From positions 598,501 to 662,500 of the forward strand of contig NZ_AP023360.1 of NCBI RefSeq assembly GCF_018326265.1: DNA of 64,000 nt. The letters are read 5' to 3'. Shown here one piece after another: positions 1 to 64,000 of this stretch. Each line of letters starts with the position of its first letter. Position 1 is the first letter of the stretch. This DNA comes from Catellatospora sp. IY07-71. Lineage in GTDB: Bacteria; Actinomycetota; Actinomycetes; Mycobacteriales; Micromonosporaceae. The notes under the pieces are model-generated. The model was given only the letters and a program-made list of their open reading frames with translations, made no database searches and had not been told where the DNA came from. Both the position numbers and the translations under genes were made by a program.

Positions 1-211
1 CGGTGACCACGCGGAGCTGATCGGGCAGGGCCAGATCGGACAGGCGCGGCACGGGGCGGCGCGGCGTGCTCGCCAGGTCCGCGGACTGGTCGGCGAAGGA
101 CTGGACCAGGCGGTGCACCGGCTCGCCACGGTCGCGCCACCGTTCGGGCGTCCAGTGTCCGACCTGGTTGACCAGTAGCTCCACGGCGCGCATCAGCTGC
201 TCGGTGCTCAC
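1..211 (-). CDS. Unidentified protein, 5' part only
   Basis: Only the first 70 codons lie in the window; the gene runs off the left edge. It reads from a GTG at 211 and begins STEQLMRAVELLVNQVGHW. The fragment is hydrophilic and has no signal peptide or membrane segment. Codon use fits a real gene (third positions almost all G or C). I do not recognise the family. It lies downstream of the Bax inhibitor gene on the same strand, but a strong hairpin separates them, so it probably has its own promoter. Confidence 0.55.
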   Translation of the reverse strand, partial: MSTEQLMRAVELLVNQVGHWTPERWRDRGEPVHRLVQSFADQSADLASTPRRPVPRLSDLALPDQLRVVT

Positions 212-241
212 GCCTGAAGATTGTCCCGGCCCGGAAACGGG

Positions 242-272
242 CCGACGCCCCGGGGCGGCCCCGGGGCGTCGG
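242..272 (-). terminator. Hairpin terminator of the Bax inhibitor gene
   Basis: A perfect 14-bp GC-rich inverted repeat (242-255 pairs with 259-272, 3-nt loop) starts about 35 nt after the stop of the 307-1122 gene. There is no T-run, which is normal for actinomycete terminators. Confidence 0.7.
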
Positions 273-306
273 TCGTCGTGTCCGTCCTGGTGTGACCAGG
301 CCGCGG

Positions 307-1122
307 TCAGTCCTCCGAGAAGTACGACAGCAGGCGCAGGAACTCCAGGTACATCCAGACCAGCTCGACGAGGATGCCGAACGCGCCCAGCCAGCCGTAC
401 TTGCGCGGCAGGCCGGCGGCGATGCCGTCCTCGATCTGCTTGAAGTTGACCACGAACATCAGCGCCGCGACCACGATGCAGACCAGGCTGAAGCCGATCG
501 CGATGGGGCTGCCGTCCCGCAGCGGGCTGACCACGCCGGTGAAGAAGTAGAGCACCAGGTTCACCAGCATCACGACGCCGAGGCCGGCGGCGATGCCGAT
601 GACGACCCGCATGAACTTCGGCGTCGCCCGGATGATCTTCGCCTTGTACAGCACGGCCATGGTGAGGAACACGCCGAGCGTCGCGATGACCGCCTGCAGC
701 ACGATGCCGTCGAACAGGTAGTCGTAGACCTTGCTCACCACACCGAGGAAGATGCCCTCGATCACGGCGTAACCGATGATCACGGCGGCGTTCGTGATCT
801 GCGCGAACGAGATCGCCAGACCGACGATCACGCCCAGGAACATCGAGCCGTACCAGACCGGCTTGATGACCTCCAGCGGCACCACGGCCCACGAGATCGC
901 CGCGAACAGCGCGGTGATCGCGAGCAGGGACACCGTCTTGACGACGACGTCGTCGACGGTCATCCGGTCGGCCTGTCCGGACTGGACCACCTCGGGGTAG
1001 CCGTAGCCCTGGCCGTCAGCCTGCGGGTAGCCCGCCGGGGCGCCCTGGCCCGGCACGGTATACCGCGGCTGCTGAGCAGCCGCCGCGCTGATGCGGCCGA
1101 GCACCGGGTTCGAACTCTTCAC
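307..1122 (-). CDS. Bax inhibitor-1/YccA family membrane protein
   Basis: Multi-pass inner-membrane protein of the BI-1/YccA family, whose bacterial members are linked to membrane proteostasis or ion leak. The 271 residues begin KSSNPVLGRISAAAAQQP, a typical actinobacterial start, followed by a Pro/Gly/Gln-rich cytoplasmic tail of about 65 residues and then about seven hydrophobic helices. The GTG at 1122 is preferred over the ATG at 1143, because the ribosome site GGAGGAGG overlaps that ATG and sits about 11 nt before the GTG. Transcribed alone, divergently from the GNAT gene at 1250. Confidence 0.85.
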   Translation of the reverse strand: MKSSNPVLGRISAAAAQQPRYTVPGQGAPAGYPQADGQGYGYPEVVQSGQADRMTVDDVVVKTVSLLAITALFAAISWAVVPLEVIKPVWYGSMFLGVIVGLAISFAQITNAAVIIGYAVIEGIFLGVVSKVYDYLFDGIVLQAVIATLGVFLTMAVLYKAKIIRATPKFMRVVIGIAAGLGVVMLVNLVLYFFTGVVSPLRDGSPIAIGFSLVCIVVAALMFVVNFKQIEDGIAAGLPRKYGWLGAFGILVELVWMYLEFLRLLSYFSED

Positions 1123-1249
1123 AGCGGGTCTCGCCTCCTCCACATGGGTTGTGCCCGACAGAGTAGCGGATTAACGCACCTGCGGTGATCGACGTTTTAC
1201 TGCATGATCGCCGTCGGCGGGTGACGGCTCGCGGACCTGGGAGTGACAC

Positions 1250-1726
1250 ATGACGATCACGGTGGACCGGCTGACCGGCGACGACTGGCAGACACTACGT
1301 GAGCTGCGGCTCAACGCGTTGCAGGAGGCGCCGTACGCGTTCGGCTCGACGTTCGAGCGCGAGCGGGACCGGGCCGAGCAGGAGTGGCGGGCCCGGCTGG
1401 ACAGCCCGGCGTCGGCGAGCTTCGCGGCACTGCTCGACGGCGTGCCGGCGGGCCTGGCGGGAGGTTATCTGCCGGAGGGCGGGCAGGACGCCGTCGAGCT
1501 GGTCTCCATGTGGGTGTCCCCGGCGGCGCGCGGGCGGCGGATCGCCGAGCAGCTCGTCGACGCGGTGGCCGGCTGGGCTCGTGACCTGGGCCGGGCCGAG
1601 GTGGTGCTGGAGGTCGCCGCGGGCAACGACACCGCGAGGCGGGTGTACGAGCGCTGCGGGTTCATGCCCTGCGCCGAGGTGCCCCACACGCCCGGCGGCA
1701 CGCGTATGCGGCGGCCGTCGCGTTGA
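1250..1726 (+). CDS. GNAT family N-acetyltransferase
   Basis: 158-residue acetyl-CoA dependent N-acetyltransferase. The fold is visible from the N-terminal start of strand 1 and helix 1 (TVDRLTGDDWQTLRELRL), the acetyl-CoA loop with RGRRIAEQLVDAV (about residues 97-110) and the late NDTARRVYERCGF segment (about 126-138), which is typical of the C-terminal GNAT helix and strand. The substrate cannot be read from the sequence. ATG start at 1250; single gene, divergent from the Bax inhibitor gene. Confidence 0.85.
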   Translation: MTITVDRLTGDDWQTLRELRLNALQEAPYAFGSTFERERDRAEQEWRARLDSPASASFAALLDGVPAGLAGGYLPEGGQDAVELVSMWVSPAARGRRIAEQLVDAVAGWARDLGRAEVVLEVAAGNDTARRVYERCGFMPCAEVPHTPGGTRMRRPSR

Positions 1727-1852
1727 CGCCAATCGACACGCCGCTTCTTTACGGAACCTTAATTAATTGACGGCGAATTACCTCCCGCGAACCGGTTGCC
1801 GGAGCATGGCCGAACGTCGGCGAATTTGTGCCTTAAAGCGGGCGGCCAAGGG

Positions 1853-1881
1853 GTGACAGACCGCCGGAGGCTCGCTATGCT
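1853..1881 (+). promoter_or_regulatory. Candidate housekeeping sigma promoter
   Basis: GTGACA (1853-1858), a 17-bp spacer and TATGCT (1876-1881) form a good HrdB-type promoter. The expected start near 1888 is only a few bases before a hairpin with a T-run, so the product would be a very short RNA. No coding gene lies between. Confidence 0.4.
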
Positions 1882-1889
1882 CGTCCCCA

Positions 1890-1945
1890 ACGCGCTCCAA
1901 TCGCCCGCTTCCCCCGTGGCAGGCGATCGGAGCGCGTCACTTTTT
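1890..1945 (+). terminator. Intrinsic terminator with T-run, or a tiny hairpin RNA
   Basis: 16-bp stem with one mismatch (1890-1905 with 1922-1937, C-rich loop), followed 3 nt later by five Ts (1941-1945). A U-tract is rare in this GC-rich genome. It lies 164 nt after the GNAT stop and directly behind the candidate promoter at 1853-1881, so it may end GNAT transcription, make an RNA of about 55 nt, or attenuate the gene at 2247. Confidence 0.55.
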
Positions 1946-2024
1946 GCAAGACTTTTCAGTACGCCATTCGGCGCGCCTTTCGGCCGATGCCGCGCTGCCA
2001 TTCCGGCGTACGCCGCCATCCTCC

Positions 2025-2108
2025 TGGTGCCCGGGGCGGGGGTCGAACCCGCACGCCTTTCGGCAGTCGCTTTTAAGGCAACCGTGTCTGCCGTTCCACC
2101 ACCCGGGC
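2025..2108 (-). tRNA. bldA: tRNA-Leu(UAA), bldA type
   Basis: Read on the minus strand this is a complete class II tRNA. The acceptor GCCCGGG pairs with CCCGGGC, the D arm is GTGGAACGGCAGACAC, the anticodon stem GTTGC/GCGAC holds loop CTTAAAA (anticodon UAA), and there is a long variable arm, a GGTTCGACCC T-loop and a genomic CCA. It reads the UUA leucine codon. In Streptomyces this tRNA is bldA, whose supply limits translation of TTA-containing developmental and antibiotic genes. I saw no in-frame TTA in the genes I checked here, but I did not check all of them. Confidence 0.93.
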
Positions 2109-2246
2109 GCTGCACGACCAAGCGTGCCCTGCCACCGTAGCGGGTGGACCCCGTCGGGGGCACGCCCGTTGTCGCCCAGCGGCGAACGGACACGTGGCGT
2201 GATGGTCGCGGGGCGGTCAGGCAGCCGAAGCGCTAGGGTCAAGCGC

Positions 2247-4064
2247 GTGACGAGCACCGCGCCCGCCCTCACCACCACCGCCGATCCCGTAGTCCCCGGG
2301 CAGCGGGGTGCATCGGGGGCACCCGCGCCCGTGTCACCGCCGCGGCGGCGGTGGCCGCTCGACGTTCTGGCCTGCGCGGGATTCCTGGCTCTGGCAGGCT
2401 GGCTCACCCTCGGGCTGTGGCCGGACCCGGACACCCGCACGCTCGCGCTCAACCCGCCGGACCAGATCCTCTACGAGTGGTTCCTGGCCCACGACACGAT
2501 GCTGTGGAGCGGCGACTTCTCGCTCGTCAGCGACCGCCTGAACGCCCCGTACGGCGTCAACCTGCTGGCCAACACCACGGTGATCCTGCTCGGCGGGCTG
2601 TTCGCCCCGGTCACCCTGGCCTACGGCGCCGCGACCACGTTCTCGCTGCTGGTCGCCCTGAACCTGGCCGGCACCGCCATCGCCTGGTATTTCCTGTTCC
2701 ACCGGACGCTGGGCGCGCACCGGATCGCCGCCGCGGTGGGCGCCGCGTGCTGCGGGTTCGCCCCGGGCATGGTGTCGCAGTCCAACAGCCACCTGCACAT
2801 GACCGCCCAGTGGCTGATCCCGCCGATGCTGTGGTGCGTCGTCGCGCTGGCCCGCGCCGCCCGCGCGGAATACACCCACCCCCGGCGGCTGCTCCTGCTC
2901 GGCGCCCTGTTCGGCCTGCTGGTCAGCCTCCAGGTGTTCATCGGTGAGGAGACCCTGTTCCTCACCGCGCTCACCCTGATCATCGTGACCGTCGTGTACG
3001 TCGCGATCACCCGCCCGGCCCGGCTGGTGCTGGCCCGCTTCGCGGCGGGGCTGTTCGTGGCCGTGGGCACGGCGGTGGTGCTGCTGGCGTACCCGCTGTG
3101 GGTGCAGTTCAAGGGCCCCCAGTCGGTGGCCGACGGCGTGTTCAGCCCGTTCTACTTCTCGGCCGACCTGGCGAGCTTCACCGCGTTCTCGCCGCTGACG
3201 CTCGCCGGGGACGAGTCCGCGGCGCGGCTGACCACCGGCCCGGCGGAGTACAACACCTTCCTCGGCTGGCCGCTGGTGCTGCTGTCGCTGGGCCTGCTGG
3301 TCTGGCTGCGCCGCAACCCGCTGGCGGTGGCCGTCGGGGCAGGCGCGCTGGGCATGAGCACGCTGGCGCTGGGCCCGCAGATCATGCTCAACGGCCAGCG
3401 GACCCCGCTGCCCGGCCCGTACCGGCTGCTCATGCACGTGCCGGTGGTGGACGGCGCGCTGCCGATGCGCTTCGCGCTGGCCGCCATCCCGCTGGTCGCG
3501 GTGCTGCTGGTGGTGGCGCTGGGCGAGGCCGCCCGGTCGGCCCGCCGCCCGCTGCGGATCGGCGTTCCGGTGCTGGTCGGGGCGGCGCTGCTGCCGCTGT
3601 TCCCGACGCCGCTGCCGACCGCCGACCGCCCGCCCGTGCCCGCCTTCTTCGCCGACGGCCTGTGGCGCCGCTGCGCCGGGGACGGCGACGTGATCATGAC
3701 GGTGCCGCTGCCCACCCCGGAGAAACCCCTGCCCATGCGGTACGCGACCGCGGCGCAGACGGCGTTCGGGCTGCCCGAGGGCTTCTTCATCGGCCCGCAC
3801 GGCACCGACGGCAAGGCCACCATGGGCATCGGCCGCCGGCCGACGTCGTGGGTGCTGTCCGAGGTGGCCCGCACCGGCACCGTGCCCGCGATCAACGACG
3901 ACCACCGCCTGGACGCCCGCAAGGACCTCACCAAGTGGAACGCGTCCTGCGTGGTGCTCACCCCCGAACACCCCCGCCACGGCGAGCTGCTGCGCACCCT
4001 GGAGGCCCTGCTCGGCCCCGGCACCCCCGCCGCCGACGTCGTCTACTGGCCCCGCACCTGGTAA
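2247..4064 (+). CDS. Large polytopic membrane protein, possibly GT-C-like
   Basis: 605-residue inner-membrane protein with about ten hydrophobic helices. The first helix is near residues 32-50, and a soluble C-terminal domain of about 140 residues follows residue 460. The early acidic, aromatic loop after helix 1 (LNPPDQILYEWFLAHDTM) resembles the first extracytoplasmic loop of GT-C glycosyltransferases, but I see no diagnostic motif, so the function is a guess. The GTG at 2247 follows TAGGGT by 7 nt and has no ribosome site, which suggests a leaderless mRNA. The gene is followed by a very strong terminator. Confidence 0.75.
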   Translation: MTSTAPALTTTADPVVPGQRGASGAPAPVSPPRRRWPLDVLACAGFLALAGWLTLGLWPDPDTRTLALNPPDQILYEWFLAHDTMLWSGDFSLVSDRLNAPYGVNLLANTTVILLGGLFAPVTLAYGAATTFSLLVALNLAGTAIAWYFLFHRTLGAHRIAAAVGAACCGFAPGMVSQSNSHLHMTAQWLIPPMLWCVVALARAARAEYTHPRRLLLLGALFGLLVSLQVFIGEETLFLTALTLIIVTVVYVAITRPARLVLARFAAGLFVAVGTAVVLLAYPLWVQFKGPQSVADGVFSPFYFSADLASFTAFSPLTLAGDESAARLTTGPAEYNTFLGWPLVLLSLGLLVWLRRNPLAVAVGAGALGMSTLALGPQIMLNGQRTPLPGPYRLLMHVPVVDGALPMRFALAAIPLVAVLLVVALGEAARSARRPLRIGVPVLVGAALLPLFPTPLPTADRPPVPAFFADGLWRRCAGDGDVIMTVPLPTPEKPLPMRYATAAQTAFGLPEGFFIGPHGTDGKATMGIGRRPTSWVLSEVARTGTVPAINDDHRLDARKDLTKWNASCVVLTPEHPRHGELLRTLEALLGPGTPAADVVYWPRTW

Positions 4065-4078
4065 CGCTCCACCCGTAC

Positions 4079-4130
4079 AAGATCGAAGGCCCCCGCCGTG
4101 CTGAACGGCACGGCGGGGGCCTTCGATCTT
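4079..4130. terminator. Bidirectional hairpin terminator
   Basis: Perfect 23-bp inverted repeat (4079-4101 with 4108-4130, 6-nt loop) placed exactly between two convergent genes, 15 nt after one stop and 6 nt after the other. It serves both strands. Confidence 0.88.
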
Positions 4131-4135
4131 GAAGA

Positions 4136-5461
4136 TTACGGCTGCTGCGTCGGCTGGGTGACCTGGGCGAAGGGGTCCATGGGCTGGTGGAGGGCGCCCA
4201 GCGAGACCACCTCGCGCTTGAGGAACAGGGCCAGGGTCCAGTCGGCGATCACCCGGACCTTGCGGTTCAGCGACGGGATGCGGCTCATGTGGTACGTGCG
4301 GTGCATGAACCAGGCGACCAGGCCCTTGGCCTTGAAGCCGTACACGTGCGCCACGCCCTTGTGCAGGCCGAGGCTGGCCACCGAGCCCACGTGCTTGTGC
4401 CGGTACTCCCGGATGCCTCGGCCGCGCACGGTGGCGATCAGGTTGTCCGCCAGGCGGCGGGCCTGCCGCACCGCGTGCTGCGCGCTCGGCGAGCACATCT
4501 CGCCCGCGGCGGCGGTGAGGTCGGGCACCGCGGCGCAGTCGCCCGCGCTCCACGCGCCCTCGACGAGCTGGTCGCCGTCCACCACGCGCAGCGTCGCGTC
4601 GCAGGTCAGCTTGCCCTGGGCGTTGCGCGGCAGGTCGGTCGCGGCGATCATCGGGTGCGCCTTGACGCCGGCGGTCCACACGATGGTGTCCGCGGCGAAC
4701 TCGCCGCCGTCCGACAGCTTCACCACGCCGTCGACGCAGGACTCCAGCCGGGTGCCCAGGCGCAGGTCCATGTTGCGCTTGAGCAGCGCCTCCACGGTGT
4801 ACGCGCCCATCTGCGGGCCGACCTCGGGCAGCACCCGCTGCGTGGCCTCGACCAGCACCCAGTGCATGTCGTCGGCCTTGAGCTCCGGGTAGTAGCGCAG
4901 CGCGTCGCGGGCCATGTCCTCCATCTCGCCGAGCGCCTCGACGCCGGCGAAGCCGGCCCCGACGACCACGAACGTCAGCGCCCGCCTGCGGGTCTGCTCG
5001 TCGGTGGTGGCGGCGGCGATGTCGAGGCACTCCAGCACGTGGTTACGCAGCCAGATGGCCTCGCCGATGGTCTTGAAGCCGACCGCGTGCTCGCGCAGGC
5101 CGGGGATCGGCAGGGTGCGCGACACGCTGCCGGGCGCGACGATGATGTGGTCGTACGGGATCTCCCGGGACGGGCCCACCACCGGCTGCACGATCGCGGT
5201 CTTGCGGGAGTGCTCGACCTTGGTCACGGAGCCGTGCACGACCTTGCAGTCGCGCAGCTCCCGGCGCAGCGGCACGACGGTGTGCCGGGGGGAGATGTTG
5301 CCGGCCGCCGCCTCGGGGAGGAACGGCTGGTACGTCATGTGCGGCTGCGGGTCGACAACCGTCACTTCGGCCTCGCTCGCGCGCAACTTGCCCGTCAGGC
5401 GGAGGGCGGCGTAGAGGCCGACATGGCCCGCGCCCACCACCAGGATCCGTACTGGCTTCAC
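4136..5461 (-). CDS. NAD(P)/FAD-dependent oxidoreductase, NDH-2 like
   Basis: 441-residue flavoprotein of the type II NADH dehydrogenase group, which passes electrons from NADH to quinone at the inner face of the membrane without pumping protons. The N-terminus has an FAD Rossmann motif (ILVVGAGHVGLYAALRL, residues 6-22) and a second dinucleotide motif (VVVGAGFAGVEALGEM, near residue 165). The WSAGDCAAVPD segment is the usual flavin-contact loop, and the C-terminal 90 residues are basic and amphipathic, as in membrane-bound NDH-2. Monocistronic; converges on the 2247 gene across a shared terminator. Confidence 0.85.
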   Translation of the reverse strand: MKPVRILVVGAGHVGLYAALRLTGKLRASEAEVTVVDPQPHMTYQPFLPEAAAGNISPRHTVVPLRRELRDCKVVHGSVTKVEHSRKTAIVQPVVGPSREIPYDHIIVAPGSVSRTLPIPGLREHAVGFKTIGEAIWLRNHVLECLDIAAATTDEQTRRRALTFVVVGAGFAGVEALGEMEDMARDALRYYPELKADDMHWVLVEATQRVLPEVGPQMGAYTVEALLKRNMDLRLGTRLESCVDGVVKLSDGGEFAADTIVWTAGVKAHPMIAATDLPRNAQGKLTCDATLRVVDGDQLVEGAWSAGDCAAVPDLTAAAGEMCSPSAQHAVRQARRLADNLIATVRGRGIREYRHKHVGSVASLGLHKGVAHVYGFKAKGLVAWFMHRTYHMSRIPSLNRKVRVIADWTLALFLKREVVSLGALHQPMDPFAQVTQPTQQP

Positions 5462-5545
5462 GACTTCACGCTACGCCCGTAGCACGCCGCTGATCAGCGC
5501 TGACGCCTGTGATCCCGGACAGCGACGGCCGTCACGCCGCCCCGA

Positions 5546-6091
5546 TCAGGGCCGCCTGCCCAGCCTGGTGAGCAACGCCACGGCCCCCGCCACCACGGCC
5601 AGGCCGATCACCAGGGCGACGGTCGGCGTGGAGATGTACAGGCCCGGCAGCACGTTGACCAGCAGCAGGGTGAGCACGCCGGTCGCGGCGAGCACCAGCG
5701 CCGCCCGGCCCGCCCAGCGCAGCAGCACCTGGTTGTCCACGATCGCGTCGTATGGCAGCACCGCCGCCAGCGCCGCGCCGGAGTGCAGCAGGTAGAGCGC
5801 GGCGGCCGTGCCCAGCAGCCGCCCCAGCGACGGCTGTGCCAGGAACAGCAGCGTGTCGGCCAGCCACAGGCAGATCGTGGCGAGCATCACCACCAGCGGC
5901 GCCGCCCCGCCCGGCAGCAGCGCCGGGTAGACGGCCAGCACGAAGAAGCCGAGCAGCGCCTGCGACGGCATGCCGGACGGTGCGGCCAGCAGCAGCCCGG
6001 CGAAGGCTGCCAGGAACACCGTCCCGCGCACCAGCAGCGGCGCGCCGGTGACCCGGCCCAGCTCGCGTACCTGCTGCATCAGCTGCTTCAT
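5546..6091 (-). CDS. Small polytopic membrane protein
   Basis: 181-residue protein of unknown function, with about five hydrophobic segments starting near residue 20 and a short basic end (LTRLGRRP). The ATG at 6089-6091 shares one base with the TGA of the DUF58 gene (TGATG), so the two are translationally coupled. It is the last gene of the MoxR-DUF58-DUF4129 operon. That position suggests a membrane partner of this MoxR system, but no family was recognised. Confidence 0.75.
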   Translation of the reverse strand: MKQLMQQVRELGRVTGAPLLVRGTVFLAAFAGLLLAAPSGMPSQALLGFFVLAVYPALLPGGAAPLVVMLATICLWLADTLLFLAQPSLGRLLGTAAALYLLHSGAALAAVLPYDAIVDNQVLLRWAGRAALVLAATGVLTLLLVNVLPGLYISTPTVALVIGLAVVAGAVALLTRLGRRP

Positions 6092-7473
6092 CAGCGCACC
6101 GCCTTCGGCGCGGCGGCCAGCCGCGACACGTCCCGGAGCACGGCGTCCAGGCTGCCCGCGCCCGCCCAGGCGACCACCGGCACCCCGTGCTCGCCCAGCT
6201 GGCCCATGGTGTTCTCCCGCTCCGCGCGCCACAGCCGGTGGGACAGGTCGGTCCAGCTGTTGACGGTGGGCGAGGCCAGGTCCGAGGGCAGCGTGTCCAC
6301 CGCGACCACGAAACGGCCCGAGCGGGACAGGCCCGCCAGCATCGCCGCCGAGCGGGCGTCCAGCAGCGGCGTCAGCACCACCACCAGCGCCGCCGACGAG
6401 ATGCCCGCCGCGAGCTGCGCCCCGCCCCGCTCCTGCGCGGTCGGGCTGGGGTGCGCGTCCAGCAGCCATTCCAGCACGGTCAGGTACTGGCGGCGGCCGC
6501 TGGCCGGGCGCAGGCGGCGGGCCTGGGCGCCGTACTCCAGCACGGACACCCGGTCGCCGCGGTGCAGGTAGTGCTCGGCGATCGCGGCCGCCGCGCGCAC
6601 CGAGCGGTCCAGCACGGAGGCCGTGCCGCCGACCCCCTCGGAGCGGCCCGCGTCGGCGAGCAGGTCCAGCAGCACCACGACCTCGGCGTCGCGGTCGGAC
6701 AGGGTGGCGGCCACGTGCAGCCGCTCGGTGCGCAGCGACACCCGCCAGTCGACGCGGCGCAGCCGGTCACCGGGCGCGAACTGGCGTACGCCCGCCAGCT
6801 CGCCGCCCTCGCCGGGGCGGCGGGAGCGGTGCTGGCCGACCAGCCCGGCCGCGCGCGGCATCGCCTCGTCGGCCTTGAACGGATCGGTCAGCGGGTACAC
6901 CTTCACGCCCAGCGCGCCGGTGACCACGGCCCGGCTGACCAGCAGCCCGTCCGCGGCGACGGCGTGCGCGGAGGCGGGGCCGAGCCAGTGCCGTCCCCAG
7001 CGCACCGCCGGGCCGGCCAGCTCGACCGCGGTCGCGACGCCGCGCGGCACGAAGGTCACGTACGGCCGGTTGCCGCCGCGCGGGCCGCGCCGGGGCGCGT
7101 TCGGGTCGGTGCCGCCCTCCAGCCGCAGCCAGGGCGAGTGCTGCAGGTGCACCACGGTCAGGTCGTAGCCGACCGTGTCGCGGTTCTCCACCTCGACCGT
7201 CGCACCCAGCTCGCCGCCCTCCACCGGGAACGACTCCACGGTGGACAGCCGCAGGCCGGGCAGCGTACGCGGGCGCTTGCCGAGCGCGAACGCCACGCTC
7301 AGCGCCAGCGGCGCGGCCAGGATCACCAGCTCGGTGCGGCCCAGCAGCACGGCGGCGATCAGCAGCATCCCGGCGATGAGCACCGCCCGGCCGAGCGCCC
7401 GGGTCGGCGCCCAGTTGTCGCCGGTGTCGGTGGAGGCCACGGGCTCCAGGTCGCCCTCGGCGGGCTGGGCCAT
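6091..7473 (-). CDS. DUF58 domain protein of a MoxR operon
   Basis: 460-residue protein. After the start MAQPAEGDLEP there are two adjacent membrane helices (about residues 28-60), a beta-rich extracytoplasmic-type region, then the DUF58 core near residues 235-290 (GEGGELAGVRQFAPGDRLRR, then VDWRVSLRTERLHV). A von Willebrand A-like fold follows (VVLLDLLADAG). DUF58 proteins go with MoxR ATPases and are thought to act as their substrate-binding partners. The ATG at 7473 is used because it lies 1 nt after the moxR stop. Part of a five-gene operon. Confidence 0.88.
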   Translation of the reverse strand: MAQPAEGDLEPVASTDTGDNWAPTRALGRAVLIAGMLLIAAVLLGRTELVILAAPLALSVAFALGKRPRTLPGLRLSTVESFPVEGGELGATVEVENRDTVGYDLTVVHLQHSPWLRLEGGTDPNAPRRGPRGGNRPYVTFVPRGVATAVELAGPAVRWGRHWLGPASAHAVAADGLLVSRAVVTGALGVKVYPLTDPFKADEAMPRAAGLVGQHRSRRPGEGGELAGVRQFAPGDRLRRVDWRVSLRTERLHVAATLSDRDAEVVVLLDLLADAGRSEGVGGTASVLDRSVRAAAAIAEHYLHRGDRVSVLEYGAQARRLRPASGRRQYLTVLEWLLDAHPSPTAQERGGAQLAAGISSAALVVVLTPLLDARSAAMLAGLSRSGRFVVAVDTLPSDLASPTVNSWTDLSHRLWRAERENTMGQLGEHGVPVVAWAGAGSLDAVLRDVSRLAAAPKAVR

Positions 7474-7474
7474 C

Positions 7475-8566
7475 TCAGCCCCGCAGCCCGGTCGACCGGT
7501 ATGGCGGCTCGCCCAGCAGGTCGTCCTCCAGGTCGGCCAGCCGGCCGCTGCGGACCGGGCTCGGCCGCTGGCCCGGGGCACCGCCCGCGTGGCTGGGCAG
7601 CGCGCCGCTGACCGGCGCGGGCGTGGCCGCCAGCACCTCGGCCACCACGCTGACCGGGTCGATGCGCTTGAGCCACATCTCCGGCCGCAGCGTGATCCGG
7701 TGGGCCAGCGCGGGCAGGGTCACCGCCTTGACGTCCTCGGGGATGACGTAGTCCCGCCCGGCCAGCGCGGCACGCGCCCGCGACAGCAGCAGCAGCGCCA
7801 GCGAACCGCGCGGCGACGAGCCGACCAGCACCGCCGGGTGCTCGCGGGTGGCCGCGGTCAGCGCCACCAGGTAGCGGCAGATCGAGTCCTCGACCTCGAT
7901 CTCCTCCAGCCCGGCCTGCATGCGCAGCAGCGTCTTGGCGTCCACCACCGGCTCGACCTCGGACTCCTCGCGGCGGCGCACCATGCGGCGGCGCAGCACG
8001 TTCAGCTCCTCGTCGGCCTCCGGGTAGCCGAAGGAGACGCGCAGCATGAAGCGGTCCAGCTGCGCCTCGGGCAGCGGGTAGGTGCCCTCGTACTCGATCG
8101 GGTTGGCGGTGGCGAGCACGTGGAACGGCGCCTCCAGGCGGTAGGTCACGCCCTCGACGGACACCTGCTTCTCCTGCATCGCCTCCAGCAGCGCCGCCTG
8201 CGTCTTCGGCGGCGTGCGGTTGATCTCGTCGGCGAGCAGCAGGTTGGTGAACACCGGTCCGGCCCGGAAGGTGAAGTCGTGGCTGCGCTGGTCGTACAGG
8301 AACGAGCCGGTCACGTCGGCGGGCAGCAGGTCCGGGGTGAACTGCAGGCGGCGGAAGTCGAGGCCGAGCGCCTGCGCGAAGGTGCGCGCGGTCAGCGTCT
8401 TGCCCAGGCCGGGCAGGTCCTCCAGCAGCACGTGGCCGCCGGCCAGGATGCCCGCCAGCACCAGCTCCAGGGAGTCCCGCTTGCCCACCATGACGGTGCC
8501 GACCCGGTCGAGCACCTGCTGGGCGAGGCGTCCCACCTCAGCCGCGGGGATCGGTTGCATGCTCAC
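7475..8566 (-). CDS. MoxR family AAA+ ATPase
   Basis: 363-residue AAA+ chaperone-like ATPase. Walker A is LLEDLPGLGKTLTART (about residues 47-62) and Walker B is LLLADEINRTPPKTQ (about 110-124); the sensor region and the arginine-rich lid (SSPRGSLALLLLSRARA) are present. MoxR proteins help mature or activate protein complexes together with DUF58/VWA partners. The GTG at 8566 overlaps the upstream TGA (GTGA), and an ATG lies two codons inside. Confidence 0.92.
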   Translation of the reverse strand: MSMQPIPAAEVGRLAQQVLDRVGTVMVGKRDSLELVLAGILAGGHVLLEDLPGLGKTLTARTFAQALGLDFRRLQFTPDLLPADVTGSFLYDQRSHDFTFRAGPVFTNLLLADEINRTPPKTQAALLEAMQEKQVSVEGVTYRLEAPFHVLATANPIEYEGTYPLPEAQLDRFMLRVSFGYPEADEELNVLRRRMVRRREESEVEPVVDAKTLLRMQAGLEEIEVEDSICRYLVALTAATREHPAVLVGSSPRGSLALLLLSRARAALAGRDYVIPEDVKAVTLPALAHRITLRPEMWLKRIDPVSVVAEVLAATPAPVSGALPSHAGGAPGQRPSPVRSGRLADLEDDLLGEPPYRSTGLRG

Positions 8567-9159
8567 AGTCTCTCCAAGGCATTGACGATCACATCGAGTT
8601 CGCGAGGGCTGGGCGGGCGCTTGGACGGCACCGTGAGGAACGTCCAGAGCGGATCACCGAGCAGCCTACGCGCGCGCTCGGGCTCGGTGGCACGGTTGAC
8701 GCCGTGGCGCTGGCGCAGCCGCTCGTCCACCAGCTCGGCCAGGCGCGGCTGCACCCGGCGCTGGAAGCGGGCCCCGTCGGTGTGGCTCCACTCCAGGATG
8801 GTCTCCCAGCGGGCGACGGCCAGGCGCAGCCCGTCGGTCACCTCGGACTGGTCCTCGGCGGTGCTCCGGCCCGCGCGCCGGGGCGGCAGCGGGGCCTTGA
8901 GCGAGCGGGCCATCCGCCATACCCCGACCAGGGTCAGCGCCACCGCGAAGACCAGCGGCAGCGGCATGGTCAGGCTGAACACCTCGAGCACGATCCAGCC
9001 CACGGCGGTCCAGCCGGCCGTGAAGGCGGCGAAGCTCAGCCAGCGCGTGGAGGCGGTGCGCGGCGCGCGCGCCACCACCGGCCGCTCCGGACCGGCGCTG
9101 AATCCGCCCAGCAGATCGTGCAGCGAGGTGTCGTCGAGATCGTTCCGGTGCTCGGTCAT
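8563..9159 (-). CDS. Membrane protein of the MoxR operon
   Basis: 198-residue protein with a soluble N-terminus, two adjacent hydrophobic helices (about residues 40-82) and a charged C-terminal domain rich in Arg and Glu. No enzyme motif is visible. It overlaps the DUF4129 gene by four bases (ATGA) and the moxR gene by GTGA, so it belongs tightly to this operon. I do not recognise the family beyond its conserved position. Confidence 0.78.
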   Translation of the reverse strand: MTEHRNDLDDTSLHDLLGGFSAGPERPVVARAPRTASTRWLSFAAFTAGWTAVGWIVLEVFSLTMPLPLVFAVALTLVGVWRMARSLKAPLPPRRAGRSTAEDQSEVTDGLRLAVARWETILEWSHTDGARFQRRVQPRLAELVDERLRQRHGVNRATEPERARRLLGDPLWTFLTVPSKRPPSPRELDVIVNALERL

Positions 9160-9866
9160 GCTCCCACCTCGCTGCGGGCGCCGGCGGTCAGCTCGTCGCG
9201 CAGCCGGTGCAGCGAGCCCCGGGCCTGCAGGCGCATGTCGTCGTCGACGCGGTGGGTGGCGTAGCGGGCGCGCCGGTACACGTCGGCGAACGCGTTGAGC
9301 AGGCCCGCGTCCAGGTGGCGCCGGGCGAGCATGCGCACCACCAGGTCGGTCGCGGTGTCGCCGGGCAGGCGCGGCACCCCGGCGGCGGCCGCGGCCTGCT
9401 CCAGGCGCACCCAGCAGGCGATCACGGCGGTGCGCGGGTCGGCCGCGTCGTCGTCGAGGTCGAGCAGGCCCGCGTCGAGCGCCGCGACGACCTCCTCCTC
9501 GTCGGTGAACTGCGCGATGCGCACCGGCGGCCGCTCGCGGATCGCGCGGCGGCGGAACTTCGTGGTGGACCGGGCGGCGGCGCCGAGCAGCGCGACCAGC
9601 ACCGCGACCCCGATGGCCAGCAGCACGCCGATCGCGACGACGCCCAGCCAGCCCGAGTCACCGGCCGCCTGGGCCGCCTCGGACGGTGACGGGGTCGGCG
9701 TACGCGGGGACGGCGACGCGGTGGCGGTCGGGCTCGGGACCGGGGTCGCCGACTGCTCCGGCAGCGCCCGCCCGACGGGCAGCACCGAGACCGATGCTGT
9801 CGCAGCCGCCGCCATCAGCAGCGCGGCCACGGCCAGCAGCGGCCACCAGCGACGCAACGCTCCCAT
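9156..9866 (-). CDS. DUF4129 domain protein, first gene of the MoxR operon
   Basis: 236-residue membrane protein. It has an N-terminal signal-like helix (about residues 8-30), a Pro/Ser/Thr-rich extracytoplasmic linker, a second helix near residues 78-100 and a cytoplasmic DUF4129 domain. That domain shows the usual helical pattern VIACWVRLEQAAAAAGVPR and ADVYRRARYATHRV. DUF4129 proteins are regularly found with MoxR and DUF58. The ATG at 9866 is chosen because everything upstream in frame lacks coding character. Confidence 0.82.
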   Translation of the reverse strand: MGALRRWWPLLAVAALLMAAAATASVSVLPVGRALPEQSATPVPSPTATASPSPRTPTPSPSEAAQAAGDSGWLGVVAIGVLLAIGVAVLVALLGAAARSTTKFRRRAIRERPPVRIAQFTDEEEVVAALDAGLLDLDDDAADPRTAVIACWVRLEQAAAAAGVPRLPGDTATDLVVRMLARRHLDAGLLNAFADVYRRARYATHRVDDDMRLQARGSLHRLRDELTAGARSEVGA

Positions 9867-9901
9867 GGCTTCCCCGCTCCGAATGTTCTCGCCGGCCCGC
9901 C

Positions 9902-10621
9902 TCAGTCGAGGCCGGCCAGGTGCTTCGCCTGGCTCAGCACGCCGTCCAGCATCGCGGGCGTGAGCCGCCCGGTAAAGGTGTTCTGCTGGCTGACATGGTA
10001 CGAGCCGAGCAGCGCCGGGCCTCGTTCCGGACCCGGCGGCCCGCCCTGCGGGAGGACGAGCGCCCCGTGCCCGAAGGCGGGACGCGGCACCGGCGGCTTG
10101 ACGCCGTACACCGTGGACAGCGTAGGCCACCAGGCCGTCCAGGCGAACGCGCCGAGCGCGAGCACCACCCGCAGGGTCGGGCGCAGCAGCGTGACCTCCC
10201 GGTGCAGCCACGGCGCGCAGGTGTCCCGCTCCAGCGGGGTGGGCTTGTTCTCCGGCGGCGCGCAGCGGACGGACGCCGCGATGCGCACGCCGTCCAGCCG
10301 CAGCCCGTCGTCGCGCCACACGCTGGTGGGCTGGTTGGCCAGGCCCACCCGGTGCAGCGCGGCGAAGAGCACGTCCCCGCTGCGGTCGCCGGTGAAGATG
10401 CGCCCGGTCCGGTTGCCGCCGTGCGCGGCCGGAGCCAGCCCGAGGATGAGGATGCGGGCGTCGGCCGCGCCGAAGCCGGGGACGGGACGCCCCCAGTACT
10501 CCTGGTCGCGGAACGCCGCCCGCTTCGTCGCGGCGACCTCCTCCCGCCAGGCCACCAGCCGGGGGCACTTGCGGCAGCCGGAGATCGCCTCGTCGAGCCG
10601 GGCCAGCTCCTCCGCGGTCAC
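9902..10621 (-). CDS. Uracil-DNA glycosylase, family 5-like (UDGb)
   Basis: 239-residue glycosylase that removes uracil and other deaminated bases from DNA. The N-terminal CRKCPRL pair of cysteines and the later C.PPENKPTP...C pattern fit the 4Fe-4S site of family 4/5 enzymes. [14 protein letters not shown] is the family 5 active-site loop, and [14 protein letters not shown] is the second conserved loop. The GTG at 10621 overlaps the stop of the hydrolase gene (GTGA), so the two are co-translated. The window also holds a family 1 enzyme at 58036. Confidence 0.88.
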
Positions 10622-11298
10622 AGGTGGGTGCGCAGCAGCTCTACGGTGCGGGCCCAGGCGCTGGCGGCGGCCGCGGCGTTGTAGACCTCGGGCCGGTCGT
10701 CGTTGACGAACGCGTGCCGGGTGCCCCGGTAGTCGTGCACGATGCAGGTGCCGCCGGCCTCCTCGATCGCGGCGCGGGCGGCCTTGATGCCTTCGGCCGC
10801 GGAGGTGCCGTCCTCCTCGCTGCAGTGGATCAGGGCGGTCTTGCCCTCGTAATTGGCCCACTGCGGGGACATGCGCTCCCACGGCACGGCGGGGTAGAAG
10901 CCCACCGCGGCGGTGATCCGGTCGCTGAACGTGGCGGACCACAGGGCCAGGCTGCCGCCCATGCAGAAGCCGACCGCGCCGACCCCGCCGGTGGTCTCCG
11001 GGCGACCGGCCAGGTATTCCGCGGCACCCGCGATGTCCTTGGCGGCCTGGTCCATGGCCAGGCCCATCATCAGCCGGCCGGCCTCGTCGGGCTCGGTGGT
11101 CTGGGCGCCGTGGTAGAGGTCGGGGGCGAGGGCGACGAAGCCCGCGTCGGCGAACCGGTCGGCCAGCGAGACGATGTGCGGGACCAGCCCCCACCACTCC
11201 TGGATCACGATGACCGCGGGTCCGCCGCCTGATTTGGGCAGCGCGAGGTAACCCTCGCTGGTGCCGCCGTTGCTCGGGTAGATGACCGTTTCACCCAT
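10618..11298 (-). CDS. Dienelactone hydrolase family protein
   Basis: 226-residue cytoplasmic alpha/beta hydrolase. The nucleophile is Cys112 in [11 protein letters not shown], with candidate acid Asp163 (SEEDGTS) and His195 (RGTRHAF); Glu34 (IQEWWG) matches the residue that primes the cysteine in dienelactone hydrolases. The true substrate is unknown; in most actinomycetes these are not part of a chloroaromatic pathway. First gene of a two-gene operon with the uracil-DNA glycosylase. Confidence 0.88.
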
Positions 11299-11392
11299 CG
11301 GTCGTCCTCCTGTCGGTCAGTCATCATTGGCTGGTCGCACAGTCGTGGTGTTCCGGGTAGCCAACCACACCGGACGGTACCGGGGAAGACAG

Positions 11393-11443
11393 CGGCGGCG
11401 TGGCGAAAGTTACGACTTATGGTCGTAACTCACCACGCCGCCG
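11393..11443 (-). terminator. Two-part hairpin after the LppU-like gene
   Basis: Outer arms 11393-11403 and 11433-11443 (11 bp, perfect) enclose an inner 9-bp inverted repeat (AGTTACGAC at 11408-11416 with 11422-11430). It starts 30 nt after the stop at 11473. The AT-rich inner palindrome could alternatively be an operator for the hydrolase gene that begins 95 nt further on. Confidence 0.65.
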
Positions 11444-11472
11444 CGCCGGCCTCAGCCGGACGTGAGCTCAGC

Positions 11473-11871
11473 TCAGGCCACGGGGCCCAGGCAGAGGAAC
11501 TTGCCCTTGGTCTTGCCCCGCTCCATGATCGAGAAGAGGTCGGTGGTGGCCGGCCACTGGCCGCAGCCCGTGTCGGAGTCGGCCTCGGTCTCGCTCACGT
11601 CCTCCAGGACGCCCAGCACCTTGTACTTGGCCTCGGGCTTGTCGCAGCCGACGACCTTCATGTCGTCCGCGCTGGCGGCCTCGGTGATGCAGTCGCCGGC
11701 CTTGGCGATGTCGGTGTCACCGCTCAGGTACTTCCAGGCCAGACCGCCACCGAAGATGATCGCGGCACCCAGGGCGTAGCCCAGGATCTTCTTGCCGATA
11801 CCGCCCGCGACGGACGACTTCTTCTCCGGCTCCGTGGTCTCGGGGACCGCGGGCGTTACCTGCTCGCTCAT
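11473..11871 (-). CDS. LppU/SCO3897-like membrane-anchored protein
   Basis: 132-residue protein. A short acidic cytoplasmic start (EPEKKSS) is followed by one hydrophobic helix (about residues 28-46) and an exported domain with four cysteines (GDCITEA, VVGCDKP, DTGCGQW, FLCLGP) that likely form two disulfides. This matches the small LppU-like actinobacterial proteins of unknown function. ATG at 11871; single gene with its own hairpin terminator. Confidence 0.75.
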   Translation of the reverse strand: MSEQVTPAVPETTEPEKKSSVAGGIGKKILGYALGAAIIFGGGLAWKYLSGDTDIAKAGDCITEAASADDMKVVGCDKPEAKYKVLGVLEDVSETEADSDTGCGQWPATTDLFSIMERGKTKGKFLCLGPVA

Positions 11872-12021
11872 TGCTCTGTTCCTTCCGAGGGGTTGCCCTC
11901 GTCCGGATCGAACCGCCGTGACGAAGGCCTGTCGTCCCGCGAAGCGTCACGCGAGACCGCGTCACCTTAACGGTTGCTGTGAATCCGCGCGACCCCGCAG
12001 GTGGCAGTGCTCGTTTGCGTA

Positions 12022-12056
12022 ACCCGGCGGCAACGGGGACACTGTCGCCGCCGGGT
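12022..12056 (-). terminator. Hairpin after the HAAS-type gene
   Basis: Perfect 10-bp arms (12022-12031 with 12047-12056), 14 nt past the stop at 12070. Confidence 0.6.
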
Positions 12057-12069
12057 CGCGGCCCTCCGA

Positions 12070-12843
12070 TCAGGAACTAGGGCTGACCTGCGCAGATGGT
12101 GTCAGCGAGGGCTTCGCCGAGGGCGCGGCGGCGGAAGGGCCCGTCGTGGCCGGGGCCGAGGACGGCGACGGGATCACCCCACCGGGCGACGGGCTCGCCC
12201 AGGGCAGCGGGGCGGGCGAGGCCGGTGCCCACGGCAGCTGCGGCGGCGTGAGATCCGGGCACGCCGGGTACACGATGCGCCACTCCCAGTTCGCGTCGAA
12301 CGCGTTGTGGTTGCTCTGGGCGCACCAGCCGATCAGGACCGGGTTGCCGGTCTGGTCCACGATCCGGGCGCCCTGGATGACCTGGCCGTCCGGCCCGAGC
12401 ACGAACACGTCGCTGACCTGGTCGTACGGGTTGACGACATACCCGCCCGCGGTCTCCCAGTAACCCCGCGCGGCGCGGTCGTCGGCCTCGACCACGAGCA
12501 CCAGCCCGAACACCGCCAGCACGGCCGTGGCGCCGCCGAGCGCGAGCCGGGCCGACCGGCGGGCCGGCGGGCGCGCGAGCGTGCGGCGGCCGAGCCAGAT
12601 CGAGCCGATCACGGCACCGGCGGTCAGGAACAGGCCGAGCAGCGTGCTGCCCTCCAGCCGGGGCAGCAGGCCCGGCCCGTCGCCGTCCCGCCACAGCTGC
12701 GCGACGAGCATCGCGGCCAGCCAGCCGCGCACCACCCACCACGCCGGGCGCAGCAGGGCCAGGAAGTCGCCGAGGCGCTCGTACCCGATGACGGGGCCGA
12801 GCCTGCGGTCCACTGCGCGCCACCGCTGCTGCACCCGGCCCAC
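12070..12843 (-). CDS. C-terminal part of a split HAAS-type membrane protein
   Basis: This frame encodes about 257 residues from a possible GTG at 12843. It has a conserved cytoplasmic stretch (LGPVIGYERLGDFLALLRPA), three hydrophobic helices, an exported domain and a Pro/Ser-rich end. Coding character continues upstream of 12843 in the same frame to a run of five Cs at 12878-12882. There the neighbouring frame, which carries the N-terminal HAAS domain, takes over. The two parts look like one protein of about 344 residues broken by a single-base frameshift. It may be a pseudogene, a sequencing error or a programmed shift. Confidence 0.7.
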   Translation of the reverse strand: MGRVQQRWRAVDRRLGPVIGYERLGDFLALLRPAWWVVRGWLAAMLVAQLWRDGDGPGLLPRLEGSTLLGLFLTAGAVIGSIWLGRRTLARPPARRSARLALGGATAVLAVFGLVLVVEADDRAARGYWETAGGYVVNPYDQVSDVFVLGPDGQVIQGARIVDQTGNPVLIGWCAQSNHNAFDANWEWRIVYPACPDLTPPQLPWAPASPAPLPWASPSPGGVIPSPSSAPATTGPSAAAPSAKPSLTPSAQVSPSS

Positions 12844-13103
12844 CAGCCTCCCGGCCAGGGCCGCGGCGCGGCTGGGACCCCCGGGTGGCCCAGCGTGGCG
12901 CGCAGCTCGGCGGCGTAGGCGCTCGGCGGCCCGAGCCGGTCGGCCAGCGTCGCGCCAGCGCCCTCGGCGCGCAGCTCGGCCGCGACCTCGGCCAGGTGCG
13001 CGGGCAGGTCCTCCAGCAGGTCGTTGCGCACCTGCTCGGGCAGATCGGACAGGGCGGCACCGACCTGCGCCGCGTACTGTGCGATGTCGCTCTGTTCGCT
13101 CAT
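12624..13103 (-). CDS. N-terminal HAAS domain, apparent frameshift after codon 73
   Basis: ATG at 13103 overlaps the PadR stop (ATGA). The first 73 residues (LSDLPEQVRNDLLEDLPAHL, then GPPSAYAAELRATLGHP) form a helical HAAS/DUF1700-type signalling domain that regularly follows PadR regulators. After about position 12880 this frame turns into Trp/Cys/Ser-rich shadow sequence, while the adjacent frame (12070-12843 region) becomes coding. The open frame formally ends at 12624. Read it together with the entry for the C-terminal part. Confidence 0.65.
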   Translation of the reverse strand: MSEQSDIAQYAAQVGAALSDLPEQVRNDLLEDLPAHLAEVAAELRAEGAGATLADRLGPPSAYAAELRATLGHPGVPAAPRPWPGGWWAGCSSGGAQWTAGSAPSSGTSASATSWPCCARRGGWCAAGWPRCSSRSCGGTATGRACCPGWRAARCSACS

Positions 13104-13423
13104 GCCGGCTCCCGCAGCAGTGTGTTCATGGTGGACGCGAACTCGCCCCAGATCTCGGCACCCTGCTTGAGCTGGGTGCGCCCGGCGGCGTTGAGGGCGT
13201 AGTACTTGCGGTGCGGCCCCTCCTCGGAGGGGACCACGTAGGTCGTCAGGTAGCCGGCGGCGAACAGCCGGCGCAGGGTCCCGTAGACCGAGGCGTCCCC
13301 GATCTCGGACAGCCCCGCGGTCCGCAGGCGGCGGAGGATGTCGTACCCGTAGCCGTCGTCGTCGCGCAGCACAGCGAGCACGGCCAGGTCGAGCACCCCC
13401 TTGAGGAGCTGAGAGGTATCCAC
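13100..13423 (-). CDS. PadR family transcriptional regulator
   Basis: 107-residue winged-helix repressor. The core is LKGVLDLAVLAVLRDDDGYG, then DILRRL, the recognition region GDASVYGTLRRLFAAGYL and the wing VVPSEEGPHRKYYALNAAG; a short C-terminal helix mediates dimerisation. Starts at GTG 13423 (VDTSQLLKG, the usual family start). GTG 13432 and TTG 13444 are also in frame, and none has a clear ribosome site. It is coupled to the HAAS gene and probably represses its own operon. Confidence 0.85.
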   Translation of the reverse strand: MDTSQLLKGVLDLAVLAVLRDDDGYGYDILRRLRTAGLSEIGDASVYGTLRRLFAAGYLTTYVVPSEEGPHRKYYALNAAGRTQLKQGAEIWGEFASTMNTLLREPA

Positions 13424-13491
13424 GCGATGCACGGTACTGTTCAAAGCACACTACTGCAACAAGCGCCACACCGTGGCAGGAAAATAGCTGG

Positions 13492-14391
13492 TCAGCGCAG
13501 GATCGAGGCGGCGATGCCGTCGAGGATGTCGTGTTCGGAGACGGTGATCTCGGTGAACCCGGTCTGCCGGATGATCTCGCGGAGGATCAGCGCGCCCGCG
13601 ATGATGACGTCCACCCGTCCCGGGTGCATCACCGGGATCGCCGCCCGCGCGTCGTGGTCCATCGCGGCCAGCCGCGCGGCCAGCTCCTCCACCGCCGCGG
13701 CCGGCAGCACCGAGTGGTGGATCCGGGCCGAGTCGTAGCGGTCCAGGCCGAGGGCGACGCCCGCCAGCGTGGTCGCCGTGCCGGCCACCCCGACCAGCGT
13801 CGCCGGACCGGCGCCCACGTGCGCCAGCGCCCGCGCCACCTGCTCGTCGACGTCGCGCACCACCGCGGCCAGCTGCTCCGGCGTGGGCGGGTCGGTGGGC
13901 AGGTGCCGCTCGGTCATGCGTACGCAGCCCATGTCCATGCTGATCGAGCGGTCCACCGACCGGCCGCCCCGGACGAACTCCGTCGAGCCGCCGCCGATGT
14001 CCACGACCAGGTACGGCCCCTCGCCGCCGAGCCCGGACACGGCCCCGGCGAAGGAGAGCGCGGCCTCCTCCGTACCGCTGATGATCTCGGCGGGCTGCCC
14101 CAGGGTGACCCGGACCATGCCGTGGAAGTCGGCCGCGTTGGCGGCGTCGCGGCTGGCGCTGGTGGCCACCATCCGGATCCGGCTCACCCCGAACGCCTCG
14201 ATGACCTCGCGATACTCCGCCAGCGCGACCCGGGTGCGCTCGATCGCGGCCGGGTCGAGCCGTCCGGTCCGATCCACCCCGGCGCCCAGGCGCACGATGC
14301 GCATCCGGCGATCCAGATCGCGCTCGCCGTCGGTGACCAGCAGGCGGATCGAATTGGTGCCGCAGTCGATCGCGGCGACGGCATCTCCCAC
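13492..14391 (-). CDS. Ppx/GppA family phosphatase
   Basis: 299-residue ASKHA-fold phosphatase, the short actinobacterial form, acting on polyphosphate or (p)ppGpp. The phosphate-1 motif AAIDCGTNSIRLLV (residues 6-19), phosphate-2 VVDIGGGSTEFV (near 130) and the adenosine-type loop VGVAGTATTLAGVALGL are all intact. It lacks the C-terminal HD domain of long enzymes. A type A repeat copy lies between its start and the upstream acetyltransferase gene. Confidence 0.88.
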   Translation of the reverse strand: MGDAVAAIDCGTNSIRLLVTDGERDLDRRMRIVRLGAGVDRTGRLDPAAIERTRVALAEYREVIEAFGVSRIRMVATSASRDAANAADFHGMVRVTLGQPAEIISGTEEAALSFAGAVSGLGGEGPYLVVDIGGGSTEFVRGGRSVDRSISMDMGCVRMTERHLPTDPPTPEQLAAVVRDVDEQVARALAHVGAGPATLVGVAGTATTLAGVALGLDRYDSARIHHSVLPAAAVEELAARLAAMDHDARAAIPVMHPGRVDVIIAGALILREIIRQTGFTEITVSEHDILDGIAASILR

Positions 14392-14406
14392 GAGATCACC
14401 CTACAA

Positions 14407-14464
14407 GCGTTAAGAAGGTGCCCTTCCTCTACGGAAAGCGTTAAGAAGGTGCCCTTCCTTTCTA
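14407..14464 (-). repeat. Type A double-hairpin repeat, copy 1
   Basis: Two near-identical units, each with GTTAAGAAGGTGCCCTTCCT on the plus strand (a GAAGG-TGC-CCTTC mini-hairpin), lie in tandem. On the minus strand the element begins at the TAG stop of the ArgA-type gene (14462-14464 lies inside the repeat end). Four more copies occur at 36702, 49044, 55681 and 59449, always in the same orientation to the gene before it. Confidence 0.85.
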
Positions 14465-14965
14465 GAGGTGCAGGAGCATGCGGGTGTTGCCGAGGGTGTT
14501 GGGCTTGACGCGCTCCAGGCCCAGGAACTCGGCGACGCCCTCGTCGTAGGAGCGCAGGAGCTGCTCGTAGACCGGCGGCGGCACGGGGGCGCCGTCGATC
14601 TCGGCGAAGCCGAACGAGCCGAAGAAGCGCGTCTCGAAGGTCAGCACGAACACCCGGCGTACGCCGATCTCGCGCGCGTCGTCCAGCAGCGCCTCGACGA
14701 TCTGGTGGCCCACCCGGCGCCCGCGCCAGGCCGCGTCCACGGCCACCGTGCGGATCTCGGCCAGGTCCTCCCACAGCACGTGCAGCGCGCCGCAGCCGAC
14801 GACCGCGCCCTCGTCGTCCACCGCCACCCGGAACTCCGGCACGTCCTCGTATATCGCGACGGTGGCCTTGCTGAGCAGCCGCCGCTCGCCGCTGTACGTG
14901 TCGATCAGGTGCCGGATGCCGCGCACGTCGCCGGTGCGCGCCTTGCGGACGGTCAGCTCACTCAA
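14462..14965 (-). CDS. ArgA-type amino-acid N-acetyltransferase (GNAT)
   Basis: 167-residue GNAT close to the stand-alone N-acetylglutamate synthase of mycobacteria (Rv2747 type), which makes N-acetylglutamate for arginine synthesis. Diagnostic stretches are GCGALHVLWEDLAEIRTVAV, the acetyl-CoA loop GRRVGHQIVEALL, VFVLTFETRFFGSFGFAEI and the end GVAEFLGLERVKPNTLGNTR. It overlaps the DUF501 gene by 8 nt. Its stop codon lies within a type A repeat. Confidence 0.85.
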   Translation of the reverse strand: MSELTVRKARTGDVRGIRHLIDTYSGERRLLSKATVAIYEDVPEFRVAVDDEGAVVGCGALHVLWEDLAEIRTVAVDAAWRGRRVGHQIVEALLDDAREIGVRRVFVLTFETRFFGSFGFAEIDGAPVPPPVYEQLLRSYDEGVAEFLGLERVKPNTLGNTRMLLHL

Positions 14966-15476
14966 CGCAGGGACCCGCCGTCCACCACGGCTCCACCAGG
15001 GAGATCACCTCGTCGCCGAACGGGTTGACCCCCGGCCCCACCGCCAGCGCGTGGCCCAGGTGCACGTGCAGGCACTTCACCCGGTCCGGCATGCCGCCGG
15101 CCGAGACGTGCTCGATCTCCGGCACGTGGCCGACCGCCTCGCGCCGGGTCAGGTAGTCCTCGTGCGCCTTCAGGTACGCCGCGCGCAGCTCGGGGTCCTC
15201 GCGCAGCTGGGCGGCCATCTCCTTCATCAGGCCGGCCGACTCCAGGCGGCTGCACTCCGCGGTGGCCCGCGGGCAGGTCAGGTAGAACAGCGTCGGGAAG
15301 GGAGTGCCGTCGGGCAGCCGAGGCACCGTCTCCACCACGTCCGGCTTGCCGCACGGGCAGCGGTGCGCCACCGCGCGGGTGCCGCGCGTGGGCCGGCCGA
15401 GCTGCGCCCGGACCGCGGCGAGATCCTCCTCGGTCGCCTCCTGCCGCACCGGTGCCGGCACGAGGTCGCGATCCAT
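14958..15476 (-). CDS. DUF501 domain protein
   Basis: 172-residue cytoplasmic protein of the conserved actinobacterial DUF501 family. Conserved stretches are the start of the domain RAQLGRPTRGTRAVAHRCPC, LPDGTPFPTLFYLTCPRATAE and MPDRVKCLHVHLGHALAVGP, which contain conserved cysteines and histidines that could bind metal. Function unknown. It regularly sits between an FtsB-like gene and Ppx/GppA or eno, as here. Confidence 0.88.
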   Translation of the reverse strand: MDRDLVPAPVRQEATEEDLAAVRAQLGRPTRGTRAVAHRCPCGKPDVVETVPRLPDGTPFPTLFYLTCPRATAECSRLESAGLMKEMAAQLREDPELRAAYLKAHEDYLTRREAVGHVPEIEHVSAGGMPDRVKCLHVHLGHALAVGPGVNPFGDEVISLVEPWWTAGPCVE

Positions 15477-15486
15477 TGCTGCTCCT

Positions 15487-16047
15487 TCAGTTCTTGCTTT
15501 CGGGCTCCGGCTCCAGGCGGGACCAGAGCTTGCCGTACCAGCTGTCCGGCGGGGGCGGAGCGGCCGGCTCGGCGCCGAGCTCCTTGTCGGTCTGCTTCTC
15601 CGGGTCCCAGATCGGCACCAGCGGGGTCTGCCCCGGATAGACCCAGTAGAAGCGGCGGCGGACCTGAGCCTTGATGTACTCGTCGTCCTTCCACTTCTCG
15701 GCCTGCCGCTCCAGCCCGGCGATGCGCTCCTGCTGGGCCAGCTGCGACTGGCGCAGCGCCTCGATCTCGGCGAGCTGGGTCAGGTAGACCCGCACCGGGT
15801 AGGCGTAGCCCAGGGCCAGCGCGGCCAGGATCACCAGCAGCACGGTCGCGCGGCCGGTGAGGCCGTTCGGGTTCGGGGCGGTGGTGCGCTTCGCGGCGCC
15901 CGCCGCGGCGGCCCGCCGCGCGGCGGCCGGGCGGCTCGCCGAGCGCTCGCCGTCACGGGCGCGCGTGCCGCCGGTGCCACGGGTGCCACGGCCCCCGTCG
16001 CGGGAGCGACGCACCGGCCCCTGCCCACCAGGCTGTCGCCGCTGCAC
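15487..16047 (-). CDS. Septum formation initiator protein (FtsB/DivIC-like)
   Basis: 186-residue bitopic protein. It has a basic, Ala/Arg-rich cytoplasmic tail, one membrane helix (about residues 66-84), a coiled coil (about 86-118, LAEIEALRQSQLAQQERIAG) and the conserved EYIKAQVRRRFYWVYPGQTP segment. FtsB/DivIC proteins link early and late divisome proteins. Of the paired GTGs at 16050 and 16047, the second has better spacing to GGGAGG. Placed downstream of eno, the usual actinobacterial order. Confidence 0.85.
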   Translation of the reverse strand: MQRRQPGGQGPVRRSRDGGRGTRGTGGTRARDGERSASRPAAARRAAAAGAAKRTTAPNPNGLTGRATVLLVILAALALGYAYPVRVYLTQLAEIEALRQSQLAQQERIAGLERQAEKWKDDEYIKAQVRRRFYWVYPGQTPLVPIWDPEKQTDKELGAEPAAPPPPDSWYGKLWSRLEPEPESKN

Positions 16048-16065
16048 CACCCCTCCCCTCCCGTG

Positions 16066-16118
16066 GTGATCGAAGCCCCCTCCACGCCGTACCACCGCAT
16101 GGAAGGAGCTTCGATCAC
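16066..16118 (-). terminator. Hairpin between eno and the FtsB-like gene
   Basis: Perfect 11-bp outer arms GTGATCGAAGC/GCTTCGATCAC (16066-16076 with 16108-16118), 26 nt after the enolase stop. It may end or weaken transcription into the FtsB-like gene. Confidence 0.7.
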
Positions 16119-16144
16119 ATGCTAGGCCTTACGGCCTTACACCG

Positions 16145-18218
<2,074 letters not shown>

Positions 18219-18259
18219 GGCCGACAGCCTCTCCCATCGGCCCCGCGCGGCGCAAACCC

Positions 18260-19876
18260 TCATACGGACAACAGTGTGCGCAGGTGACGCGGCGGCGGCG
18301 AGCCGAACGACAGCATCCGGTCGTGCCATTCCCGCACGCTCACCCCGGCCGGGCGCTGCCGCGCCAGCTCGGCCACCTCCGCCCAGCCGACGAAGTACGT
18401 CGACAGCTGCGCCGAGGAGAGCAGGCTCCGGCGCCACTTGCCCGCCGCCTCGCCCTCCTCCTGGAAGCCGCGGTCCAGCATCAGCGCCATGCCGTCGGCC
18501 TCGCTCAGATCCTCGCAGTGCACGAGCTGGTCCAGGATCGCGTTGATGCTCATCCGCAGCTGCATCTTCAGCTGCGTGGCCCGCACCGGCAGGCCGCCGT
18601 AGCCGCGCTCGACCATCGCCTGCTCCGCGTAGACGGCCCAGCCCTCCACGAACGGCCCCGAGTGGCCCAGCGCCCGCACCCGCGTGCTGCCACGGTAGCG
18701 CCGGGCGTGCGCCAGCTGCAGGAAGTGGCCGGGCATCGCCTCGTGCACGGTCAGGTTGCGTACGGCGTGGTCGTTGTACTCCCGGTAGAACGACTCGACC
18801 CGCTGCGCCGGCCAGCCCGCCGGGGTCGGCGCGATGCAGTAGAACGTGGGCACCGCGGCCGTCTCCAGCGCGCCCGGCGGGTCGCAGTAGGCGATCGCCA
18901 CGCCGCGCGAGAACTCCGGCATCTCCTCGATGACCAGCGGGTCGTCGATGAGGGTGACCAGGTCGTGTTCGCGTACGAACGCGGTGGTCTCCTCCAGCGC
19001 GTGGTGGGCCAGGCTCACGATGGTGGCATCGTCGGGGTGCTCGGCGGCGATCATGTCCAGCGCGCGGCGCACCGTGGCGTCGTCGGCCGGGCCGCCCACC
19101 AGCTCCGCGGCCACCTCACGCAGCTCGGCGGTGACCCGCTCCAGGTTCTCCTGCGCGCGTTTGAGCACGTCGGCGGCGCTCAGCTCGGTGTCGAGGGTGT
19201 GCCACAGCTTCGCCTCCCACAACCGGCGGCCCAGCCGCGGATCGCGGCCCTCGCCACGTCCGGCCTGCTCGGTGCACCAGGCCGAGAAGTCGTCCAGGGC
19301 CAGCACCGCGGCGGCCGCGATCGGCTGGATCTGCTCGGCCAGCCCCGGCTCCTGCACGAGCAGCCCCGGCAGCTCGCCGCGGACCAGGGCGGCGGTGCCC
19401 GCGAACTGGCCCGCGGCCGTCTCCAGGTGAATCCGCGGCGCGTCGCGCAGCACGGACCGCGCCGTGGCCAGCGCGTCCGGCAGCTGCGTCAGCCGTCCGG
19501 CCAGCGCGTGCAGCCGCTGCTCGACCGGCGCGAACGGGCGCGCGATCAGGTTGTGCAGCAGCCCGCCCGGGTTGTGCCGCAGCGGGTTCCACTGGTACGA
19601 CCGGACCTGGGTCAGCTCGAACAGCTGCCGGTCCACCAGGGCGCTGAGGATGGCGTGGTCCACCCGCTCGGCGTCGTCGAGGTCGTCGGCGTCCACCTGG
19701 GACAGCGCGCCCGCCGCGTCGTTCAGCATGCCGATGTCGGCGGTGATCCCGTCGGGGGACAGGTCGGGCAGCCGGTCGTCGAACCGGTGGTCACCGGCCG
19801 ACGCGGCCAGCTCGGGGGACGACTCCAGGAGCGCGTCGCAGATGTGCTCGGCCAGCGGTGCGAAGTCCAGCGTCAC
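18260..19876 (-). CDS. DUF885 family protein (HEAMPGH metallohydrolase)
   Basis: 538-residue cytoplasmic protein of the DUF885 family, thought to be zinc-dependent peptidases. The key motif VHEAMPGHFLQLAH lies near residue 370, followed by GPFVEGWAVYAEQAM with the expected downstream Glu. Mostly helical; no signal peptide. ATG at 19876. Substrate unknown. A type B long-hairpin repeat separates it from mazG upstream. Confidence 0.87.
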   Translation of the reverse strand: MTLDFAPLAEHICDALLESSPELAASAGDHRFDDRLPDLSPDGITADIGMLNDAAGALSQVDADDLDDAERVDHAILSALVDRQLFELTQVRSYQWNPLRHNPGGLLHNLIARPFAPVEQRLHALAGRLTQLPDALATARSVLRDAPRIHLETAAGQFAGTAALVRGELPGLLVQEPGLAEQIQPIAAAAVLALDDFSAWCTEQAGRGEGRDPRLGRRLWEAKLWHTLDTELSAADVLKRAQENLERVTAELREVAAELVGGPADDATVRRALDMIAAEHPDDATIVSLAHHALEETTAFVREHDLVTLIDDPLVIEEMPEFSRGVAIAYCDPPGALETAAVPTFYCIAPTPAGWPAQRVESFYREYNDHAVRNLTVHEAMPGHFLQLAHARRYRGSTRVRALGHSGPFVEGWAVYAEQAMVERGYGGLPVRATQLKMQLRMSINAILDQLVHCEDLSEADGMALMLDRGFQEEGEAAGKWRRSLLSSAQLSTYFVGWAEVAELARQRPAGVSVREWHDRMLSFGSPPPRHLRTLLSV

Positions 19877-19925
19877 GGCCCCAACCTACCCGCCGCACCC
19901 GCCCTCCGTCGGCCAGCCCGCCCTC

Positions 19926-20000
19926 GATCATCCGTTTTGCCTGGCAGATGGGCGTATCTCGCGCGCGCTTTCGCCCATCTGCCAGGCAAGTCGGGCGATC
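19926..20000 (-). repeat. Type B long-hairpin repeat, copy 1 (after mazG)
   Basis: 18-bp perfect core arms (TTGCCTGGCAGATGGGCG at 19937-19954 with 19972-19989) extend outward with mismatches to GATC at both ends. It lies 19 nt after the mazG stop. The loop reads GGGCGAAAGCGCG...AGATACGCCC in the mazG direction, the same relation to the preceding gene as in copies 2 and 3. Confidence 0.85.
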
Positions 20001-20019
20001 TTGGCGTGTCGCGCGGGGA

Positions 20020-20961
20020 TCAGGGCCGGTCGGCGAGTGATGCGGCGTAGCGGCGCAGCTCCTCGCGGAGGGCGGCCTCGGCGTCGGTGTCGGGGCCGGC
20101 GGCGGCCACCAGGGCGAGCAGCCTGCCGCCGAGGGTGTCGGACGGTTCCGGCGCGGGCAGGCCGTGGCGGCCGATCCGGGTGAGGATCTTCGCGGCGAGG
20201 GTGAGCGCGGGCAGCGACCAGGTCAGCCCGTCCAGCGCGGACTCGGCCGGCGCACCCGCGTGGCCCTTCTCCTCGGCCTTGATCCGCTCCCAGTTGGCGA
20301 TGATCTCGTCGACGTCCTCGACCGGGGTATCGGCGAAGACGTGCGGGTTGCGCCGGATCATCTTCGCCACGAAGTCCCCGGCCACGTCGTCGACGTTCCA
20401 GGCGGCGCCCTCGGGCAGCTCCTGCGCCAGCTGCGCGTGGAACAGCACCTGCAGCAGCACGTCGCCCATCTCGTCGCGCAGCGCCGCGTGGTCCCCGGCG
20501 ACGATGGCGTCGTACGCCTCGTACGCCTCCTCCAGCAGGTACTTCGCCAGGGTGCGGTGGGTCTGCTCGGCCCGCCACGGGTCGCGGGCCTGCAGCCGCT
20601 CGGTCACCGCGACCGCGTCCAGCAGCCGCGCGCCGGGCGGGTCCCACGAGCCGTACATCAGCTCCAGCTCGGCCAGGCCGGGCTCGCGTGCCAGGCGCAG
20701 CCCCAGCTCGCGGGCGAGGAACTCGTCCCCGCCCGGCCCGGCCAGCCACACCGCCACCGGCTGCGCCGCCTCCAGCAGCAGCGTGGCGTTCGGCTCGGGC
20801 ACGACGGTCACCGTCGCGCCCGACGTGCGCAGCGCGTGCGTGGTCTCGCTCTCGGCACCGGCCAGCACCGGATGGGTCCGGACGAGGTCCCAGGCGGCGG
20901 CCGTGAGCAGCCCCGCCGGCATCCGCGGCGAGGTGACGAGCAGGACTATCCGGCGGGACAC
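20020..20961 (-). CDS. mazG: MazG family nucleoside triphosphate pyrophosphohydrolase
   Basis: 313-residue enzyme that hydrolyses NTPs or dNTPs to the monophosphate and clears damaged nucleotides. An N-terminal extension of about 100 residues, typical of mycobacterial MazG, precedes the MazG helices with the metal motifs KYLLEEAYEAYDAI and LRDEMGDVLLQVLFHAQLA. A further helical segment carries KMIRRNPHVFAD. GTG at 20961 lies 2 nt after the stop of the SurA-like gene, so the two are co-transcribed. Confidence 0.9.
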   Translation of the reverse strand: MSRRIVLLVTSPRMPAGLLTAAAWDLVRTHPVLAGAESETTHALRTSGATVTVVPEPNATLLLEAAQPVAVWLAGPGGDEFLARELGLRLAREPGLAELELMYGSWDPPGARLLDAVAVTERLQARDPWRAEQTHRTLAKYLLEEAYEAYDAIVAGDHAALRDEMGDVLLQVLFHAQLAQELPEGAAWNVDDVAGDFVAKMIRRNPHVFADTPVEDVDEIIANWERIKAEEKGHAGAPAESALDGLTWSLPALTLAAKILTRIGRHGLPAPEPSDTLGGRLLALVAAAGPDTDAEAALREELRRYAASLADRP

Positions 20962-20963
20962 CG

Positions 20964-21608
20964 TCAGCTGTCGGTCACCGCGGAGGACGACTGCTGGCCC
21001 AGGTCGGCGGTGACCGCCGGGCCCTGGTTGAACGACAGCAGCGGGATGGCCAGCGTCCGGTAGCGCGGGTTGATGGACACGCCCAGCGACTCGGCGGCCT
21101 GCTCCAGCTGCTGGCGCTGCCCCAGCGCGGCGGCGACCTGGCCACCCGCGGCGAGCTGGTCCTTGACCAGGTCGAAGGCGTTCGCCGGGTCGGCCGCGTT
21201 GATCGCGCCGACCGCGACGCCGTTGTCGTACACCTCGCGCAGGTCGGCGTCGGTCGGCTGGACCGACTTGGCCGGCAGCGCCTGGCGGCAGGCCTCCATG
21301 CGCGCCTGCACCACGGTCAGCTCGGGCTGACCGGCCGGCACCTGCGGCGGCGGCGGGGTCACCCCGGCGCTCTTGGCGGCGCGCTCGCACACCTTGTCCA
21401 GCACCAGGATCTGCACGACCTGGGACCGCTCCGGCAGGGACTCCGGGTTCATGCCCGGCATCGCCTTGATCTGGTCGTAAAGCTTGGTGACCTGGTCCTC
21501 GGTGATGGTCGTGTCCCCCACGTACGCGGCGACGTTGGGGTTCGACCGGCAGGCGGCCAGGGCCAGCATGGCGGCGACAAGGCCGACGGCGGCGGTCAGA
21601 CGGCGCAC
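20964..21608 (-). CDS. SurA N-terminal-like lipoprotein
   Basis: 214-residue exported lipoprotein: signal peptide with lipobox LALAAC, then a SurA/PrsA N-terminal-like helical domain (VAAYVGDTTITEDQVTKLYD), suggesting a chaperone role outside the membrane. There is no parvulin isomerase domain. The GTG at 21608 is chosen because GGAGG lies five bases upstream; the in-frame ATG at 21650 would put charged residues before the signal peptide. Operon with mazG. Confidence 0.82.
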   Translation of the reverse strand: MRRLTAAVGLVAAMLALAACRSNPNVAAYVGDTTITEDQVTKLYDQIKAMPGMNPESLPERSQVVQILVLDKVCERAAKSAGVTPPPPQVPAGQPELTVVQARMEACRQALPAKSVQPTDADLREVYDNGVAVGAINAADPANAFDLVKDQLAAGGQVAAALGQRQQLEQAAESLGVSINPRYRTLAIPLLSFNQGPAVTADLGQQSSSAVTDS

Positions 21609-21734
21609 GGAATCCTCCAGAGACACGCTCTTACCCGGCAACTCTCTCACGAACGGAGTCTCCGGGAGATCTCAGGGTCGATTCAGGTGTTCGGGGGGTC
21701 CGTAAACAGGCATCGGCAGGGCAGAATTCCGCCC

Positions 21735-22907
21735 GTGACGACGCAGACGCTTCCCCGCACCACCTCGGCCTGGGTGGACCTGGCCCGCACAGGGCCCGAC
21801 GCGGTGCAGGCCCCCGCGGTGGTCGCCGCCGTCTACCGGCTCTGGCTGATCGCCTTCGCCCTGAAGATGCTCGGCTCGAGCTGGGACATGTCGTGGCACT
21901 TCAAGTGGCTGCGCGACGACCTGGCCCCGCCGCACCTGCTCAACACCGCGGGCACGGTCATCGTGGTGGTGCTGGTGCTGTTCCAGGCATACCACAACGT
22001 CGGGGTGGACGCGCTCGCCAAGCGCCTCATGGTCGGCGGCACCGCGACCTTCCTGGTGGCCATCCCGATCGACATCCTGAACCACCGGATCAACGGGCTG
22101 GACATCACGGCGTGGAGCCCGAGCCACGCGCTGCTGTACATCGGCACCGCGTTCATGCTGCTGGGCGTCGCGCGCGGCTACTGGATCTCGACGCCGCCGA
22201 GCCGGGCGCGCATCCTGGTCAGCGCCGCGATCTGGGGCTTCTTCCTGGAGAACGTGCTCTTCCCGAGCCAGCACCAGGAGTACGGCGTGCTCTCGCTGGA
22301 GTCGTGGCGGGCGGGCGCGCCCACCGCCGAGCCGATCCTGCTGCAGTTCGCCGCCGACCAGATCGGCCGCCAGGTCGACGACATCGCCGTGCAGGGCTTC
22401 GCGCTGCCGGTCGGGCCCGGGGTGTACCCGGCCTGGATCGTCGGCGCCGCCGTGCTGACCCTGGTCGCGGCGCGCGCGCTGGTCGGCGCCCGCTGGACCG
22501 CCACCGCGATCGCCGCGAGCTACCTGGCGTACCGCCTGGTCATGTGGGGTCTGCTGGCCGGCACCGGCTTCCCGAAGTCGATCCCGCCGTTCCTGCTGCT
22601 GGCCGGCGCGGTCGCCGTCGACCTGGTGTTCCTGGCCTTCGCCGCGCGCGGTGCGAAGTCGCTGATCCCCCGGCAGGCCGGGCCGGAACGCGTCGCGGTG
22701 AAGAGCGGCTCGGGCCTGGTCCCGGTGCTGGCCGTGGCCGTGCTCGGCGCGGCGATCGCCACCGCGGCCACCGCGGGCGCGGGCTGGCTGCAGGACTTCT
22801 TCATCGGCACCCCGCCGATCGACTACCCGGCCTACGGCTACGGCTTCGCCGCCCTCGCCCTCGGCTGGGCCGTCATCGCCGTCCTCACCCGCCCCCGCCA
22901 CTCCTGA
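21735..22907 (+). CDS. Polytopic membrane protein of unknown function
   Basis: 390-residue inner-membrane protein with about nine hydrophobic helices. His- and Trp-containing polar stretches inside or between helices are notable: SSWDMSWHFKWLRDD, PIDILNHRINGLDITAWSPS, FPSQHQEYG. Such conserved His/Asp/Trp residues could bind metal or heme, but I recognise no family. GTG at 21735. It is divergent from the SurA-like gene and convergent with ogt. Confidence 0.78.
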   Translation: MTTQTLPRTTSAWVDLARTGPDAVQAPAVVAAVYRLWLIAFALKMLGSSWDMSWHFKWLRDDLAPPHLLNTAGTVIVVVLVLFQAYHNVGVDALAKRLMVGGTATFLVAIPIDILNHRINGLDITAWSPSHALLYIGTAFMLLGVARGYWISTPPSRARILVSAAIWGFFLENVLFPSQHQEYGVLSLESWRAGAPTAEPILLQFAADQIGRQVDDIAVQGFALPVGPGVYPAWIVGAAVLTLVAARALVGARWTATAIAASYLAYRLVMWGLLAGTGFPKSIPPFLLLAGAVAVDLVFLAFAARGAKSLIPRQAGPERVAVKSGSGLVPVLAVAVLGAAIATAATAGAGWLQDFFIGTPPIDYPAYGYGFAALALGWAVIAVLTRPRHS

Positions 22908-23029
22908 CCGACCCGACGACGCGAAAGGCGGGCAGGCCCCTCGGGCCGCCCGCCTTTTCCGTCCCCGTCGCCGCCCGGCCCGGCGGCCCAGTCCGGCGGC
23001 CCAGTCCGGCGCGCTCGGCGCGGCGCCAT

Positions 23030-23104
23030 GATCGTCCGACTTGCCTGGCAGACGGGCGTATCTTGAGCGCGCATTCGCCCATGTGCCAGGCAAGTTGGAC
23101 GATC
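23030..23104 (-). repeat. Type B long-hairpin repeat, copy 2 (after ogt)
   Basis: Arms run from GATCGTCCGACTTGCCTGGC to the mirrored GATC at 23104, with two mismatches and the same loop orientation relative to ogt (minus strand, 43 nt after its stop) as in the other copies. It sits between convergent genes. Confidence 0.85.
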
Positions 23105-23147
23105 TTGAGGGGCGGGCCGCGCGGCCCGCGTGGGCGGGCGGGGCGGG

Positions 23148-23626
23148 TCAGGCGAGCCAGTCGTGTTCCATGCGGACGCGGGCTTCGAGTTCGAGGAGGT
23201 GGCGTTTGGCGGGGAGGCCGCCGCCGAAGCCGACGAGTTTGCCGCCCGCGCCGACGACGCGGTGGCAGGGCACCACGACGCCGACGGGGTTTCGGTTGCA
23301 GGCCATGCCGACCGCCCGCGCCGCGTCGGGCTCGCCGACCGCGCGGGCCACCTCGCCGTACGTGTGCGTCTCGCCGTACGGGATGCGCGACAGCTCGGCC
23401 CAGACCGCCCGCTCGAAGTCGCTGCCCCGGCGGATCGACACGGGCACGGTGAAGTCGATCAGCTCTCCCGCGAAGTACGCCCGCAGCTGCTCGGCGACCT
23501 CGTCCAGCAGCGGATCGACCTCGACCGGCACGTCCTGAGCGCCGAACAGCACCCGGCACAGCCCGATGTCGTCGACGGCGAGGCCCAGCGGCCCGACCGG
23601 CGTGTCCACCACGGTCCACCGCTTCG

Positions 23627-23630
<4 letters not shown>
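23148..23630 (-). CDS. ogt: Methylated-DNA--protein-cysteine methyltransferase
   Basis: 160-residue suicide repair protein that moves the O6-alkyl group of guanine to its own cysteine. The active site PCHRVV is at residues 121-126 (Cys122). The helix-turn-helix (RIPYGETHTYGEVARAVGEP), the GMACNRNPV Asn hinge and GFGGGLPAKRHLLELE are all present. ATG at 23630 overlaps the mfd stop (ATGA), linking direct repair to transcription-coupled repair. Confidence 0.93.
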
Positions 23631-27184
<3,554 letters not shown>

Positions 27185-27319
27185 GGTGAGCGCCTTCCCG
27201 CCCGGTGCGCACGGGCCGTGGCGGCCACGGCGAAAGCCCCGCAACCAGGCAGGTACGGGGTTCCACCGCAGAGCCTACTCCGCGCCGACGACATGATCGG
27301 CGCACAGCGCGGGAGTGGT

Positions 27320-28723
27320 TCAGCGCCTGGGTACGGGCACCCTGCCGGTCCCGTCGACGCTGAGGCGGCCCAGCGGGCGGTTCAGCTTCTGCACCGCGCT
27401 CGCGTCGGTGAAGGCGGGACCACCCGGCACGTACGCCCGCAGCCACCGCCCGCCGGTCAGCATGACCGACGCGGTGAACTCGCGCGGGCTGTCCAGGTCG
27501 GGGCCCTGCGCGCGCACGATGGTGAGCGTGCGCCAGCTCACCCCGTCCGCGCTGGTCTGGATCCATACGTTCGTGTCCGCGGGGAAGAACTCCGCCCCGG
27601 GGTATGCGACGAAGCCGTGCACCCGCCAGCTCTCGGCACGCATGGTCCCGCCGGTGCGCGCGGCGGTGAAGTTCTGGACGACGGCGTCCTGCTGGACGCG
27701 CAGATCGCGCACCGTGGTGGTGCAGGGCAGGTAGAACGCGGAGTCTCCCTCGCCGCGATACACCGCGAAGAGTTCGTTCACACCGGTCGGCGGCACGTCG
27801 GTCGTCGTGAACCGCCCCGCCGCGTCCGTGGTGACCTCGCCGGTGCCCACCGGCTTCCGGTACGACCCCAGCTCCCAGTGGGCCCGCACCACCTGGCCGG
27901 GCAACGGCTCCCACACCCCGTCCACCTGGCGTTCGAGCAGGCCCCGGACCTCGACCGCCGTGCCCGCCCGCACCGTGCCGGGGTCGACCTCGACGCTCAG
28001 CCGGGTCGGGGTCTGGACCAGGCCGACCCAACGCTGGACACCACTGTGGTCCATCGCCTCCACGACGGAGTTCACCGTCACCGAAGCTCCCGCGGCCAGC
28101 GTCAGCTCCATCCGGAAGGCGCCGTCCGCGCCCGTGGCCCCCTGCGCCGTCTGCCGGGGATACTCCGTCCCGTCGGCGGACATGTACGCGTCGGCGCCGA
28201 TCGTCACCCCCGCGACCGGGGCCGGCGTGTTGGCCGATGGATGAATGACCAGGTGGCGTCCGCTGATCGTCACGGTCCGGTGGCGGAAGTCGACGGTCTC
28301 CGGCGCGGCCGCGACACCCTCGAAGCGCTCGCGCAGCCGGTACCGCAGGCTCCAGAACGCGCTCTGCGCGTGCGCGTACCCGCCGTCGGCCGTCCACACC
28401 TCGACGGTGAGCGGGTAGTTCCCCAGCTGGGCGAGCGAGAGGCGGCCCGAGGCGCGCCACTCCCCGTTCAGTGCCGTCCCGGAGTGCAGCTCGAACGCCT
28501 CGACGGTGGCGACCTCCACCCCGGCGAGGGTGACGACGTGCGCCTTGATCGCCGTGACCGCCACGGCGGACTGGATCCGCACCGCGACCCGGCCGAGGTC
28601 GTCACTCACACTGCCGGCCCAGTCCACCTTGGGCGCGGTGGCGGCACGGGCCCCGCCGGGCGCCGCGACCGCGGCCGCCGCCACGCCGAACAGCACCATC
28701 GCCCGCCTGCGGCTCACTCTCAT
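27320..28723 (-). CDS. Secreted Ig-like repeat protein of unknown function
   Basis: 467-residue exported protein. The N-terminus SRRRAMVLFGVAAAAVAAP looks like a Tat or Sec signal. The mature part is beta-rich with at least two Ig-like or carboxypeptidase-regulatory-like modules (GVTIGADAYMSADG...TGADGAFRMEL; VTTDAAGRFTTTDVP). I prefer ATG 28723 to the in-frame ATG at 28780, because the signal peptide starts there. No catalytic motif seen; probably a surface or matrix protein. Confidence 0.75.
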   Translation of the reverse strand: MRVSRRRAMVLFGVAAAAVAAPGGARAATAPKVDWAGSVSDDLGRVAVRIQSAVAVTAIKAHVVTLAGVEVATVEAFELHSGTALNGEWRASGRLSLAQLGNYPLTVEVWTADGGYAHAQSAFWSLRYRLRERFEGVAAAPETVDFRHRTVTISGRHLVIHPSANTPAPVAGVTIGADAYMSADGTEYPRQTAQGATGADGAFRMELTLAAGASVTVNSVVEAMDHSGVQRWVGLVQTPTRLSVEVDPGTVRAGTAVEVRGLLERQVDGVWEPLPGQVVRAHWELGSYRKPVGTGEVTTDAAGRFTTTDVPPTGVNELFAVYRGEGDSAFYLPCTTTVRDLRVQQDAVVQNFTAARTGGTMRAESWRVHGFVAYPGAEFFPADTNVWIQTSADGVSWRTLTIVRAQGPDLDSPREFTASVMLTGGRWLRAYVPGGPAFTDASAVQKLNRPLGRLSVDGTGRVPVPRR

Positions 28724-28839
28724 GCAGACCCCCGCGTCACCTAGACCACTGCGCGGAGAGCGTACGAGAAACGAGATCAACTCACATGGCCCGTTCGGGC
28801 GGCAGATCGTCCCGCACCCGTGGGTGCACCGTCCGTTCA

Positions 28840-28879
28840 GGGGAGGGCGCGCACGGCCGTGGCCCGGCGCGCCCTCCCC
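28840..28879 (-). terminator. Hairpin after the small lipoprotein gene
   Basis: Perfect 13-bp arms (28840-28852 with 28867-28879), 8 nt after the stop at 28888. Confidence 0.75.
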
Positions 28880-28887
28880 GAGCCGGA

Positions 28888-29358
28888 TCAGGCGCAGAAC
28901 TTGTCGATCTCCGCGCCGGCCTTCTCGATCTCGGAGCCGTCCATCAGCTTGTCGGCGTCGTCGATGGTCTTCATCGTCGCGGCCTGGGCCTTCAGGGCCG
29001 TGGCGAACGCCTGGATGCCGGCCTTCAACTTCGGGTCCTCCGCCTTGGCGGCCTCGGCGGCGATGCCGTCAGCCCACTTGGCGAAGACCTTCTTCATCGC
29101 GTCCACGGTGGCCTTGTCGATCTGCGCCTCGGTCGTCTTGCCCTTGACCGCGTCGGTCACCGCCTTGGTGGTCTCCGCCTCCAGGGTCTTGCCGGCGAGC
29201 ACCTCCTCCAGCGCCCCGCACACCTGCTTGGTGTTGGCGGAGTAGTCGGGCGCGGCGGCGGAGGTGGCGGGTGCCGCAGCGGGGTCCGCGGCGGAGCCGC
29301 AGGCGGCGGTGGCGAGCAGCGCGCCACCGAGGACAACGGCCGCGAGAGCACGTCGCAT
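28888..29358 (-). CDS. Small helical lipoprotein
   Basis: 156-residue lipoprotein with a signal peptide ending LLATAAC (lipid Cys at residue 20), an Ala/Pro linker and an all-helical Lys/Ala/Asp-rich domain with two cysteines (KQVCGALEE and the end KFCA) that may pair. No family recognised. ATG at 29358, with AGAGGTTCC upstream. The upstream region holds the phased GCTGCC repeat. Confidence 0.78.
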   Translation of the reverse strand: MRRALAAVVLGGALLATAACGSAADPAAAPATSAAAPDYSANTKQVCGALEEVLAGKTLEAETTKAVTDAVKGKTTEAQIDKATVDAMKKVFAKWADGIAAEAAKAEDPKLKAGIQAFATALKAQAATMKTIDDADKLMDGSEIEKAGAEIDKFCA

Positions 29359-29601
29359 GAGAGGTTCCTCTTTCCGTTCGGAATAAGCCTCCGGGCCCGG
29401 AGGATCCGCAGTCGGCGGCCGGGCGGGGCGGGTACGCCGAGAAGCCTGCGGCAGGCCGCTGCCGGACCGCTGCGCCGTCGCTGCCCGACTGCTGCCACAC
29501 GCTGCCGAGCGGCTGCCGTACCCGCCTGACCAGCACTTTGGGCAGCCCGATCAGCAATCCCGCAACGTGGTGACCGGTGCGTCCCCCGCATCCGGCACCG
29601 T
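29359..29601. other. Intergenic region with an 11-bp phased GCTGCC repeat
   Basis: No gene seen. GCTGCC or GCTGCG starts at 29458, 29469, 29480, 29491, 29501 and 29512, six copies spaced 10-11 bp, so all on one face of the helix. It lies 100-150 bp upstream of the lipoprotein start and also between two same-strand genes. Confidence 0.5.
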
Positions 29602-31050
29602 TCAGGACCCCTGCCATGCGCCGAGAACATCTGCCGGGCCCCAAGTCAGCGCGAGCCCGTCGCGGCCGAGTTCGGCGGCCGTCCCGGACAGGGACACCGC
29701 CACCAGCTCAGTGGACCCCGGCTCGAACCCCGGGACCTGGGCCGCCGCGCGCGACAACGCGGCGAGATCATGCCGGTCGAAGGGCGTCCCCAGCCACTTG
29801 ACCGAGCCGATGAAGAAGAGTTGACGGGCGACCGGGCCGCGGTCGGCTCCGACCAGATCGACCTCAGGGTCGAACTGCCGGTTCCACCACCCGCCCACGG
29901 CGGCGTCCGGCCACGGCAGCAAACCGGAGGCCGCCGCCAATTCCAGTGCCTCGCGGACCAGTGGCTCGACCGCTCGGCCGCGCCAGGACGACCACCGCCG
30001 GGCCACCATGCCGAAGGCGGCCTGTGCCCGGCCGCGCCGCGCCTGCTCCTGTGCGGTCCGCAGGGCCGCCAGGTACAGCCGGAGATTGCTGTCGGCGATC
30101 CGGTACAGCGCCGGCTTGCCCGGATGCGTGGAGCAGGGTTCGTCCACGGCGACGACCCGCTTCTCCTCCACCAGCCGCCGTAGCAGCGGGGATAGCGAGC
30201 CGGAGGCCAGCGGGCCCTGCCGTCCGCCGGCCGAGGCCGCGATGTTGGCCTGGGTCCGGTCACCGCTGCCGATCGCCTCCAGCACGCGTCGCGCCTGGTC
30301 AGGTCCGGGAAATTCGGCGAGCAGCGTGGACTCGGGGATGCTGAACAGCGGGGATGCCGGGTCCTCGCACTCTCGCTCGATGAACTGGAGCGCGGGCATG
30401 CCGTGCGGCCAGGCACGCAGGATGCCGGGCAGGCCGCCGCAGACGAGGTGAGCGTCCACCGCGTCGGCCGCATCAAGGCCGAGGGCCTGCGCCGTATCCG
30501 CGGGGGTCAGCGGCCCCAGCACCATGTTGTCGGCGCGCCCGAAGAACGGCCGGTCGTACGCGGTGAGCCGTTCCATCATGTGCAGGTCACTGCCGAGCAG
30601 GAGCAGCAGCACCGGCCGGTCGCGCAACAGGCGATCCCAGGCGACCTGCAGCGCCCCGTCGAACATGGGGTCCTGTTCGGTCAGCCAGGGCACCTCGTCC
30701 AGCACCACGATCGACGGCCCCGCCGGCAGCACCGCGGCCAGCGCACGAAAGGCGTCGGGCCAGCTGCCCGGCGCGACCTGCGAGACGAGTTCCCGGTCGA
30801 CCGGCAGGGAGGAGTCGCGCAGATCCCGGCAGAAGGAATCGACCGCCTCGATCGGAGAGCTGCCCTTCACGGCGGTATGGAAAACGAGCGGCCGCCCGGC
30901 CCGGTTGCAGAACTCCTGCACCAGCCGGGACTTGCCGACCTGACGCCGCCCGCGCAGCGCGACGGCCACCCCGGACCCACTCTCAGCGATCCGGTCCAGC
31001 CGCTTGTGCAGCAGGTTCAGTTCGGCATGGCGCCCGACGAAGTCGCTCAC
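29602..31050 (-). CDS. ATPase with C-terminal DUF234/nuclease-like domain
   Basis: 482-residue ATP-binding protein of the STAND-like archaeal ATPase group. Walker A VALRGRRQVGKSRLVQEF (about residues 30-47) and Walker B SIVVLDEVPWL are present. A winged-helix segment follows, then a C-terminal DUF234-type domain with WNRQFDPEVDLVGAD and a later FIGSVKWLG, a pattern like a PD-(D/E)xK nuclease fold. GTG at 31050 has GGAGG 4 nt upstream. Function unknown; such genes are often isolated and patchily distributed. A 42-bp AT-rich palindrome lies 11 bp upstream of its start codon. Confidence 0.82.
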   Translation of the reverse strand: MSDFVGRHAELNLLHKRLDRIAESGSGVAVALRGRRQVGKSRLVQEFCNRAGRPLVFHTAVKGSSPIEAVDSFCRDLRDSSLPVDRELVSQVAPGSWPDAFRALAAVLPAGPSIVVLDEVPWLTEQDPMFDGALQVAWDRLLRDRPVLLLLLGSDLHMMERLTAYDRPFFGRADNMVLGPLTPADTAQALGLDAADAVDAHLVCGGLPGILRAWPHGMPALQFIERECEDPASPLFSIPESTLLAEFPGPDQARRVLEAIGSGDRTQANIAASAGGRQGPLASGSLSPLLRRLVEEKRVVAVDEPCSTHPGKPALYRIADSNLRLYLAALRTAQEQARRGRAQAAFGMVARRWSSWRGRAVEPLVREALELAAASGLLPWPDAAVGGWWNRQFDPEVDLVGADRGPVARQLFFIGSVKWLGTPFDRHDLAALSRAAAQVPGFEPGSTELVAVSLSGTAAELGRDGLALTWGPADVLGAWQGS

Positions 31051-31061
31051 AAGCCCTCCGG

Positions 31062-31103
31062 AGTTATGTAGATTGAATCTACGTAGATTCAATCTACATA
31101 ACT
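31062..31103. promoter_or_regulatory. Perfect 42-bp palindrome between divergent genes
   Basis: Perfect inverted repeat made of two adjoining self-palindromic units, GTAGATTGAATCTAC and GTAGATTCAATCTAC, flanked by AGTTAT/ATAACT. It is about 30 percent GC in a 72 percent GC genome. It ends just before a candidate -35 (TTGTGG, 31106-31111) of the SDR gene and lies 11 bp from the ATPase start codon. Likely an operator controlling both genes. Confidence 0.75.
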
Positions 31104-31105
31104 TC

Positions 31106-31135
31106 TTGTGGCGGAGGCGCGCCTGCTTCTAACGT
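31106..31135 (+). promoter_or_regulatory. Candidate leaderless promoter of the SDR gene
   Basis: TTGTGG (31106-31111), 18-bp spacer and TAACGT (31130-31135), with the ATG 7 nt downstream, so the mRNA would be leaderless. No ribosome site precedes the ATG. Confidence 0.4.
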
Positions 31136-31142
31136 GCTGCCC

Positions 31143-31910
31143 ATGAATCACGATCTTGACTATCGGCCGGTCGCCTTGGTCACAGGCGTGGGACGCAGCA
31201 CGAACATCGGGGCGGCGGTGGCCCGGCGGCTCACCACCGACGGATACCGCGTCATGCTCACCGGCCTGCCGTCATACGACGCCGAACAGGGCCTGCCCGG
31301 CGGCGATCCGGCCGCCCTCGCCGCCGAACTCGGCGCGTTCTGGCACCCCGCCGACCTGACCGCACCTGGCGGGCCGGAGGCACTGGTCGCCGCCGCGGTC
31401 GAGCACTTCGGCGCACTGGACACACTCGTCTCCTGCCACACCTACTCGACCCACACCCCGCTCGGCGAGCTGGACTCCGCCGAGATCGACCGGCACCTGA
31501 CCGTCAACGTGCGCGCCAACATGCTGCTGGTGCAGGCGTACGCCGCCGCGCACGGCGAGGGACGTCCCGGTCGGATCGTGCTGTTCACGTCGGGACAGCG
31601 GCTCGGGCCCATGACCGGCGAGCTGGCGTACGCGGCGAGCAAGGCCGCCATCGAGTACCTGACCCGCGACTTCTCGGTGCTGCTCGCGCCGCGCGGCGTC
31701 ACCGTCAACGCGATCAACCCCGGCCCCAACGACACCGGCTGGGCGGATCCCGAGACGCACGCCTGGGTCCGCGAGCGCTTCCCCGCCAAACGCTGGGGCA
31801 CCCCCGACGACACCGCCAAACTCGTCAGCTGGCTCTGCTCCGCCGAGGCCGGCTGGATCACCGGCCAGATCATCGACTCCGCCGGCGGCTGGTCGCGCGA
31901 CAACGCCTGA
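31143..31910 (+). CDS. SDR family oxidoreductase
   Basis: 255-residue NAD(P)-dependent short-chain dehydrogenase. The cofactor loop is variant (LVTGVGRSTNIGAAVARRL, residues 11-29), reminiscent of enoyl-ACP reductase-like SDRs. Catalytic Ser and YxxxK are in FTSGQRLGPMTGELAYAASK. The NPGPNDTGW loop and C-terminal ITGQIIDSAGGWSR are typical. Substrate unknown. ATG at 31143 from a probable leaderless promoter next to the 42-bp palindrome. Confidence 0.88.
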   Translation: MNHDLDYRPVALVTGVGRSTNIGAAVARRLTTDGYRVMLTGLPSYDAEQGLPGGDPAALAAELGAFWHPADLTAPGGPEALVAAAVEHFGALDTLVSCHTYSTHTPLGELDSAEIDRHLTVNVRANMLLVQAYAAAHGEGRPGRIVLFTSGQRLGPMTGELAYAASKAAIEYLTRDFSVLLAPRGVTVNAINPGPNDTGWADPETHAWVRERFPAKRWGTPDDTAKLVSWLCSAEAGWITGQIIDSAGGWSRDNA

Positions 31911-31938
31911 CCACCCTTGCCGGCCCGGTCCCGCGGGT

Positions 31939-32015
31939 TGATCATCCGACTTGCCAGGCAGATGGGCGAAAGCGCGGTCAAGATACGCCCCTGTGCCGGG
32001 CAAGTCGGATGATCA
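31939..32015 (+). repeat. Type B long-hairpin repeat, copy 3 (after the SDR gene)
   Basis: Arms from TGATCATCCGACTTGCC to its mirror ending at 32015; the loop reads GGGCGAAAGCGCGG...AGATACGCCC on the plus strand, the inverse of copies 1 and 2. Because the SDR gene is on the plus strand, the orientation to the preceding gene is the same in all three. Starts 29 nt after the stop. Confidence 0.85.
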
Positions 32016-32083
32016 TGGTCGGAAATGATCGCGAAATATGGGATGGTCCGCGTCACAGGGGCGGATAGGGGGCGGGGGCAGTA

Positions 32084-32110
32084 GCATCCTGCGCAGGACA
32101 GCGCTGTCCT
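32084..32110 (+). promoter_or_regulatory. ppc -10 element and 16-bp palindrome
   Basis: TAGCAT (32084-32089) would start transcription near 32096. The perfect palindrome AGGACAGCGCTGTCCT (32095-32110) covers exactly that start, as expected for a repressor site. No convincing -35 was seen. Confidence 0.4.
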
Positions 32111-32134
32111 TCGGACCCACGGAAGGAACGCGCG

Positions 32135-34945
<2,811 letters not shown>

Positions 34946-34965
34946 GGATCATCCCTTCGGCCACC

Positions 34966-35004
34966 CAGGTTGCGCTCAACGGTTTCACAGGTGGGCGCAA
35001 CCTG
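34966..35004 (+). terminator. Hairpin after ppc
   Basis: Perfect 10-bp arms CAGGTTGCGC/GCGCAACCTG (34966-34975 with 34995-35004), 20 nt after the stop. The rest of the 34946-35178 gap shows nothing else recognisable. Confidence 0.6.
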
Positions 35005-35178
35005 CTCGAAATCGCGGCACGATCTCATCGACGGGGTGATGCACTCGACCGCGGTGCGCGCTACTGCCACACTTGTCACCTGCGGAACGTGGTGAGGTGC
35101 TCGGCGCGCCGTGACGGCGGCGGCGAGTGAGGCGAAATGACGCCGTGCGGTGCCGGCGCTGGGGAGGCAGGAGCGGAC

Positions 35179-36699
35179 GTGAGCGAGCGGAGCGAACGGG
35201 TGATCGGAGACGAGGCACTGCGTGGGGCACCCACGTGGACCCCGAACCCGACCGAGCTGTCCGACCTGGAGCTGCTGCTGGCCGGCGCGTACGAGCCGCT
35301 CGGCGGCTTCCTGGGCCGGGAGGACCTGCGCTCGGTGGCGGCCACCGCGCGCCTGGTCGACGGCCGGGCGTGGCCGCTGCCGGTGAAGCTCGAGGTGCCC
35401 GCGGGCATGCTGGACGGCATCGACGTCGCCGACGCGCCGCCGCTGGTGCTGACCGACGCCGAGGGCGCGCCGATCGCCCGGCTCGACGTGGCCGAGGTGT
35501 GGCCCACCCGGGAGGGCTGGTCCGGCGTCGCCGGCGAGGTCCACCGCTACGGCGACGGCGGGCGGGCCCCGTTCGCACGCCTGCGGATGCCCACCGATGT
35601 GGTGCGTAGCCAGCTCACCGCGCAGCGCGTGCTCGGCTTCTTCGCCGACCGCCCGCTGCACCGCCCGCAGCTGGCCCAGCTCAACCACGCCGCCCGCCAG
35701 CTCAATGCGCAGCTCGTGGTGCTGGTGCCGGTCGGCATGCCGGGGCCGGACGGGCTGCCGTCCGAGGCGCTGGTGCGCTGCGTGCTGGCCGCCCGCGACC
35801 GCATGAACGAGCCGGTCATCGTGGCCGTGCCGCTGGCCAGCCGGGGCAGCGAGGTCACCGACGCGCTGATCCGGGCCCGGGTCGCCGCCGCGTACGGCGT
35901 GACGCACCTGCTGGGCACGCCCACCACGCTCACCGGCGCGGGCCCGCGCGTGCTGATCCCGCGCGAGCTGGTCTACGACAGCCGGGACGGGCAGTGGCGC
36001 GATCGGGACGAGGTGCCCGAGCGGTTCGAGCGCATCGCGCTGACCGACGAGGAGATCGCCGGGCTGCTCGACGACGGCCTGCCGCTGCCGGAGTGGCACA
36101 CCCCGCCCGCGGTGGCGCGGGAGCTGTCCAAGGCCCGGCCGCCCCGCCGCCAGCGCGGCGTGGTGCTGTTCTTCACCGGCCTGAGCGGCTCCGGCAAGTC
36201 CACGGTGTCCCGGGGCGTGGCCGACGCGCTGCTGGAGACCGGCGAGCGCAGCCTGACCGTGCTCGACGGCGACGTGGTGCGCCGCGAGCTGTCCGCCGGG
36301 CTGGGCTTCAGCAAGGCCGACCGGGATCTGAACATCCGCCGCATCGGCTGGGTGGCCGCGGAGACGGCCCGGCACGGCGGCATGGCGATCTGCTGCCCGA
36401 TCGCGCCGTACGCCAGCGCGCGGGCCACGGCGCGGGCCATGGCCACCGCGGCGGGCGCGGACTTCGTGCTGGTGCACGTGGCGACGCCGCTGGAGGTGTG
36501 CGAGCAGCGCGACCGCAAGGGCCTCTACGCCCGCGCGCGGGCCGGGCAGATCACGGGGATGACCGGCATCGACGACCCGTACGAGGAGCCCACCGACGCC
36601 GAGCTGGTGATCGACACCTCGGAGGGCACCGTCGACGACGCCGTCGAGACCGTGCTGACCTTCCTCGGTGAAGAGGGCTGGATCAACCCGCGCAGCTGA
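35179..36699 (+). CDS. cysC: APS kinase with degenerate ATP-sulfurylase domain
   Basis: 506-residue two-domain protein. The N-terminal 300 residues have the ATP-sulfurylase layout, but the nucleotide site is eroded: where active enzymes have QTRNPxHRxHE this has FADRPLHRPQL. The C-terminal domain is a full adenylylsulfate kinase: Walker A FTGLSGSGKSTVSRGVADAL (about 331-350), VLDGDVVRRELSAGLGFSKA, IAPYASARATAR, KGLYARARAGQITGMTG. It therefore probably makes PAPS from APS but not APS itself. GTG at 35179, with CAGGAG upstream. The product PAPS is the donor for the two sulfotransferases of the adjacent polysaccharide locus. Confidence 0.87.
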   Translation: MSERSERVIGDEALRGAPTWTPNPTELSDLELLLAGAYEPLGGFLGREDLRSVAATARLVDGRAWPLPVKLEVPAGMLDGIDVADAPPLVLTDAEGAPIARLDVAEVWPTREGWSGVAGEVHRYGDGGRAPFARLRMPTDVVRSQLTAQRVLGFFADRPLHRPQLAQLNHAARQLNAQLVVLVPVGMPGPDGLPSEALVRCVLAARDRMNEPVIVAVPLASRGSEVTDALIRARVAAAYGVTHLLGTPTTLTGAGPRVLIPRELVYDSRDGQWRDRDEVPERFERIALTDEEIAGLLDDGLPLPEWHTPPAVARELSKARPPRRQRGVVLFFTGLSGSGKSTVSRGVADALLETGERSLTVLDGDVVRRELSAGLGFSKADRDLNIRRIGWVAAETARHGGMAICCPIAPYASARATARAMATAAGADFVLVHVATPLEVCEQRDRKGLYARARAGQITGMTGIDDPYEEPTDAELVIDTSEGTVDDAVETVLTFLGEEGWINPRS

Positions 36700-36701
36700 G
36701 C

Positions 36702-36759
36702 ACGTCAAGAAGGGCAGCTTCTACGACGCACAGCGTCAAGAAGGTGCCCTTCCTTTCTA
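36702..36759 (-). repeat. Type A double-hairpin repeat, copy 2
   Basis: Units at 36704-36723 (GTCAAGAAGGGCAGCTTCTA, diverged) and 36734-36756 (GTCAAGAAGGTGCCCTTCCT). The TAG stop of the GH26-like gene (36757-36759) falls in the repeat end, exactly as in copy 1. Confidence 0.8.
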
Positions 36760-39123
36760 GCGGGTGTAGCCGGCTGAGGTTCCGGTGACGATGTCGAAGG
36801 CGGGGTGCTTGCTGAACTCCTGGAAGGAGCTGAGGCCCTCGCGGGTCATGTCGATCATCGAGCTGCGGCCCTCCTCGGCGCTCGGCGACTCGAAGTAGAC
36901 CAGTGCCTTCAGGCGCGGGAACAGTTCGAGCTGGAGGCGGGCCGAGTCGAAGAACCTCGCCTGGTGCTGCGGGTTGCTGCGGGAGTGCCAGACCCCCCAC
37001 TCGCCGAGCATCAGCGGCTTGTCCGGGAAGGACTGCGCGGCCCAGTTGTAGAAGCCCGGCCAGTCCTTGCGGCTGCCCGACTTGCGGTTCATCATCTCCG
37101 CGAAGTCGCCGTAGCCGTAGCCCGGGTCGCTGTAGGCGTAGGTGTCCCAGGCGACCCAGTCCACCACGTCGTCACCGGGGTAGAGCTCCTCGAACCAGTC
37201 CTTGACGTTCCACGGCACGAAGGCCATGTAGCACATCACCGAGACCAGGTTGTCCACCCCGCGGGCGCGCAGCCCGGTGACGACGTACCGGAACGCGGCG
37301 GCGTAGTCCCGGGCGGTCATCCCGGAGCCGGGCCGCGGCACGACGTCGTTCTCCGGCTCGTGGTGCATCGTGAAGAAGAACGGGTCGGTCAGCGAGCCCT
37401 TGATGTGCGTGGCGAGCCGGTCCAGGTAGGCGTCGGTGCGCCGGTCGCCGGCCGCGATCCCGGCCCAGCTCACGTGCTGCGGCTTCCAGTTCAGGAAGAG
37501 CACCCGCTTGTGCGCCGGGTCCCGCGTGATGGCCAACTCCTCGGCGGTCGGGAAGAGCGAGGTGCCCCGGTGGTACGCGTGATAGACGACCTGGAGCCGG
37601 TTGGTGCGCCGTTCGAACTCGTGCAGCGCCTGGATGCGGTTCTGCGAGGTGTGCGCGCCCGGCGCCACGCCCCACAGCGCGCCGCAGGTCGGCACCAGGG
37701 TCCGGCCGATGACGCAGTCCACCGGCGCGTTCGGGTCCCCGGTCGGCGACGGCTCGGCCGACGGCTCCGTGGACGGGCTAGGCGGTCCGGGTGCCGGGCT
37801 CGGCTCGGCCACGGGCGAGGCGCTGGCGCTCGGCGCCGCCGACGGGCCGGGCTCGCTCGGGGAGGGGCCCGGCTCTCCCGGCAGCGGGCTCGGGTCCACC
37901 GGGTCCGGGCTCGGCTCGCCCGGCAGCGGGCTCGGATCCGGGTCGGGGCTGGTCCCGGTGCCGGGCTGCCCGGGGAACGGGCTCGGGTCCACGGGCTCGG
38001 GGCTCGGCTCGCCCGGGAACGGGCTCGGGTCCACCGGGTCCGGGCTCGGCTCGCCGGGGAGCGGGCTCGGGTCGATCGGGCCGGGGCCGGGTTCGGTGCC
38101 AGGACCGGGCTCCCACGGCAGCGGGTCCGGGCTCGGCTCGGTGCTCGGAGCGGGCTCCTCGGGGAACGGGTTCGGCTCCGGGGACGGGCTGGGCTGCTCG
38201 CCTGGCCGCGGGCCGGGTGCGCTGGAGACCGGGCTCGGCACGTCCGGCGCGGGACCGGCCGGGTACGGGCTGGGCCGGTCGCCCGGCTGCGCGCCGGTCG
38301 GCGCGGCGCTGGGCTGTGTCACGGGCGACGTGCTCGGGGACGCACCGGTCTGCTGGCCCGCGCCTCCGGCCGGGTAGGGGCTCGGGCGCACCGGGGCCGA
38401 CGGGGACGGCGTGCCGGTCCACGGCTGCTCGCTGGGCTCGTAGCCGGAGCCCGGCCAGGGCGTGGTGCTCGGCCGCACGCTCGGCGGCGCCGACGGGGTG
38501 GCCGACGGCCCGTCGGCCGGCGGGGGCGGCACGGGGCGGGACGGCGGGTCCCACTCGAAGGTGATGGTGGGCGCGCCGGTCGTGCTGCCGTGGGCCTCGG
38601 CCGCCACGAAGCGGGCGGCCTCGTTGCGGAACGGGGCGGTGACCGCGAAGGCGTAGCGGCCCGAGCGGCGGATGACCCGGGTGACGTCGAACGCGACCGC
38701 CCGGTCGAAGCGGCCCGGGGTGGCCCCGGCGACCACGTCGCCCAGCCGGGGCGCGGTGCCCGCGGTGATGGTGCCCTGGTGCCACCGGGTGTCGGGCACC
38801 CGGCTCAGCTCGATGATCCCCGGCAGGGTGCCGCTGTGGCGGCCGAGCCAGAGCCACACCTTCCGCGGCTGCTTCCCGGCCGGCATGGTGACGTCGAACT
38901 TGAGGTAGCTGACCGCGGCGCCGCCGTCGTAGCCGCCCGCGGTGAGGTACACCTGCGTGCCCGCGGTGACGCCCGGACTGGTGCTGACCGTGTAGGAGTC
39001 CTCCGACACCGGGATGCGCGCGGGCGGCGGGGTGAGCCGTCCGGCGAGCAGTCCCAGCAGCACCGCTGAGGCCAGCGTGGACATGGTTACGGTGACCGCG
39101 ATGCCGACTCGGCTTCTGCCCAT
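36757..39123 (-). CDS. Cell-surface GH26-like hydrolase with Pro-rich stalk
   Basis: 788-residue exported protein. N-terminal membrane anchor or signal (about residues 8-30), a beta-rich DNRLRE/CBM96-like module (about 38-195), a long Pro/Gly/Ser/Glu stalk (about 195-462) with near-perfect repeats of PSPLPGEPSPDPVD type, then a (beta/alpha)8 glycoside hydrolase domain like family GH26. Candidate catalytic acids are in FFTMHHEPENDV (near residue 588) and LMLGEWGVWHS (near 708). Probably trims or releases the exopolysaccharide made by the divergent cluster at 39380. A GH26-like paralogue lies at 47171. Confidence 0.82.
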   Translation of the reverse strand: MGRSRVGIAVTVTMSTLASAVLLGLLAGRLTPPPARIPVSEDSYTVSTSPGVTAGTQVYLTAGGYDGGAAVSYLKFDVTMPAGKQPRKVWLWLGRHSGTLPGIIELSRVPDTRWHQGTITAGTAPRLGDVVAGATPGRFDRAVAFDVTRVIRRSGRYAFAVTAPFRNEAARFVAAEAHGSTTGAPTITFEWDPPSRPVPPPPADGPSATPSAPPSVRPSTTPWPGSGYEPSEQPWTGTPSPSAPVRPSPYPAGGAGQQTGASPSTSPVTQPSAAPTGAQPGDRPSPYPAGPAPDVPSPVSSAPGPRPGEQPSPSPEPNPFPEEPAPSTEPSPDPLPWEPGPGTEPGPGPIDPSPLPGEPSPDPVDPSPFPGEPSPEPVDPSPFPGQPGTGTSPDPDPSPLPGEPSPDPVDPSPLPGEPGPSPSEPGPSAAPSASASPVAEPSPAPGPPSPSTEPSAEPSPTGDPNAPVDCVIGRTLVPTCGALWGVAPGAHTSQNRIQALHEFERRTNRLQVVYHAYHRGTSLFPTAEELAITRDPAHKRVLFLNWKPQHVSWAGIAAGDRRTDAYLDRLATHIKGSLTDPFFFTMHHEPENDVVPRPGSGMTARDYAAAFRYVVTGLRARGVDNLVSVMCYMAFVPWNVKDWFEELYPGDDVVDWVAWDTYAYSDPGYGYGDFAEMMNRKSGSRKDWPGFYNWAAQSFPDKPLMLGEWGVWHSRSNPQHQARFFDSARLQLELFPRLKALVYFESPSAEEGRSSMIDMTREGLSSFQEFSKHPAFDIVTGTSAGYTR
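37868..38080 (-). repeat. Tandem 42-bp coding repeats of the Pro-rich stalk
   Basis: Units coding for about 14 residues (SPLPGEPSPDPVDP and variants with PFPGEP or PFPGQP) are repeated about five times with interruptions. Copy number is likely to vary between strains. Confidence 0.7.
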
Positions 39124-39254
39124 GGTCGCCCCTTCCCCCGAAGAGCGGGCACTCAGAATTTTTGTCCCTTTCTGCGTACCCTCGGAGGCATCATAACCGT
39201 TGTGTCTTGTTTGCGGAGTTTCAGACAGAGAACGCGGTTACCTCTTGTTTGACC

Positions 39255-39283
39255 TTGACCCTAGCCACGACCTGGCATAACAG
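39255..39283 (+). promoter_or_regulatory. Candidate promoter of the exopolysaccharide cluster
   Basis: TTGACC (39255-39260), 17-bp spacer and TAACAG (39278-39283). A second TTGACC overlaps just upstream at 39249. About 95 nt of leader precede the GTG at 39380; the rest of 39124-39379 shows no gene. Confidence 0.4.
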
Positions 39284-39379
39284 CAGCTCAGGCGGTATGG
39301 GGCGATATGCCTAGTTACGTCGTTACCGTCGCGGCGTTGACCTCACCGGACGCATACCGCCGGAGAAGGGCCACACGCA

Positions 39380-41077
39380 GTGGACGCGACATACGCCGGG
39401 CCACCCCCCTCGACGTACGACATGACCGACTACCTGGGCCTCGTCGCCCGGCACTGGTGGATCGCGCTGCTGCTGACGCTGGCAGGCACCGCCGGCGGCG
39501 CGGCGTACAACGAGTCGCTGCCGCGCGAGTACGTCTCCACCGCCTCGGTGCTGGTACGCCCGGCCGGGCTGGACGCCAACGTGGCCGGCGGGCGCACCCG
39601 GGACGAGATCAACCTGGACACCGAGGCCCAGCTCATGCGCTCGACCGCCGTGGTCGCGGGCGCGGCCGAGCTGCTCCAGCGCGAGGACGTGGACACGCTG
39701 GCCGCCGCGGTGTCCGTCGAGGTGCCCGCGAACACCGCGGTGCTCCAGATCAAATACGCCTCGGACTCGCCCGAGCAGGCGCAGGCCGGGGCGACCGCGT
39801 TCGCCAAGTCGTACCTGGCCAACCGCGAGGGCAACGCCAAGGCGGAGCTGAACCGGCAGGCCGACGCACTGCGCGACAAGATCAAGGACCTGACCGAGGA
39901 CCTGACGAAGATCAACGGCAAGCTGTCCGGTGTCAACCCGAAGAGCTCCAGCTACGCCACGCTGGACAGCCAGCGCGACACCACGGTCACCCAGATCAAC
40001 GCGCTCAACAACAAGGTGAACCAGCTCGCCACGGAGACCGTGAGCGCGGGCGCGGTCATCCGCGACGCCCGGGTGCCCAGCCGCCCGGTCAAGCCCACCG
40101 CGGCGGTCAACTACGCCGCCGGGGCGCTGCTCGGCCTGCTGGCCGGGCTCGGCGCGGCGGCCCTGCGCGAGCGCCTGGACCGCCGCGTCCGCGGCGGCCG
40201 GGACCTGCTGCGCAGCAGCGTCGACGTGCTCGGCGTGGTGCCGGGCAAGGGCGCCGCCTGCACCGAGGTGTTCACCCCGTTCAGCCCAGGCGGGCGGGCC
40301 TTCAACCGGCTGCGCAACGAGGTGGTGGCCGCGTTCCGGCCCGGTGAGCAGGTCGTCGTGGTCACCGGCGCGAGCCGCGGCCCGGCCGCCACCCTGGTCG
40401 CCGCGAACCTCGCCGCCGCGCTGTCGCGCACCGGGGCCGAGGTGGTCATCATCGGCGCACAGCTGCCCGACTCGCTGACCGAGGCCGCGCCGCTGGCCAA
40501 GCTGCTCGGCGTCGCGCCCACGCCCGGCCTGTCCGACGTGCTCGCGGGCCGGGTGAGCCTGGCCGAGGCGACGCAGCGCGCCGCGCGTACGCCCTCGCTG
40601 CACGTCATCACCACCGGCGGCACCGCCACCGCCGCCGGGCTGCTGCAGTCCCACGCGCTGCGCGACATCGTGGCGACCCTGCGCGCCCACGCCGACTACC
40701 TGGTGGTCGAGGCGCCGTCCACCGCCACCAGCGCCGACGCGCAGAGCCTGGCCAGCCTCGCCGACGCGGCGATCCTCGCGGTGGAGACCCGCCGCACCCG
40801 GCGGCCCGAGGTCGCCGACGCCGCCGAGCAGCTGCGCCGGGTCGGCACGCCGCTGCTCGGCGCGGTGATGATGCCGCGCCTGTCGCACCGCGCCCGGCGC
40901 GGCGCCGGTGCGGACCCCGCACCCGCGACCGACGAGAGCGCCGCCCGCCCCGCCGAGGAGGCCCCGGTCGACGGCAGCAGCAACGGGCACAAGCCGCACG
41001 CCGACGAGCAGACCATCATGCTGGCGCCGCTGGACGCCTCCGCGCTGACCGAGCTCGACGAGGCCCAGCGCTCATGA
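39380..41077 (+). CDS. Wzz/BY-kinase-like chain-length protein, P-loop eroded
   Basis: 565-residue polysaccharide co-polymerase. Wzz domain: first helix near residues 27-45, extracytoplasmic coiled region, proline-rich exit (VPSRPVKPTAAVN) and second helix near 240-258. It is followed by a cytoplasmic domain shaped like a bacterial tyrosine kinase (HRAFNRLRNEV-type start). The Walker A position reads VVVTGASRGPAATLVAANLA (about 327-346) instead of SxxPGEGKST, and no tyrosine cluster ends the protein. It is probably a pseudokinase that regulates chain length or export. GTG at 39380; coupled to the next gene by ATGA. Confidence 0.82.
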   Translation: MDATYAGPPPSTYDMTDYLGLVARHWWIALLLTLAGTAGGAAYNESLPREYVSTASVLVRPAGLDANVAGGRTRDEINLDTEAQLMRSTAVVAGAAELLQREDVDTLAAAVSVEVPANTAVLQIKYASDSPEQAQAGATAFAKSYLANREGNAKAELNRQADALRDKIKDLTEDLTKINGKLSGVNPKSSSYATLDSQRDTTVTQINALNNKVNQLATETVSAGAVIRDARVPSRPVKPTAAVNYAAGALLGLLAGLGAAALRERLDRRVRGGRDLLRSSVDVLGVVPGKGAACTEVFTPFSPGGRAFNRLRNEVVAAFRPGEQVVVVTGASRGPAATLVAANLAAALSRTGAEVVIIGAQLPDSLTEAAPLAKLLGVAPTPGLSDVLAGRVSLAEATQRAARTPSLHVITTGGTATAAGLLQSHALRDIVATLRAHADYLVVEAPSTATSADAQSLASLADAAILAVETRRTRRPEVADAAEQLRRVGTPLLGAVMMPRLSHRARRGAGADPAPATDESAARPAEEAPVDGSSNGHKPHADEQTIMLAPLDASALTELDEAQRS

Positions 41078-42528
41078 CCGCGGTCGCCCGCGCCGCGGTC
41101 CACGACCCGGCGCAGCCGGGCGACGCCGTGCCCCCGCCCCGGGCCGCCGTGCCGGCCGGGCGGGTCCGGCGGCTGCTCGGTCCGGCCTGGCCGCTGACGG
41201 CCCTGCTCGCGCTCTATCCGCTGTGGTGGGCGCTCGGGCTCGGGGTGCTGATCTTCCCGATCATGGCGGTGCCCATGGCGTGGCAGCTGTTCCGCCGCCA
41301 CGCGCGGGGCATGCCGGTCCGGCTGCCCCCGGCGTTCTGGCTGTGGCTGGTCTTCTGCGGCGTGGCCGTGGCCGGGTTCGCCGTGCTCGACGTGGACCCG
41401 GCGGGCACGGTGCCCGCCACGTTCGGCGAGCGGATCACCGCGCCCACCTACAAACTCGGCCAGTACGCCGCGCTGACCGTGCTGCTCGTGTACGCGGGCA
41501 ACCTGTCCCCGGCCGTGCTGTCGCAGCGGCGGCTGGTGAACCTGCTCGGCTGGCTGTTCGCGGTGACCGTGGCGGGCGGGCTGCTCGGCACGTTCGCCGG
41601 GCACTTCGAGTTCACCTCGCCGGTGGAGCTGCTGCTGCCGGACGGCGTACGGAGCAAGGGCTTCGTGAAGTCGCTGGTCCACCCGTACGCGGCGCAGATC
41701 ATGGAGCTGGTCGGCGATCCGGCGCCGCGCCCGGCCGCGCCGTGGGGCTACACCAACACCTGGGGCAACAACTTCTGCCTGCTGGTGGTGTGGTTCGCGG
41801 TGGCCGTGTTCGGCTACCCGACCCGCACCCGCGACCGGGTGCTGGCGATCGGGCTGCTGGCCGTGTCGGTGGTGCCGGTGGTGCACTCGCTCAACCGGGG
41901 CCTGTGGATCGGCCTGGGTGCGGCGGCGGTGTACGTCGCCGTCCGCCAGGCGCTGGCCGGGCGGGTCCGGGCGCTGGCCGCCCTGGGCGTGGTGCTGGCC
42001 GGGCTGGCCGTGGCGCTGGTGGCCACCCCGCTGGGCGGGGTGATCGAGCGGCGCTTGGACAACGGCAAGTCCAACGGCGTGCGCATGTTCCTCACCGAGC
42101 ACGCGATCGAAGGCTTCCGGGAGTCGCCGGTGCTCGGCTTCGGCTCGACCCGCAACACCCAGGGCGGCCGGCAGTCGATCGCGGTCGGCGAGTCGGCGGC
42201 CTGCGAGCGCTGCGGCAACTTCACCGTCGGCGGCAACGGCCAGCTGTGGCAGCTGCTGTTCGCGCACGGCGCGGCGGGCACCCTGGCCTACTTCGGCTTC
42301 TTCGGGTACGGGCTGTGGCGCTTCCGGCGGGACCGCTCGGCGATCGGGCTGGCCGCGTCGGCCGCGATCGCGGGCTCCTTCCTCGCGGCGCTCTGGTACA
42401 ACTCGCTCGTCACGCCGCTGGCCTTCACGTTCCTGGGATATGTGCTGCTGTGGCGCAACTCCCGCTTCCAGATAGTGTCCCGCTCCGTTGAGCCCCTGGG
42501 ACATAACGGACACCAGCGGAGGAGCTGA
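41074..42528 (+). CDS. O-antigen ligase/Wzy-like polymerase
   Basis: 484-residue polytopic membrane protein with about eleven helices and a large extracytoplasmic loop before the conserved SLNRGLWIGLGAAAVYVAV segment of the Wzy_C family. It is likely to polymerise or ligate lipid-linked repeat units outside the membrane. The loop near residues 365-385 carries two Cys (ACERCGNF). ATG overlaps the Wzz stop (ATGA), so the pair is co-translated. Confidence 0.82.
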   Translation: MTAVARAAVHDPAQPGDAVPPPRAAVPAGRVRRLLGPAWPLTALLALYPLWWALGLGVLIFPIMAVPMAWQLFRRHARGMPVRLPPAFWLWLVFCGVAVAGFAVLDVDPAGTVPATFGERITAPTYKLGQYAALTVLLVYAGNLSPAVLSQRRLVNLLGWLFAVTVAGGLLGTFAGHFEFTSPVELLLPDGVRSKGFVKSLVHPYAAQIMELVGDPAPRPAAPWGYTNTWGNNFCLLVVWFAVAVFGYPTRTRDRVLAIGLLAVSVVPVVHSLNRGLWIGLGAAAVYVAVRQALAGRVRALAALGVVLAGLAVALVATPLGGVIERRLDNGKSNGVRMFLTEHAIEGFRESPVLGFGSTRNTQGGRQSIAVGESAACERCGNFTVGGNGQLWQLLFAHGAAGTLAYFGFFGYGLWRFRRDRSAIGLAASAAIAGSFLAALWYNSLVTPLAFTFLGYVLLWRNSRFQIVSRSVEPLGHNGHQRRS

Positions 42529-42529
42529 C

Positions 42530-42607
42530 GTGCGCGAGAGCATGGGCGAACCGACCACCGGGCTCCACCGCCGGACGGCTGTCATGTGCGGCGAGGTGGC
42601 CGCGTGA
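42530..42607 (+). CDS. Candidate 25-residue peptide between polysaccharide genes
   Basis: GTG at 42530 is preceded by GGAGGAG five bases upstream, the best ribosome site in the cluster. The frame runs 25 codons (starts VRESMGEPTTG, ends AVMCGEVAA) and stops at a TGA that overlaps the GTG of the next gene (GTGA). It may be a coupling leader or a true small protein; no homologue is recognised. Confidence 0.4.
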   Translation: MRESMGEPTTGLHRRTAVMCGEVAA

Positions 42608-43860
42608 CCGCGCTGGACACTCCCGCCGGCCAGCTCGCCCCCGGAGACGCGCAGCTGCGCGGGCAGTACCTGCGCGAGGTCCTGGAGCTGCTCTACCCCG
42701 GCTGCTCGACCGCCGCGCCGGGCCGCCGGGTGGTCGAATACCTCGCCATCCCCGACGCGCGCCGCTGCAAGCTGCTGGTGCCCACGGCCTCGCGCCGGGT
42801 CGCCGCCGCCGCGGTGCGCCGCTTCTCCGAGCCGCAGGGCCGCATCGGCCGCCTCAAGCGCGACGCCGTCGCGATGGCGCTGCACTCCGGCGCGTGGACC
42901 GCGCTGGTCCGCGACCGGGTCCGGCTGACCAGCCCGGACACCGGCGGTGACACCGTCGACCGCTTCCTGTCCGAGGCGCTGGGCACGCCGCTGCACGTCA
43001 GCATCCACATCGGCCCGGCCCGCGCCAACCGCAAGCCGGTGCTGCAGCTGCTCGACCCGCGCGGGCGCACCATCGGCTTCGCCAAGTTCGGCGTCGGCCC
43101 GCTCACCCGGCGGCTGGTCCGGGCCGAGGCGGCGGCGCTGTCGGCGCTGTCGCACGTACGGCTGCCCGAGATCGTGGTGCCGAGCATCCTGCACGCCGGG
43201 CAGTGGCGCGGCCTGCAGGTGCTGGTCCAGTCCGCGCTGCCGGTGTGGCAGCCGCGGGTGCCGCTGTCCCCGGCCCGGCTGCAGCGCGCCATGGCCGAGG
43301 TGGCCGGCGCCTGCGGGCTGAGCCAGGGCTGGCTGGCCACCAGCCCGTACTGGTCGGACCTGCGCAACCGGCTCTGCCAGCTGGTCGCGGACACCCCGGC
43401 GGACTCCGGCCGGGCCGCGACCGAGGTGGCGCAGCTGTTCGAGGCCGCGCGGGCGCTGGTCGAGCACGCCGCCGAGCTGAACCTGCGCTACGGCGCCTGG
43501 CACGGCGACTGGGCCCCCTGGAACATGGCCAACGTCGAGGACGCCCTGCTGATCTGGGACTGGGAACGGTTCACCCCCGGCGTGCCGCTCGGCTTCGACG
43601 CCGTGCACCACGACCTGCAGCGGCAGATCCAGGCCGGGGTGGACGCGCAGGCCGCGGTCGAGACGACCGTCCGCCAGGCCCCGGCGCTGCTCGAACCGTT
43701 CGGGGTGGCGCCCGGCAGCGCCGAGATCACCGCCCTGCTCTACCTGGTGGACCTCGCCACCCGCTACCTCGCCGACCGGCAGGCCGAGGCCGGCGCGCGC
43801 CTCGGGGTGACCGGCACCTGGCTGCTGCCCGTCCTGATCCGCAAGGTCCGGTCGCTGTAA
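42604..43860 (+). CDS. Kinase-fold phosphotransferase-like protein
   Basis: 418-residue protein whose C-terminal half has the aminoglycoside-phosphotransferase/choline-kinase fold: catalytic loop YGAWHGDWAPWNMANV (near residues 297-312) and metal motif LLIWDWERF. The N-terminal half is unusual and not recognised. In this setting it may phosphorylate a sugar or glycan unit, or act as a regulator. GTG at 42604 overlaps the small ORF stop. Confidence 0.72.
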   Translation: MTALDTPAGQLAPGDAQLRGQYLREVLELLYPGCSTAAPGRRVVEYLAIPDARRCKLLVPTASRRVAAAAVRRFSEPQGRIGRLKRDAVAMALHSGAWTALVRDRVRLTSPDTGGDTVDRFLSEALGTPLHVSIHIGPARANRKPVLQLLDPRGRTIGFAKFGVGPLTRRLVRAEAAALSALSHVRLPEIVVPSILHAGQWRGLQVLVQSALPVWQPRVPLSPARLQRAMAEVAGACGLSQGWLATSPYWSDLRNRLCQLVADTPADSGRAATEVAQLFEAARALVEHAAELNLRYGAWHGDWAPWNMANVEDALLIWDWERFTPGVPLGFDAVHHDLQRQIQAGVDAQAAVETTVRQAPALLEPFGVAPGSAEITALLYLVDLATRYLADRQAEAGARLGVTGTWLLPVLIRKVRSL

Positions 43861-43895
43861 ACCGGGCACGCCCCACCCTGACGCATGGAGAGCAA

Positions 43896-44768
43896 GTGAA
43901 GACGTCGAACGTGCCGGAGTCGGTCAAGCGGGTCGTGCACATCGGATCCCGCTCGGTCGGCTGGCTGACCGCGGGCGCGCGTTTGCTGCCGTCGTTCTTG
44001 ATCTGCGGCGGGCAGCGCTGCGGCACGACCTCGCTCTACCGGGCGCTCGCCGCGCACCCCGCGATCCTCAAGGCGGTGCTGCACAAGGGCGTGCACTACT
44101 TCGACACCAGCTACCACCGGGGCGGGGCCTGGTATCGGGGGCACTTCCCGCTGCGGCGCACCGCCGCCCGGGTCGAGCGCGAGCTGGGCGTGCCCCCGCA
44201 GACGTTCGAGTCCAGCCCGTACTACCTCTACCACCCGCACGCCGGTGCCCGAATGGCGCGCGACCTGCCCGGCATCAAGGTGATCGTGCTGGTGCGCGAC
44301 CCGGTGGAGCGGGCCTACTCGCAGCACGCGCACGAGGTGGCGCGCGGCTTCGAGACGGTGACCGACTTCGCACAGGCGCTGGACCTGGAACCGGCCCGGC
44401 TGCGCGGGCAGCGGGAGCGGCTGCTCGCCGACGAGCACGCGTACTCGTTCTCGCACCAGCACCACGGCTACCGCTCGCGCGGCGAGTACGCCGTCTACCT
44501 GCGCCGGATGGCCGAGCACGTGGGCCGGGAGCGGATGCTGGTGGTGGAGAGCGAGCGCTTCTTCGCCGACCCGAAACCGGTGTACGACGATGTGCTGGCG
44601 TTCCTCGGCCTGCCGCACCTGAGCTACCCCGAGTTCGAGCAGCACAACGCCCGCCCGCGCAGCGCGCCGATGCCCGCCCGGCTGCGCGCCGAGCTGATCG
44701 CGCACTACGCCCCGCACGACACGGCGCTGGCCGAGTGGCTGGGCCGTACGCCGAGCTGGCGCGCGTGA
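43896..44768 (+). CDS. PAPS-dependent sulfotransferase (heparan type)
   Basis: 290-residue cytoplasmic sulfotransferase that would move sulfate from PAPS to a glycan hydroxyl or amino group. The 5'-phosphosulfate loop is FLICGGQRCGTTSLYRAL (residues 34-51) and the 3'-phosphate motif is VLVRDPVERAYSQ (about 131-143), with HHGYRSRGEYAVYLRR and VESERFFADP as in NDST-like enzymes. GTG at 43896 has GGAGAG upstream. Overlaps the flippase gene by GTGA. PAPS could come from the CysC-type gene at 35179. Confidence 0.9.
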   Translation: MKTSNVPESVKRVVHIGSRSVGWLTAGARLLPSFLICGGQRCGTTSLYRALAAHPAILKAVLHKGVHYFDTSYHRGGAWYRGHFPLRRTAARVERELGVPPQTFESSPYYLYHPHAGARMARDLPGIKVIVLVRDPVERAYSQHAHEVARGFETVTDFAQALDLEPARLRGQRERLLADEHAYSFSHQHHGYRSRGEYAVYLRRMAEHVGRERMLVVESERFFADPKPVYDDVLAFLGLPHLSYPEFEQHNARPRSAPMPARLRAELIAHYAPHDTALAEWLGRTPSWRA

Positions 44769-46372
44769 CCAGCCCGCTCACCACCGCGCCCGAGGCGGCC
44801 GTCCCGGCGCAACCGGCACCCCCGCCGGCGGACGGGGCCGCGAGCCTGTCCGGGTTCGCCCGGGGCGGGGTGGCCAACCTGGCCGGGGCGGCGCTCGCGG
44901 CGGTGGCCGGGGTCGGGGTGACCTGGCTCGTCGCGCGCGGGCTCGGCCCGCACGCGGCCGGCTCCTTCTTCGCCGCGACGGCGGCGTTCGTGCTGGTCGG
45001 CGGGTTCGCCCGGCTCGGCACGACGACCGCGCTGGTGTACTGGCCCGCCCGGCTGCGCGCGCTGGGCAGGCCCGAGCTGATCGGCCCGTGCCTGCGCAGC
45101 GGCCTGGTGCCGGTCGCCGTGCTCGGCGTCGCGCTGGGCGTGGCGGTCTGGCTCGGCGCCGCCCGGTTCGTGCCGGACTACGCCGCGCCGCTGGCCGCGC
45201 TGGCGCTGTTCCTGCCGGTCGTGGCGCTGTCCGAGGCGCTGCTGGCGGCCACCCGGGGCTATCGCATGATGCGGCCGACCGTGCTGCTGGAGAAGATCAT
45301 GCGCCCGGCCGTGCAGCTGCTCTGCGTGGGCGGCCTGGCCGCGGCCGCGCTGCTGTCGGGCACCGGCGCGGCGGCGCAGACCTGGGCGCTGGCGTGGGTG
45401 CTGCCGTACGTGCCGGTCGCCGCGATCGCCGGTTTCCTGGTCTGGCGCAGGTGGCACCACGAGCCCACGATGACCCGCAGCGAGCGGGCGGCCGCCCGCA
45501 TCGAGGGCCGTCCCGTGGCCGGCGCGTTCTGGCGGTACACCGCCCCGCGTGCCCTGGCCAACGCGGCGCAGACCGCGCTGCAGCGGGTAGACGTGCTCAT
45601 GGTCGCCGGGCTCGCCGGGCTCGCCCCCGCCGCCGCGTACGCCGTAGCGGGCCGCTTCGTCGTGCTCGGACAGCTGGCCAACGGCTCCATCGCGCAGGTG
45701 GTGCAGCCCCGGCTGGCCGAGACGCTGGCCGTCGGGGACCGCGCGGGCGCGCTGCGGCTCTACCAGACCGCCACCGCCTGGCTCGTCCTGATCAGCTGGC
45801 CGCTGCACCTGGTCGTGGCCTGCTACGCCGACCTGTACCTGGGGCTGTTCGGGCCCTCGTACACCTCCGCCGCGCCCGCGGTGCGGGTGCTGGCCGCCGC
45901 GATGCTGATCAGCACCGGCTGCGGCATGGTCGACATGGTGCTGTCCATGGCCGGGCGCACCACCTGGAACCTGATGAACGTGCTGCTGGCGCTGGCCACC
46001 ATGGTCTGCATCGACCTGCTGACCATCCCCCGCCTCGGCGTGCTGGGCGCGGCGATCGGCCTGGCCGCCGCGGTCGCGGTCAACAACCTGCTGCCGCTGG
46101 CGCAGCTGTCCGGCTCGCTGCGGCTGCACCCGTTCGGCACCGGTACGCGTACCGCGATGGCGCTCGCCGCCACCAGCTTCGGCGTGCTGCCCTGGCTGGT
46201 CCGCCTGGTCGTGCCCAGCCAGCCGGTCGGCGCCGGGGCCGCCCTCGTCCTGGCCACCGGCGTCTACCTCGGCGGCCTGCGCCGCTACCACGACCGGCTC
46301 GGGCTCCGGGCGCTGCTCAAGGCCGCCCGCCCCGGCCGCCGCAACACCGACCAGGCCGCTACCCAGGGGTAG
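44765..46372 (+). CDS. Wzx-type polysaccharide flippase
   Basis: 535-residue MATE/MOP superfamily membrane protein with about 14 helices, the type that flips undecaprenyl-linked repeat units. Family features: the first helix SGFARGGVANLAGAALAAVA and the mid-protein RYTAPRALANAAQTALQRVDVLMVA. GTG at 44765 is inside the sulfotransferase stop, so sulfation and flipping genes are co-translated. This suggests sulfate is added before export. Confidence 0.88.
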   Translation: MTSPLTTAPEAAVPAQPAPPPADGAASLSGFARGGVANLAGAALAAVAGVGVTWLVARGLGPHAAGSFFAATAAFVLVGGFARLGTTTALVYWPARLRALGRPELIGPCLRSGLVPVAVLGVALGVAVWLGAARFVPDYAAPLAALALFLPVVALSEALLAATRGYRMMRPTVLLEKIMRPAVQLLCVGGLAAAALLSGTGAAAQTWALAWVLPYVPVAAIAGFLVWRRWHHEPTMTRSERAAARIEGRPVAGAFWRYTAPRALANAAQTALQRVDVLMVAGLAGLAPAAAYAVAGRFVVLGQLANGSIAQVVQPRLAETLAVGDRAGALRLYQTATAWLVLISWPLHLVVACYADLYLGLFGPSYTSAAPAVRVLAAAMLISTGCGMVDMVLSMAGRTTWNLMNVLLALATMVCIDLLTIPRLGVLGAAIGLAAAVAVNNLLPLAQLSGSLRLHPFGTGTRTAMALAATSFGVLPWLVRLVVPSQPVGAGAALVLATGVYLGGLRRYHDRLGLRALLKAARPGRRNTDQAATQG

Positions 46373-46416
46373 CGGAGCAACGCACCGAGTACGAGCAGAA
46401 AAGGAACACGAACCGC

Positions 46417-47169
46417 ATGCGCGCCGACTACACCGAGATCTTCCAGGACGAGGCGACGGTCGAGAAGTACGAGCACGTCGTATACGCCCCGGACAGCTAT
46501 TCCTCGGCGATAAATCGGCGCCAGCGCGCCTACCTGCGGCGGCTGGCCAAACGGGCGTTCCCCTACCGGCGCCCGGTGCAGCACGACTTCGCCTGCGGCA
46601 CCGGCCGGGCCATCCGCATCCTGCACGGCCTGGTCCGCGGCGCGCACGGCTACGACACGTCGGCCGCGATGCTGTCCAAGGCCGAGGAGGTCGGCGCATA
46701 CGCCGAGCTGCACCTGGTCGAGGCCGCGGGCGAGGTGCCCGACCCCGCCCCGACCGAGATCCCGGCCCTGGTCACCATCTTCCGGCTGCTGCTCAACGTG
46801 GACAACGAGGTACGCGAGCGGGCCATCGCGTTCGGCGCGAAGGTGCTGCCCAACTACGACGCCGGGCTGCTGGTGGTGGAGAACCACGGCAACCGCCACT
46901 CGCTGCGCCACCTGCGCCACCAGCGGCACGCGGGCTCGCCGTGGTTCGCCGAGCTGGACCACACCGAGGTCGCCGAGCTGCTCGACCGGCACGGCTTCAC
47001 CATCGTGGAGCAGCGCGGCTTCGCCCTGTTCACGCAGGGCTGGTACGGCCGCCGCGGGCTGCGCACGCTGGCCCGCCTCGTCGACGACTTCGTCGCCCGC
47101 ACCGGCTGGGGCGGCACCTGGGCCGTCAACGTGCTCTACGTCGCCCGGCGCACCCGGAACGTCGACTGA
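46417..47169 (+). CDS. SAM-dependent methyltransferase
   Basis: 250-residue class I methyltransferase. The SAM motif I is HDFACGTGRAIRIL (near residues 50-63) and the acidic loop YDTSAAMLSKAEEV follows. The C-terminal part (ELDHTEVAELLDRHGFTIVE) suits a small-molecule or sugar methylase. ATG at 46417, with AAAAGGAA upstream. Lies in the polysaccharide operon, so a sugar O-methylation is likely (inference). Confidence 0.83.
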   Translation: MRADYTEIFQDEATVEKYEHVVYAPDSYSSAINRRQRAYLRRLAKRAFPYRRPVQHDFACGTGRAIRILHGLVRGAHGYDTSAAMLSKAEEVGAYAELHLVEAAGEVPDPAPTEIPALVTIFRLLLNVDNEVRERAIAFGAKVLPNYDAGLLVVENHGNRHSLRHLRHQRHAGSPWFAELDHTEVAELLDRHGFTIVEQRGFALFTQGWYGRRGLRTLARLVDDFVARTGWGGTWAVNVLYVARRTRNVD

Positions 47170-47170
47170 G

Positions 47171-48190
47171 ATGCAGCCTCTCCGGCACGGCGTCGCCGGC
47201 CGCGTGTCACGGATCCTCGCCGGGGTGGCCGCCGTGGCCCTGCTCGCCACGTGCGGCTCCCCGCACCGGGCCGACCGGGGCATCGCGGTCGCGCCGGCCG
47301 GGCCCGCCGGGACCCGCCCGCCGCTGGCCTCCGGCGGCCCGGTCGCCGCGCCGGCGTCCGGAGCGCTGCTCGGGGCCTGGGTCCGCCCGGCGAGCCTCAC
47401 CCAGGCCGGGCGGGTCACCGGCATCGCCGACTTCGAACGGGACCTCGGCCGCAGGCTGGACATCGTGCACACGTACCGGCGGCTGCGGGAGGAGTTCGGC
47501 ACCAGCTCCGACCGGACGTTCCTCACGTCCGGCGCCACCCTGATGTTCAGCTGGACCGGCGGCCCCAGCGCCGAGGTGCTGCTCGGCGAGCACGACGAGC
47601 TGATCCGCGAACGCGCCCGCCAGGCGCGCGACCTGGACGTGCCGGTGCTGCTACGGCTGCGCTGGGAGATGGACCGCCCGAACCTGCTCGCCGAGGTCGG
47701 CTCCCCCGACGAGTACACGGCGGCGTGGCGGCATACCCGCGCGCTGTTCGCCGCCGAGGGCGCGGACAACGTGTCCTGGGTCTGGTGCCCCACCGAGCAG
47801 GGCTTCACCACCGGCCGCGCACTGGACTTCTACCCCGGCGACGACCAGGTCGACTGGACCTGCGCCGACGTCTACGCCGGCAGCGCCCTGACCCCCATCG
47901 CCGACCTCCTGGAGCCCTTCCTGCACTGGGCCGCCGCCCGCCCCCACCCCATCATGATCGGCGAATACGGCGTCTCCCGCGCCTGGACCGCCCCTCAGCG
48001 CGCCGACTGGCTCTCCGACGCCCACCGCGTCTTCCGCACCAACACCCAGATCAAAGCGGTCCTCTACTTCGAATCCAACCCCGACGACCGCACCCCCGCC
48101 GGCGAATTCGCCCTCCGCCCCGACCCCGCCCCCTTCCAGGCTTTCCGCACCACCGCCCACGACCCCTGGTTCAATCCCCAACCCCGTTGA
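47171..48190 (+). CDS. GH26-like lipoprotein hydrolase
   Basis: 339-residue lipoprotein (signal ending LLATC, lipid Cys near residue 28) with a (beta/alpha)8 GH26-like domain. Candidate catalytic acids lie in LLRLRWEMDRPN (near residue 166) and IMIGEYGVSRA (near 265). FYPGDDQVDWTCADVYAGS and KAVLYFES match the same places in the hydrolase at 36757. ATG starts 1 nt after the methyltransferase stop. It is the last gene of the plus-strand operon and probably edits or degrades the polymer at the membrane. Confidence 0.8.
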   Translation: MQPLRHGVAGRVSRILAGVAAVALLATCGSPHRADRGIAVAPAGPAGTRPPLASGGPVAAPASGALLGAWVRPASLTQAGRVTGIADFERDLGRRLDIVHTYRRLREEFGTSSDRTFLTSGATLMFSWTGGPSAEVLLGEHDELIRERARQARDLDVPVLLRLRWEMDRPNLLAEVGSPDEYTAAWRHTRALFAAEGADNVSWVWCPTEQGFTTGRALDFYPGDDQVDWTCADVYAGSALTPIADLLEPFLHWAAARPHPIMIGEYGVSRAWTAPQRADWLSDAHRVFRTNTQIKAVLYFESNPDDRTPAGEFALRPDPAPFQAFRTTAHDPWFNPQPR

Positions 48191-48267
48191 TCATGACCTT
48201 ATGGCACGGCTCGGCGGTGTGTCGTGGCCACAGTCTCCTGATCGACTTCGCGCAGGGGCGGTGATCC

Positions 48268-48319
48268 GTTTTCGTGGACGCTGGACGTCGCCATGACAGT
48301 GCTCAGCGTCCACGGAAAC
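48268..48319 (-). terminator. Hairpin after the Uma2 gene
   Basis: 16-bp arms with one mismatch (48268-48283 with 48304-48319), 6 nt after the stop at 48326. It may serve the convergent plus-strand operon as well. Confidence 0.65.
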
Positions 48320-48325
48320 AGATCT

Positions 48326-48961
48326 TCAGCGGGCGAGCAGGTCCGCCGGATCGAAGTCGGCGGCGAAAGGCTCCACCATCTGCATACGCTGCCCGGACAC
48401 GGCCCGGGTGACCAGCTCATACCGGCCGTCGACCAGGCGGCGCAGCTCGACCACGGCGAGATCCCGGGCGGCGTCCAGCTCGACGGTCATGAACCAGGCG
48501 ATGCCCTGCTGCAGACAGGCGGCGGGCTTGTTGACGTGATCCCGGCGCACGCTCGACGGGCTGACGAACTCGACCACCATCACGCAGTGCTCGGCAGCCA
48601 CCCACGTGCCGTGCTGCGGGCTGTCCAGCACCGTCAGATCAGGCTGGATCCAGCGGTCGAGCGCGCCCATGGTCAGGTTGACCGTGCCGTAGACGTAGTA
48701 GCCGGCTTCCCGGGCACCGGCGCGAAATGCCGATGCCAGCTCGATCGCGCCATATGAATTGCGTGCGGCCTCGTATGGAGATATGAACAGTTTCCCGTCC
48801 CAGCACTCGTACTTCACCAGAGGAAGTCCCGGGATGGGCAGGTAGCGCTCGGCCACCTCGACGGTCCACATGCCATCAAGATCGACCAACGGATCGAACG
48901 GGTGGTCACTGTCCACGTCCGTCACCTGCTGATTCGCAAACCTCTCGACCGTTGCTGTCAT
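48326..48961 (-). CDS. Uma2 family endonuclease-like protein
   Basis: 211-residue protein of the Uma2/DUF820 family, which has a PD-(D/E)xK fold. Active-site pieces: RWIQPDLTVLDSP and VMVVEFVSPSSVRRDHVNKP. No known target. It interrupts the polysaccharide locus on the opposite strand and has its own hairpin. Its base use is a little less GC-rich than its neighbours (for example around 48720-48900), which would fit later acquisition. Confidence 0.83.
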   Translation of the reverse strand: MTATVERFANQQVTDVDSDHPFDPLVDLDGMWTVEVAERYLPIPGLPLVKYECWDGKLFISPYEAARNSYGAIELASAFRAGAREAGYYVYGTVNLTMGALDRWIQPDLTVLDSPQHGTWVAAEHCVMVVEFVSPSSVRRDHVNKPAACLQQGIAWFMTVELDAARDLAVVELRRLVDGRYELVTRAVSGQRMQMVEPFAADFDPADLLAR

Positions 48962-49043
48962 ATCGATCCCTCCCCAGGGTCACCACCAGCGTAGTGGCCC
49001 CGGTCCGGGCTGAACAGCACCGCGGCGCAACTTAATCGATCAG

Positions 49044-49098
49044 GCGTTAAGAAGGGCACCTTCCTCTACGGAAAGCGTTAAGAAGGTGCCCTTCCTTA
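49044..49098 (-). repeat. Type A double-hairpin repeat, copy 3
   Basis: Units GTTAAGAAGGGCACCTTCCT (49046) and GTTAAGAAGGTGCCCTTCCT (49077). The WecG-type gene stops (TAA, 49096-49098) at the repeat end. Confidence 0.85.
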
Positions 49099-49902
49099 CT
49101 TGCGGCGGAGGGCGGAGGTGGCGAGGAGGCGGGCGGCGTAGGGGAGGTCGTGGACCAGGTATCGGCCGGCCAGGCGGCCGGGCTCCTGGGCCAGGCGGTG
49201 GGCCCATTCGAGGCCGCTGCGCTGCATCCAGATGGGGGCGCGGTGCAACTCGCCGGCGACGAAGCCGATGGCCGCGCCGCAGCCGATGAACCAGGTGAAC
49301 GGCAGCTCGGCGCGCAGGTCCGAGATGACCCGCTCCTGCTTCGGGAAGCCGAGGCCGACGAAGACGAAGTCGGGCTTGGCCTCGATCACGTCGGTGTACA
49401 CCTGCGCGCACGTGTCCGGATCGAGGTCGAACCCGAACGGCGGCGCGACCTGGCCCGCGATGCGCAGCCCGGGGCAGCCTGCGGCGAGCACCGAGGCGGC
49501 CTTGACCGCGCCGTCCATGCCGGTCTCGTCGGCGGGCGAGCCGCCGAGCAGGTACACGGAGCGGCGGGCCCGGCCGAGGGCGGCGCTGAGGGTCCAGATC
49601 AGACCGGATCCGGTCACCCGTTCGGGGAGCGGGGTGCGGGCGAGCCTGCTGGCCCAGACCAGGGGCATGCCGTCGGCGACCACGAGCGCGGCGTCCTCCA
49701 GGAAGCCGCGCACCTCGGCGGCGCGCACCCCGCGGCCGGTGGCCAGCCGCATGATGTCGACGTTCGGGGTGAGGATGCGGCCGCCTTCGCCGCGTTCGAG
49801 CGCGGCGAGCACCCGGTCGGCGACGGTCTCCTCGGTGACCGCGTCGAACCAGGTGCCGGCGAGGCGGACCCGGCGGCCATAGACAGTCCCCGTAAAAGAC
49901 AC
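49096..49902 (-). CDS. WecG/TagA/CpsF family glycosyltransferase
   Basis: 268-residue GT26 enzyme that adds the second sugar (ManNAc-type residues in model systems) to a lipid-linked precursor. Seen: LTPNVDIMRLATG, VVADGMPLVWASRL, SVYLLGGSP, GLRIAGQVAPPFG and the signature VFVGLGFPKQERVI. GTG at 49902 is preferred; TTG at 49914 is also in frame. Divergent from the sulfotransferase at 49988, sharing an 85-bp AT-richer promoter region. Confidence 0.87.
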   Translation of the reverse strand: MSFTGTVYGRRVRLAGTWFDAVTEETVADRVLAALERGEGGRILTPNVDIMRLATGRGVRAAEVRGFLEDAALVVADGMPLVWASRLARTPLPERVTGSGLIWTLSAALGRARRSVYLLGGSPADETGMDGAVKAASVLAAGCPGLRIAGQVAPPFGFDLDPDTCAQVYTDVIEAKPDFVFVGLGFPKQERVISDLRAELPFTWFIGCGAAIGFVAGELHRAPIWMQRSGLEWAHRLAQEPGRLAGRYLVHDLPYAARLLATSALRRK

Positions 49903-49987
49903 GAAATCAGACAATACAGACCAAGTAGGCGGTTCGGTCGTTATGCCGTACGAGCGCGTCACGCCGTGGCGCGGCAGTGGGGGATGT

Positions 49988-50950
49988 ATGGCAACCAGGG
50001 TTCTTTTCGTCGGTGGACTCGGCCGCAGCGGCACGACCCTGATCGAGCGGGTGCTGGGCGAGCTGCCCGGCGTCTGCGCCCTGGGCGAGATCGTCCATCT
50101 CTGGCAGCGCGACGTACGCGACGACGAGCGCTGCGGCTGCGGCGACCGGTTCAGCCGCTGCGACTTCTGGCAGCGCGTCGGGCACGCCGCGTTCGGCGGC
50201 TGGCACCGGGTCGACGTGCACCGCATCCTGGCCCTGCGCGACCTGGTCGAGCGCACCCGGCACATCCCGCGGCTGGCCGGGTCGGCCCGCCTGGCCGGCG
50301 ACTTCACCGCGCTCGTCACCGAGTACGCCGGCTACTACGCGAAGATCTACGCCGCGGCGGCCACCGTGTCCGAGGCGAACGTGGTGATCGACTCGTCCAA
50401 GCACAGCGCGCTGGCGCACTGCCTGCGCTGGTCGGACGAGGTGGACCTGCGCGTGCTGCACGTGGTGCGCGACGCGCGCGGCGTGGCGTACTCGTGGACC
50501 AAGACGGTGTCCCGGCCGGAGACCGACGGCTCCGAGGAGATGACCCGCTACGCGCCGACCCGCAGCGCGCTGCTGTGGAACGCGCACAACGCCGCCTTCG
50601 GGCTGCTGCGGCGGCGGGGCGTGCCGGTGCGGCGGGTGCGCTACGAGGAGTTCCTGGCCCGGCCGCGCAACACGGTGCGCCGGGTCGCCGCGTTCATGGG
50701 CATGGACCCGTCCGTGATGGACCTGGGTTTCCTGCACGACGACGCCGTCGAGCTGTCCCGCGGTCACAGCGCCGCGGGCAACCCGATGCGCTTCACGGTC
50801 GGGCGCATCGAGCTGCGCCGCGACGACGCCTGGCGCCGGCAGCTGCCGCCGCGCCAGCGCGCCCTGGTCGGGGCCGTCTGCGCGCCGCTGCTGCGGGCGT
50901 ACGGCTACCCGCTGAGCAGCAACGCCGAGATCGTAGGAGCGCACCGATGA
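49988..50950 (+). CDS. PAPS-dependent sulfotransferase, second type
   Basis: 320-residue sulfotransferase unlike the one at 43896. 5'-phosphosulfate loop RVLFVGGLGRSGTTLIERVL (residues 4-23), a Cys-rich loop RCGCGDRFSRCDFW (about 48-61), VVIDSSKHSALA and the 3'-phosphate site LHVVRDARGVAYSW (about 157-170). ATG at 49988 with GGGGGA upstream; the earlier in-frame ATG at 49943 lacks one. Coupled by ATGA to the glycosyltransferase. Confidence 0.88.
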   Translation: MATRVLFVGGLGRSGTTLIERVLGELPGVCALGEIVHLWQRDVRDDERCGCGDRFSRCDFWQRVGHAAFGGWHRVDVHRILALRDLVERTRHIPRLAGSARLAGDFTALVTEYAGYYAKIYAAAATVSEANVVIDSSKHSALAHCLRWSDEVDLRVLHVVRDARGVAYSWTKTVSRPETDGSEEMTRYAPTRSALLWNAHNAAFGLLRRRGVPVRRVRYEEFLARPRNTVRRVAAFMGMDPSVMDLGFLHDDAVELSRGHSAAGNPMRFTVGRIELRRDDAWRRQLPPRQRALVGAVCAPLLRAYGYPLSSNAEIVGAHR

Positions 50951-51984
50951 AGCTCAAGGCCAACAGCGGACGGTTCGACGGCGGCCGGGGGGCGCGCCCG
51001 GCGGCGGCCACGGCACACCCGCCCGCCGCGCCCGGCACGGCCGTGCTCGGCGCGACGCCCGGCTCGCGCGACTGGCCCGCCGTCGGCGTGGTCATCCCCA
51101 CCCGCAGCCGCCCGGAGCTGCTGCGCAAAGCCCTGGATGCGGTACGCGCACAGGACTACCCCGGGCCGTTGCGCGTGCTCGTGGTCTTCGACCAGGCCGA
51201 GCCGGATCCATCGCTCGCCACCGACGGCGGGCGGCCGGTGCTGGTGGTGGCCAACGCGCGCCAGGCCGGGCTGGCCGGAGCGCGCAACACCGGCATCACG
51301 GCGCTGGACACCGAGCTGGTCGCGTTCTGCGACGACGACGACGTCTGGCACCCGGCGAAGCTGCGCCGCCAGGTGGACGCGCTGGCACGTACGCCCACCG
51401 CGCAGTTCGCGACGTGTGCGATCGAGGTGGAGTTCGAGGGTGCCGCGCACCCGCGGCTGGCCGGGACCGACCTGGTCACCGTGGACGACCTTGCGCGCAG
51501 CCGGATGTCGATGCTGCACTCGTCGGGCTTCCTGGCCCGGCGCGAGGCGCTGCTGGCGGACGGGGCGATCGGCCCTGTCTCCGAGGATGCCCCCGGCAGC
51601 CAGAACGAGGACTGGGACCTGCTGCTGCGGGCCGCTCGGCGGCACCCGATCGTGCACGTGGACGAGCCGCTGGTGCGGGTGCTCTGGGGGCGCAGCAGCT
51701 TCTACGCGTACGAGTACGCCACGAAGATCTCGTCGTTGCGCTGGATGATGGCCCGCCACCCGGAGATCTCCGGCTGCCGCCCCGGCGCGGCCCGGGTCTA
51801 CGGTCAGCTGGCCTGCTGGTCGGCCGCGGCCGGCGACCGCCGCCAGGCCTGGCGCTGGGCCCGCGAGACGGTCCGCAACAACTGGCGGGAGCCCCGTGCC
51901 GCCATCGCCCTGGCCGCTCTGACCGGCGCCGTCAAAGTGGAAACCGTCCTCACCGCCCTCCACCGCCGGGGCCACGGCATCTGA
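50947..51984 (+). CDS. Family 2 glycosyltransferase
   Basis: 345-residue GT-A fold enzyme with a 45-residue disordered start. Nucleotide-sugar motifs: VGVVIPTRSRPELLRKALDA and the metal site VAFCDDDDVWHPAKL. The acceptor base region is EDAPGSQNEDWDLLLRAARR. It transfers a sugar onto the growing repeat unit; which sugar is unknown. ATG overlaps the sulfotransferase stop, and the locus ends at the hairpin 52023. Confidence 0.88.
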   Translation: MKLKANSGRFDGGRGARPAAATAHPPAAPGTAVLGATPGSRDWPAVGVVIPTRSRPELLRKALDAVRAQDYPGPLRVLVVFDQAEPDPSLATDGGRPVLVVANARQAGLAGARNTGITALDTELVAFCDDDDVWHPAKLRRQVDALARTPTAQFATCAIEVEFEGAAHPRLAGTDLVTVDDLARSRMSMLHSSGFLARREALLADGAIGPVSEDAPGSQNEDWDLLLRAARRHPIVHVDEPLVRVLWGRSSFYAYEYATKISSLRWMMARHPEISGCRPGAARVYGQLACWSAAAGDRRQAWRWARETVRNNWREPRAAIALAALTGAVKVETVLTALHRRGHGI

Positions 51985-52022
51985 ACGCGATCCCACACGC
52001 CCGCTCGTTCGTGCGCGGCCTA

Positions 52023-52066
52023 CAACGACTCGCGCCCTCGCCCAGCAGGCAGGGCGCGAGTCGTTG
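52023..52066 (+). terminator. Hairpin ending the polysaccharide locus
   Basis: Perfect 16-bp arms CAACGACTCGCGCCCT/AGGGCGCGAGTCGTTG (52023-52038 with 52051-52066), 38 nt after the stop. Confidence 0.85.
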
Positions 52067-52111
52067 AGGCTGCGCACGCTGGGCGGAGGCAGGCGTTGCC
52101 GATGGGCGGTC

Positions 52112-52173
52112 GCGTACGATACCGTGTTGACTCTTGTTGGATTTCGGTGAGTTGATATCGGTGAGGAGGCGGG
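52112..52173 (+). promoter_or_regulatory. Promoter/operator region of the DeoR-galT operon
   Basis: An AT-richer stretch with three GTTGA/GTTGG direct repeats (GTGTTGACTC, TTGTTGGATT, GAGTTGATAT). Such repeats are typical of DeoR-type operators. GAGGAGGCGGG forms the ribosome site just before GTG 52174. Confidence 0.4.
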
Positions 52174-52929
52174 GTGCTCGCGCCGCAGCGACAGCAGGTG
52201 ATCCTGGCCCAGGTGCGCCGGGCGGGCGGTGTCCGCGTCGCCGACCTCGTCGCCGAGCTGGGCGTCTCCGACATGACCATCCGCCGCGACCTGGAGGTGC
52301 TGGCCGAGCGCGGGCTGGTGATCAAGGTGCACGGCGGGGCCACCGCTCCCCCGTCCGGCGTCGCCGACGAGCCCGGCTTCGCGGCCAAGGCCGAACGCCA
52401 GCGTACCGAGAAGGCCCGGCTGGCAGAAGCGGCGGCCGCGCACGTGAACCCGGGCAGCGCGATCGCGCTGTCGGCCGGCACCACCACCGTGCGGCTCGCC
52501 CAGCGGCTGATCGAGGTGCCGGGGCTGACCGTGGTCACCAACTCGATCCCGGTCGCCGACGTCTTCTACCGCTCCGGCCGCCCGGACCAGACCGTGGTGC
52601 TCACCGGCGGCACCCGCACCCCCTCCGACGCCCTGGTCGGCCCGATCGCCGTGGCCTCCCTGCGTGACCTGCACGTCGACCAGCTGTTCCTCGGTGTGCA
52701 CGGGCTCAGCGTGGACGCGGGGCTGACCACGCCGAACCTGCTGGAGGCGGAGACGAACCGGGCGCTCATCGCGGCCACCCGCCGCCTGGTGGTGCTGGCC
52801 GACCACACCAAGTGGGAGACGCTCGGCATCGCCTCGATCTGCCCGCTCAGCGCCGTCGACCTGCTGATCACCGACGCCGCCCCGCCCGTCGACGTCAGCG
52901 AGCTCACCGCCGTGGAGATGACCGCATGA
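52174..52929 (+). CDS. DeoR/GlpR family transcriptional regulator
   Basis: 251-residue sugar-phosphate responsive repressor. N-terminal winged helix RQQVILAQVRRAGGVRVADL, then VAELGVSDMTIRRDLEVLAE, and the C-terminal DeoR sensor fold with TVVTNSIPVADV, VVLTGGTRT, DQLFLGVHGLS and VVLADHTKWE. It probably regulates galT, whose ATG overlaps its stop, in response to a galactose-pathway phosphate ester (inference). Confidence 0.9.
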   Translation: MLAPQRQQVILAQVRRAGGVRVADLVAELGVSDMTIRRDLEVLAERGLVIKVHGGATAPPSGVADEPGFAAKAERQRTEKARLAEAAAAHVNPGSAIALSAGTTTVRLAQRLIEVPGLTVVTNSIPVADVFYRSGRPDQTVVLTGGTRTPSDALVGPIAVASLRDLHVDQLFLGVHGLSVDAGLTTPNLLEAETNRALIAATRRLVVLADHTKWETLGIASICPLSAVDLLITDAAPPVDVSELTAVEMTA

Positions 52930-53954
52930 AGCGCACCAGCACCACCCTGGCCGACGGCCGCGAGCTGATCTACTTCGACGAGCACGACGACGCGGTACGC
53001 GCCACCGTCGACACGCGCGAGCTGCCCACGCCGCCCCCGCCCGCGCAGCTGCGCTTCGACCCGCTCACCGAGGAGTGGATCGCGATCGCCGCGCACCGGC
53101 AGACGCGCACGTTCCTGCCGCCGGCCGCCGAGTGCCCGCTGTGCCCGGCCAAGCCGGAGTTCGCCGGTGAGGTGCCCGCCGACGACTACGACGTGGTGGT
53201 GTTCGAGAACCGGTTCCCCTCGTTCTCCGGCGACAGCGGCCGCTGCGAGGTGGTCTGCTTCTCCCCCGACCACGACTCGTCGTTCAAGGACCTGCCCGTG
53301 TCGCGGGTGCGCACGGTGCTCGCCGCGCTCGCCGACCGCACCGCCGAGCTGTCCGCCCAGCCGGGCGTCGAGCAGGTGTTCTGCTTCGAGAACCGGGGCG
53401 TCGAGATCGGCGTGACGCTGCACCACCCGCACGGCCAGATCTACGCGTACCCGTACGTCACGCCGACCACCCGCCGCTACCTCGACGCCGCCCGCCGGCA
53501 CCGGGAGCAGGGCCACGGCAACCTCTACGCCGAACTGCTGGCCGGTGAGCGCGCGTCGGGCGAGCGGGTCGTCGCCGCCAACGAGCACTGGACCGCGTTC
53601 GTGCCGTACGCGGCGCGCTGGCCGTACGAGATCCACCTGGCCCCGCACCGGCAGGTGCCCGACCTGGCCGCGCTCACCGACGACGAGCGCGACGCCTGCG
53701 CCCCGCTCTGGTCCGAGCTGACCCGGCGGCTGGACGGGCTGTTCGGGCTGGACATGCCCTATATCGCGGGCTGGCACCAGGCCCCGGTGCACGCCGACCG
53801 CGACCTCGGTTACCTGCACCTGCGTCTGATCAGCTCGCGCCGGGCCCCGGGAAAGCTGAAATACCTGGCCGGATCGGAGTCGGCGATGGGCGCGTGGGTC
53901 AACGACATCGCGCCGGAGCAGGCGGCGGCTGCGCTGCGGGCGGTTTCCCTCTAA
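52926..53954 (+). CDS. galT: Galactose-1-phosphate uridylyltransferase
   Basis: 342-residue Leloir-pathway enzyme exchanging UDP between glucose and galactose 1-phosphates. Zn site CPLCPA, catalytic VTLHHPHGQIYAYPYV (the HxH pair forms the uridylyl-His), second half NEHWTAFVPYAARWPYEIHL and YLHLRLISSRRAPGKLKYLA. ATG at 52926 overlaps the regulator's TGA. Could supply UDP-galactose for surface glycans nearby. Confidence 0.93.
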   Translation: MKRTSTTLADGRELIYFDEHDDAVRATVDTRELPTPPPPAQLRFDPLTEEWIAIAAHRQTRTFLPPAAECPLCPAKPEFAGEVPADDYDVVVFENRFPSFSGDSGRCEVVCFSPDHDSSFKDLPVSRVRTVLAALADRTAELSAQPGVEQVFCFENRGVEIGVTLHHPHGQIYAYPYVTPTTRRYLDAARRHREQGHGNLYAELLAGERASGERVVAANEHWTAFVPYAARWPYEIHLAPHRQVPDLAALTDDERDACAPLWSELTRRLDGLFGLDMPYIAGWHQAPVHADRDLGYLHLRLISSRRAPGKLKYLAGSESAMGAWVNDIAPEQAAAALRAVSL

Positions 53955-53964
53955 GTTCGTACAT

Positions 53965-54870
53965 GTGAACGAAGTAGAGGTCCTCGGCGTCGAGGTCGCG
54001 CCAGGCGTGACCCTGCGCCTGCGTCATCGGGCGGCCGCCGGTCCCACCGGGTCCGGCGAGGCCGCCGGCCGGACGGGCGGTGCGCCGCAACCGCCGCGTG
54101 AAGGGAAGGGCACCGCGTTCCTGCTGGTCCACGGACTGTCGTCGAACGCGCGGCTGTGGGACGAGGTCGCCGTCGCACTGGCCGCCGCCGGGCACCCGAG
54201 CTGGGCGGTCGACCTGCGCGGGCACGGCGAGTCGGACGCGCCGGAGTCCGGGTACGACACCGCGACCGCCGCGGCGGACCTGGCCGCGGTGATCGACGCG
54301 CTCGGCCTGGACCAGCCCGTGGTGGCGGGCCAGTCGTGGGGCGGCAACGTGGTGGTGCGGCTGGCCGCCGCACACCCGAAGCTGCCCGGTGCGGTGGGGC
54401 TGGTCGACGGCGGCTGGATCGACCTGCACAGCGCCTTCCCGGACTGGGAGTCCTGCGAGCGCGTGCTGCGGCCGCAGGACATCGACGGCCGCCCCGCCGA
54501 TGCCATGCGCCAGTGGCTGGAGTCGGCGCACGCCGACTGGTCGGCGACGGCCAAGGAGGCGACGCTGGCCAACATGCGCGTCCGCCCCGACGGCACCATG
54601 GAGCGACGCCTGACGATCCCCCGCCACCTGGAGATCCTGCGCTCCATGTGGGACGACCCGCCAGGCCCGGACCTGCCCCGGGTCACCGTACCGGCGCTGC
54701 TGCTGCCCGCGACCGGCCCCGACGACGAACGCGCCGCGCCGGTGCACCGTGCCGCCGCGGCGCTGCCCGCCGCGACCGTGCGCTGGTATCCCGGCAGCGA
54801 CCACGACCTGCACGCCCAGCACCCCGACCTGCTCGCCGCCGACCTGCTGAGCCTGGTCCGGGCCGGCTGA
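53965..54870 (+). CDS. Alpha/beta hydrolase
   Basis: 301-residue serine hydrolase. Oxyanion motif VHGLSSNARLWDEV (near residue 56), nucleophile VAGQSWGGNVVV (Ser124), lid region 150-225, and final His in YPGSDHDLHAQ. It has an unusual 45-residue Gly/Ala/Arg insertion before the first core strand. GTG at 53965, with no clear ribosome site, 10 nt after galT; probably co-transcribed. Substrate unknown. Confidence 0.83.
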   Translation: MNEVEVLGVEVAPGVTLRLRHRAAAGPTGSGEAAGRTGGAPQPPREGKGTAFLLVHGLSSNARLWDEVAVALAAAGHPSWAVDLRGHGESDAPESGYDTATAAADLAAVIDALGLDQPVVAGQSWGGNVVVRLAAAHPKLPGAVGLVDGGWIDLHSAFPDWESCERVLRPQDIDGRPADAMRQWLESAHADWSATAKEATLANMRVRPDGTMERRLTIPRHLEILRSMWDDPPGPDLPRVTVPALLLPATGPDDERAAPVHRAAAALPAATVRWYPGSDHDLHAQHPDLLAADLLSLVRAG

Positions 54871-54919
54871 CCGCGGTGGACTCCGTCCGCGCCCCTGACC
54901 TGCGCAGCGAGGAGAAGGC

Positions 54920-56248
54920 ATGACCAAGCTTCTGGTGATCATGGGATCCGGCGAGACCACCCCCACCATGATCAAGCCACACCGGCAGTTCTTCGCGACG
55001 CTGCCGGACACCGCGCCCGCGGTGCTGCTGGACACGCCGTACGGCTTCCAGCTCAACGCCGACGAGATCAGCGCACGGGCCGTCGGCTACTTCGCGCAGA
55101 GCGTCGGGCGGGCCGTGGACGTCGTGTCCTGGCGGCAGGCGCCGCCGCCCGGCCTGGACCGGGAACGCGCGCTGGCCGCCCTGCGCGGGGCCGGCTGGAT
55201 CTTCGCGGGGCCGGGGTCGCCGACGTACGCCCTGCGCCAGTGGCACGGCACGGAACTGCCCGCCCTGCTCACCCAGGCCGACGTGCTCGTGTTCGCGAGC
55301 GCCGCCGCGCTCACCCTCGGCTCGCACACCATCCCCGTGTACGAGATCTACAAGGCCGGCGCCGACCCGCGCTGGTCTCCCGGCCTCGACCTGTTCCACC
55401 AGCTCACCGGCGTGCCCGCGGTGATCGTGCCGCACTACGACAACGCCGAGGGCGGCCACCACGACACCCGCTTCTGCTACCTGGGCGAACCCCGCCTGGC
55501 CCGCCTCGAACGCGAGCTGCCCGACGGCACCCTCATCGTCGGCGTCGACGAGCACACCGCCCTCGTCTGCGACCTCACCGCCATGACCGCCACCGTCCTG
55601 GGCAACGGCACCCTCACCCTCCGCCGCGACGGCCACAGCACCGTCCACCCCGCCGGCACCGTCCTCCCCCTCCCCTTCCCCGAAAGGAAGGGCACCTTCT
55701 TAACGGAATACGTAGAGGAAGGGCACCTTCTTAACCCTCCCGGGAAGGGCGTCGAGGCAGGCCGCCGCGCGGCCGGGGACGGCGGCCGAGGGGTCGGGGG
55801 CTTCGGCGCGGTCGGTCCGGTCCACGACGGTGCGGTCCACGGCAGTGCGGTGGTCGCGGCGTCGCTGCGGGAGGCGGCCGACGAGGCCGAGGCGCGGTTC
55901 TCGGCCGCGCTGGCCGAACGCGACGTCGACGGTTGCGTGGCCGCGGTGCTCGAACTGGAGCAGGCCATCACCGACTGGAATGCCGACACGCTCACCTCCG
56001 ACTCCGGCGAGCACGCGCACGGCCTGCTGCGCGGCATGATCGTGCGGCTGGGCGCGCTGGCCGGCACCGCGGACCCGACGCCGCTGCTCACTCCGCTGGT
56101 GGAGGCGCTGGTCGCACAGCGGGAGCAGGCTCGCGCGGCGCGTGACTGGGCCGGGGCGGACCGGGTACGCGAAGCGCTGACAGCCGCCGGAATCGAGCTC
56201 CGGGACACCCCCGGCGGCCCCGTCTGGCTCCGCCGCACCGACGGTTGA
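54920..56248 (+). CDS. Peptidase-E-like/CysS C-terminal-like fusion with repeat insertion
   Basis: Open frame of 442 codons in three parts. Residues 1-254 form a class I glutaminase/peptidase S51-like domain ([33 protein letters not shown], nucleophile-like [33 protein letters not shown]). Next comes the peptide [18 protein letters not shown], encoded by a type A repeat. After a Gly-rich linker, about 130 residues resemble the C-terminal helical domain of cysteinyl-tRNA synthetase ([30 protein letters not shown]). ATG at 54920 with GAGGAG upstream. I recall similar two-domain proteins in other actinomycetes but cannot verify it; if so, the repeat entered the linker in frame. Otherwise a stop was lost. 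Confidence 0.7.
55681..55736 (+). repeat. Type A double-hairpin repeat, copy 4 (inside a gene)
   Basis: Units GGAAGGGCACCTTCTTAAC at 55686 and 55717. Unlike the other four copies, no stop codon precedes it, and the open frame continues through both units. Confidence 0.85.
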
Positions 56249-56307
56249 TCGCCACCTCGTGTCGGAAAGTGTGGCCAGACCACAGAATTCGACACGAGGC
56301 GGCGATC
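56247..56307. terminator. Hairpin after the fusion gene
   Basis: 18-bp arms with one mismatch (56247-56264 with 56290-56307), overlapping the TGA. It is one of two hairpins between convergent genes. Confidence 0.7.
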
Positions 56308-56327
56308 TTCGCCCGGGACAGGGAGAC

Positions 56328-56370
56328 AACAGAGCCGGCCCGCGTCTGGGGGACGCGGGCCGGCTCTGTT
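56328..56370. terminator. Hairpin between the fusion gene and icd
   Basis: Perfect 19-bp arms (56328-56346 with 56352-56370), 100 nt after the icd stop. The stretch 56371-56470 shows nothing else. Confidence 0.75.
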
Positions 56371-56470
56371 GGGAAGGGACAATCAGGCGGGATTCTTCTG
56401 CTGTTTCACCTGGTCAAACGACTGAAGCCGGACCAGGTTCCGGCCTCCCGCCCGATTCGCCGAGACGCGA

Positions 56471-57688
56471 TCAGGCGCCGAGGCGGCGGGCCAGGTTGGT
56501 GTCGAGGGTGTTCATGAACTCCTCGGTGGTCTGCCACGGCGCGTCGCGCGAGATCAGCAGCGCGAGGTCCTTGGTCATCGCGCCGCCCTCGACGGTCTCG
56601 ATGATGACCTGCTCCAGCGTGTTCGCGAAGTTGGTCACCTCCGGGGTGCCGTCCAGCTTGCCGCGGTGCGCGAGGCCCCGGGTCCAGGCGAAGATCGACG
56701 CGATCGGGTTGGTCGACGTCTTCTCGCCCTTCTGCCACTGGCGGTAGTGCCGGGTGACGGTGCCGTGCGCGGCCTCGGCCTCGACGGTCTTGCCGTCGGG
56801 CGTCATGAGCACGGAGGTCATCAGGCCGAGCGAGCCGAAGCCCTGCGCCACGGTGTCGGACTGCACGTCACCGTCGTAGTTCTTGCACGCCCAGACGAAG
56901 CCGCCCTCCCACTTGAGCGCCGCGGCGACCATGTCGTCGATGAGCCGGTGCTCGTAGGTGATGCCGGCGGCCTCGAACTCGCTCTTGAACTCGGTCTCGA
57001 AGACCTCGGCGAAGATGTCCTTGAAGCGGCCGTCGTACGCCTTCAGGATGGTGTTCTTGGTCGACAGGTAGACCGGGTAGTTGCGGGCCAGGCCGTAGCG
57101 CAGCGAGGCGCGCGCGAAGTCGCGGATCGACTCGTCGAAGTTGTACATGCCCATGGCGACGCCGCCGTCGGCGAAGTCGGCGACGGTCAGCTCCATCGGC
57201 TCCGAGCCGTCGGCCGGCTGGTAGGTGATGGTGACCTTGCCGGGGCCGGGGACCACGAAGTCGGTGGCCTTGTACTGGTCACCGTGGGCGTGCCGGCCGA
57301 TGACGATCGGCTTGGTCCAGCCCGGCACCAGGCGGGGCACGTTGCTCATGATGATCGGCTCACGGAACACCACGCCGCCGAGGATGTTGCGGATGGTGCC
57401 GTTCGGCGACTTCCACATCTTCTTCAGGCCGAACTCCGCGACGCGGGCCTCGTCCGGGGTGATGGTGGCGCACTTGACGCCCACGCCGTGCCGCTTGATC
57501 GCGTTGGCGGCGTCGATCGTCACCTGGTCGTCGGTGGCGTCCCGGTGCTCCATGCCCAGGTCGTAGTACTCCAGCTCCACGTCGAGGTAGGGCAGGACGA
57601 GCTGCTCGCGGATCTGCTTCCAGATGATCCGGGTCATCTCGTCGCCGTCGAGCTCCACGACCGGGTTGTTTACCTTGATCTTCGCCAT
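56471..57688 (-). CDS. icd: NADP-dependent isocitrate dehydrogenase
   Basis: 405-residue TCA-cycle enzyme of the dimeric, eukaryote-like NADP type. Seen: [20 protein letters not shown], the substrate loop [79 protein letters not shown] and the NADP-binding [21 protein letters not shown] at 57688 with GAGGAG upstream. Monocistronic. Confidence 0.96.
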
Positions 57689-57986
57689 CGTGCTGGCGCT
57701 CCTCTAACCTCTGGCGTCCGGCTGCAGAGGGCCGGGCGGCGGTCACGTCTAGCAGTACGAGCGTACTGCCAACTCGACCTGCCGCAACCGCCAGGGTGAC
57801 GTGCCTCCCGTCACGGGCGGCATCGGCCTGGCGGTCAGCGTCGTCGCCGGGCTCGTCCCGGCGCTGCTGCTCGGCTGGTGACGGGAGCCGGAGGGGAGCG
57901 GCGCGGGCCCGGGCGCACGGGCTGCCCGCACGTGGGCCAAGGCCACGCCGACCGAACGCGCGCGGACAGGGACCGCCGGGCAGGGA
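57689..57986. other. Intergenic region between icd and ung
   Basis: Contains the icd promoter side and one weak small frame (57801-57881, plus strand): GTG, 26 codons, very hydrophobic (GIGLAVSVVAGLVPALLLGW), which could be a tiny membrane peptide, but its ribosome site is poor. Nothing else was recognised. Confidence 0.3.
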
Positions 57987-58026
57987 CCGCCTGCCACCGC
58001 GCACGGCCGGGCGCGGTGGCAGGCGG
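57987..58026 (-). terminator. Hairpin after ung
   Basis: Perfect 16-bp arms CCGCCTGCCACCGCGC/GCGCGGTGGCAGGCGG (57987-58002 with 58011-58026), 9 nt after the stop. Confidence 0.85.
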
Positions 58027-58035
58027 ACGATCCGG

Positions 58036-58707
58036 TCAGCTCCAGCTGATCTCGCCGCGGCCCGCCTCCAGCAGCGCGGCCTTGATCTTCGAGAACGGCT
58101 TGCTGCCGAGGAAGCCGGCCGGGTTCATCGGGCTCGGGTGCCCGGCCTCCAGCACGATGTGGTGCGAGTTGGTGACCAGCGCGGCCTTCTTGCGGGCGTA
58201 GGCGCCCCACAGCACGAAGACCACGCGGTAGGGCGAGTCGTTGACCGCCTTGATCGCGGCGTCGGTGAACGCCTCCCAGCCCTTGTTGGCGTGGCTGCCC
58301 GGCTTGACGCCGACGGTGAGCACCGCGTTGAGCATGAGCACACCCTGGCTCGCCCACGGGGTCAGGTCGCCGTTCGTCGGCCGCTGGACGCCGAGGTCGT
58401 CCTCCAACTCCTTGTACACGTTGCGCAGGCTCGGCGGCACGGTCACGCCGGGGCGCACGCTGAAGCTGAGCCCGTGCGCCTGGCCGGGCTTGAAGTACGG
58501 ATCCTGGCCGAGGATGAGCACGCGGGTGTGCGCGGGCGAGGTGAGCCGGAACGCCGTGAACAGGTCCTCCTGCGGGGGATACACCGTCTCGGTGGCGTAC
58601 GCGTTTTCCACGAAGGCCGACAGCTTCGCGGTGGCGTCCAGGTCGAGGTGCGGCTTCATCACGTCGCGCCACTCGGCGGGCAGCAGGTCGAGCAGGTCCA
58701 ATGCCAT
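58036..58707 (-). CDS. ung: Uracil-DNA glycosylase, family 1
   Basis: 223-residue base-excision enzyme that removes uracil from DNA. Catalytic loop VLILGQDPYFKPGQAHGLSF (Asp water activator), substrate pocket LLMLNAVLTV-type segment and the DNA-intercalation loop GHPSPMNPAGFLGSKPFSK. ATG at 58707 (MALDLLDLL) is preferred; ATG 58719 and GTG 58737 are also in frame, and none has a good ribosome site. Confidence 0.93.
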   Translation of the reverse strand: MALDLLDLLPAEWRDVMKPHLDLDATAKLSAFVENAYATETVYPPQEDLFTAFRLTSPAHTRVLILGQDPYFKPGQAHGLSFSVRPGVTVPPSLRNVYKELEDDLGVQRPTNGDLTPWASQGVLMLNAVLTVGVKPGSHANKGWEAFTDAAIKAVNDSPYRVVFVLWGAYARKKAALVTNSHHIVLEAGHPSPMNPAGFLGSKPFSKIKAALLEAGRGEISWS

Positions 58708-58797
58708 GCCGGACACCATAGTGCCCACATCCGACAAGCGCGCGGCTCCGTCCCACCGCGGCGGTTTGCCTCACCTGACCTGCGGGTATGCCCACAC

Positions 58798-59325
58798 GTG
58801 CAGACTTTTCTGCCCTATCCGGACTTCGCGCTGAGCGCCGGGGTGCTCGATCCGCGGCGGCTGGGCAAGCAGCGCGTGGAGGCGATCCAGGTGCTGCGCG
58901 GGCTGATCGTGCCCGGATACGGCTGGCGCCACCATCCCGCCGTGAAGATGTGGGCCGGGTACGAGGAGGCGCTGGCCCGCTACGGCCTGGAGATGTGCGC
59001 CGCCTGGTCGGCGGCCGACCGCGCGGACACCTGCGCGGCCACCCTCCTGACCGACCTGCGGTCCGCGTGCGGAATCGTGGGGGTACGCCCCCAGCAGGCG
59101 CTCGCCGCGACGGGCGACCTGCCGCCGTGGCTGGGCGACGCGGCGTTCCACGCCGCCCACCGCTCCGCCCTGCTGCGCAAGGACCCGGCCTTCTACCAGC
59201 CGCTGTTCGGCGGCGAGGTGTCCGACCTGCCCTACGTCTGGCCCGCGTCGGACCGCGCCCCGCACGCCTGCCCGCCTGACCGCTCCCCCGCCCGCTACCG
59301 GCCACCCGCCGCCCGCGCCTCGTAG
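58798..59325 (+). CDS. MSMEG_6728-like conserved protein
   Basis: 175-residue cytoplasmic protein matching a conserved family named after MSMEG_6728: start VQTFLPYPDFALSAGVLDPR, then RLGKQRVEAIQVLRGL, YGWRHHPAVKMWAGYEEALARYG and FHAAHRSALLRKDPAFYQPLF. The family is common and associated in some genomes with DNA repair or phage genes; its function is unknown. GTG at 58798. Divergent from ung, so the two may share a promoter region. Confidence 0.83.
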   Translation: MQTFLPYPDFALSAGVLDPRRLGKQRVEAIQVLRGLIVPGYGWRHHPAVKMWAGYEEALARYGLEMCAAWSAADRADTCAATLLTDLRSACGIVGVRPQQALAATGDLPPWLGDAAFHAAHRSALLRKDPAFYQPLFGGEVSDLPYVWPASDRAPHACPPDRSPARYRPPAARAS

Positions 59326-59373
59326 ATCTTGTGCGCTTCGTGTCGCTCCAGCAGCACCAAGTGCACAAGATCT
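59324..59373 (+). terminator. Hairpin overlapping the MSMEG_6728-like stop
   Basis: Perfect 11-bp arms AGATCTTGTGC/GCACAAGATCT (59324-59334 with 59363-59373). Confidence 0.7.
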
Positions 59374-59448
59374 GGAAAGAGCCGCGAGGTCACGGCAGCG
59401 CCAAGCGGCCAGGCCGCTGTCGCGGCGCGGAGGCCAGCAGACGCGGAC

Positions 59449-59503
59449 GTTAAGAAGGGCACCTTCTACAACGCATAGCGTTAAGAAGGTGCCCTTCCTT
59501 TCG
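59449..59503 (-). repeat. Type A double-hairpin repeat, copy 5
   Basis: Units at 59449 (GTTAAGAAGGGCACCTTCTA) and 59480 (GTTAAGAAGGTGCCCTTCCT). Begins 2 nt after the mdh stop on the minus strand. Confidence 0.85.
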
Positions 59504-59505
59504 AC

Positions 59506-60456
59506 TTAGAGGCCGGCTACGTCGGACTGCTTGGCGCGGACGGCCTCGGCGGCCTCCTTGAGGCCGGCCAGCTCGGACTCGGTGAGGTCGGTGAGGACGA
59601 TCTTGCGGGCGCCCGCGGCGCCGATCTCGGCCTCGACGCCGAGGTAGACGCCGGAGATGCCGTACTCGCCGTCGACCCAGGCGCAGACCGGCATGACCTC
59701 GCCGGAGTCCTCGGCCACGGCCTTGGCCATGCGGGCGGCGGCGGCCGACGGGGCGTAGTACGCCGAGCCGGTCTTGAGCAGCGCGACGACCTCGGCACCG
59801 CCGTTGCGGGTGCGGGTGACCAGCTCCTCGATCTTGTCGGCGGGCAGCAGCTCGGACAGCGGCTTGCCGTTCACGGTGCAGCGCGACGGGACCGGCACCA
59901 TGGTGTCGCCGTGCGAGCCCAGGGTCAGCGTCTTCACCGAGCCGACCGGGACCTTCAGCTCCTCGGCGACGAAGTGGGTGAAGCGGGCGGTGTCCAGCAT
60001 GCCCGCCTGGCCGATGACCCGGTTCTTCGGGAACTGGGTGGCGAGCTGGGCCAGCGCGGTCATCTCGTCGAGCGGGTTCGACACGACGATCACGACGGCG
60101 TTCGGGGCGTGCTTGGCGACCTGCTCGGCCACCCCACGCACGATCTTGGCGTTGACCTCGAGCAGGTCCATGCGGCTCATGCCCGGCTTACGCGGCAGGC
60201 CGGCGGTGATCACGACGATGTCGGAGCCGGCGATGGCCTCGTAGCCGGAGCCGTCGGTGCCGGTGGTGGCGCCCACGACCTTGGTCTCGAAGCCCTCGAT
60301 GGACCGCGACTGGTTGAGGTCCAGCGCGAGGCCCTCCGGCTTGCCCTCGATGATGTCGGTGAGCACGACGGTCTCGAAGACGTCGTACTCGGCCAGGCGC
60401 TGCGCGGTGGTCGACCCGTAGAAACCGGCGCCGACGACGGTGACCTTCTTGCCCAT
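59506..60456 (-). CDS. mdh: Malate dehydrogenase
   Basis: 316-residue NAD-dependent TCA enzyme of the LDH-like type. Rossmann VTVVGAGFYGSTTAQRLAEY (residues 5-24), the substrate arginine region AGLPRKPGMSRMDLLEVN, VSNPLDEMTALA, and the catalytic loop TLGSHGDTMVPVPSRC with the active His. ATG at 60456, the usual MGKKVTVVGA start. A candidate -10 (TATGGT) lies about 75 nt upstream. Its stop lies just before a type A repeat. Confidence 0.95.
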   Translation of the reverse strand: MGKKVTVVGAGFYGSTTAQRLAEYDVFETVVLTDIIEGKPEGLALDLNQSRSIEGFETKVVGATTGTDGSGYEAIAGSDIVVITAGLPRKPGMSRMDLLEVNAKIVRGVAEQVAKHAPNAVVIVVSNPLDEMTALAQLATQFPKNRVIGQAGMLDTARFTHFVAEELKVPVGSVKTLTLGSHGDTMVPVPSRCTVNGKPLSELLPADKIEELVTRTRNGGAEVVALLKTGSAYYAPSAAAARMAKAVAEDSGEVMPVCAWVDGEYGISGVYLGVEAEIGAAGARKIVLTDLTESELAGLKEAAEAVRAKQSDVAGL

Positions 60457-61096
60457 TGGCACATACTCCCTGCTGGCGGACGTCTGGCGGTAACCAGCGG
60501 CCCTGTGACGAAGGTGTAACGAACCGCACCATAGCCCGCGGGCTCTATCGAGGCCCGTTGGGGTGCGGCGGGTGTGGGCTGGAGCGCCCGGCCTCACCGA
60601 CTATGCCGGTCGGCGGCCTCTTTGCCGCCTCGGCGCGCGCCCGTTTCCCGGTCATTTTCGCGGATCCTGCTCGGCCGGGCGGTAGCGACCGCGCTGACCG
60701 CCGTCGATCATTTGGCCCCTTAGCTGGGGAACTAACTGTGGGTAGCAGTGTGATAGATCACCGTGTGCGCTTGGTGGCAGGATCTTCCAGTATCCGGGAC
60801 GCCTTTTAGGGGCAATTCGGGCGGGGTCGCGTCCCACCATGTGACAGCCTGTTGTCGTTCCGGTCACGCAATGAATCGGGCATAATGCCTTAGATCCGCC
60901 CATATAGCAGGCTGCTCTCTAATACCAAAGCCAGGTCAGATGCGCAAGTAGTCAGTGCTTAGACCGTTGCGAATCTGCAATCCACGGGTTTGGTGCCGGG
61001 CCGAGCTTCGTCCTACCTTTGCCGCACGTTGCACTGCGTGACAACGGCAGGTCAGCCTGCCGACTGCTGGTGCGGCGTAGGAGATGAGGAGGCTCA
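60457..61096. other. 640-bp non-coding region before the peptide transporter operon
   Basis: No convincing gene on either strand; base composition is clearly less GC-rich than around it. It holds the mdh promoter side, a GTGAT-AG-ATCAC dyad (60750-60761), a CATAAT that could be a -10 (60881-60886) without a clear -35, and a hairpin CGGCAGG-TCAG-CCTGCCG (61045-61062) about 24 nt before the ribosome site. A regulatory RNA leader is possible, but I recognise no riboswitch class. Confidence 0.45.
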
Positions 61097-62722
61097 ATGC
61101 AGGTCCGCAGGCTCGCCGCCTGGGCCGCACTTCCGCTCGCTGTCACCCTGGGCCTGACGGCCTGTGGCAAGAGCGGTGGCGACTCGGGAAGCGCCAACCA
61201 GAACGGCGTCGTTTCGATCGGTATTTCCGAACCGAAGCACCTGATCCCCACGAACACCGCCGAGACCGGCGGTTCGCAGGTGCTCTCCGCGCTGTTCGCC
61301 CCCCTGGTCGACTTCGACGAGGCCAACAAGCCCTTCGAGGTCGCGGCCCAGGAGATCACCACCACGGACAACAAGACGTGGACCGTCAAGCTGAAGGACG
61401 GCTGGACGTTCCACAACGGCGAGCCGGTGACCGCCGACAGCTACATCAACGCCTGGAACTACGGCGCCTACGGCCCGAACGCCCAGGACAACAACTACTT
61501 CTTCGACAAGATCGAAGGCTACAAGGCCATGAACCCGGCTGAGGCGACCGCCACGCCGGAGGCCAACACCCTCACCGGCCTGAAGAAGGTCGACGACAAG
61601 ACCTTCACGGTCACCCTGAGCGCGCCGTTCAGCGAGTTCAAGTCGCTGCTGGGCTACACCGCGTTCTACCCGCTGCCGAAGGCCGCGTGGGAGAGCGACA
61701 CCGCCGCTCCGCTGGTCCTCAAGAAGGACTTCGAGCAGGCGCCGGTCGGCAACGGCCCGTTCAAGATCAAGGGCACCTGGCAGCACGACTCCCAGGTCGA
61801 GGTCGAGAAGTACGACGCGTTCGCGGGCACCAAGCCGCACATCGGCGGCGCCCTGTTCAAGATCTACCAGAACAGCGACGCCGAGTACGCCGACCTGCTG
61901 GCGAACAACCTCGACGTCGTGAAGCAGATCCCGACCGAGAGCCTGTCGACGGTGCAGGGCGACCTGGGCGACCGCTTCCAGCAGTCCCCGTCGTCGAGCT
62001 TCACCTTCCTGGCGTTCCCGACGTTCGACCCGCGTTTCAAGGACGTGGACGTGCGTAAGGCGATCTCGATGGCGATCGACCGCGAGGAGATCGCGAACAA
62101 GATCTTCCAGGGTTCGCAGAAGGCGGCGTACTCCTTCACCTCGCCGGTCGTCGCGGGCTACCGCGACAAGACCTGCGGCACGGCGTGCGAGTTCAACCCG
62201 ACCGAGGCCAAGTCGCTGTACGAGAAGGCGAAGGGCCCGAAGGAGCTGAACATCAGCTACAACGCCGACGGCCCGCACAAGCAGTGGGTCGAGGCCACCT
62301 GCAACCAGCTGAAGACGAACCTGGGCGTGGACTGCGTGGCCACCCCGGAGCCGAAGTTCGCCGACCTGCTCACCAAGGTCAAGGCGAAGGAGGACGTCGG
62401 CATGTTCCGCCTGGGCTGGGCCTTCGACTACCCGTCGATGGAGAACTACCTGGGCCCGCTGTACTCGACCAACGGTTCGTCGAACTACTACGGCTACAGC
62501 AACCCGGAGTTCGACAGCCTGGTCAAGGCCGGCACCGAGGCGCCGACCACGGACGAGGCCATCAAGAAGTACCAGGAGGCCGAGGACATCCTCGCCAAGG
62601 ACCTGCCGGTCCTGCCCCTGCGCTTCGGCCAGAACGTCTTCGGTCACTCGACCAAGGTGAAGAACGTCGCGATCGACCTGTTCACCCGCGTCGACCTCAA
62701 CAAGATCGAGTCGGTCGGCTGA
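61097..62722 (+). CDS. Peptide ABC transporter substrate-binding lipoprotein
   Basis: 541-residue SBP family 5 (DppA/OppA-like) lipoprotein that captures peptides outside the membrane. Lipobox LGLTAC (Cys at residue 23). Typical stretches: SIGISEPKHLIPTNT, WTVKLKDGWTFHNGEPVTA, GNGPFKIKGTW, DVRKAISMAIDREEIANKIF and FRLGWAFDYPSMENYLGPL. ATG at 61097, with GAGGAGG four nt upstream. First gene of an operon with two permeases. Confidence 0.93.
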   Translation: MQVRRLAAWAALPLAVTLGLTACGKSGGDSGSANQNGVVSIGISEPKHLIPTNTAETGGSQVLSALFAPLVDFDEANKPFEVAAQEITTTDNKTWTVKLKDGWTFHNGEPVTADSYINAWNYGAYGPNAQDNNYFFDKIEGYKAMNPAEATATPEANTLTGLKKVDDKTFTVTLSAPFSEFKSLLGYTAFYPLPKAAWESDTAAPLVLKKDFEQAPVGNGPFKIKGTWQHDSQVEVEKYDAFAGTKPHIGGALFKIYQNSDAEYADLLANNLDVVKQIPTESLSTVQGDLGDRFQQSPSSSFTFLAFPTFDPRFKDVDVRKAISMAIDREEIANKIFQGSQKAAYSFTSPVVAGYRDKTCGTACEFNPTEAKSLYEKAKGPKELNISYNADGPHKQWVEATCNQLKTNLGVDCVATPEPKFADLLTKVKAKEDVGMFRLGWAFDYPSMENYLGPLYSTNGSSNYYGYSNPEFDSLVKAGTEAPTTDEAIKKYQEAEDILAKDLPVLPLRFGQNVFGHSTKVKNVAIDLFTRVDLNKIESVG

Positions 62723-62741
62723 CCCGCTGACGACTGATTGA

Positions 62742-62782
62742 CGGTGGTGGTGCCGGTCCCGATCGGGCCGGCACCACCACCG
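62742..62782 (+). terminator. Hairpin between binding protein and permease genes
   Basis: Perfect 15-bp arms (62742-62756 with 62768-62782), 20 nt after the stop. Probably lets the abundant binding protein be made in excess over the permeases. Confidence 0.75.
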
Positions 62783-62918
62783 GTCTGAGCACCCCCACCC
62801 ACCTCCCCTGCCCTGAAGGCCGGGATCCGCGCACTGCCACCACGTCGACCGCGGCACCGTGGTACGAAAGACGCAATTCGTACCTAATCGTGCTGCCAGG
62901 TGAGAGAAGAAATCGACG

Positions 62919-63848
62919 ATGTTCCGCTACCTAGTGCGGCGCCTGCTACAGATGATCCTGGTCTTCCTCGGGACCACGTTCATCGTGTTCGCGCTCATGT
63001 TCGCCGGCGGCGAAGGCGACCCGATCCAGAACCTGGCCGGCGAGAAGCCGGTCAGCGCCAGCCAGCGCGCTCAGCTGATCGAGAAGTTCCACCTCAACGA
63101 CGGCTTCTTCGAGCGCTACTGGTACTACCTCAAGGACCTCGTCACCGGAAACCTCGGTGAGTCCCTGACCGGCCGCGACATCGGCACCATGATCGCGGAG
63201 GCCTTCCCGGCCACCGCCATGCTCGCGACGATCGCCATCCTGGTCACGATCCTCTTCGGCGTCAGCGCCGGAGTGATCGCCGGCATCCGGCGCGGCAGCA
63301 TCTTCGACAACTCGACGCTGGTCCTGACGCTGGTCATCATCGGCATCCCGACCGTGGTGCTCGCGCCGCTGGGCCAGTTGCTGTTCGGCGTGAAGTTCCC
63401 GATCTTCCCGGCCACCGCGAACAACCCGCCCACCTGGTACGAGCTGATCCTGCCCGGCATCGTGCTGGGCCTGCTGTCGGTGGCGACCGCGATGCGGCTG
63501 ACCAGAGCGTCGGTCGCGGAGAACCTGCGCGCGGACTTCGTGCGTACGGCCAAGTCGAAGGGCATGCCCGGCCGCCGTGTGATCGGCGTGCACGTGCTGC
63601 GCAACTCGCTGATCCCGATCGTCACCTTCATCGGTGTCGAGCTGGGCTCGCTGATGGGCGGCGCGATCATCACCGAGCGCGTTTTCAACATCTCCGGCGT
63701 CGGCAACCTGCTCTACAAGAACCTCCGGCTGGGCGACGCGCCGGTCGTCATCGGCACGGTCAGCGTGCTGGTGATCGTGTTCCTGGTCGCGAACCTGATC
63801 GTGGACCTGCTGTACGCGGTGCTCGACCCGCGGATCCGGTACGAGTAG
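62919..63848 (+). CDS. Peptide ABC transporter permease, DppB-like
   Basis: 309-residue inner-membrane subunit with six helices. N-terminal RYLVRRLLQMILVFLGTTFI and the periplasmic loop up to NLGESLTGRDI are typical of DppB/OppB. The ATPase-coupling EAA loop lies in FVRTAKSKGMPGRRVIGVHV. ATG at 62919. The preceding 196 nt hold a hairpin and no gene. Confidence 0.93.
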   Translation: MFRYLVRRLLQMILVFLGTTFIVFALMFAGGEGDPIQNLAGEKPVSASQRAQLIEKFHLNDGFFERYWYYLKDLVTGNLGESLTGRDIGTMIAEAFPATAMLATIAILVTILFGVSAGVIAGIRRGSIFDNSTLVLTLVIIGIPTVVLAPLGQLLFGVKFPIFPATANNPPTWYELILPGIVLGLLSVATAMRLTRASVAENLRADFVRTAKSKGMPGRRVIGVHVLRNSLIPIVTFIGVELGSLMGGAIITERVFNISGVGNLLYKNLRLGDAPVVIGTVSVLVIVFLVANLIVDLLYAVLDPRIRYE

Positions 63849-63858
63849 GCGGAAGACA

Positions 63859-64000
63859 ATGAGTGATTTCGAGACTGTGACCGCCACCGAGCTGCACAGC
63901 GCGACCCCGGGCCCGGCCGGCGCGCCGAACGCGCCCGGCCAGCCGCACACCATGGAGGTCAGCAAGCCGCGCAGCGCCACCGCCGACGCGTGGCGCGACC
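63859..64000 (+). CDS. Second permease (DppC-like), 5' part only
   Basis: ATG at 63859, 10 nt after the DppB-like stop, with GGAAG upstream. Only the first 47 codons are in the window: a hydrophilic Ala/Pro-rich cytoplasmic tail (ETVTATELHSATPGPAGAP) before any membrane helix. Identity as DppC rests on its position, since the binding-protein/DppB/DppC order is standard, and long N-terminal tails occur in DppC proteins. Confidence 0.65.
   Translation, partial: MSDFETVTATELHSATPGPAGAPNAPGQPHTMEVSKPRSATADAWRD

Follow-up and report, generated by a model that had tools for sequence, protein, structure and literature searches.

Does a gene cluster in Catellatospora sp. IY07-71 build a sulfated exopolysaccharide, and does it bring its own supply of the sulfate donor PAPS? 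In the 64,000-nucleotide stretch of DNA analysed here (the window), we found genes that most likely encode a builder and exporter of a sulfate-decorated sugar polymer, together with an enzyme making the sulfate donor. We assign a probability of roughly 0.8 to a wps-1-like operon for a Wzx/Wzy-dependent exopolysaccharide, in which the lipid-linked repeat unit would be sulfated in the cytoplasm and the kinase encoded in the window would supply PAPS. The genes are as follows, in whole-stretch coordinates; the E-values of ST1 and ST2 come from longer readings of the same frames.

35179-36699, + strand: APS kinase, 506 aa, with an N-terminal degenerate ATP-sulfurylase domain; AMIS_7390 counterpart (PF01583, 1.6e-56; PF14306, 4e-17; PF01747, 1.3e-14)
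36757-39123, - strand: CBM96/GH26-like secreted protein, 788 aa, convergent, filling the gap between APS kinase and wzz (PF24517, 1.8e-9; PF02156, 5.3e-4, below cut-off)
39380-41077, + strand: Wzz-like chain-length determinant with a BY-kinase-like C-terminal part; WpsK counterpart (PF02706, 8.5e-6; TIGR01005 and TIGR01007 below cut-off)
41074-42528, + strand: Wzy-like polymerase, ATGA overlap with wzz; WpsJ counterpart (PF04932, 7.6e-7, slightly below the curated cut-off)
42586-43860, + strand: kinase-like protein; WpsI counterpart by position (tblastn relatives in 75 of 78 loci)
43896-44768, + strand: sulfotransferase 1 (ST1), heparan-sulfate-sulfotransferase-like; WpsH counterpart (PF00685, 1.1e-11; PF13469, 2.1e-11; predicted fold)
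44765-46372, + strand: Wzx-like flippase (MatE/Wzx), 12 hydrophobic segments; WpsG counterpart (PF01554, 2.2e-6)
46417-47169, + strand: SAM-dependent methyltransferase, weak; WpsF counterpart (PF13489, 6e-5; PF13649, 1.5e-4; both below cut-off)
47171-48190, + strand: GH26-like protein with a lipoprotein-like N-terminus; WpsE counterpart (PF02156, 5.1e-7, above cut-off)
49096-49902, - strand: WecG/TagA/CpsF family glycosyltransferase; WpsC counterpart (PF03808, 7.3e-49; TIGR00696, 3.9e-31)
49988-50950, + strand: sulfotransferase 2 (ST2), Sulfotransfer_3 type; WpsB counterpart (PF13469, 1.8e-12; PF00685, 6.3e-6)
50947-51984, + strand: GT2 glycosyltransferase, ATGA overlap with ST2; WpsA counterpart (PF00535, 2.7e-17)

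The initial annotation had described two different sulfotransferases, at 43896 and 49988, among Wzz-, Wzy- and Wzx-like proteins, WecG, GT2 and a methyltransferase. The domain matches bear this out (PF00685/PF13469 for both sulfotransferases; weak for the methyltransferase), and all three proteins of the Wzx/Wzy-dependent pathway are in the window, with Wzy just below its curated cut-off. Translation can validly start at 35179, 43896 and 49988, and the first two starts match the common lengths of relatives. The reported overlap between the first sulfotransferase gene and the flippase gene is 4 nt (GTGA, 44765-44768), or 34 nt with the upstream GTG at 44735, and the APS kinase, placed about 2.7 kb from the first cluster gene, ends 2.68 kb before the start of wzz, with one gene between. 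The earlier description did not include the CBM96/GH26-like gene, the degenerate sulfurylase domain, the kinase-like gene, the GH26-like lipoprotein or the absence of a priming enzyme.

The closest known parallel in gene content is the wps-1 cluster of Actinoplanes missouriensis (AMIS_7280-7380; June 2026, PMC13390465). Compared by domains and order, not by DNA, wps-1 together with AMIS_7390 and the window agree in their predicted domains and in the order of these: GT2, sulfotransferase (B), WecG, GH26, methyltransferase, Wzx, sulfotransferase (H), kinase-like, Wzy, Wzz and Sat/APS kinase. The wps-1-type gene set is present in the window by these measures, with the kinase-like gene assigned by position only: Pfam and NCBIfam scans of 42586-43860 gave zero matches, and "kinase-like" is the label given to WpsI in PMC13390465. 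The window differs from wps-1 in having the CBM96/GH26-like gene between wzz and the APS kinase, and a Uma2 gene in place of DUF4262. The sulfated polymer is a proposal in that paper, where its verification is awaited, and the word PAPS is absent from the main text. The statement of the initial annotation that sulfated surface polysaccharides are little described in filamentous actinomycetes must therefore be qualified, since wps-1 is already published, with its sulfated polymer as a proposal.

We evaluated co-occurrence in 78 loci, retrieved by a search with the flippase, a query neutral to sulfation. Of these, 76 have ST1, 69 have ST2 and 54 have the APS kinase, so that the proposed association of the APS kinase and both sulfotransferases with this flippase mostly holds among relatives. 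Within Catellatospora the outcome named initially as refuting did not arise: the sulfotransferases are not missing from otherwise identical loci (ST1 in 8/8, ST2 in 7/8, the locus without ST2, L035, ending at a contig edge). The APS kinase is absent from 24 of the 78 loci, some owing to contig ends, including 9/9 Micromonospora loci (one of them, L091, with just 4.8 kb upstream). A subset of 55 loci with both flanks gave ST1 in 54, ST2 in 50 and the APS kinase in 50; we use the counts for all 78, because the 9,900-base upstream cut defining this subset removed the nine kinase-less Micromonospora loci. In 41 of the 54 kinase-bearing loci, most of them from Actinoplanes and its near relatives, the APS kinase and wzz share a strand, with 56-227 bp from the kinase stop codon to the downstream wzz.

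At the genome level, ST1 was detected at E<=1e-40 in 93 of the 111 family genomes searched. Of these 93, 60 have the APS kinase no more than 20 kb from ST1 and 33 do not, some because of contig breaks. The kinase itself is family-wide (110/111 genomes, including 17 in which no ST1 match reaches E<=1e-40), which rules out that it is specific to the locus; it must have other uses too, and we claim linkage, not exclusivity. Outside the family, among the ST1, APS-kinase and cysD matches listed (ST1 rows to E about 2e-47, the window's own family and weaker rows left out, so that the counts are lower bounds), the APS kinase is linked in at least 13 of 37 genomes and cysD in at least 18 of 32. Part of the linkage between the APS kinase and the cluster may be inherited synteny; several relatives have ppc beside the APS kinase, with deoR and galT after the cluster.

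ST1 combines a heparan-sulfate-type fold, its predicted structure matching 3rnl, NDST1 and 3-OST-3, with PAPS-binding motifs conserved across 77 rows, window included. It differs from the heparan sulfate 3-O- and N-sulfotransferases in that the heparan-type catalytic Glu is absent: the aligned position is Gly in 77/77 rows. A membrane anchor is likewise not seen in ST1. ST2 carries GxGRSG[TS]T in 70/70 rows and, in all but a few, VRD-x-R-[GA]-VAYSW. Neither ST1 nor ST2 has a hydrophobic segment, a weak piece of evidence given that Wzz too scored zero.

The domain order of the kinase fusion resembles that of bifunctional Sat-APSK proteins, and NF004040 aligns to it (413 bits; cut-off 669). Nevertheless, that the protein is a true bifunctional PAPS synthase, making PAPS from sulfate on its own, is very improbable, and we rejected it because the sulfurylase motifs are lost. 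At the sulfurylase active site, FFADRPLHRPQ of the window protein aligns with FQTRNPMHRAH of yeast, and ADRPLHRPQ is invariant in 54/54 aligned rows (the window and 53 relatives, a short row, L066, having been dropped by the length filter); QxRN and HxxH, the sulfurylase active-site motifs of bifunctional PAPS synthase, are absent from all of these rows. The APS-kinase motifs (P-loop GxSGSGKST, DGDxxR and DRKGLYA[RK]ARAG) are kept in 54/54, with some positions variable. The best PDB sequence match, also among the top fold matches, is 3cr8, the two-domain APS kinase of Thiobacillus denitrificans, of which a stretch is shortened in the window protein (query 259-270 vs 262-298). In 2009 Gay is said to have reported that the T. 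denitrificans kinase carries a sulfurylase-like domain without activity. The APS kinase of Entamoeba histolytica likewise has an inactive sulfurylase-like domain (PMC13213808), which further argues against bifunctionality here. The window protein differs from both in its own motif, ADRPLHRPQ, and in its polysaccharide setting, none being described for them in the available portion of PMC13213808. Its sulfurylase domain is thus predicted to be catalytically dead, probably with a structural or regulatory role. The fusion is the one clear APS kinase in the genome; a second candidate at 8.03 Mb was rejected, the 22-bit match being a 168-aa ORF labelled by eye as gluconokinase-like.

The kinase might instead serve ordinary sulfate assimilation, delivering PAPS to CysH, with its nearness to the exopolysaccharide genes accidental. 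Its family-wide presence, also in the 17 genomes without ST1, fits such a role, as does a CysH score of 273.1 with NF002537 (cut-off 154), a model that bears the name phosphoadenylyl-sulfate reductase; some Fe-S CysH enzymes accept both substrates. However, CysH carries the APS-reductase signature CC...CxxC, and TIGR02055 APS_reductase gives it a higher score (227.3 bits, cut-off 235.3) than TIGR02057 PAPS_reductase does (176.9, cut-off 254.2). Because of this resemblance, PAPS is probably not needed for cysteine. The APS kinase-ST1 linkage recurs inside and outside the family, and in A. missouriensis deletion of the APS kinase left the strain macroscopically unchanged on YBNM and HAT agar, media that are no test of assimilation, whereas the sporangia failed, a phenotype called unexpected in PMC13390465. 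We therefore regard accidental nearness as unlikely, and the window kinase is probably a PAPS source chiefly for sulfation, not for cysteine. Alternatively, the sulfotransferases could act on a lipid, a wall polymer or a secreted small molecule outside the Wzx/Wzy route, their location being an inherited neighbourhood. Three of the seven Sulfotransfer_3 matches in the genome lie outside the present cluster and a second cluster, ST2 is missing from 5 of the 55 long-flank loci, and the A. missouriensis wpsB mutant is mild, with about tenfold fewer spores in sporangia whose normal look indicates that ST2 is not essential there (PMC13390465). Such a target is nonetheless doubtful, since ST1 overlaps wzx and accompanies it in 76/78 loci, and the wpsH deletion gives squashed sporangia, like deletions of the wzx, wzy and wzz counterparts (PMC13390465).

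The claim of the initial annotation that the system has its own PAPS supply stands for the APS kinase. The rest of the route is incomplete: cysD is absent from the window, a complete PAPS route within it was rejected for that reason, and APS must come from CysDN encoded elsewhere. The window also contains no priming glycosylphosphotransferase; the three PF02397 matches in the genome are all elsewhere, and cysDN and a priming transferase adjoin each other there (priming gene at G000:C1 2.001-2.003 Mb). Among family genomes, a Bac_transf match lies within 6 kb of cysD in 32/42 genomes with ST1 and 0/8 without it (E<=1e-40, fixed beforehand). With a limit of >370 bits for a close ST1 orthologue, chosen after the pattern was seen, the pair occurs in 32/33 genomes with such an orthologue vs 0/17 others, some of the 17 being fragmented assemblies and one of 51 genomes, without a cysD match, having been left out. 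Fisher's p of 1.8e-12 for this comparison ignores kinship; by genus label the counts are 27/28 vs 0/15. As for the hallmark proposed for sulfated polysaccharide systems, PAPS genes and sulfotransferases in one polysaccharide cluster (PMC11641403), the APS kinase is in the window and cysDN beside the priming transferase elsewhere, and the parts stand together in L104, L105 and L116. L104 and L105 have a continuous locus, Bac_transf-cysD-cysN-ST2-gt2-wecG-wzx-ST1-kinase-like-wzy-wzz-gh26L-apsK, and L116 has the same without a wzx match; L104 and L105 are not independent, because they share one genus label (g50). The kinase, ST1 and cysD lie within 40 kb in 4/51 family genomes.

Taken together, we propose the following scheme for the sulfated exopolysaccharide. 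A priming glycosylphosphotransferase from elsewhere, most likely that at 2.001-2.003 Mb, would start the repeat unit on undecaprenyl phosphate, and WecG and GT2 would extend it. CysDN, encoded beside the priming enzyme, would make APS, which the kinase domain of the fusion would convert to PAPS, and the methyltransferase and the two sulfotransferases would decorate the unit, presumably before flipping. Wzx would then flip the unit, Wzy and Wzz would polymerise it, and the GH26-like proteins may trim or remodel the polymer outside. The co-occurrence in relatives supports the sulfated-exopolysaccharide reading given initially, in which the polymer would carry ester sulfate.

Catellatospora is not known to form sporangia, and the polymer may coat spores or hyphae in strain IY07-71. 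In A. missouriensis, sporangia or spore release are impaired when wps-1 genes or the APS kinase are deleted (PMC13390465). A tentative reading, which we put at somewhat under even odds, is that of an old actinomycete sulfated-exopolysaccharide module whose full form has its own CysDN, a kinase-only APS kinase and a priming transferase, serving in non-sporangiate genera as a general polymer of the spore or hyphal surface, and recruited in Actinoplanes as the sporangium matrix, with an unfamiliar catalytic base replacing the heparan-type Glu in its key sulfotransferase. If true, a conserved PAPS route at this locus would account for the surprising phenotype of the APS-kinase deletion; the mutants already in existence would allow a direct test of the sulfation claim, which would also come to cover genera without sporangia. 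Among the titles and abstract starts listed from open-licence PMC papers, preprints excluded, we found no description of a PAPS link in an actinomycete exopolysaccharide cluster. The locus also offers soil-bacterial carbohydrate sulfotransferases of a predicted heparan-type fold.

According to the wps-1 authors, sulfated polysaccharides among bacteria are made exclusively by cyanobacteria (PMC13390465); marine Gram-negatives also make them (PMC11641403, PMC11766843). The capsules of Vibrio sp. KMM 8419 and Cobetia marina KMM 1449 were shown to be sulfated, and their PAPS genes (cysNDC, or cysN/C and cysD) and sulfotransferases lie in one polysaccharide cluster. Unlike the window with its Wzx/Wzy, these Gram-negative clusters use ABC-transporter export, and the available portions of the two papers mention no degenerate sulfurylase domain. 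The synechan system (xss) of Synechocystis is cyanobacterial, and PAPS-synthesis genes are not named in its cluster in the available text, but it shares Wzx/Wzy-type export and two sulfotransferases with the window (PMC13125312). Of the two synechan sulfotransferase mutants, only xssA fully lost synechan, which recalls the severe wpsH and mild wpsB phenotypes.

The window (G000:C1:598501-662500 in the 8.6 Mb genome of the strain) encodes a flippase whose scan gave Catellatospora bangladeshensis as the closest relative with a name, at 97% identity in that protein. The genes listed in the initial annotation, for an APS kinase, two sulfotransferases (ST1 and ST2), Wzz, Wzy, Wzx, WecG, GT2 and a methyltransferase, were confirmed by their domains, with the methyltransferase among the weakest assignments, scoring under its family cut-offs in the domain profile search. 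The claimed overlap of the ST1 and flippase (wzx) genes was also found, as a GTGA junction, and wzz and wzy overlap by ATGA in the same operon.

Features of the window locus (window coordinates) and related genes elsewhere in the genome
left of the APS-kinase fusion: ppc
35179-36699, plus: APS-kinase fusion, 506 aa
36757-39123, minus: CBM96/GH26-like protein, 788 aa, secreted, convergent, between the APS kinase and wzz
tight operon, in order: wzz, wzy, kinase-like gene, ST1 (43896-44768, plus), wzx, methyltransferase, GH26-like lipoprotein
48326-48961, minus, after the operon: Uma2-type gene
beside the Uma2-type gene, minus: wecG
49988-50950, plus: ST2, overlapping the next gene, GT2, by ATGA
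52174-53954, after the cluster: deoR, galT
2.001-2.006 Mb of the genome: first priming transferase with CysDN
1.112-1.127 Mb of the genome: paralogous sulfotransferase-EPS cluster that includes the second priming transferase with CysDN
L093 (the stretch G000:C1:1105000-1124000) 6708-19001 and L094 (a further stretch) 828-4897: that second cluster, paralogous to the window cluster

As one correction to the earlier reading, the window cluster is a locus type already published in the relative Actinoplanes missouriensis. The A. missouriensis cluster, wps-1 (AMIS_7280-7380), was described in June 2026 by Tezuka and Ohnishi, who proposed a sulfated polymer for it; its predicted genes and their order match those of the window cluster (PMC13390465). 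In that report, sporangia or spore release were disrupted by the deletion of most wps-1 genes and of the neighboring AMIS_7390, the counterpart of the APS-kinase fusion. The deletion of wpsH (ST1 counterpart) resembled that of the whole cluster, and the deletion of wpsB (ST2 counterpart) gave normal-looking sporangia with about tenfold fewer spores. The authors termed the AMIS_7390 result unexpected and connected the gene with sulfur amino acids and the formation of APS; the word PAPS is absent from the main text (PMC13390465). What is new here is the putative kinase-only PAPS supply linked to the two sulfotransferases. The principle of placing PAPS genes in sulfated-polymer clusters is already known in other phyla, since in Vibrio and Cobetia, whose capsules are proven to be sulfated, the capsule clusters include such genes (PMC11641403, PMC11766843).

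All of the motifs examined in the kinase domain of the fusion are retained. Its N-terminal domain aligned with ATP sulfurylases, with 3cr8 as the best sequence match and yeast next; 3cr8 was also among the top matches of a fold search using a predicted model (mean pLDDT 81). However, the catalytic stretch reads FFADRPLHRPQ here versus FQTRNPMHRAH in yeast, with ADRPLHRPQ invariant in 54 of the 54 aligned rows, and another stretch is shortened. The APS kinase of E. histolytica has a sulfurylase-like domain without activity, which was compared in that study with T. denitrificans (PMC13213808). Given these changes and the inactive E. histolytica domain, the fusion protein should convert APS to PAPS and perform no earlier step. 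The reading as a putative sulfated exopolysaccharide system with its own PAPS supply is supported overall, with the second correction that the window locus would supply the last PAPS step only.

A genome-wide search found a single clear APS kinase, and a PF01507 search retrieved two CysD and one CysH. Cysteine synthesis probably does not proceed via PAPS, since CysH has CC...CxxC and scored higher with the APS-reductase model (227.3, cut-off 235.3) than with the PAPS-reductase model (176.9, cut-off 254.2); CysH nevertheless also passes the threshold of the model NF002537, whose name is phosphoadenylyl-sulfate reductase. Both CysDN copies are preceded by an exopolysaccharide priming transferase over the TIGR03025 cut-off, and APS synthesis and priming are precisely the functions missing from the window locus. 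The second cluster contains genes for a priming transferase, cysD, cysN, GH26-like, wzx, ST1-like, kinase-like, wzy, DUF3048, wzz, GT28 and ST2-like proteins. The two CysN proteins (L093:9119-10420 and, on another stretch, L096:8672-9973, ~0.9 Mb apart) are identical across 433 residues, and the final 2,000 bases of the cysDN pairs have 36 differences, which points to gene conversion or a recent duplication.

The split parts, the window locus and the distant cysDN with its priming transferase, probably belong to one system, as judged from gene arrangements in other genomes. Two loci sharing one genus label outside the family Micromonosporaceae (L104, L105) hold these genes in a single stretch of <20 kb, in the order priming transferase (Bac_transf), cysD, cysN, ST2, gt2, wecG, wzx, ST1, kinase-like, wzy, wzz, GH26-like, APS kinase. 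This order recurs in L116, with no wzx match, and the methyltransferase and small GH26 protein had no match in any of the three. A single locus in Actinomadura craniellae (L069), and likewise in Thermomonospora catenispora (L073), combines wzx, ST1, ST2, cysN, cysD and Bac_transf, with no APS kinase found within the stretch examined. The linkage and co-occurrence figures that follow are inflated by kinship and inherited synteny: among 111 family genomes, 93 have ST1 and 110 the APS kinase, and their starts lie within 20 kb in 60 of those 93, where a random gene is expected by arithmetic in <1% of 5-10 Mb genomes. APS kinase, ST1 and cysD fall within 40 kb in 4 of 51 sampled family genomes. Bac_transf lies ≤6 kb from cysD in 32 of the 50 sampled family genomes with cysD, comprising 32/42 with ST1 at E ≤ 1e-40 versus 0/8 without, or 32/33 with a close ST1 orthologue versus 0/17 others, the latter limit having been chosen after the data were seen. 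Among the sampled class genomes from other families, ST1 is linked to the APS kinase in at least 13 of 37 genomes and to cysD in at least 18 of 32.

Co-occurrence in relatives, suggested earlier as a check, was examined by mapping the window proteins onto 78 loci that a flippase query retrieved among titled genome records: 76 contain ST1, 69 contain ST2 and 54 the APS kinase. In 41 loci the kinase gene shares the strand of wzz and ends 56-227 bp before it; in 12 more, including Catellatospora, a GH26-like gene separates the two, and in one (L066) the kinase gene sits on the far side. Nine of nine Micromonospora loci have ST1, and none has the APS kinase within the flanks examined. Loci outside Micromonosporaceae came from Actinomadura, Thermomonospora, Phycicoccus and MAGs of Nocardioidaceae and Geodermatophilaceae (flippase scan). 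ST1 matched at E ≤ 1e-10 in 93 of 246 class genomes; among the genomes listed for the APS kinase, 21 carry the labels f19/g23, and none of these 21 belongs to the 93.

The kinase-like protein (42586-43860), which matched no Pfam or NCBIfam model and is the other of the two weakest assignments, has relatives in 75/78 loci, almost always adjoining ST1. The Uma2-type gene may be a recent insertion, because tblastn matched it in only two of the 78 (L015, L018). Both deoR and galT, each matched in 47/78, perhaps reflect mere synteny or sugar supply. The locus encodes two GH26-like secreted proteins (36757-39123 and 47171-48190), both of which, by eye, keep Glu residues at places that we take to resemble the GH26 catalytic pair. 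In ST1, where the conserved Lys64, His67 and Asp70 (numbered in the 290-aa reading) are candidates for the base in place of Glu, the heparan-type catalytic Glu position aligns with Gly, inside KGVHYFD, in 77 of 77 rows.
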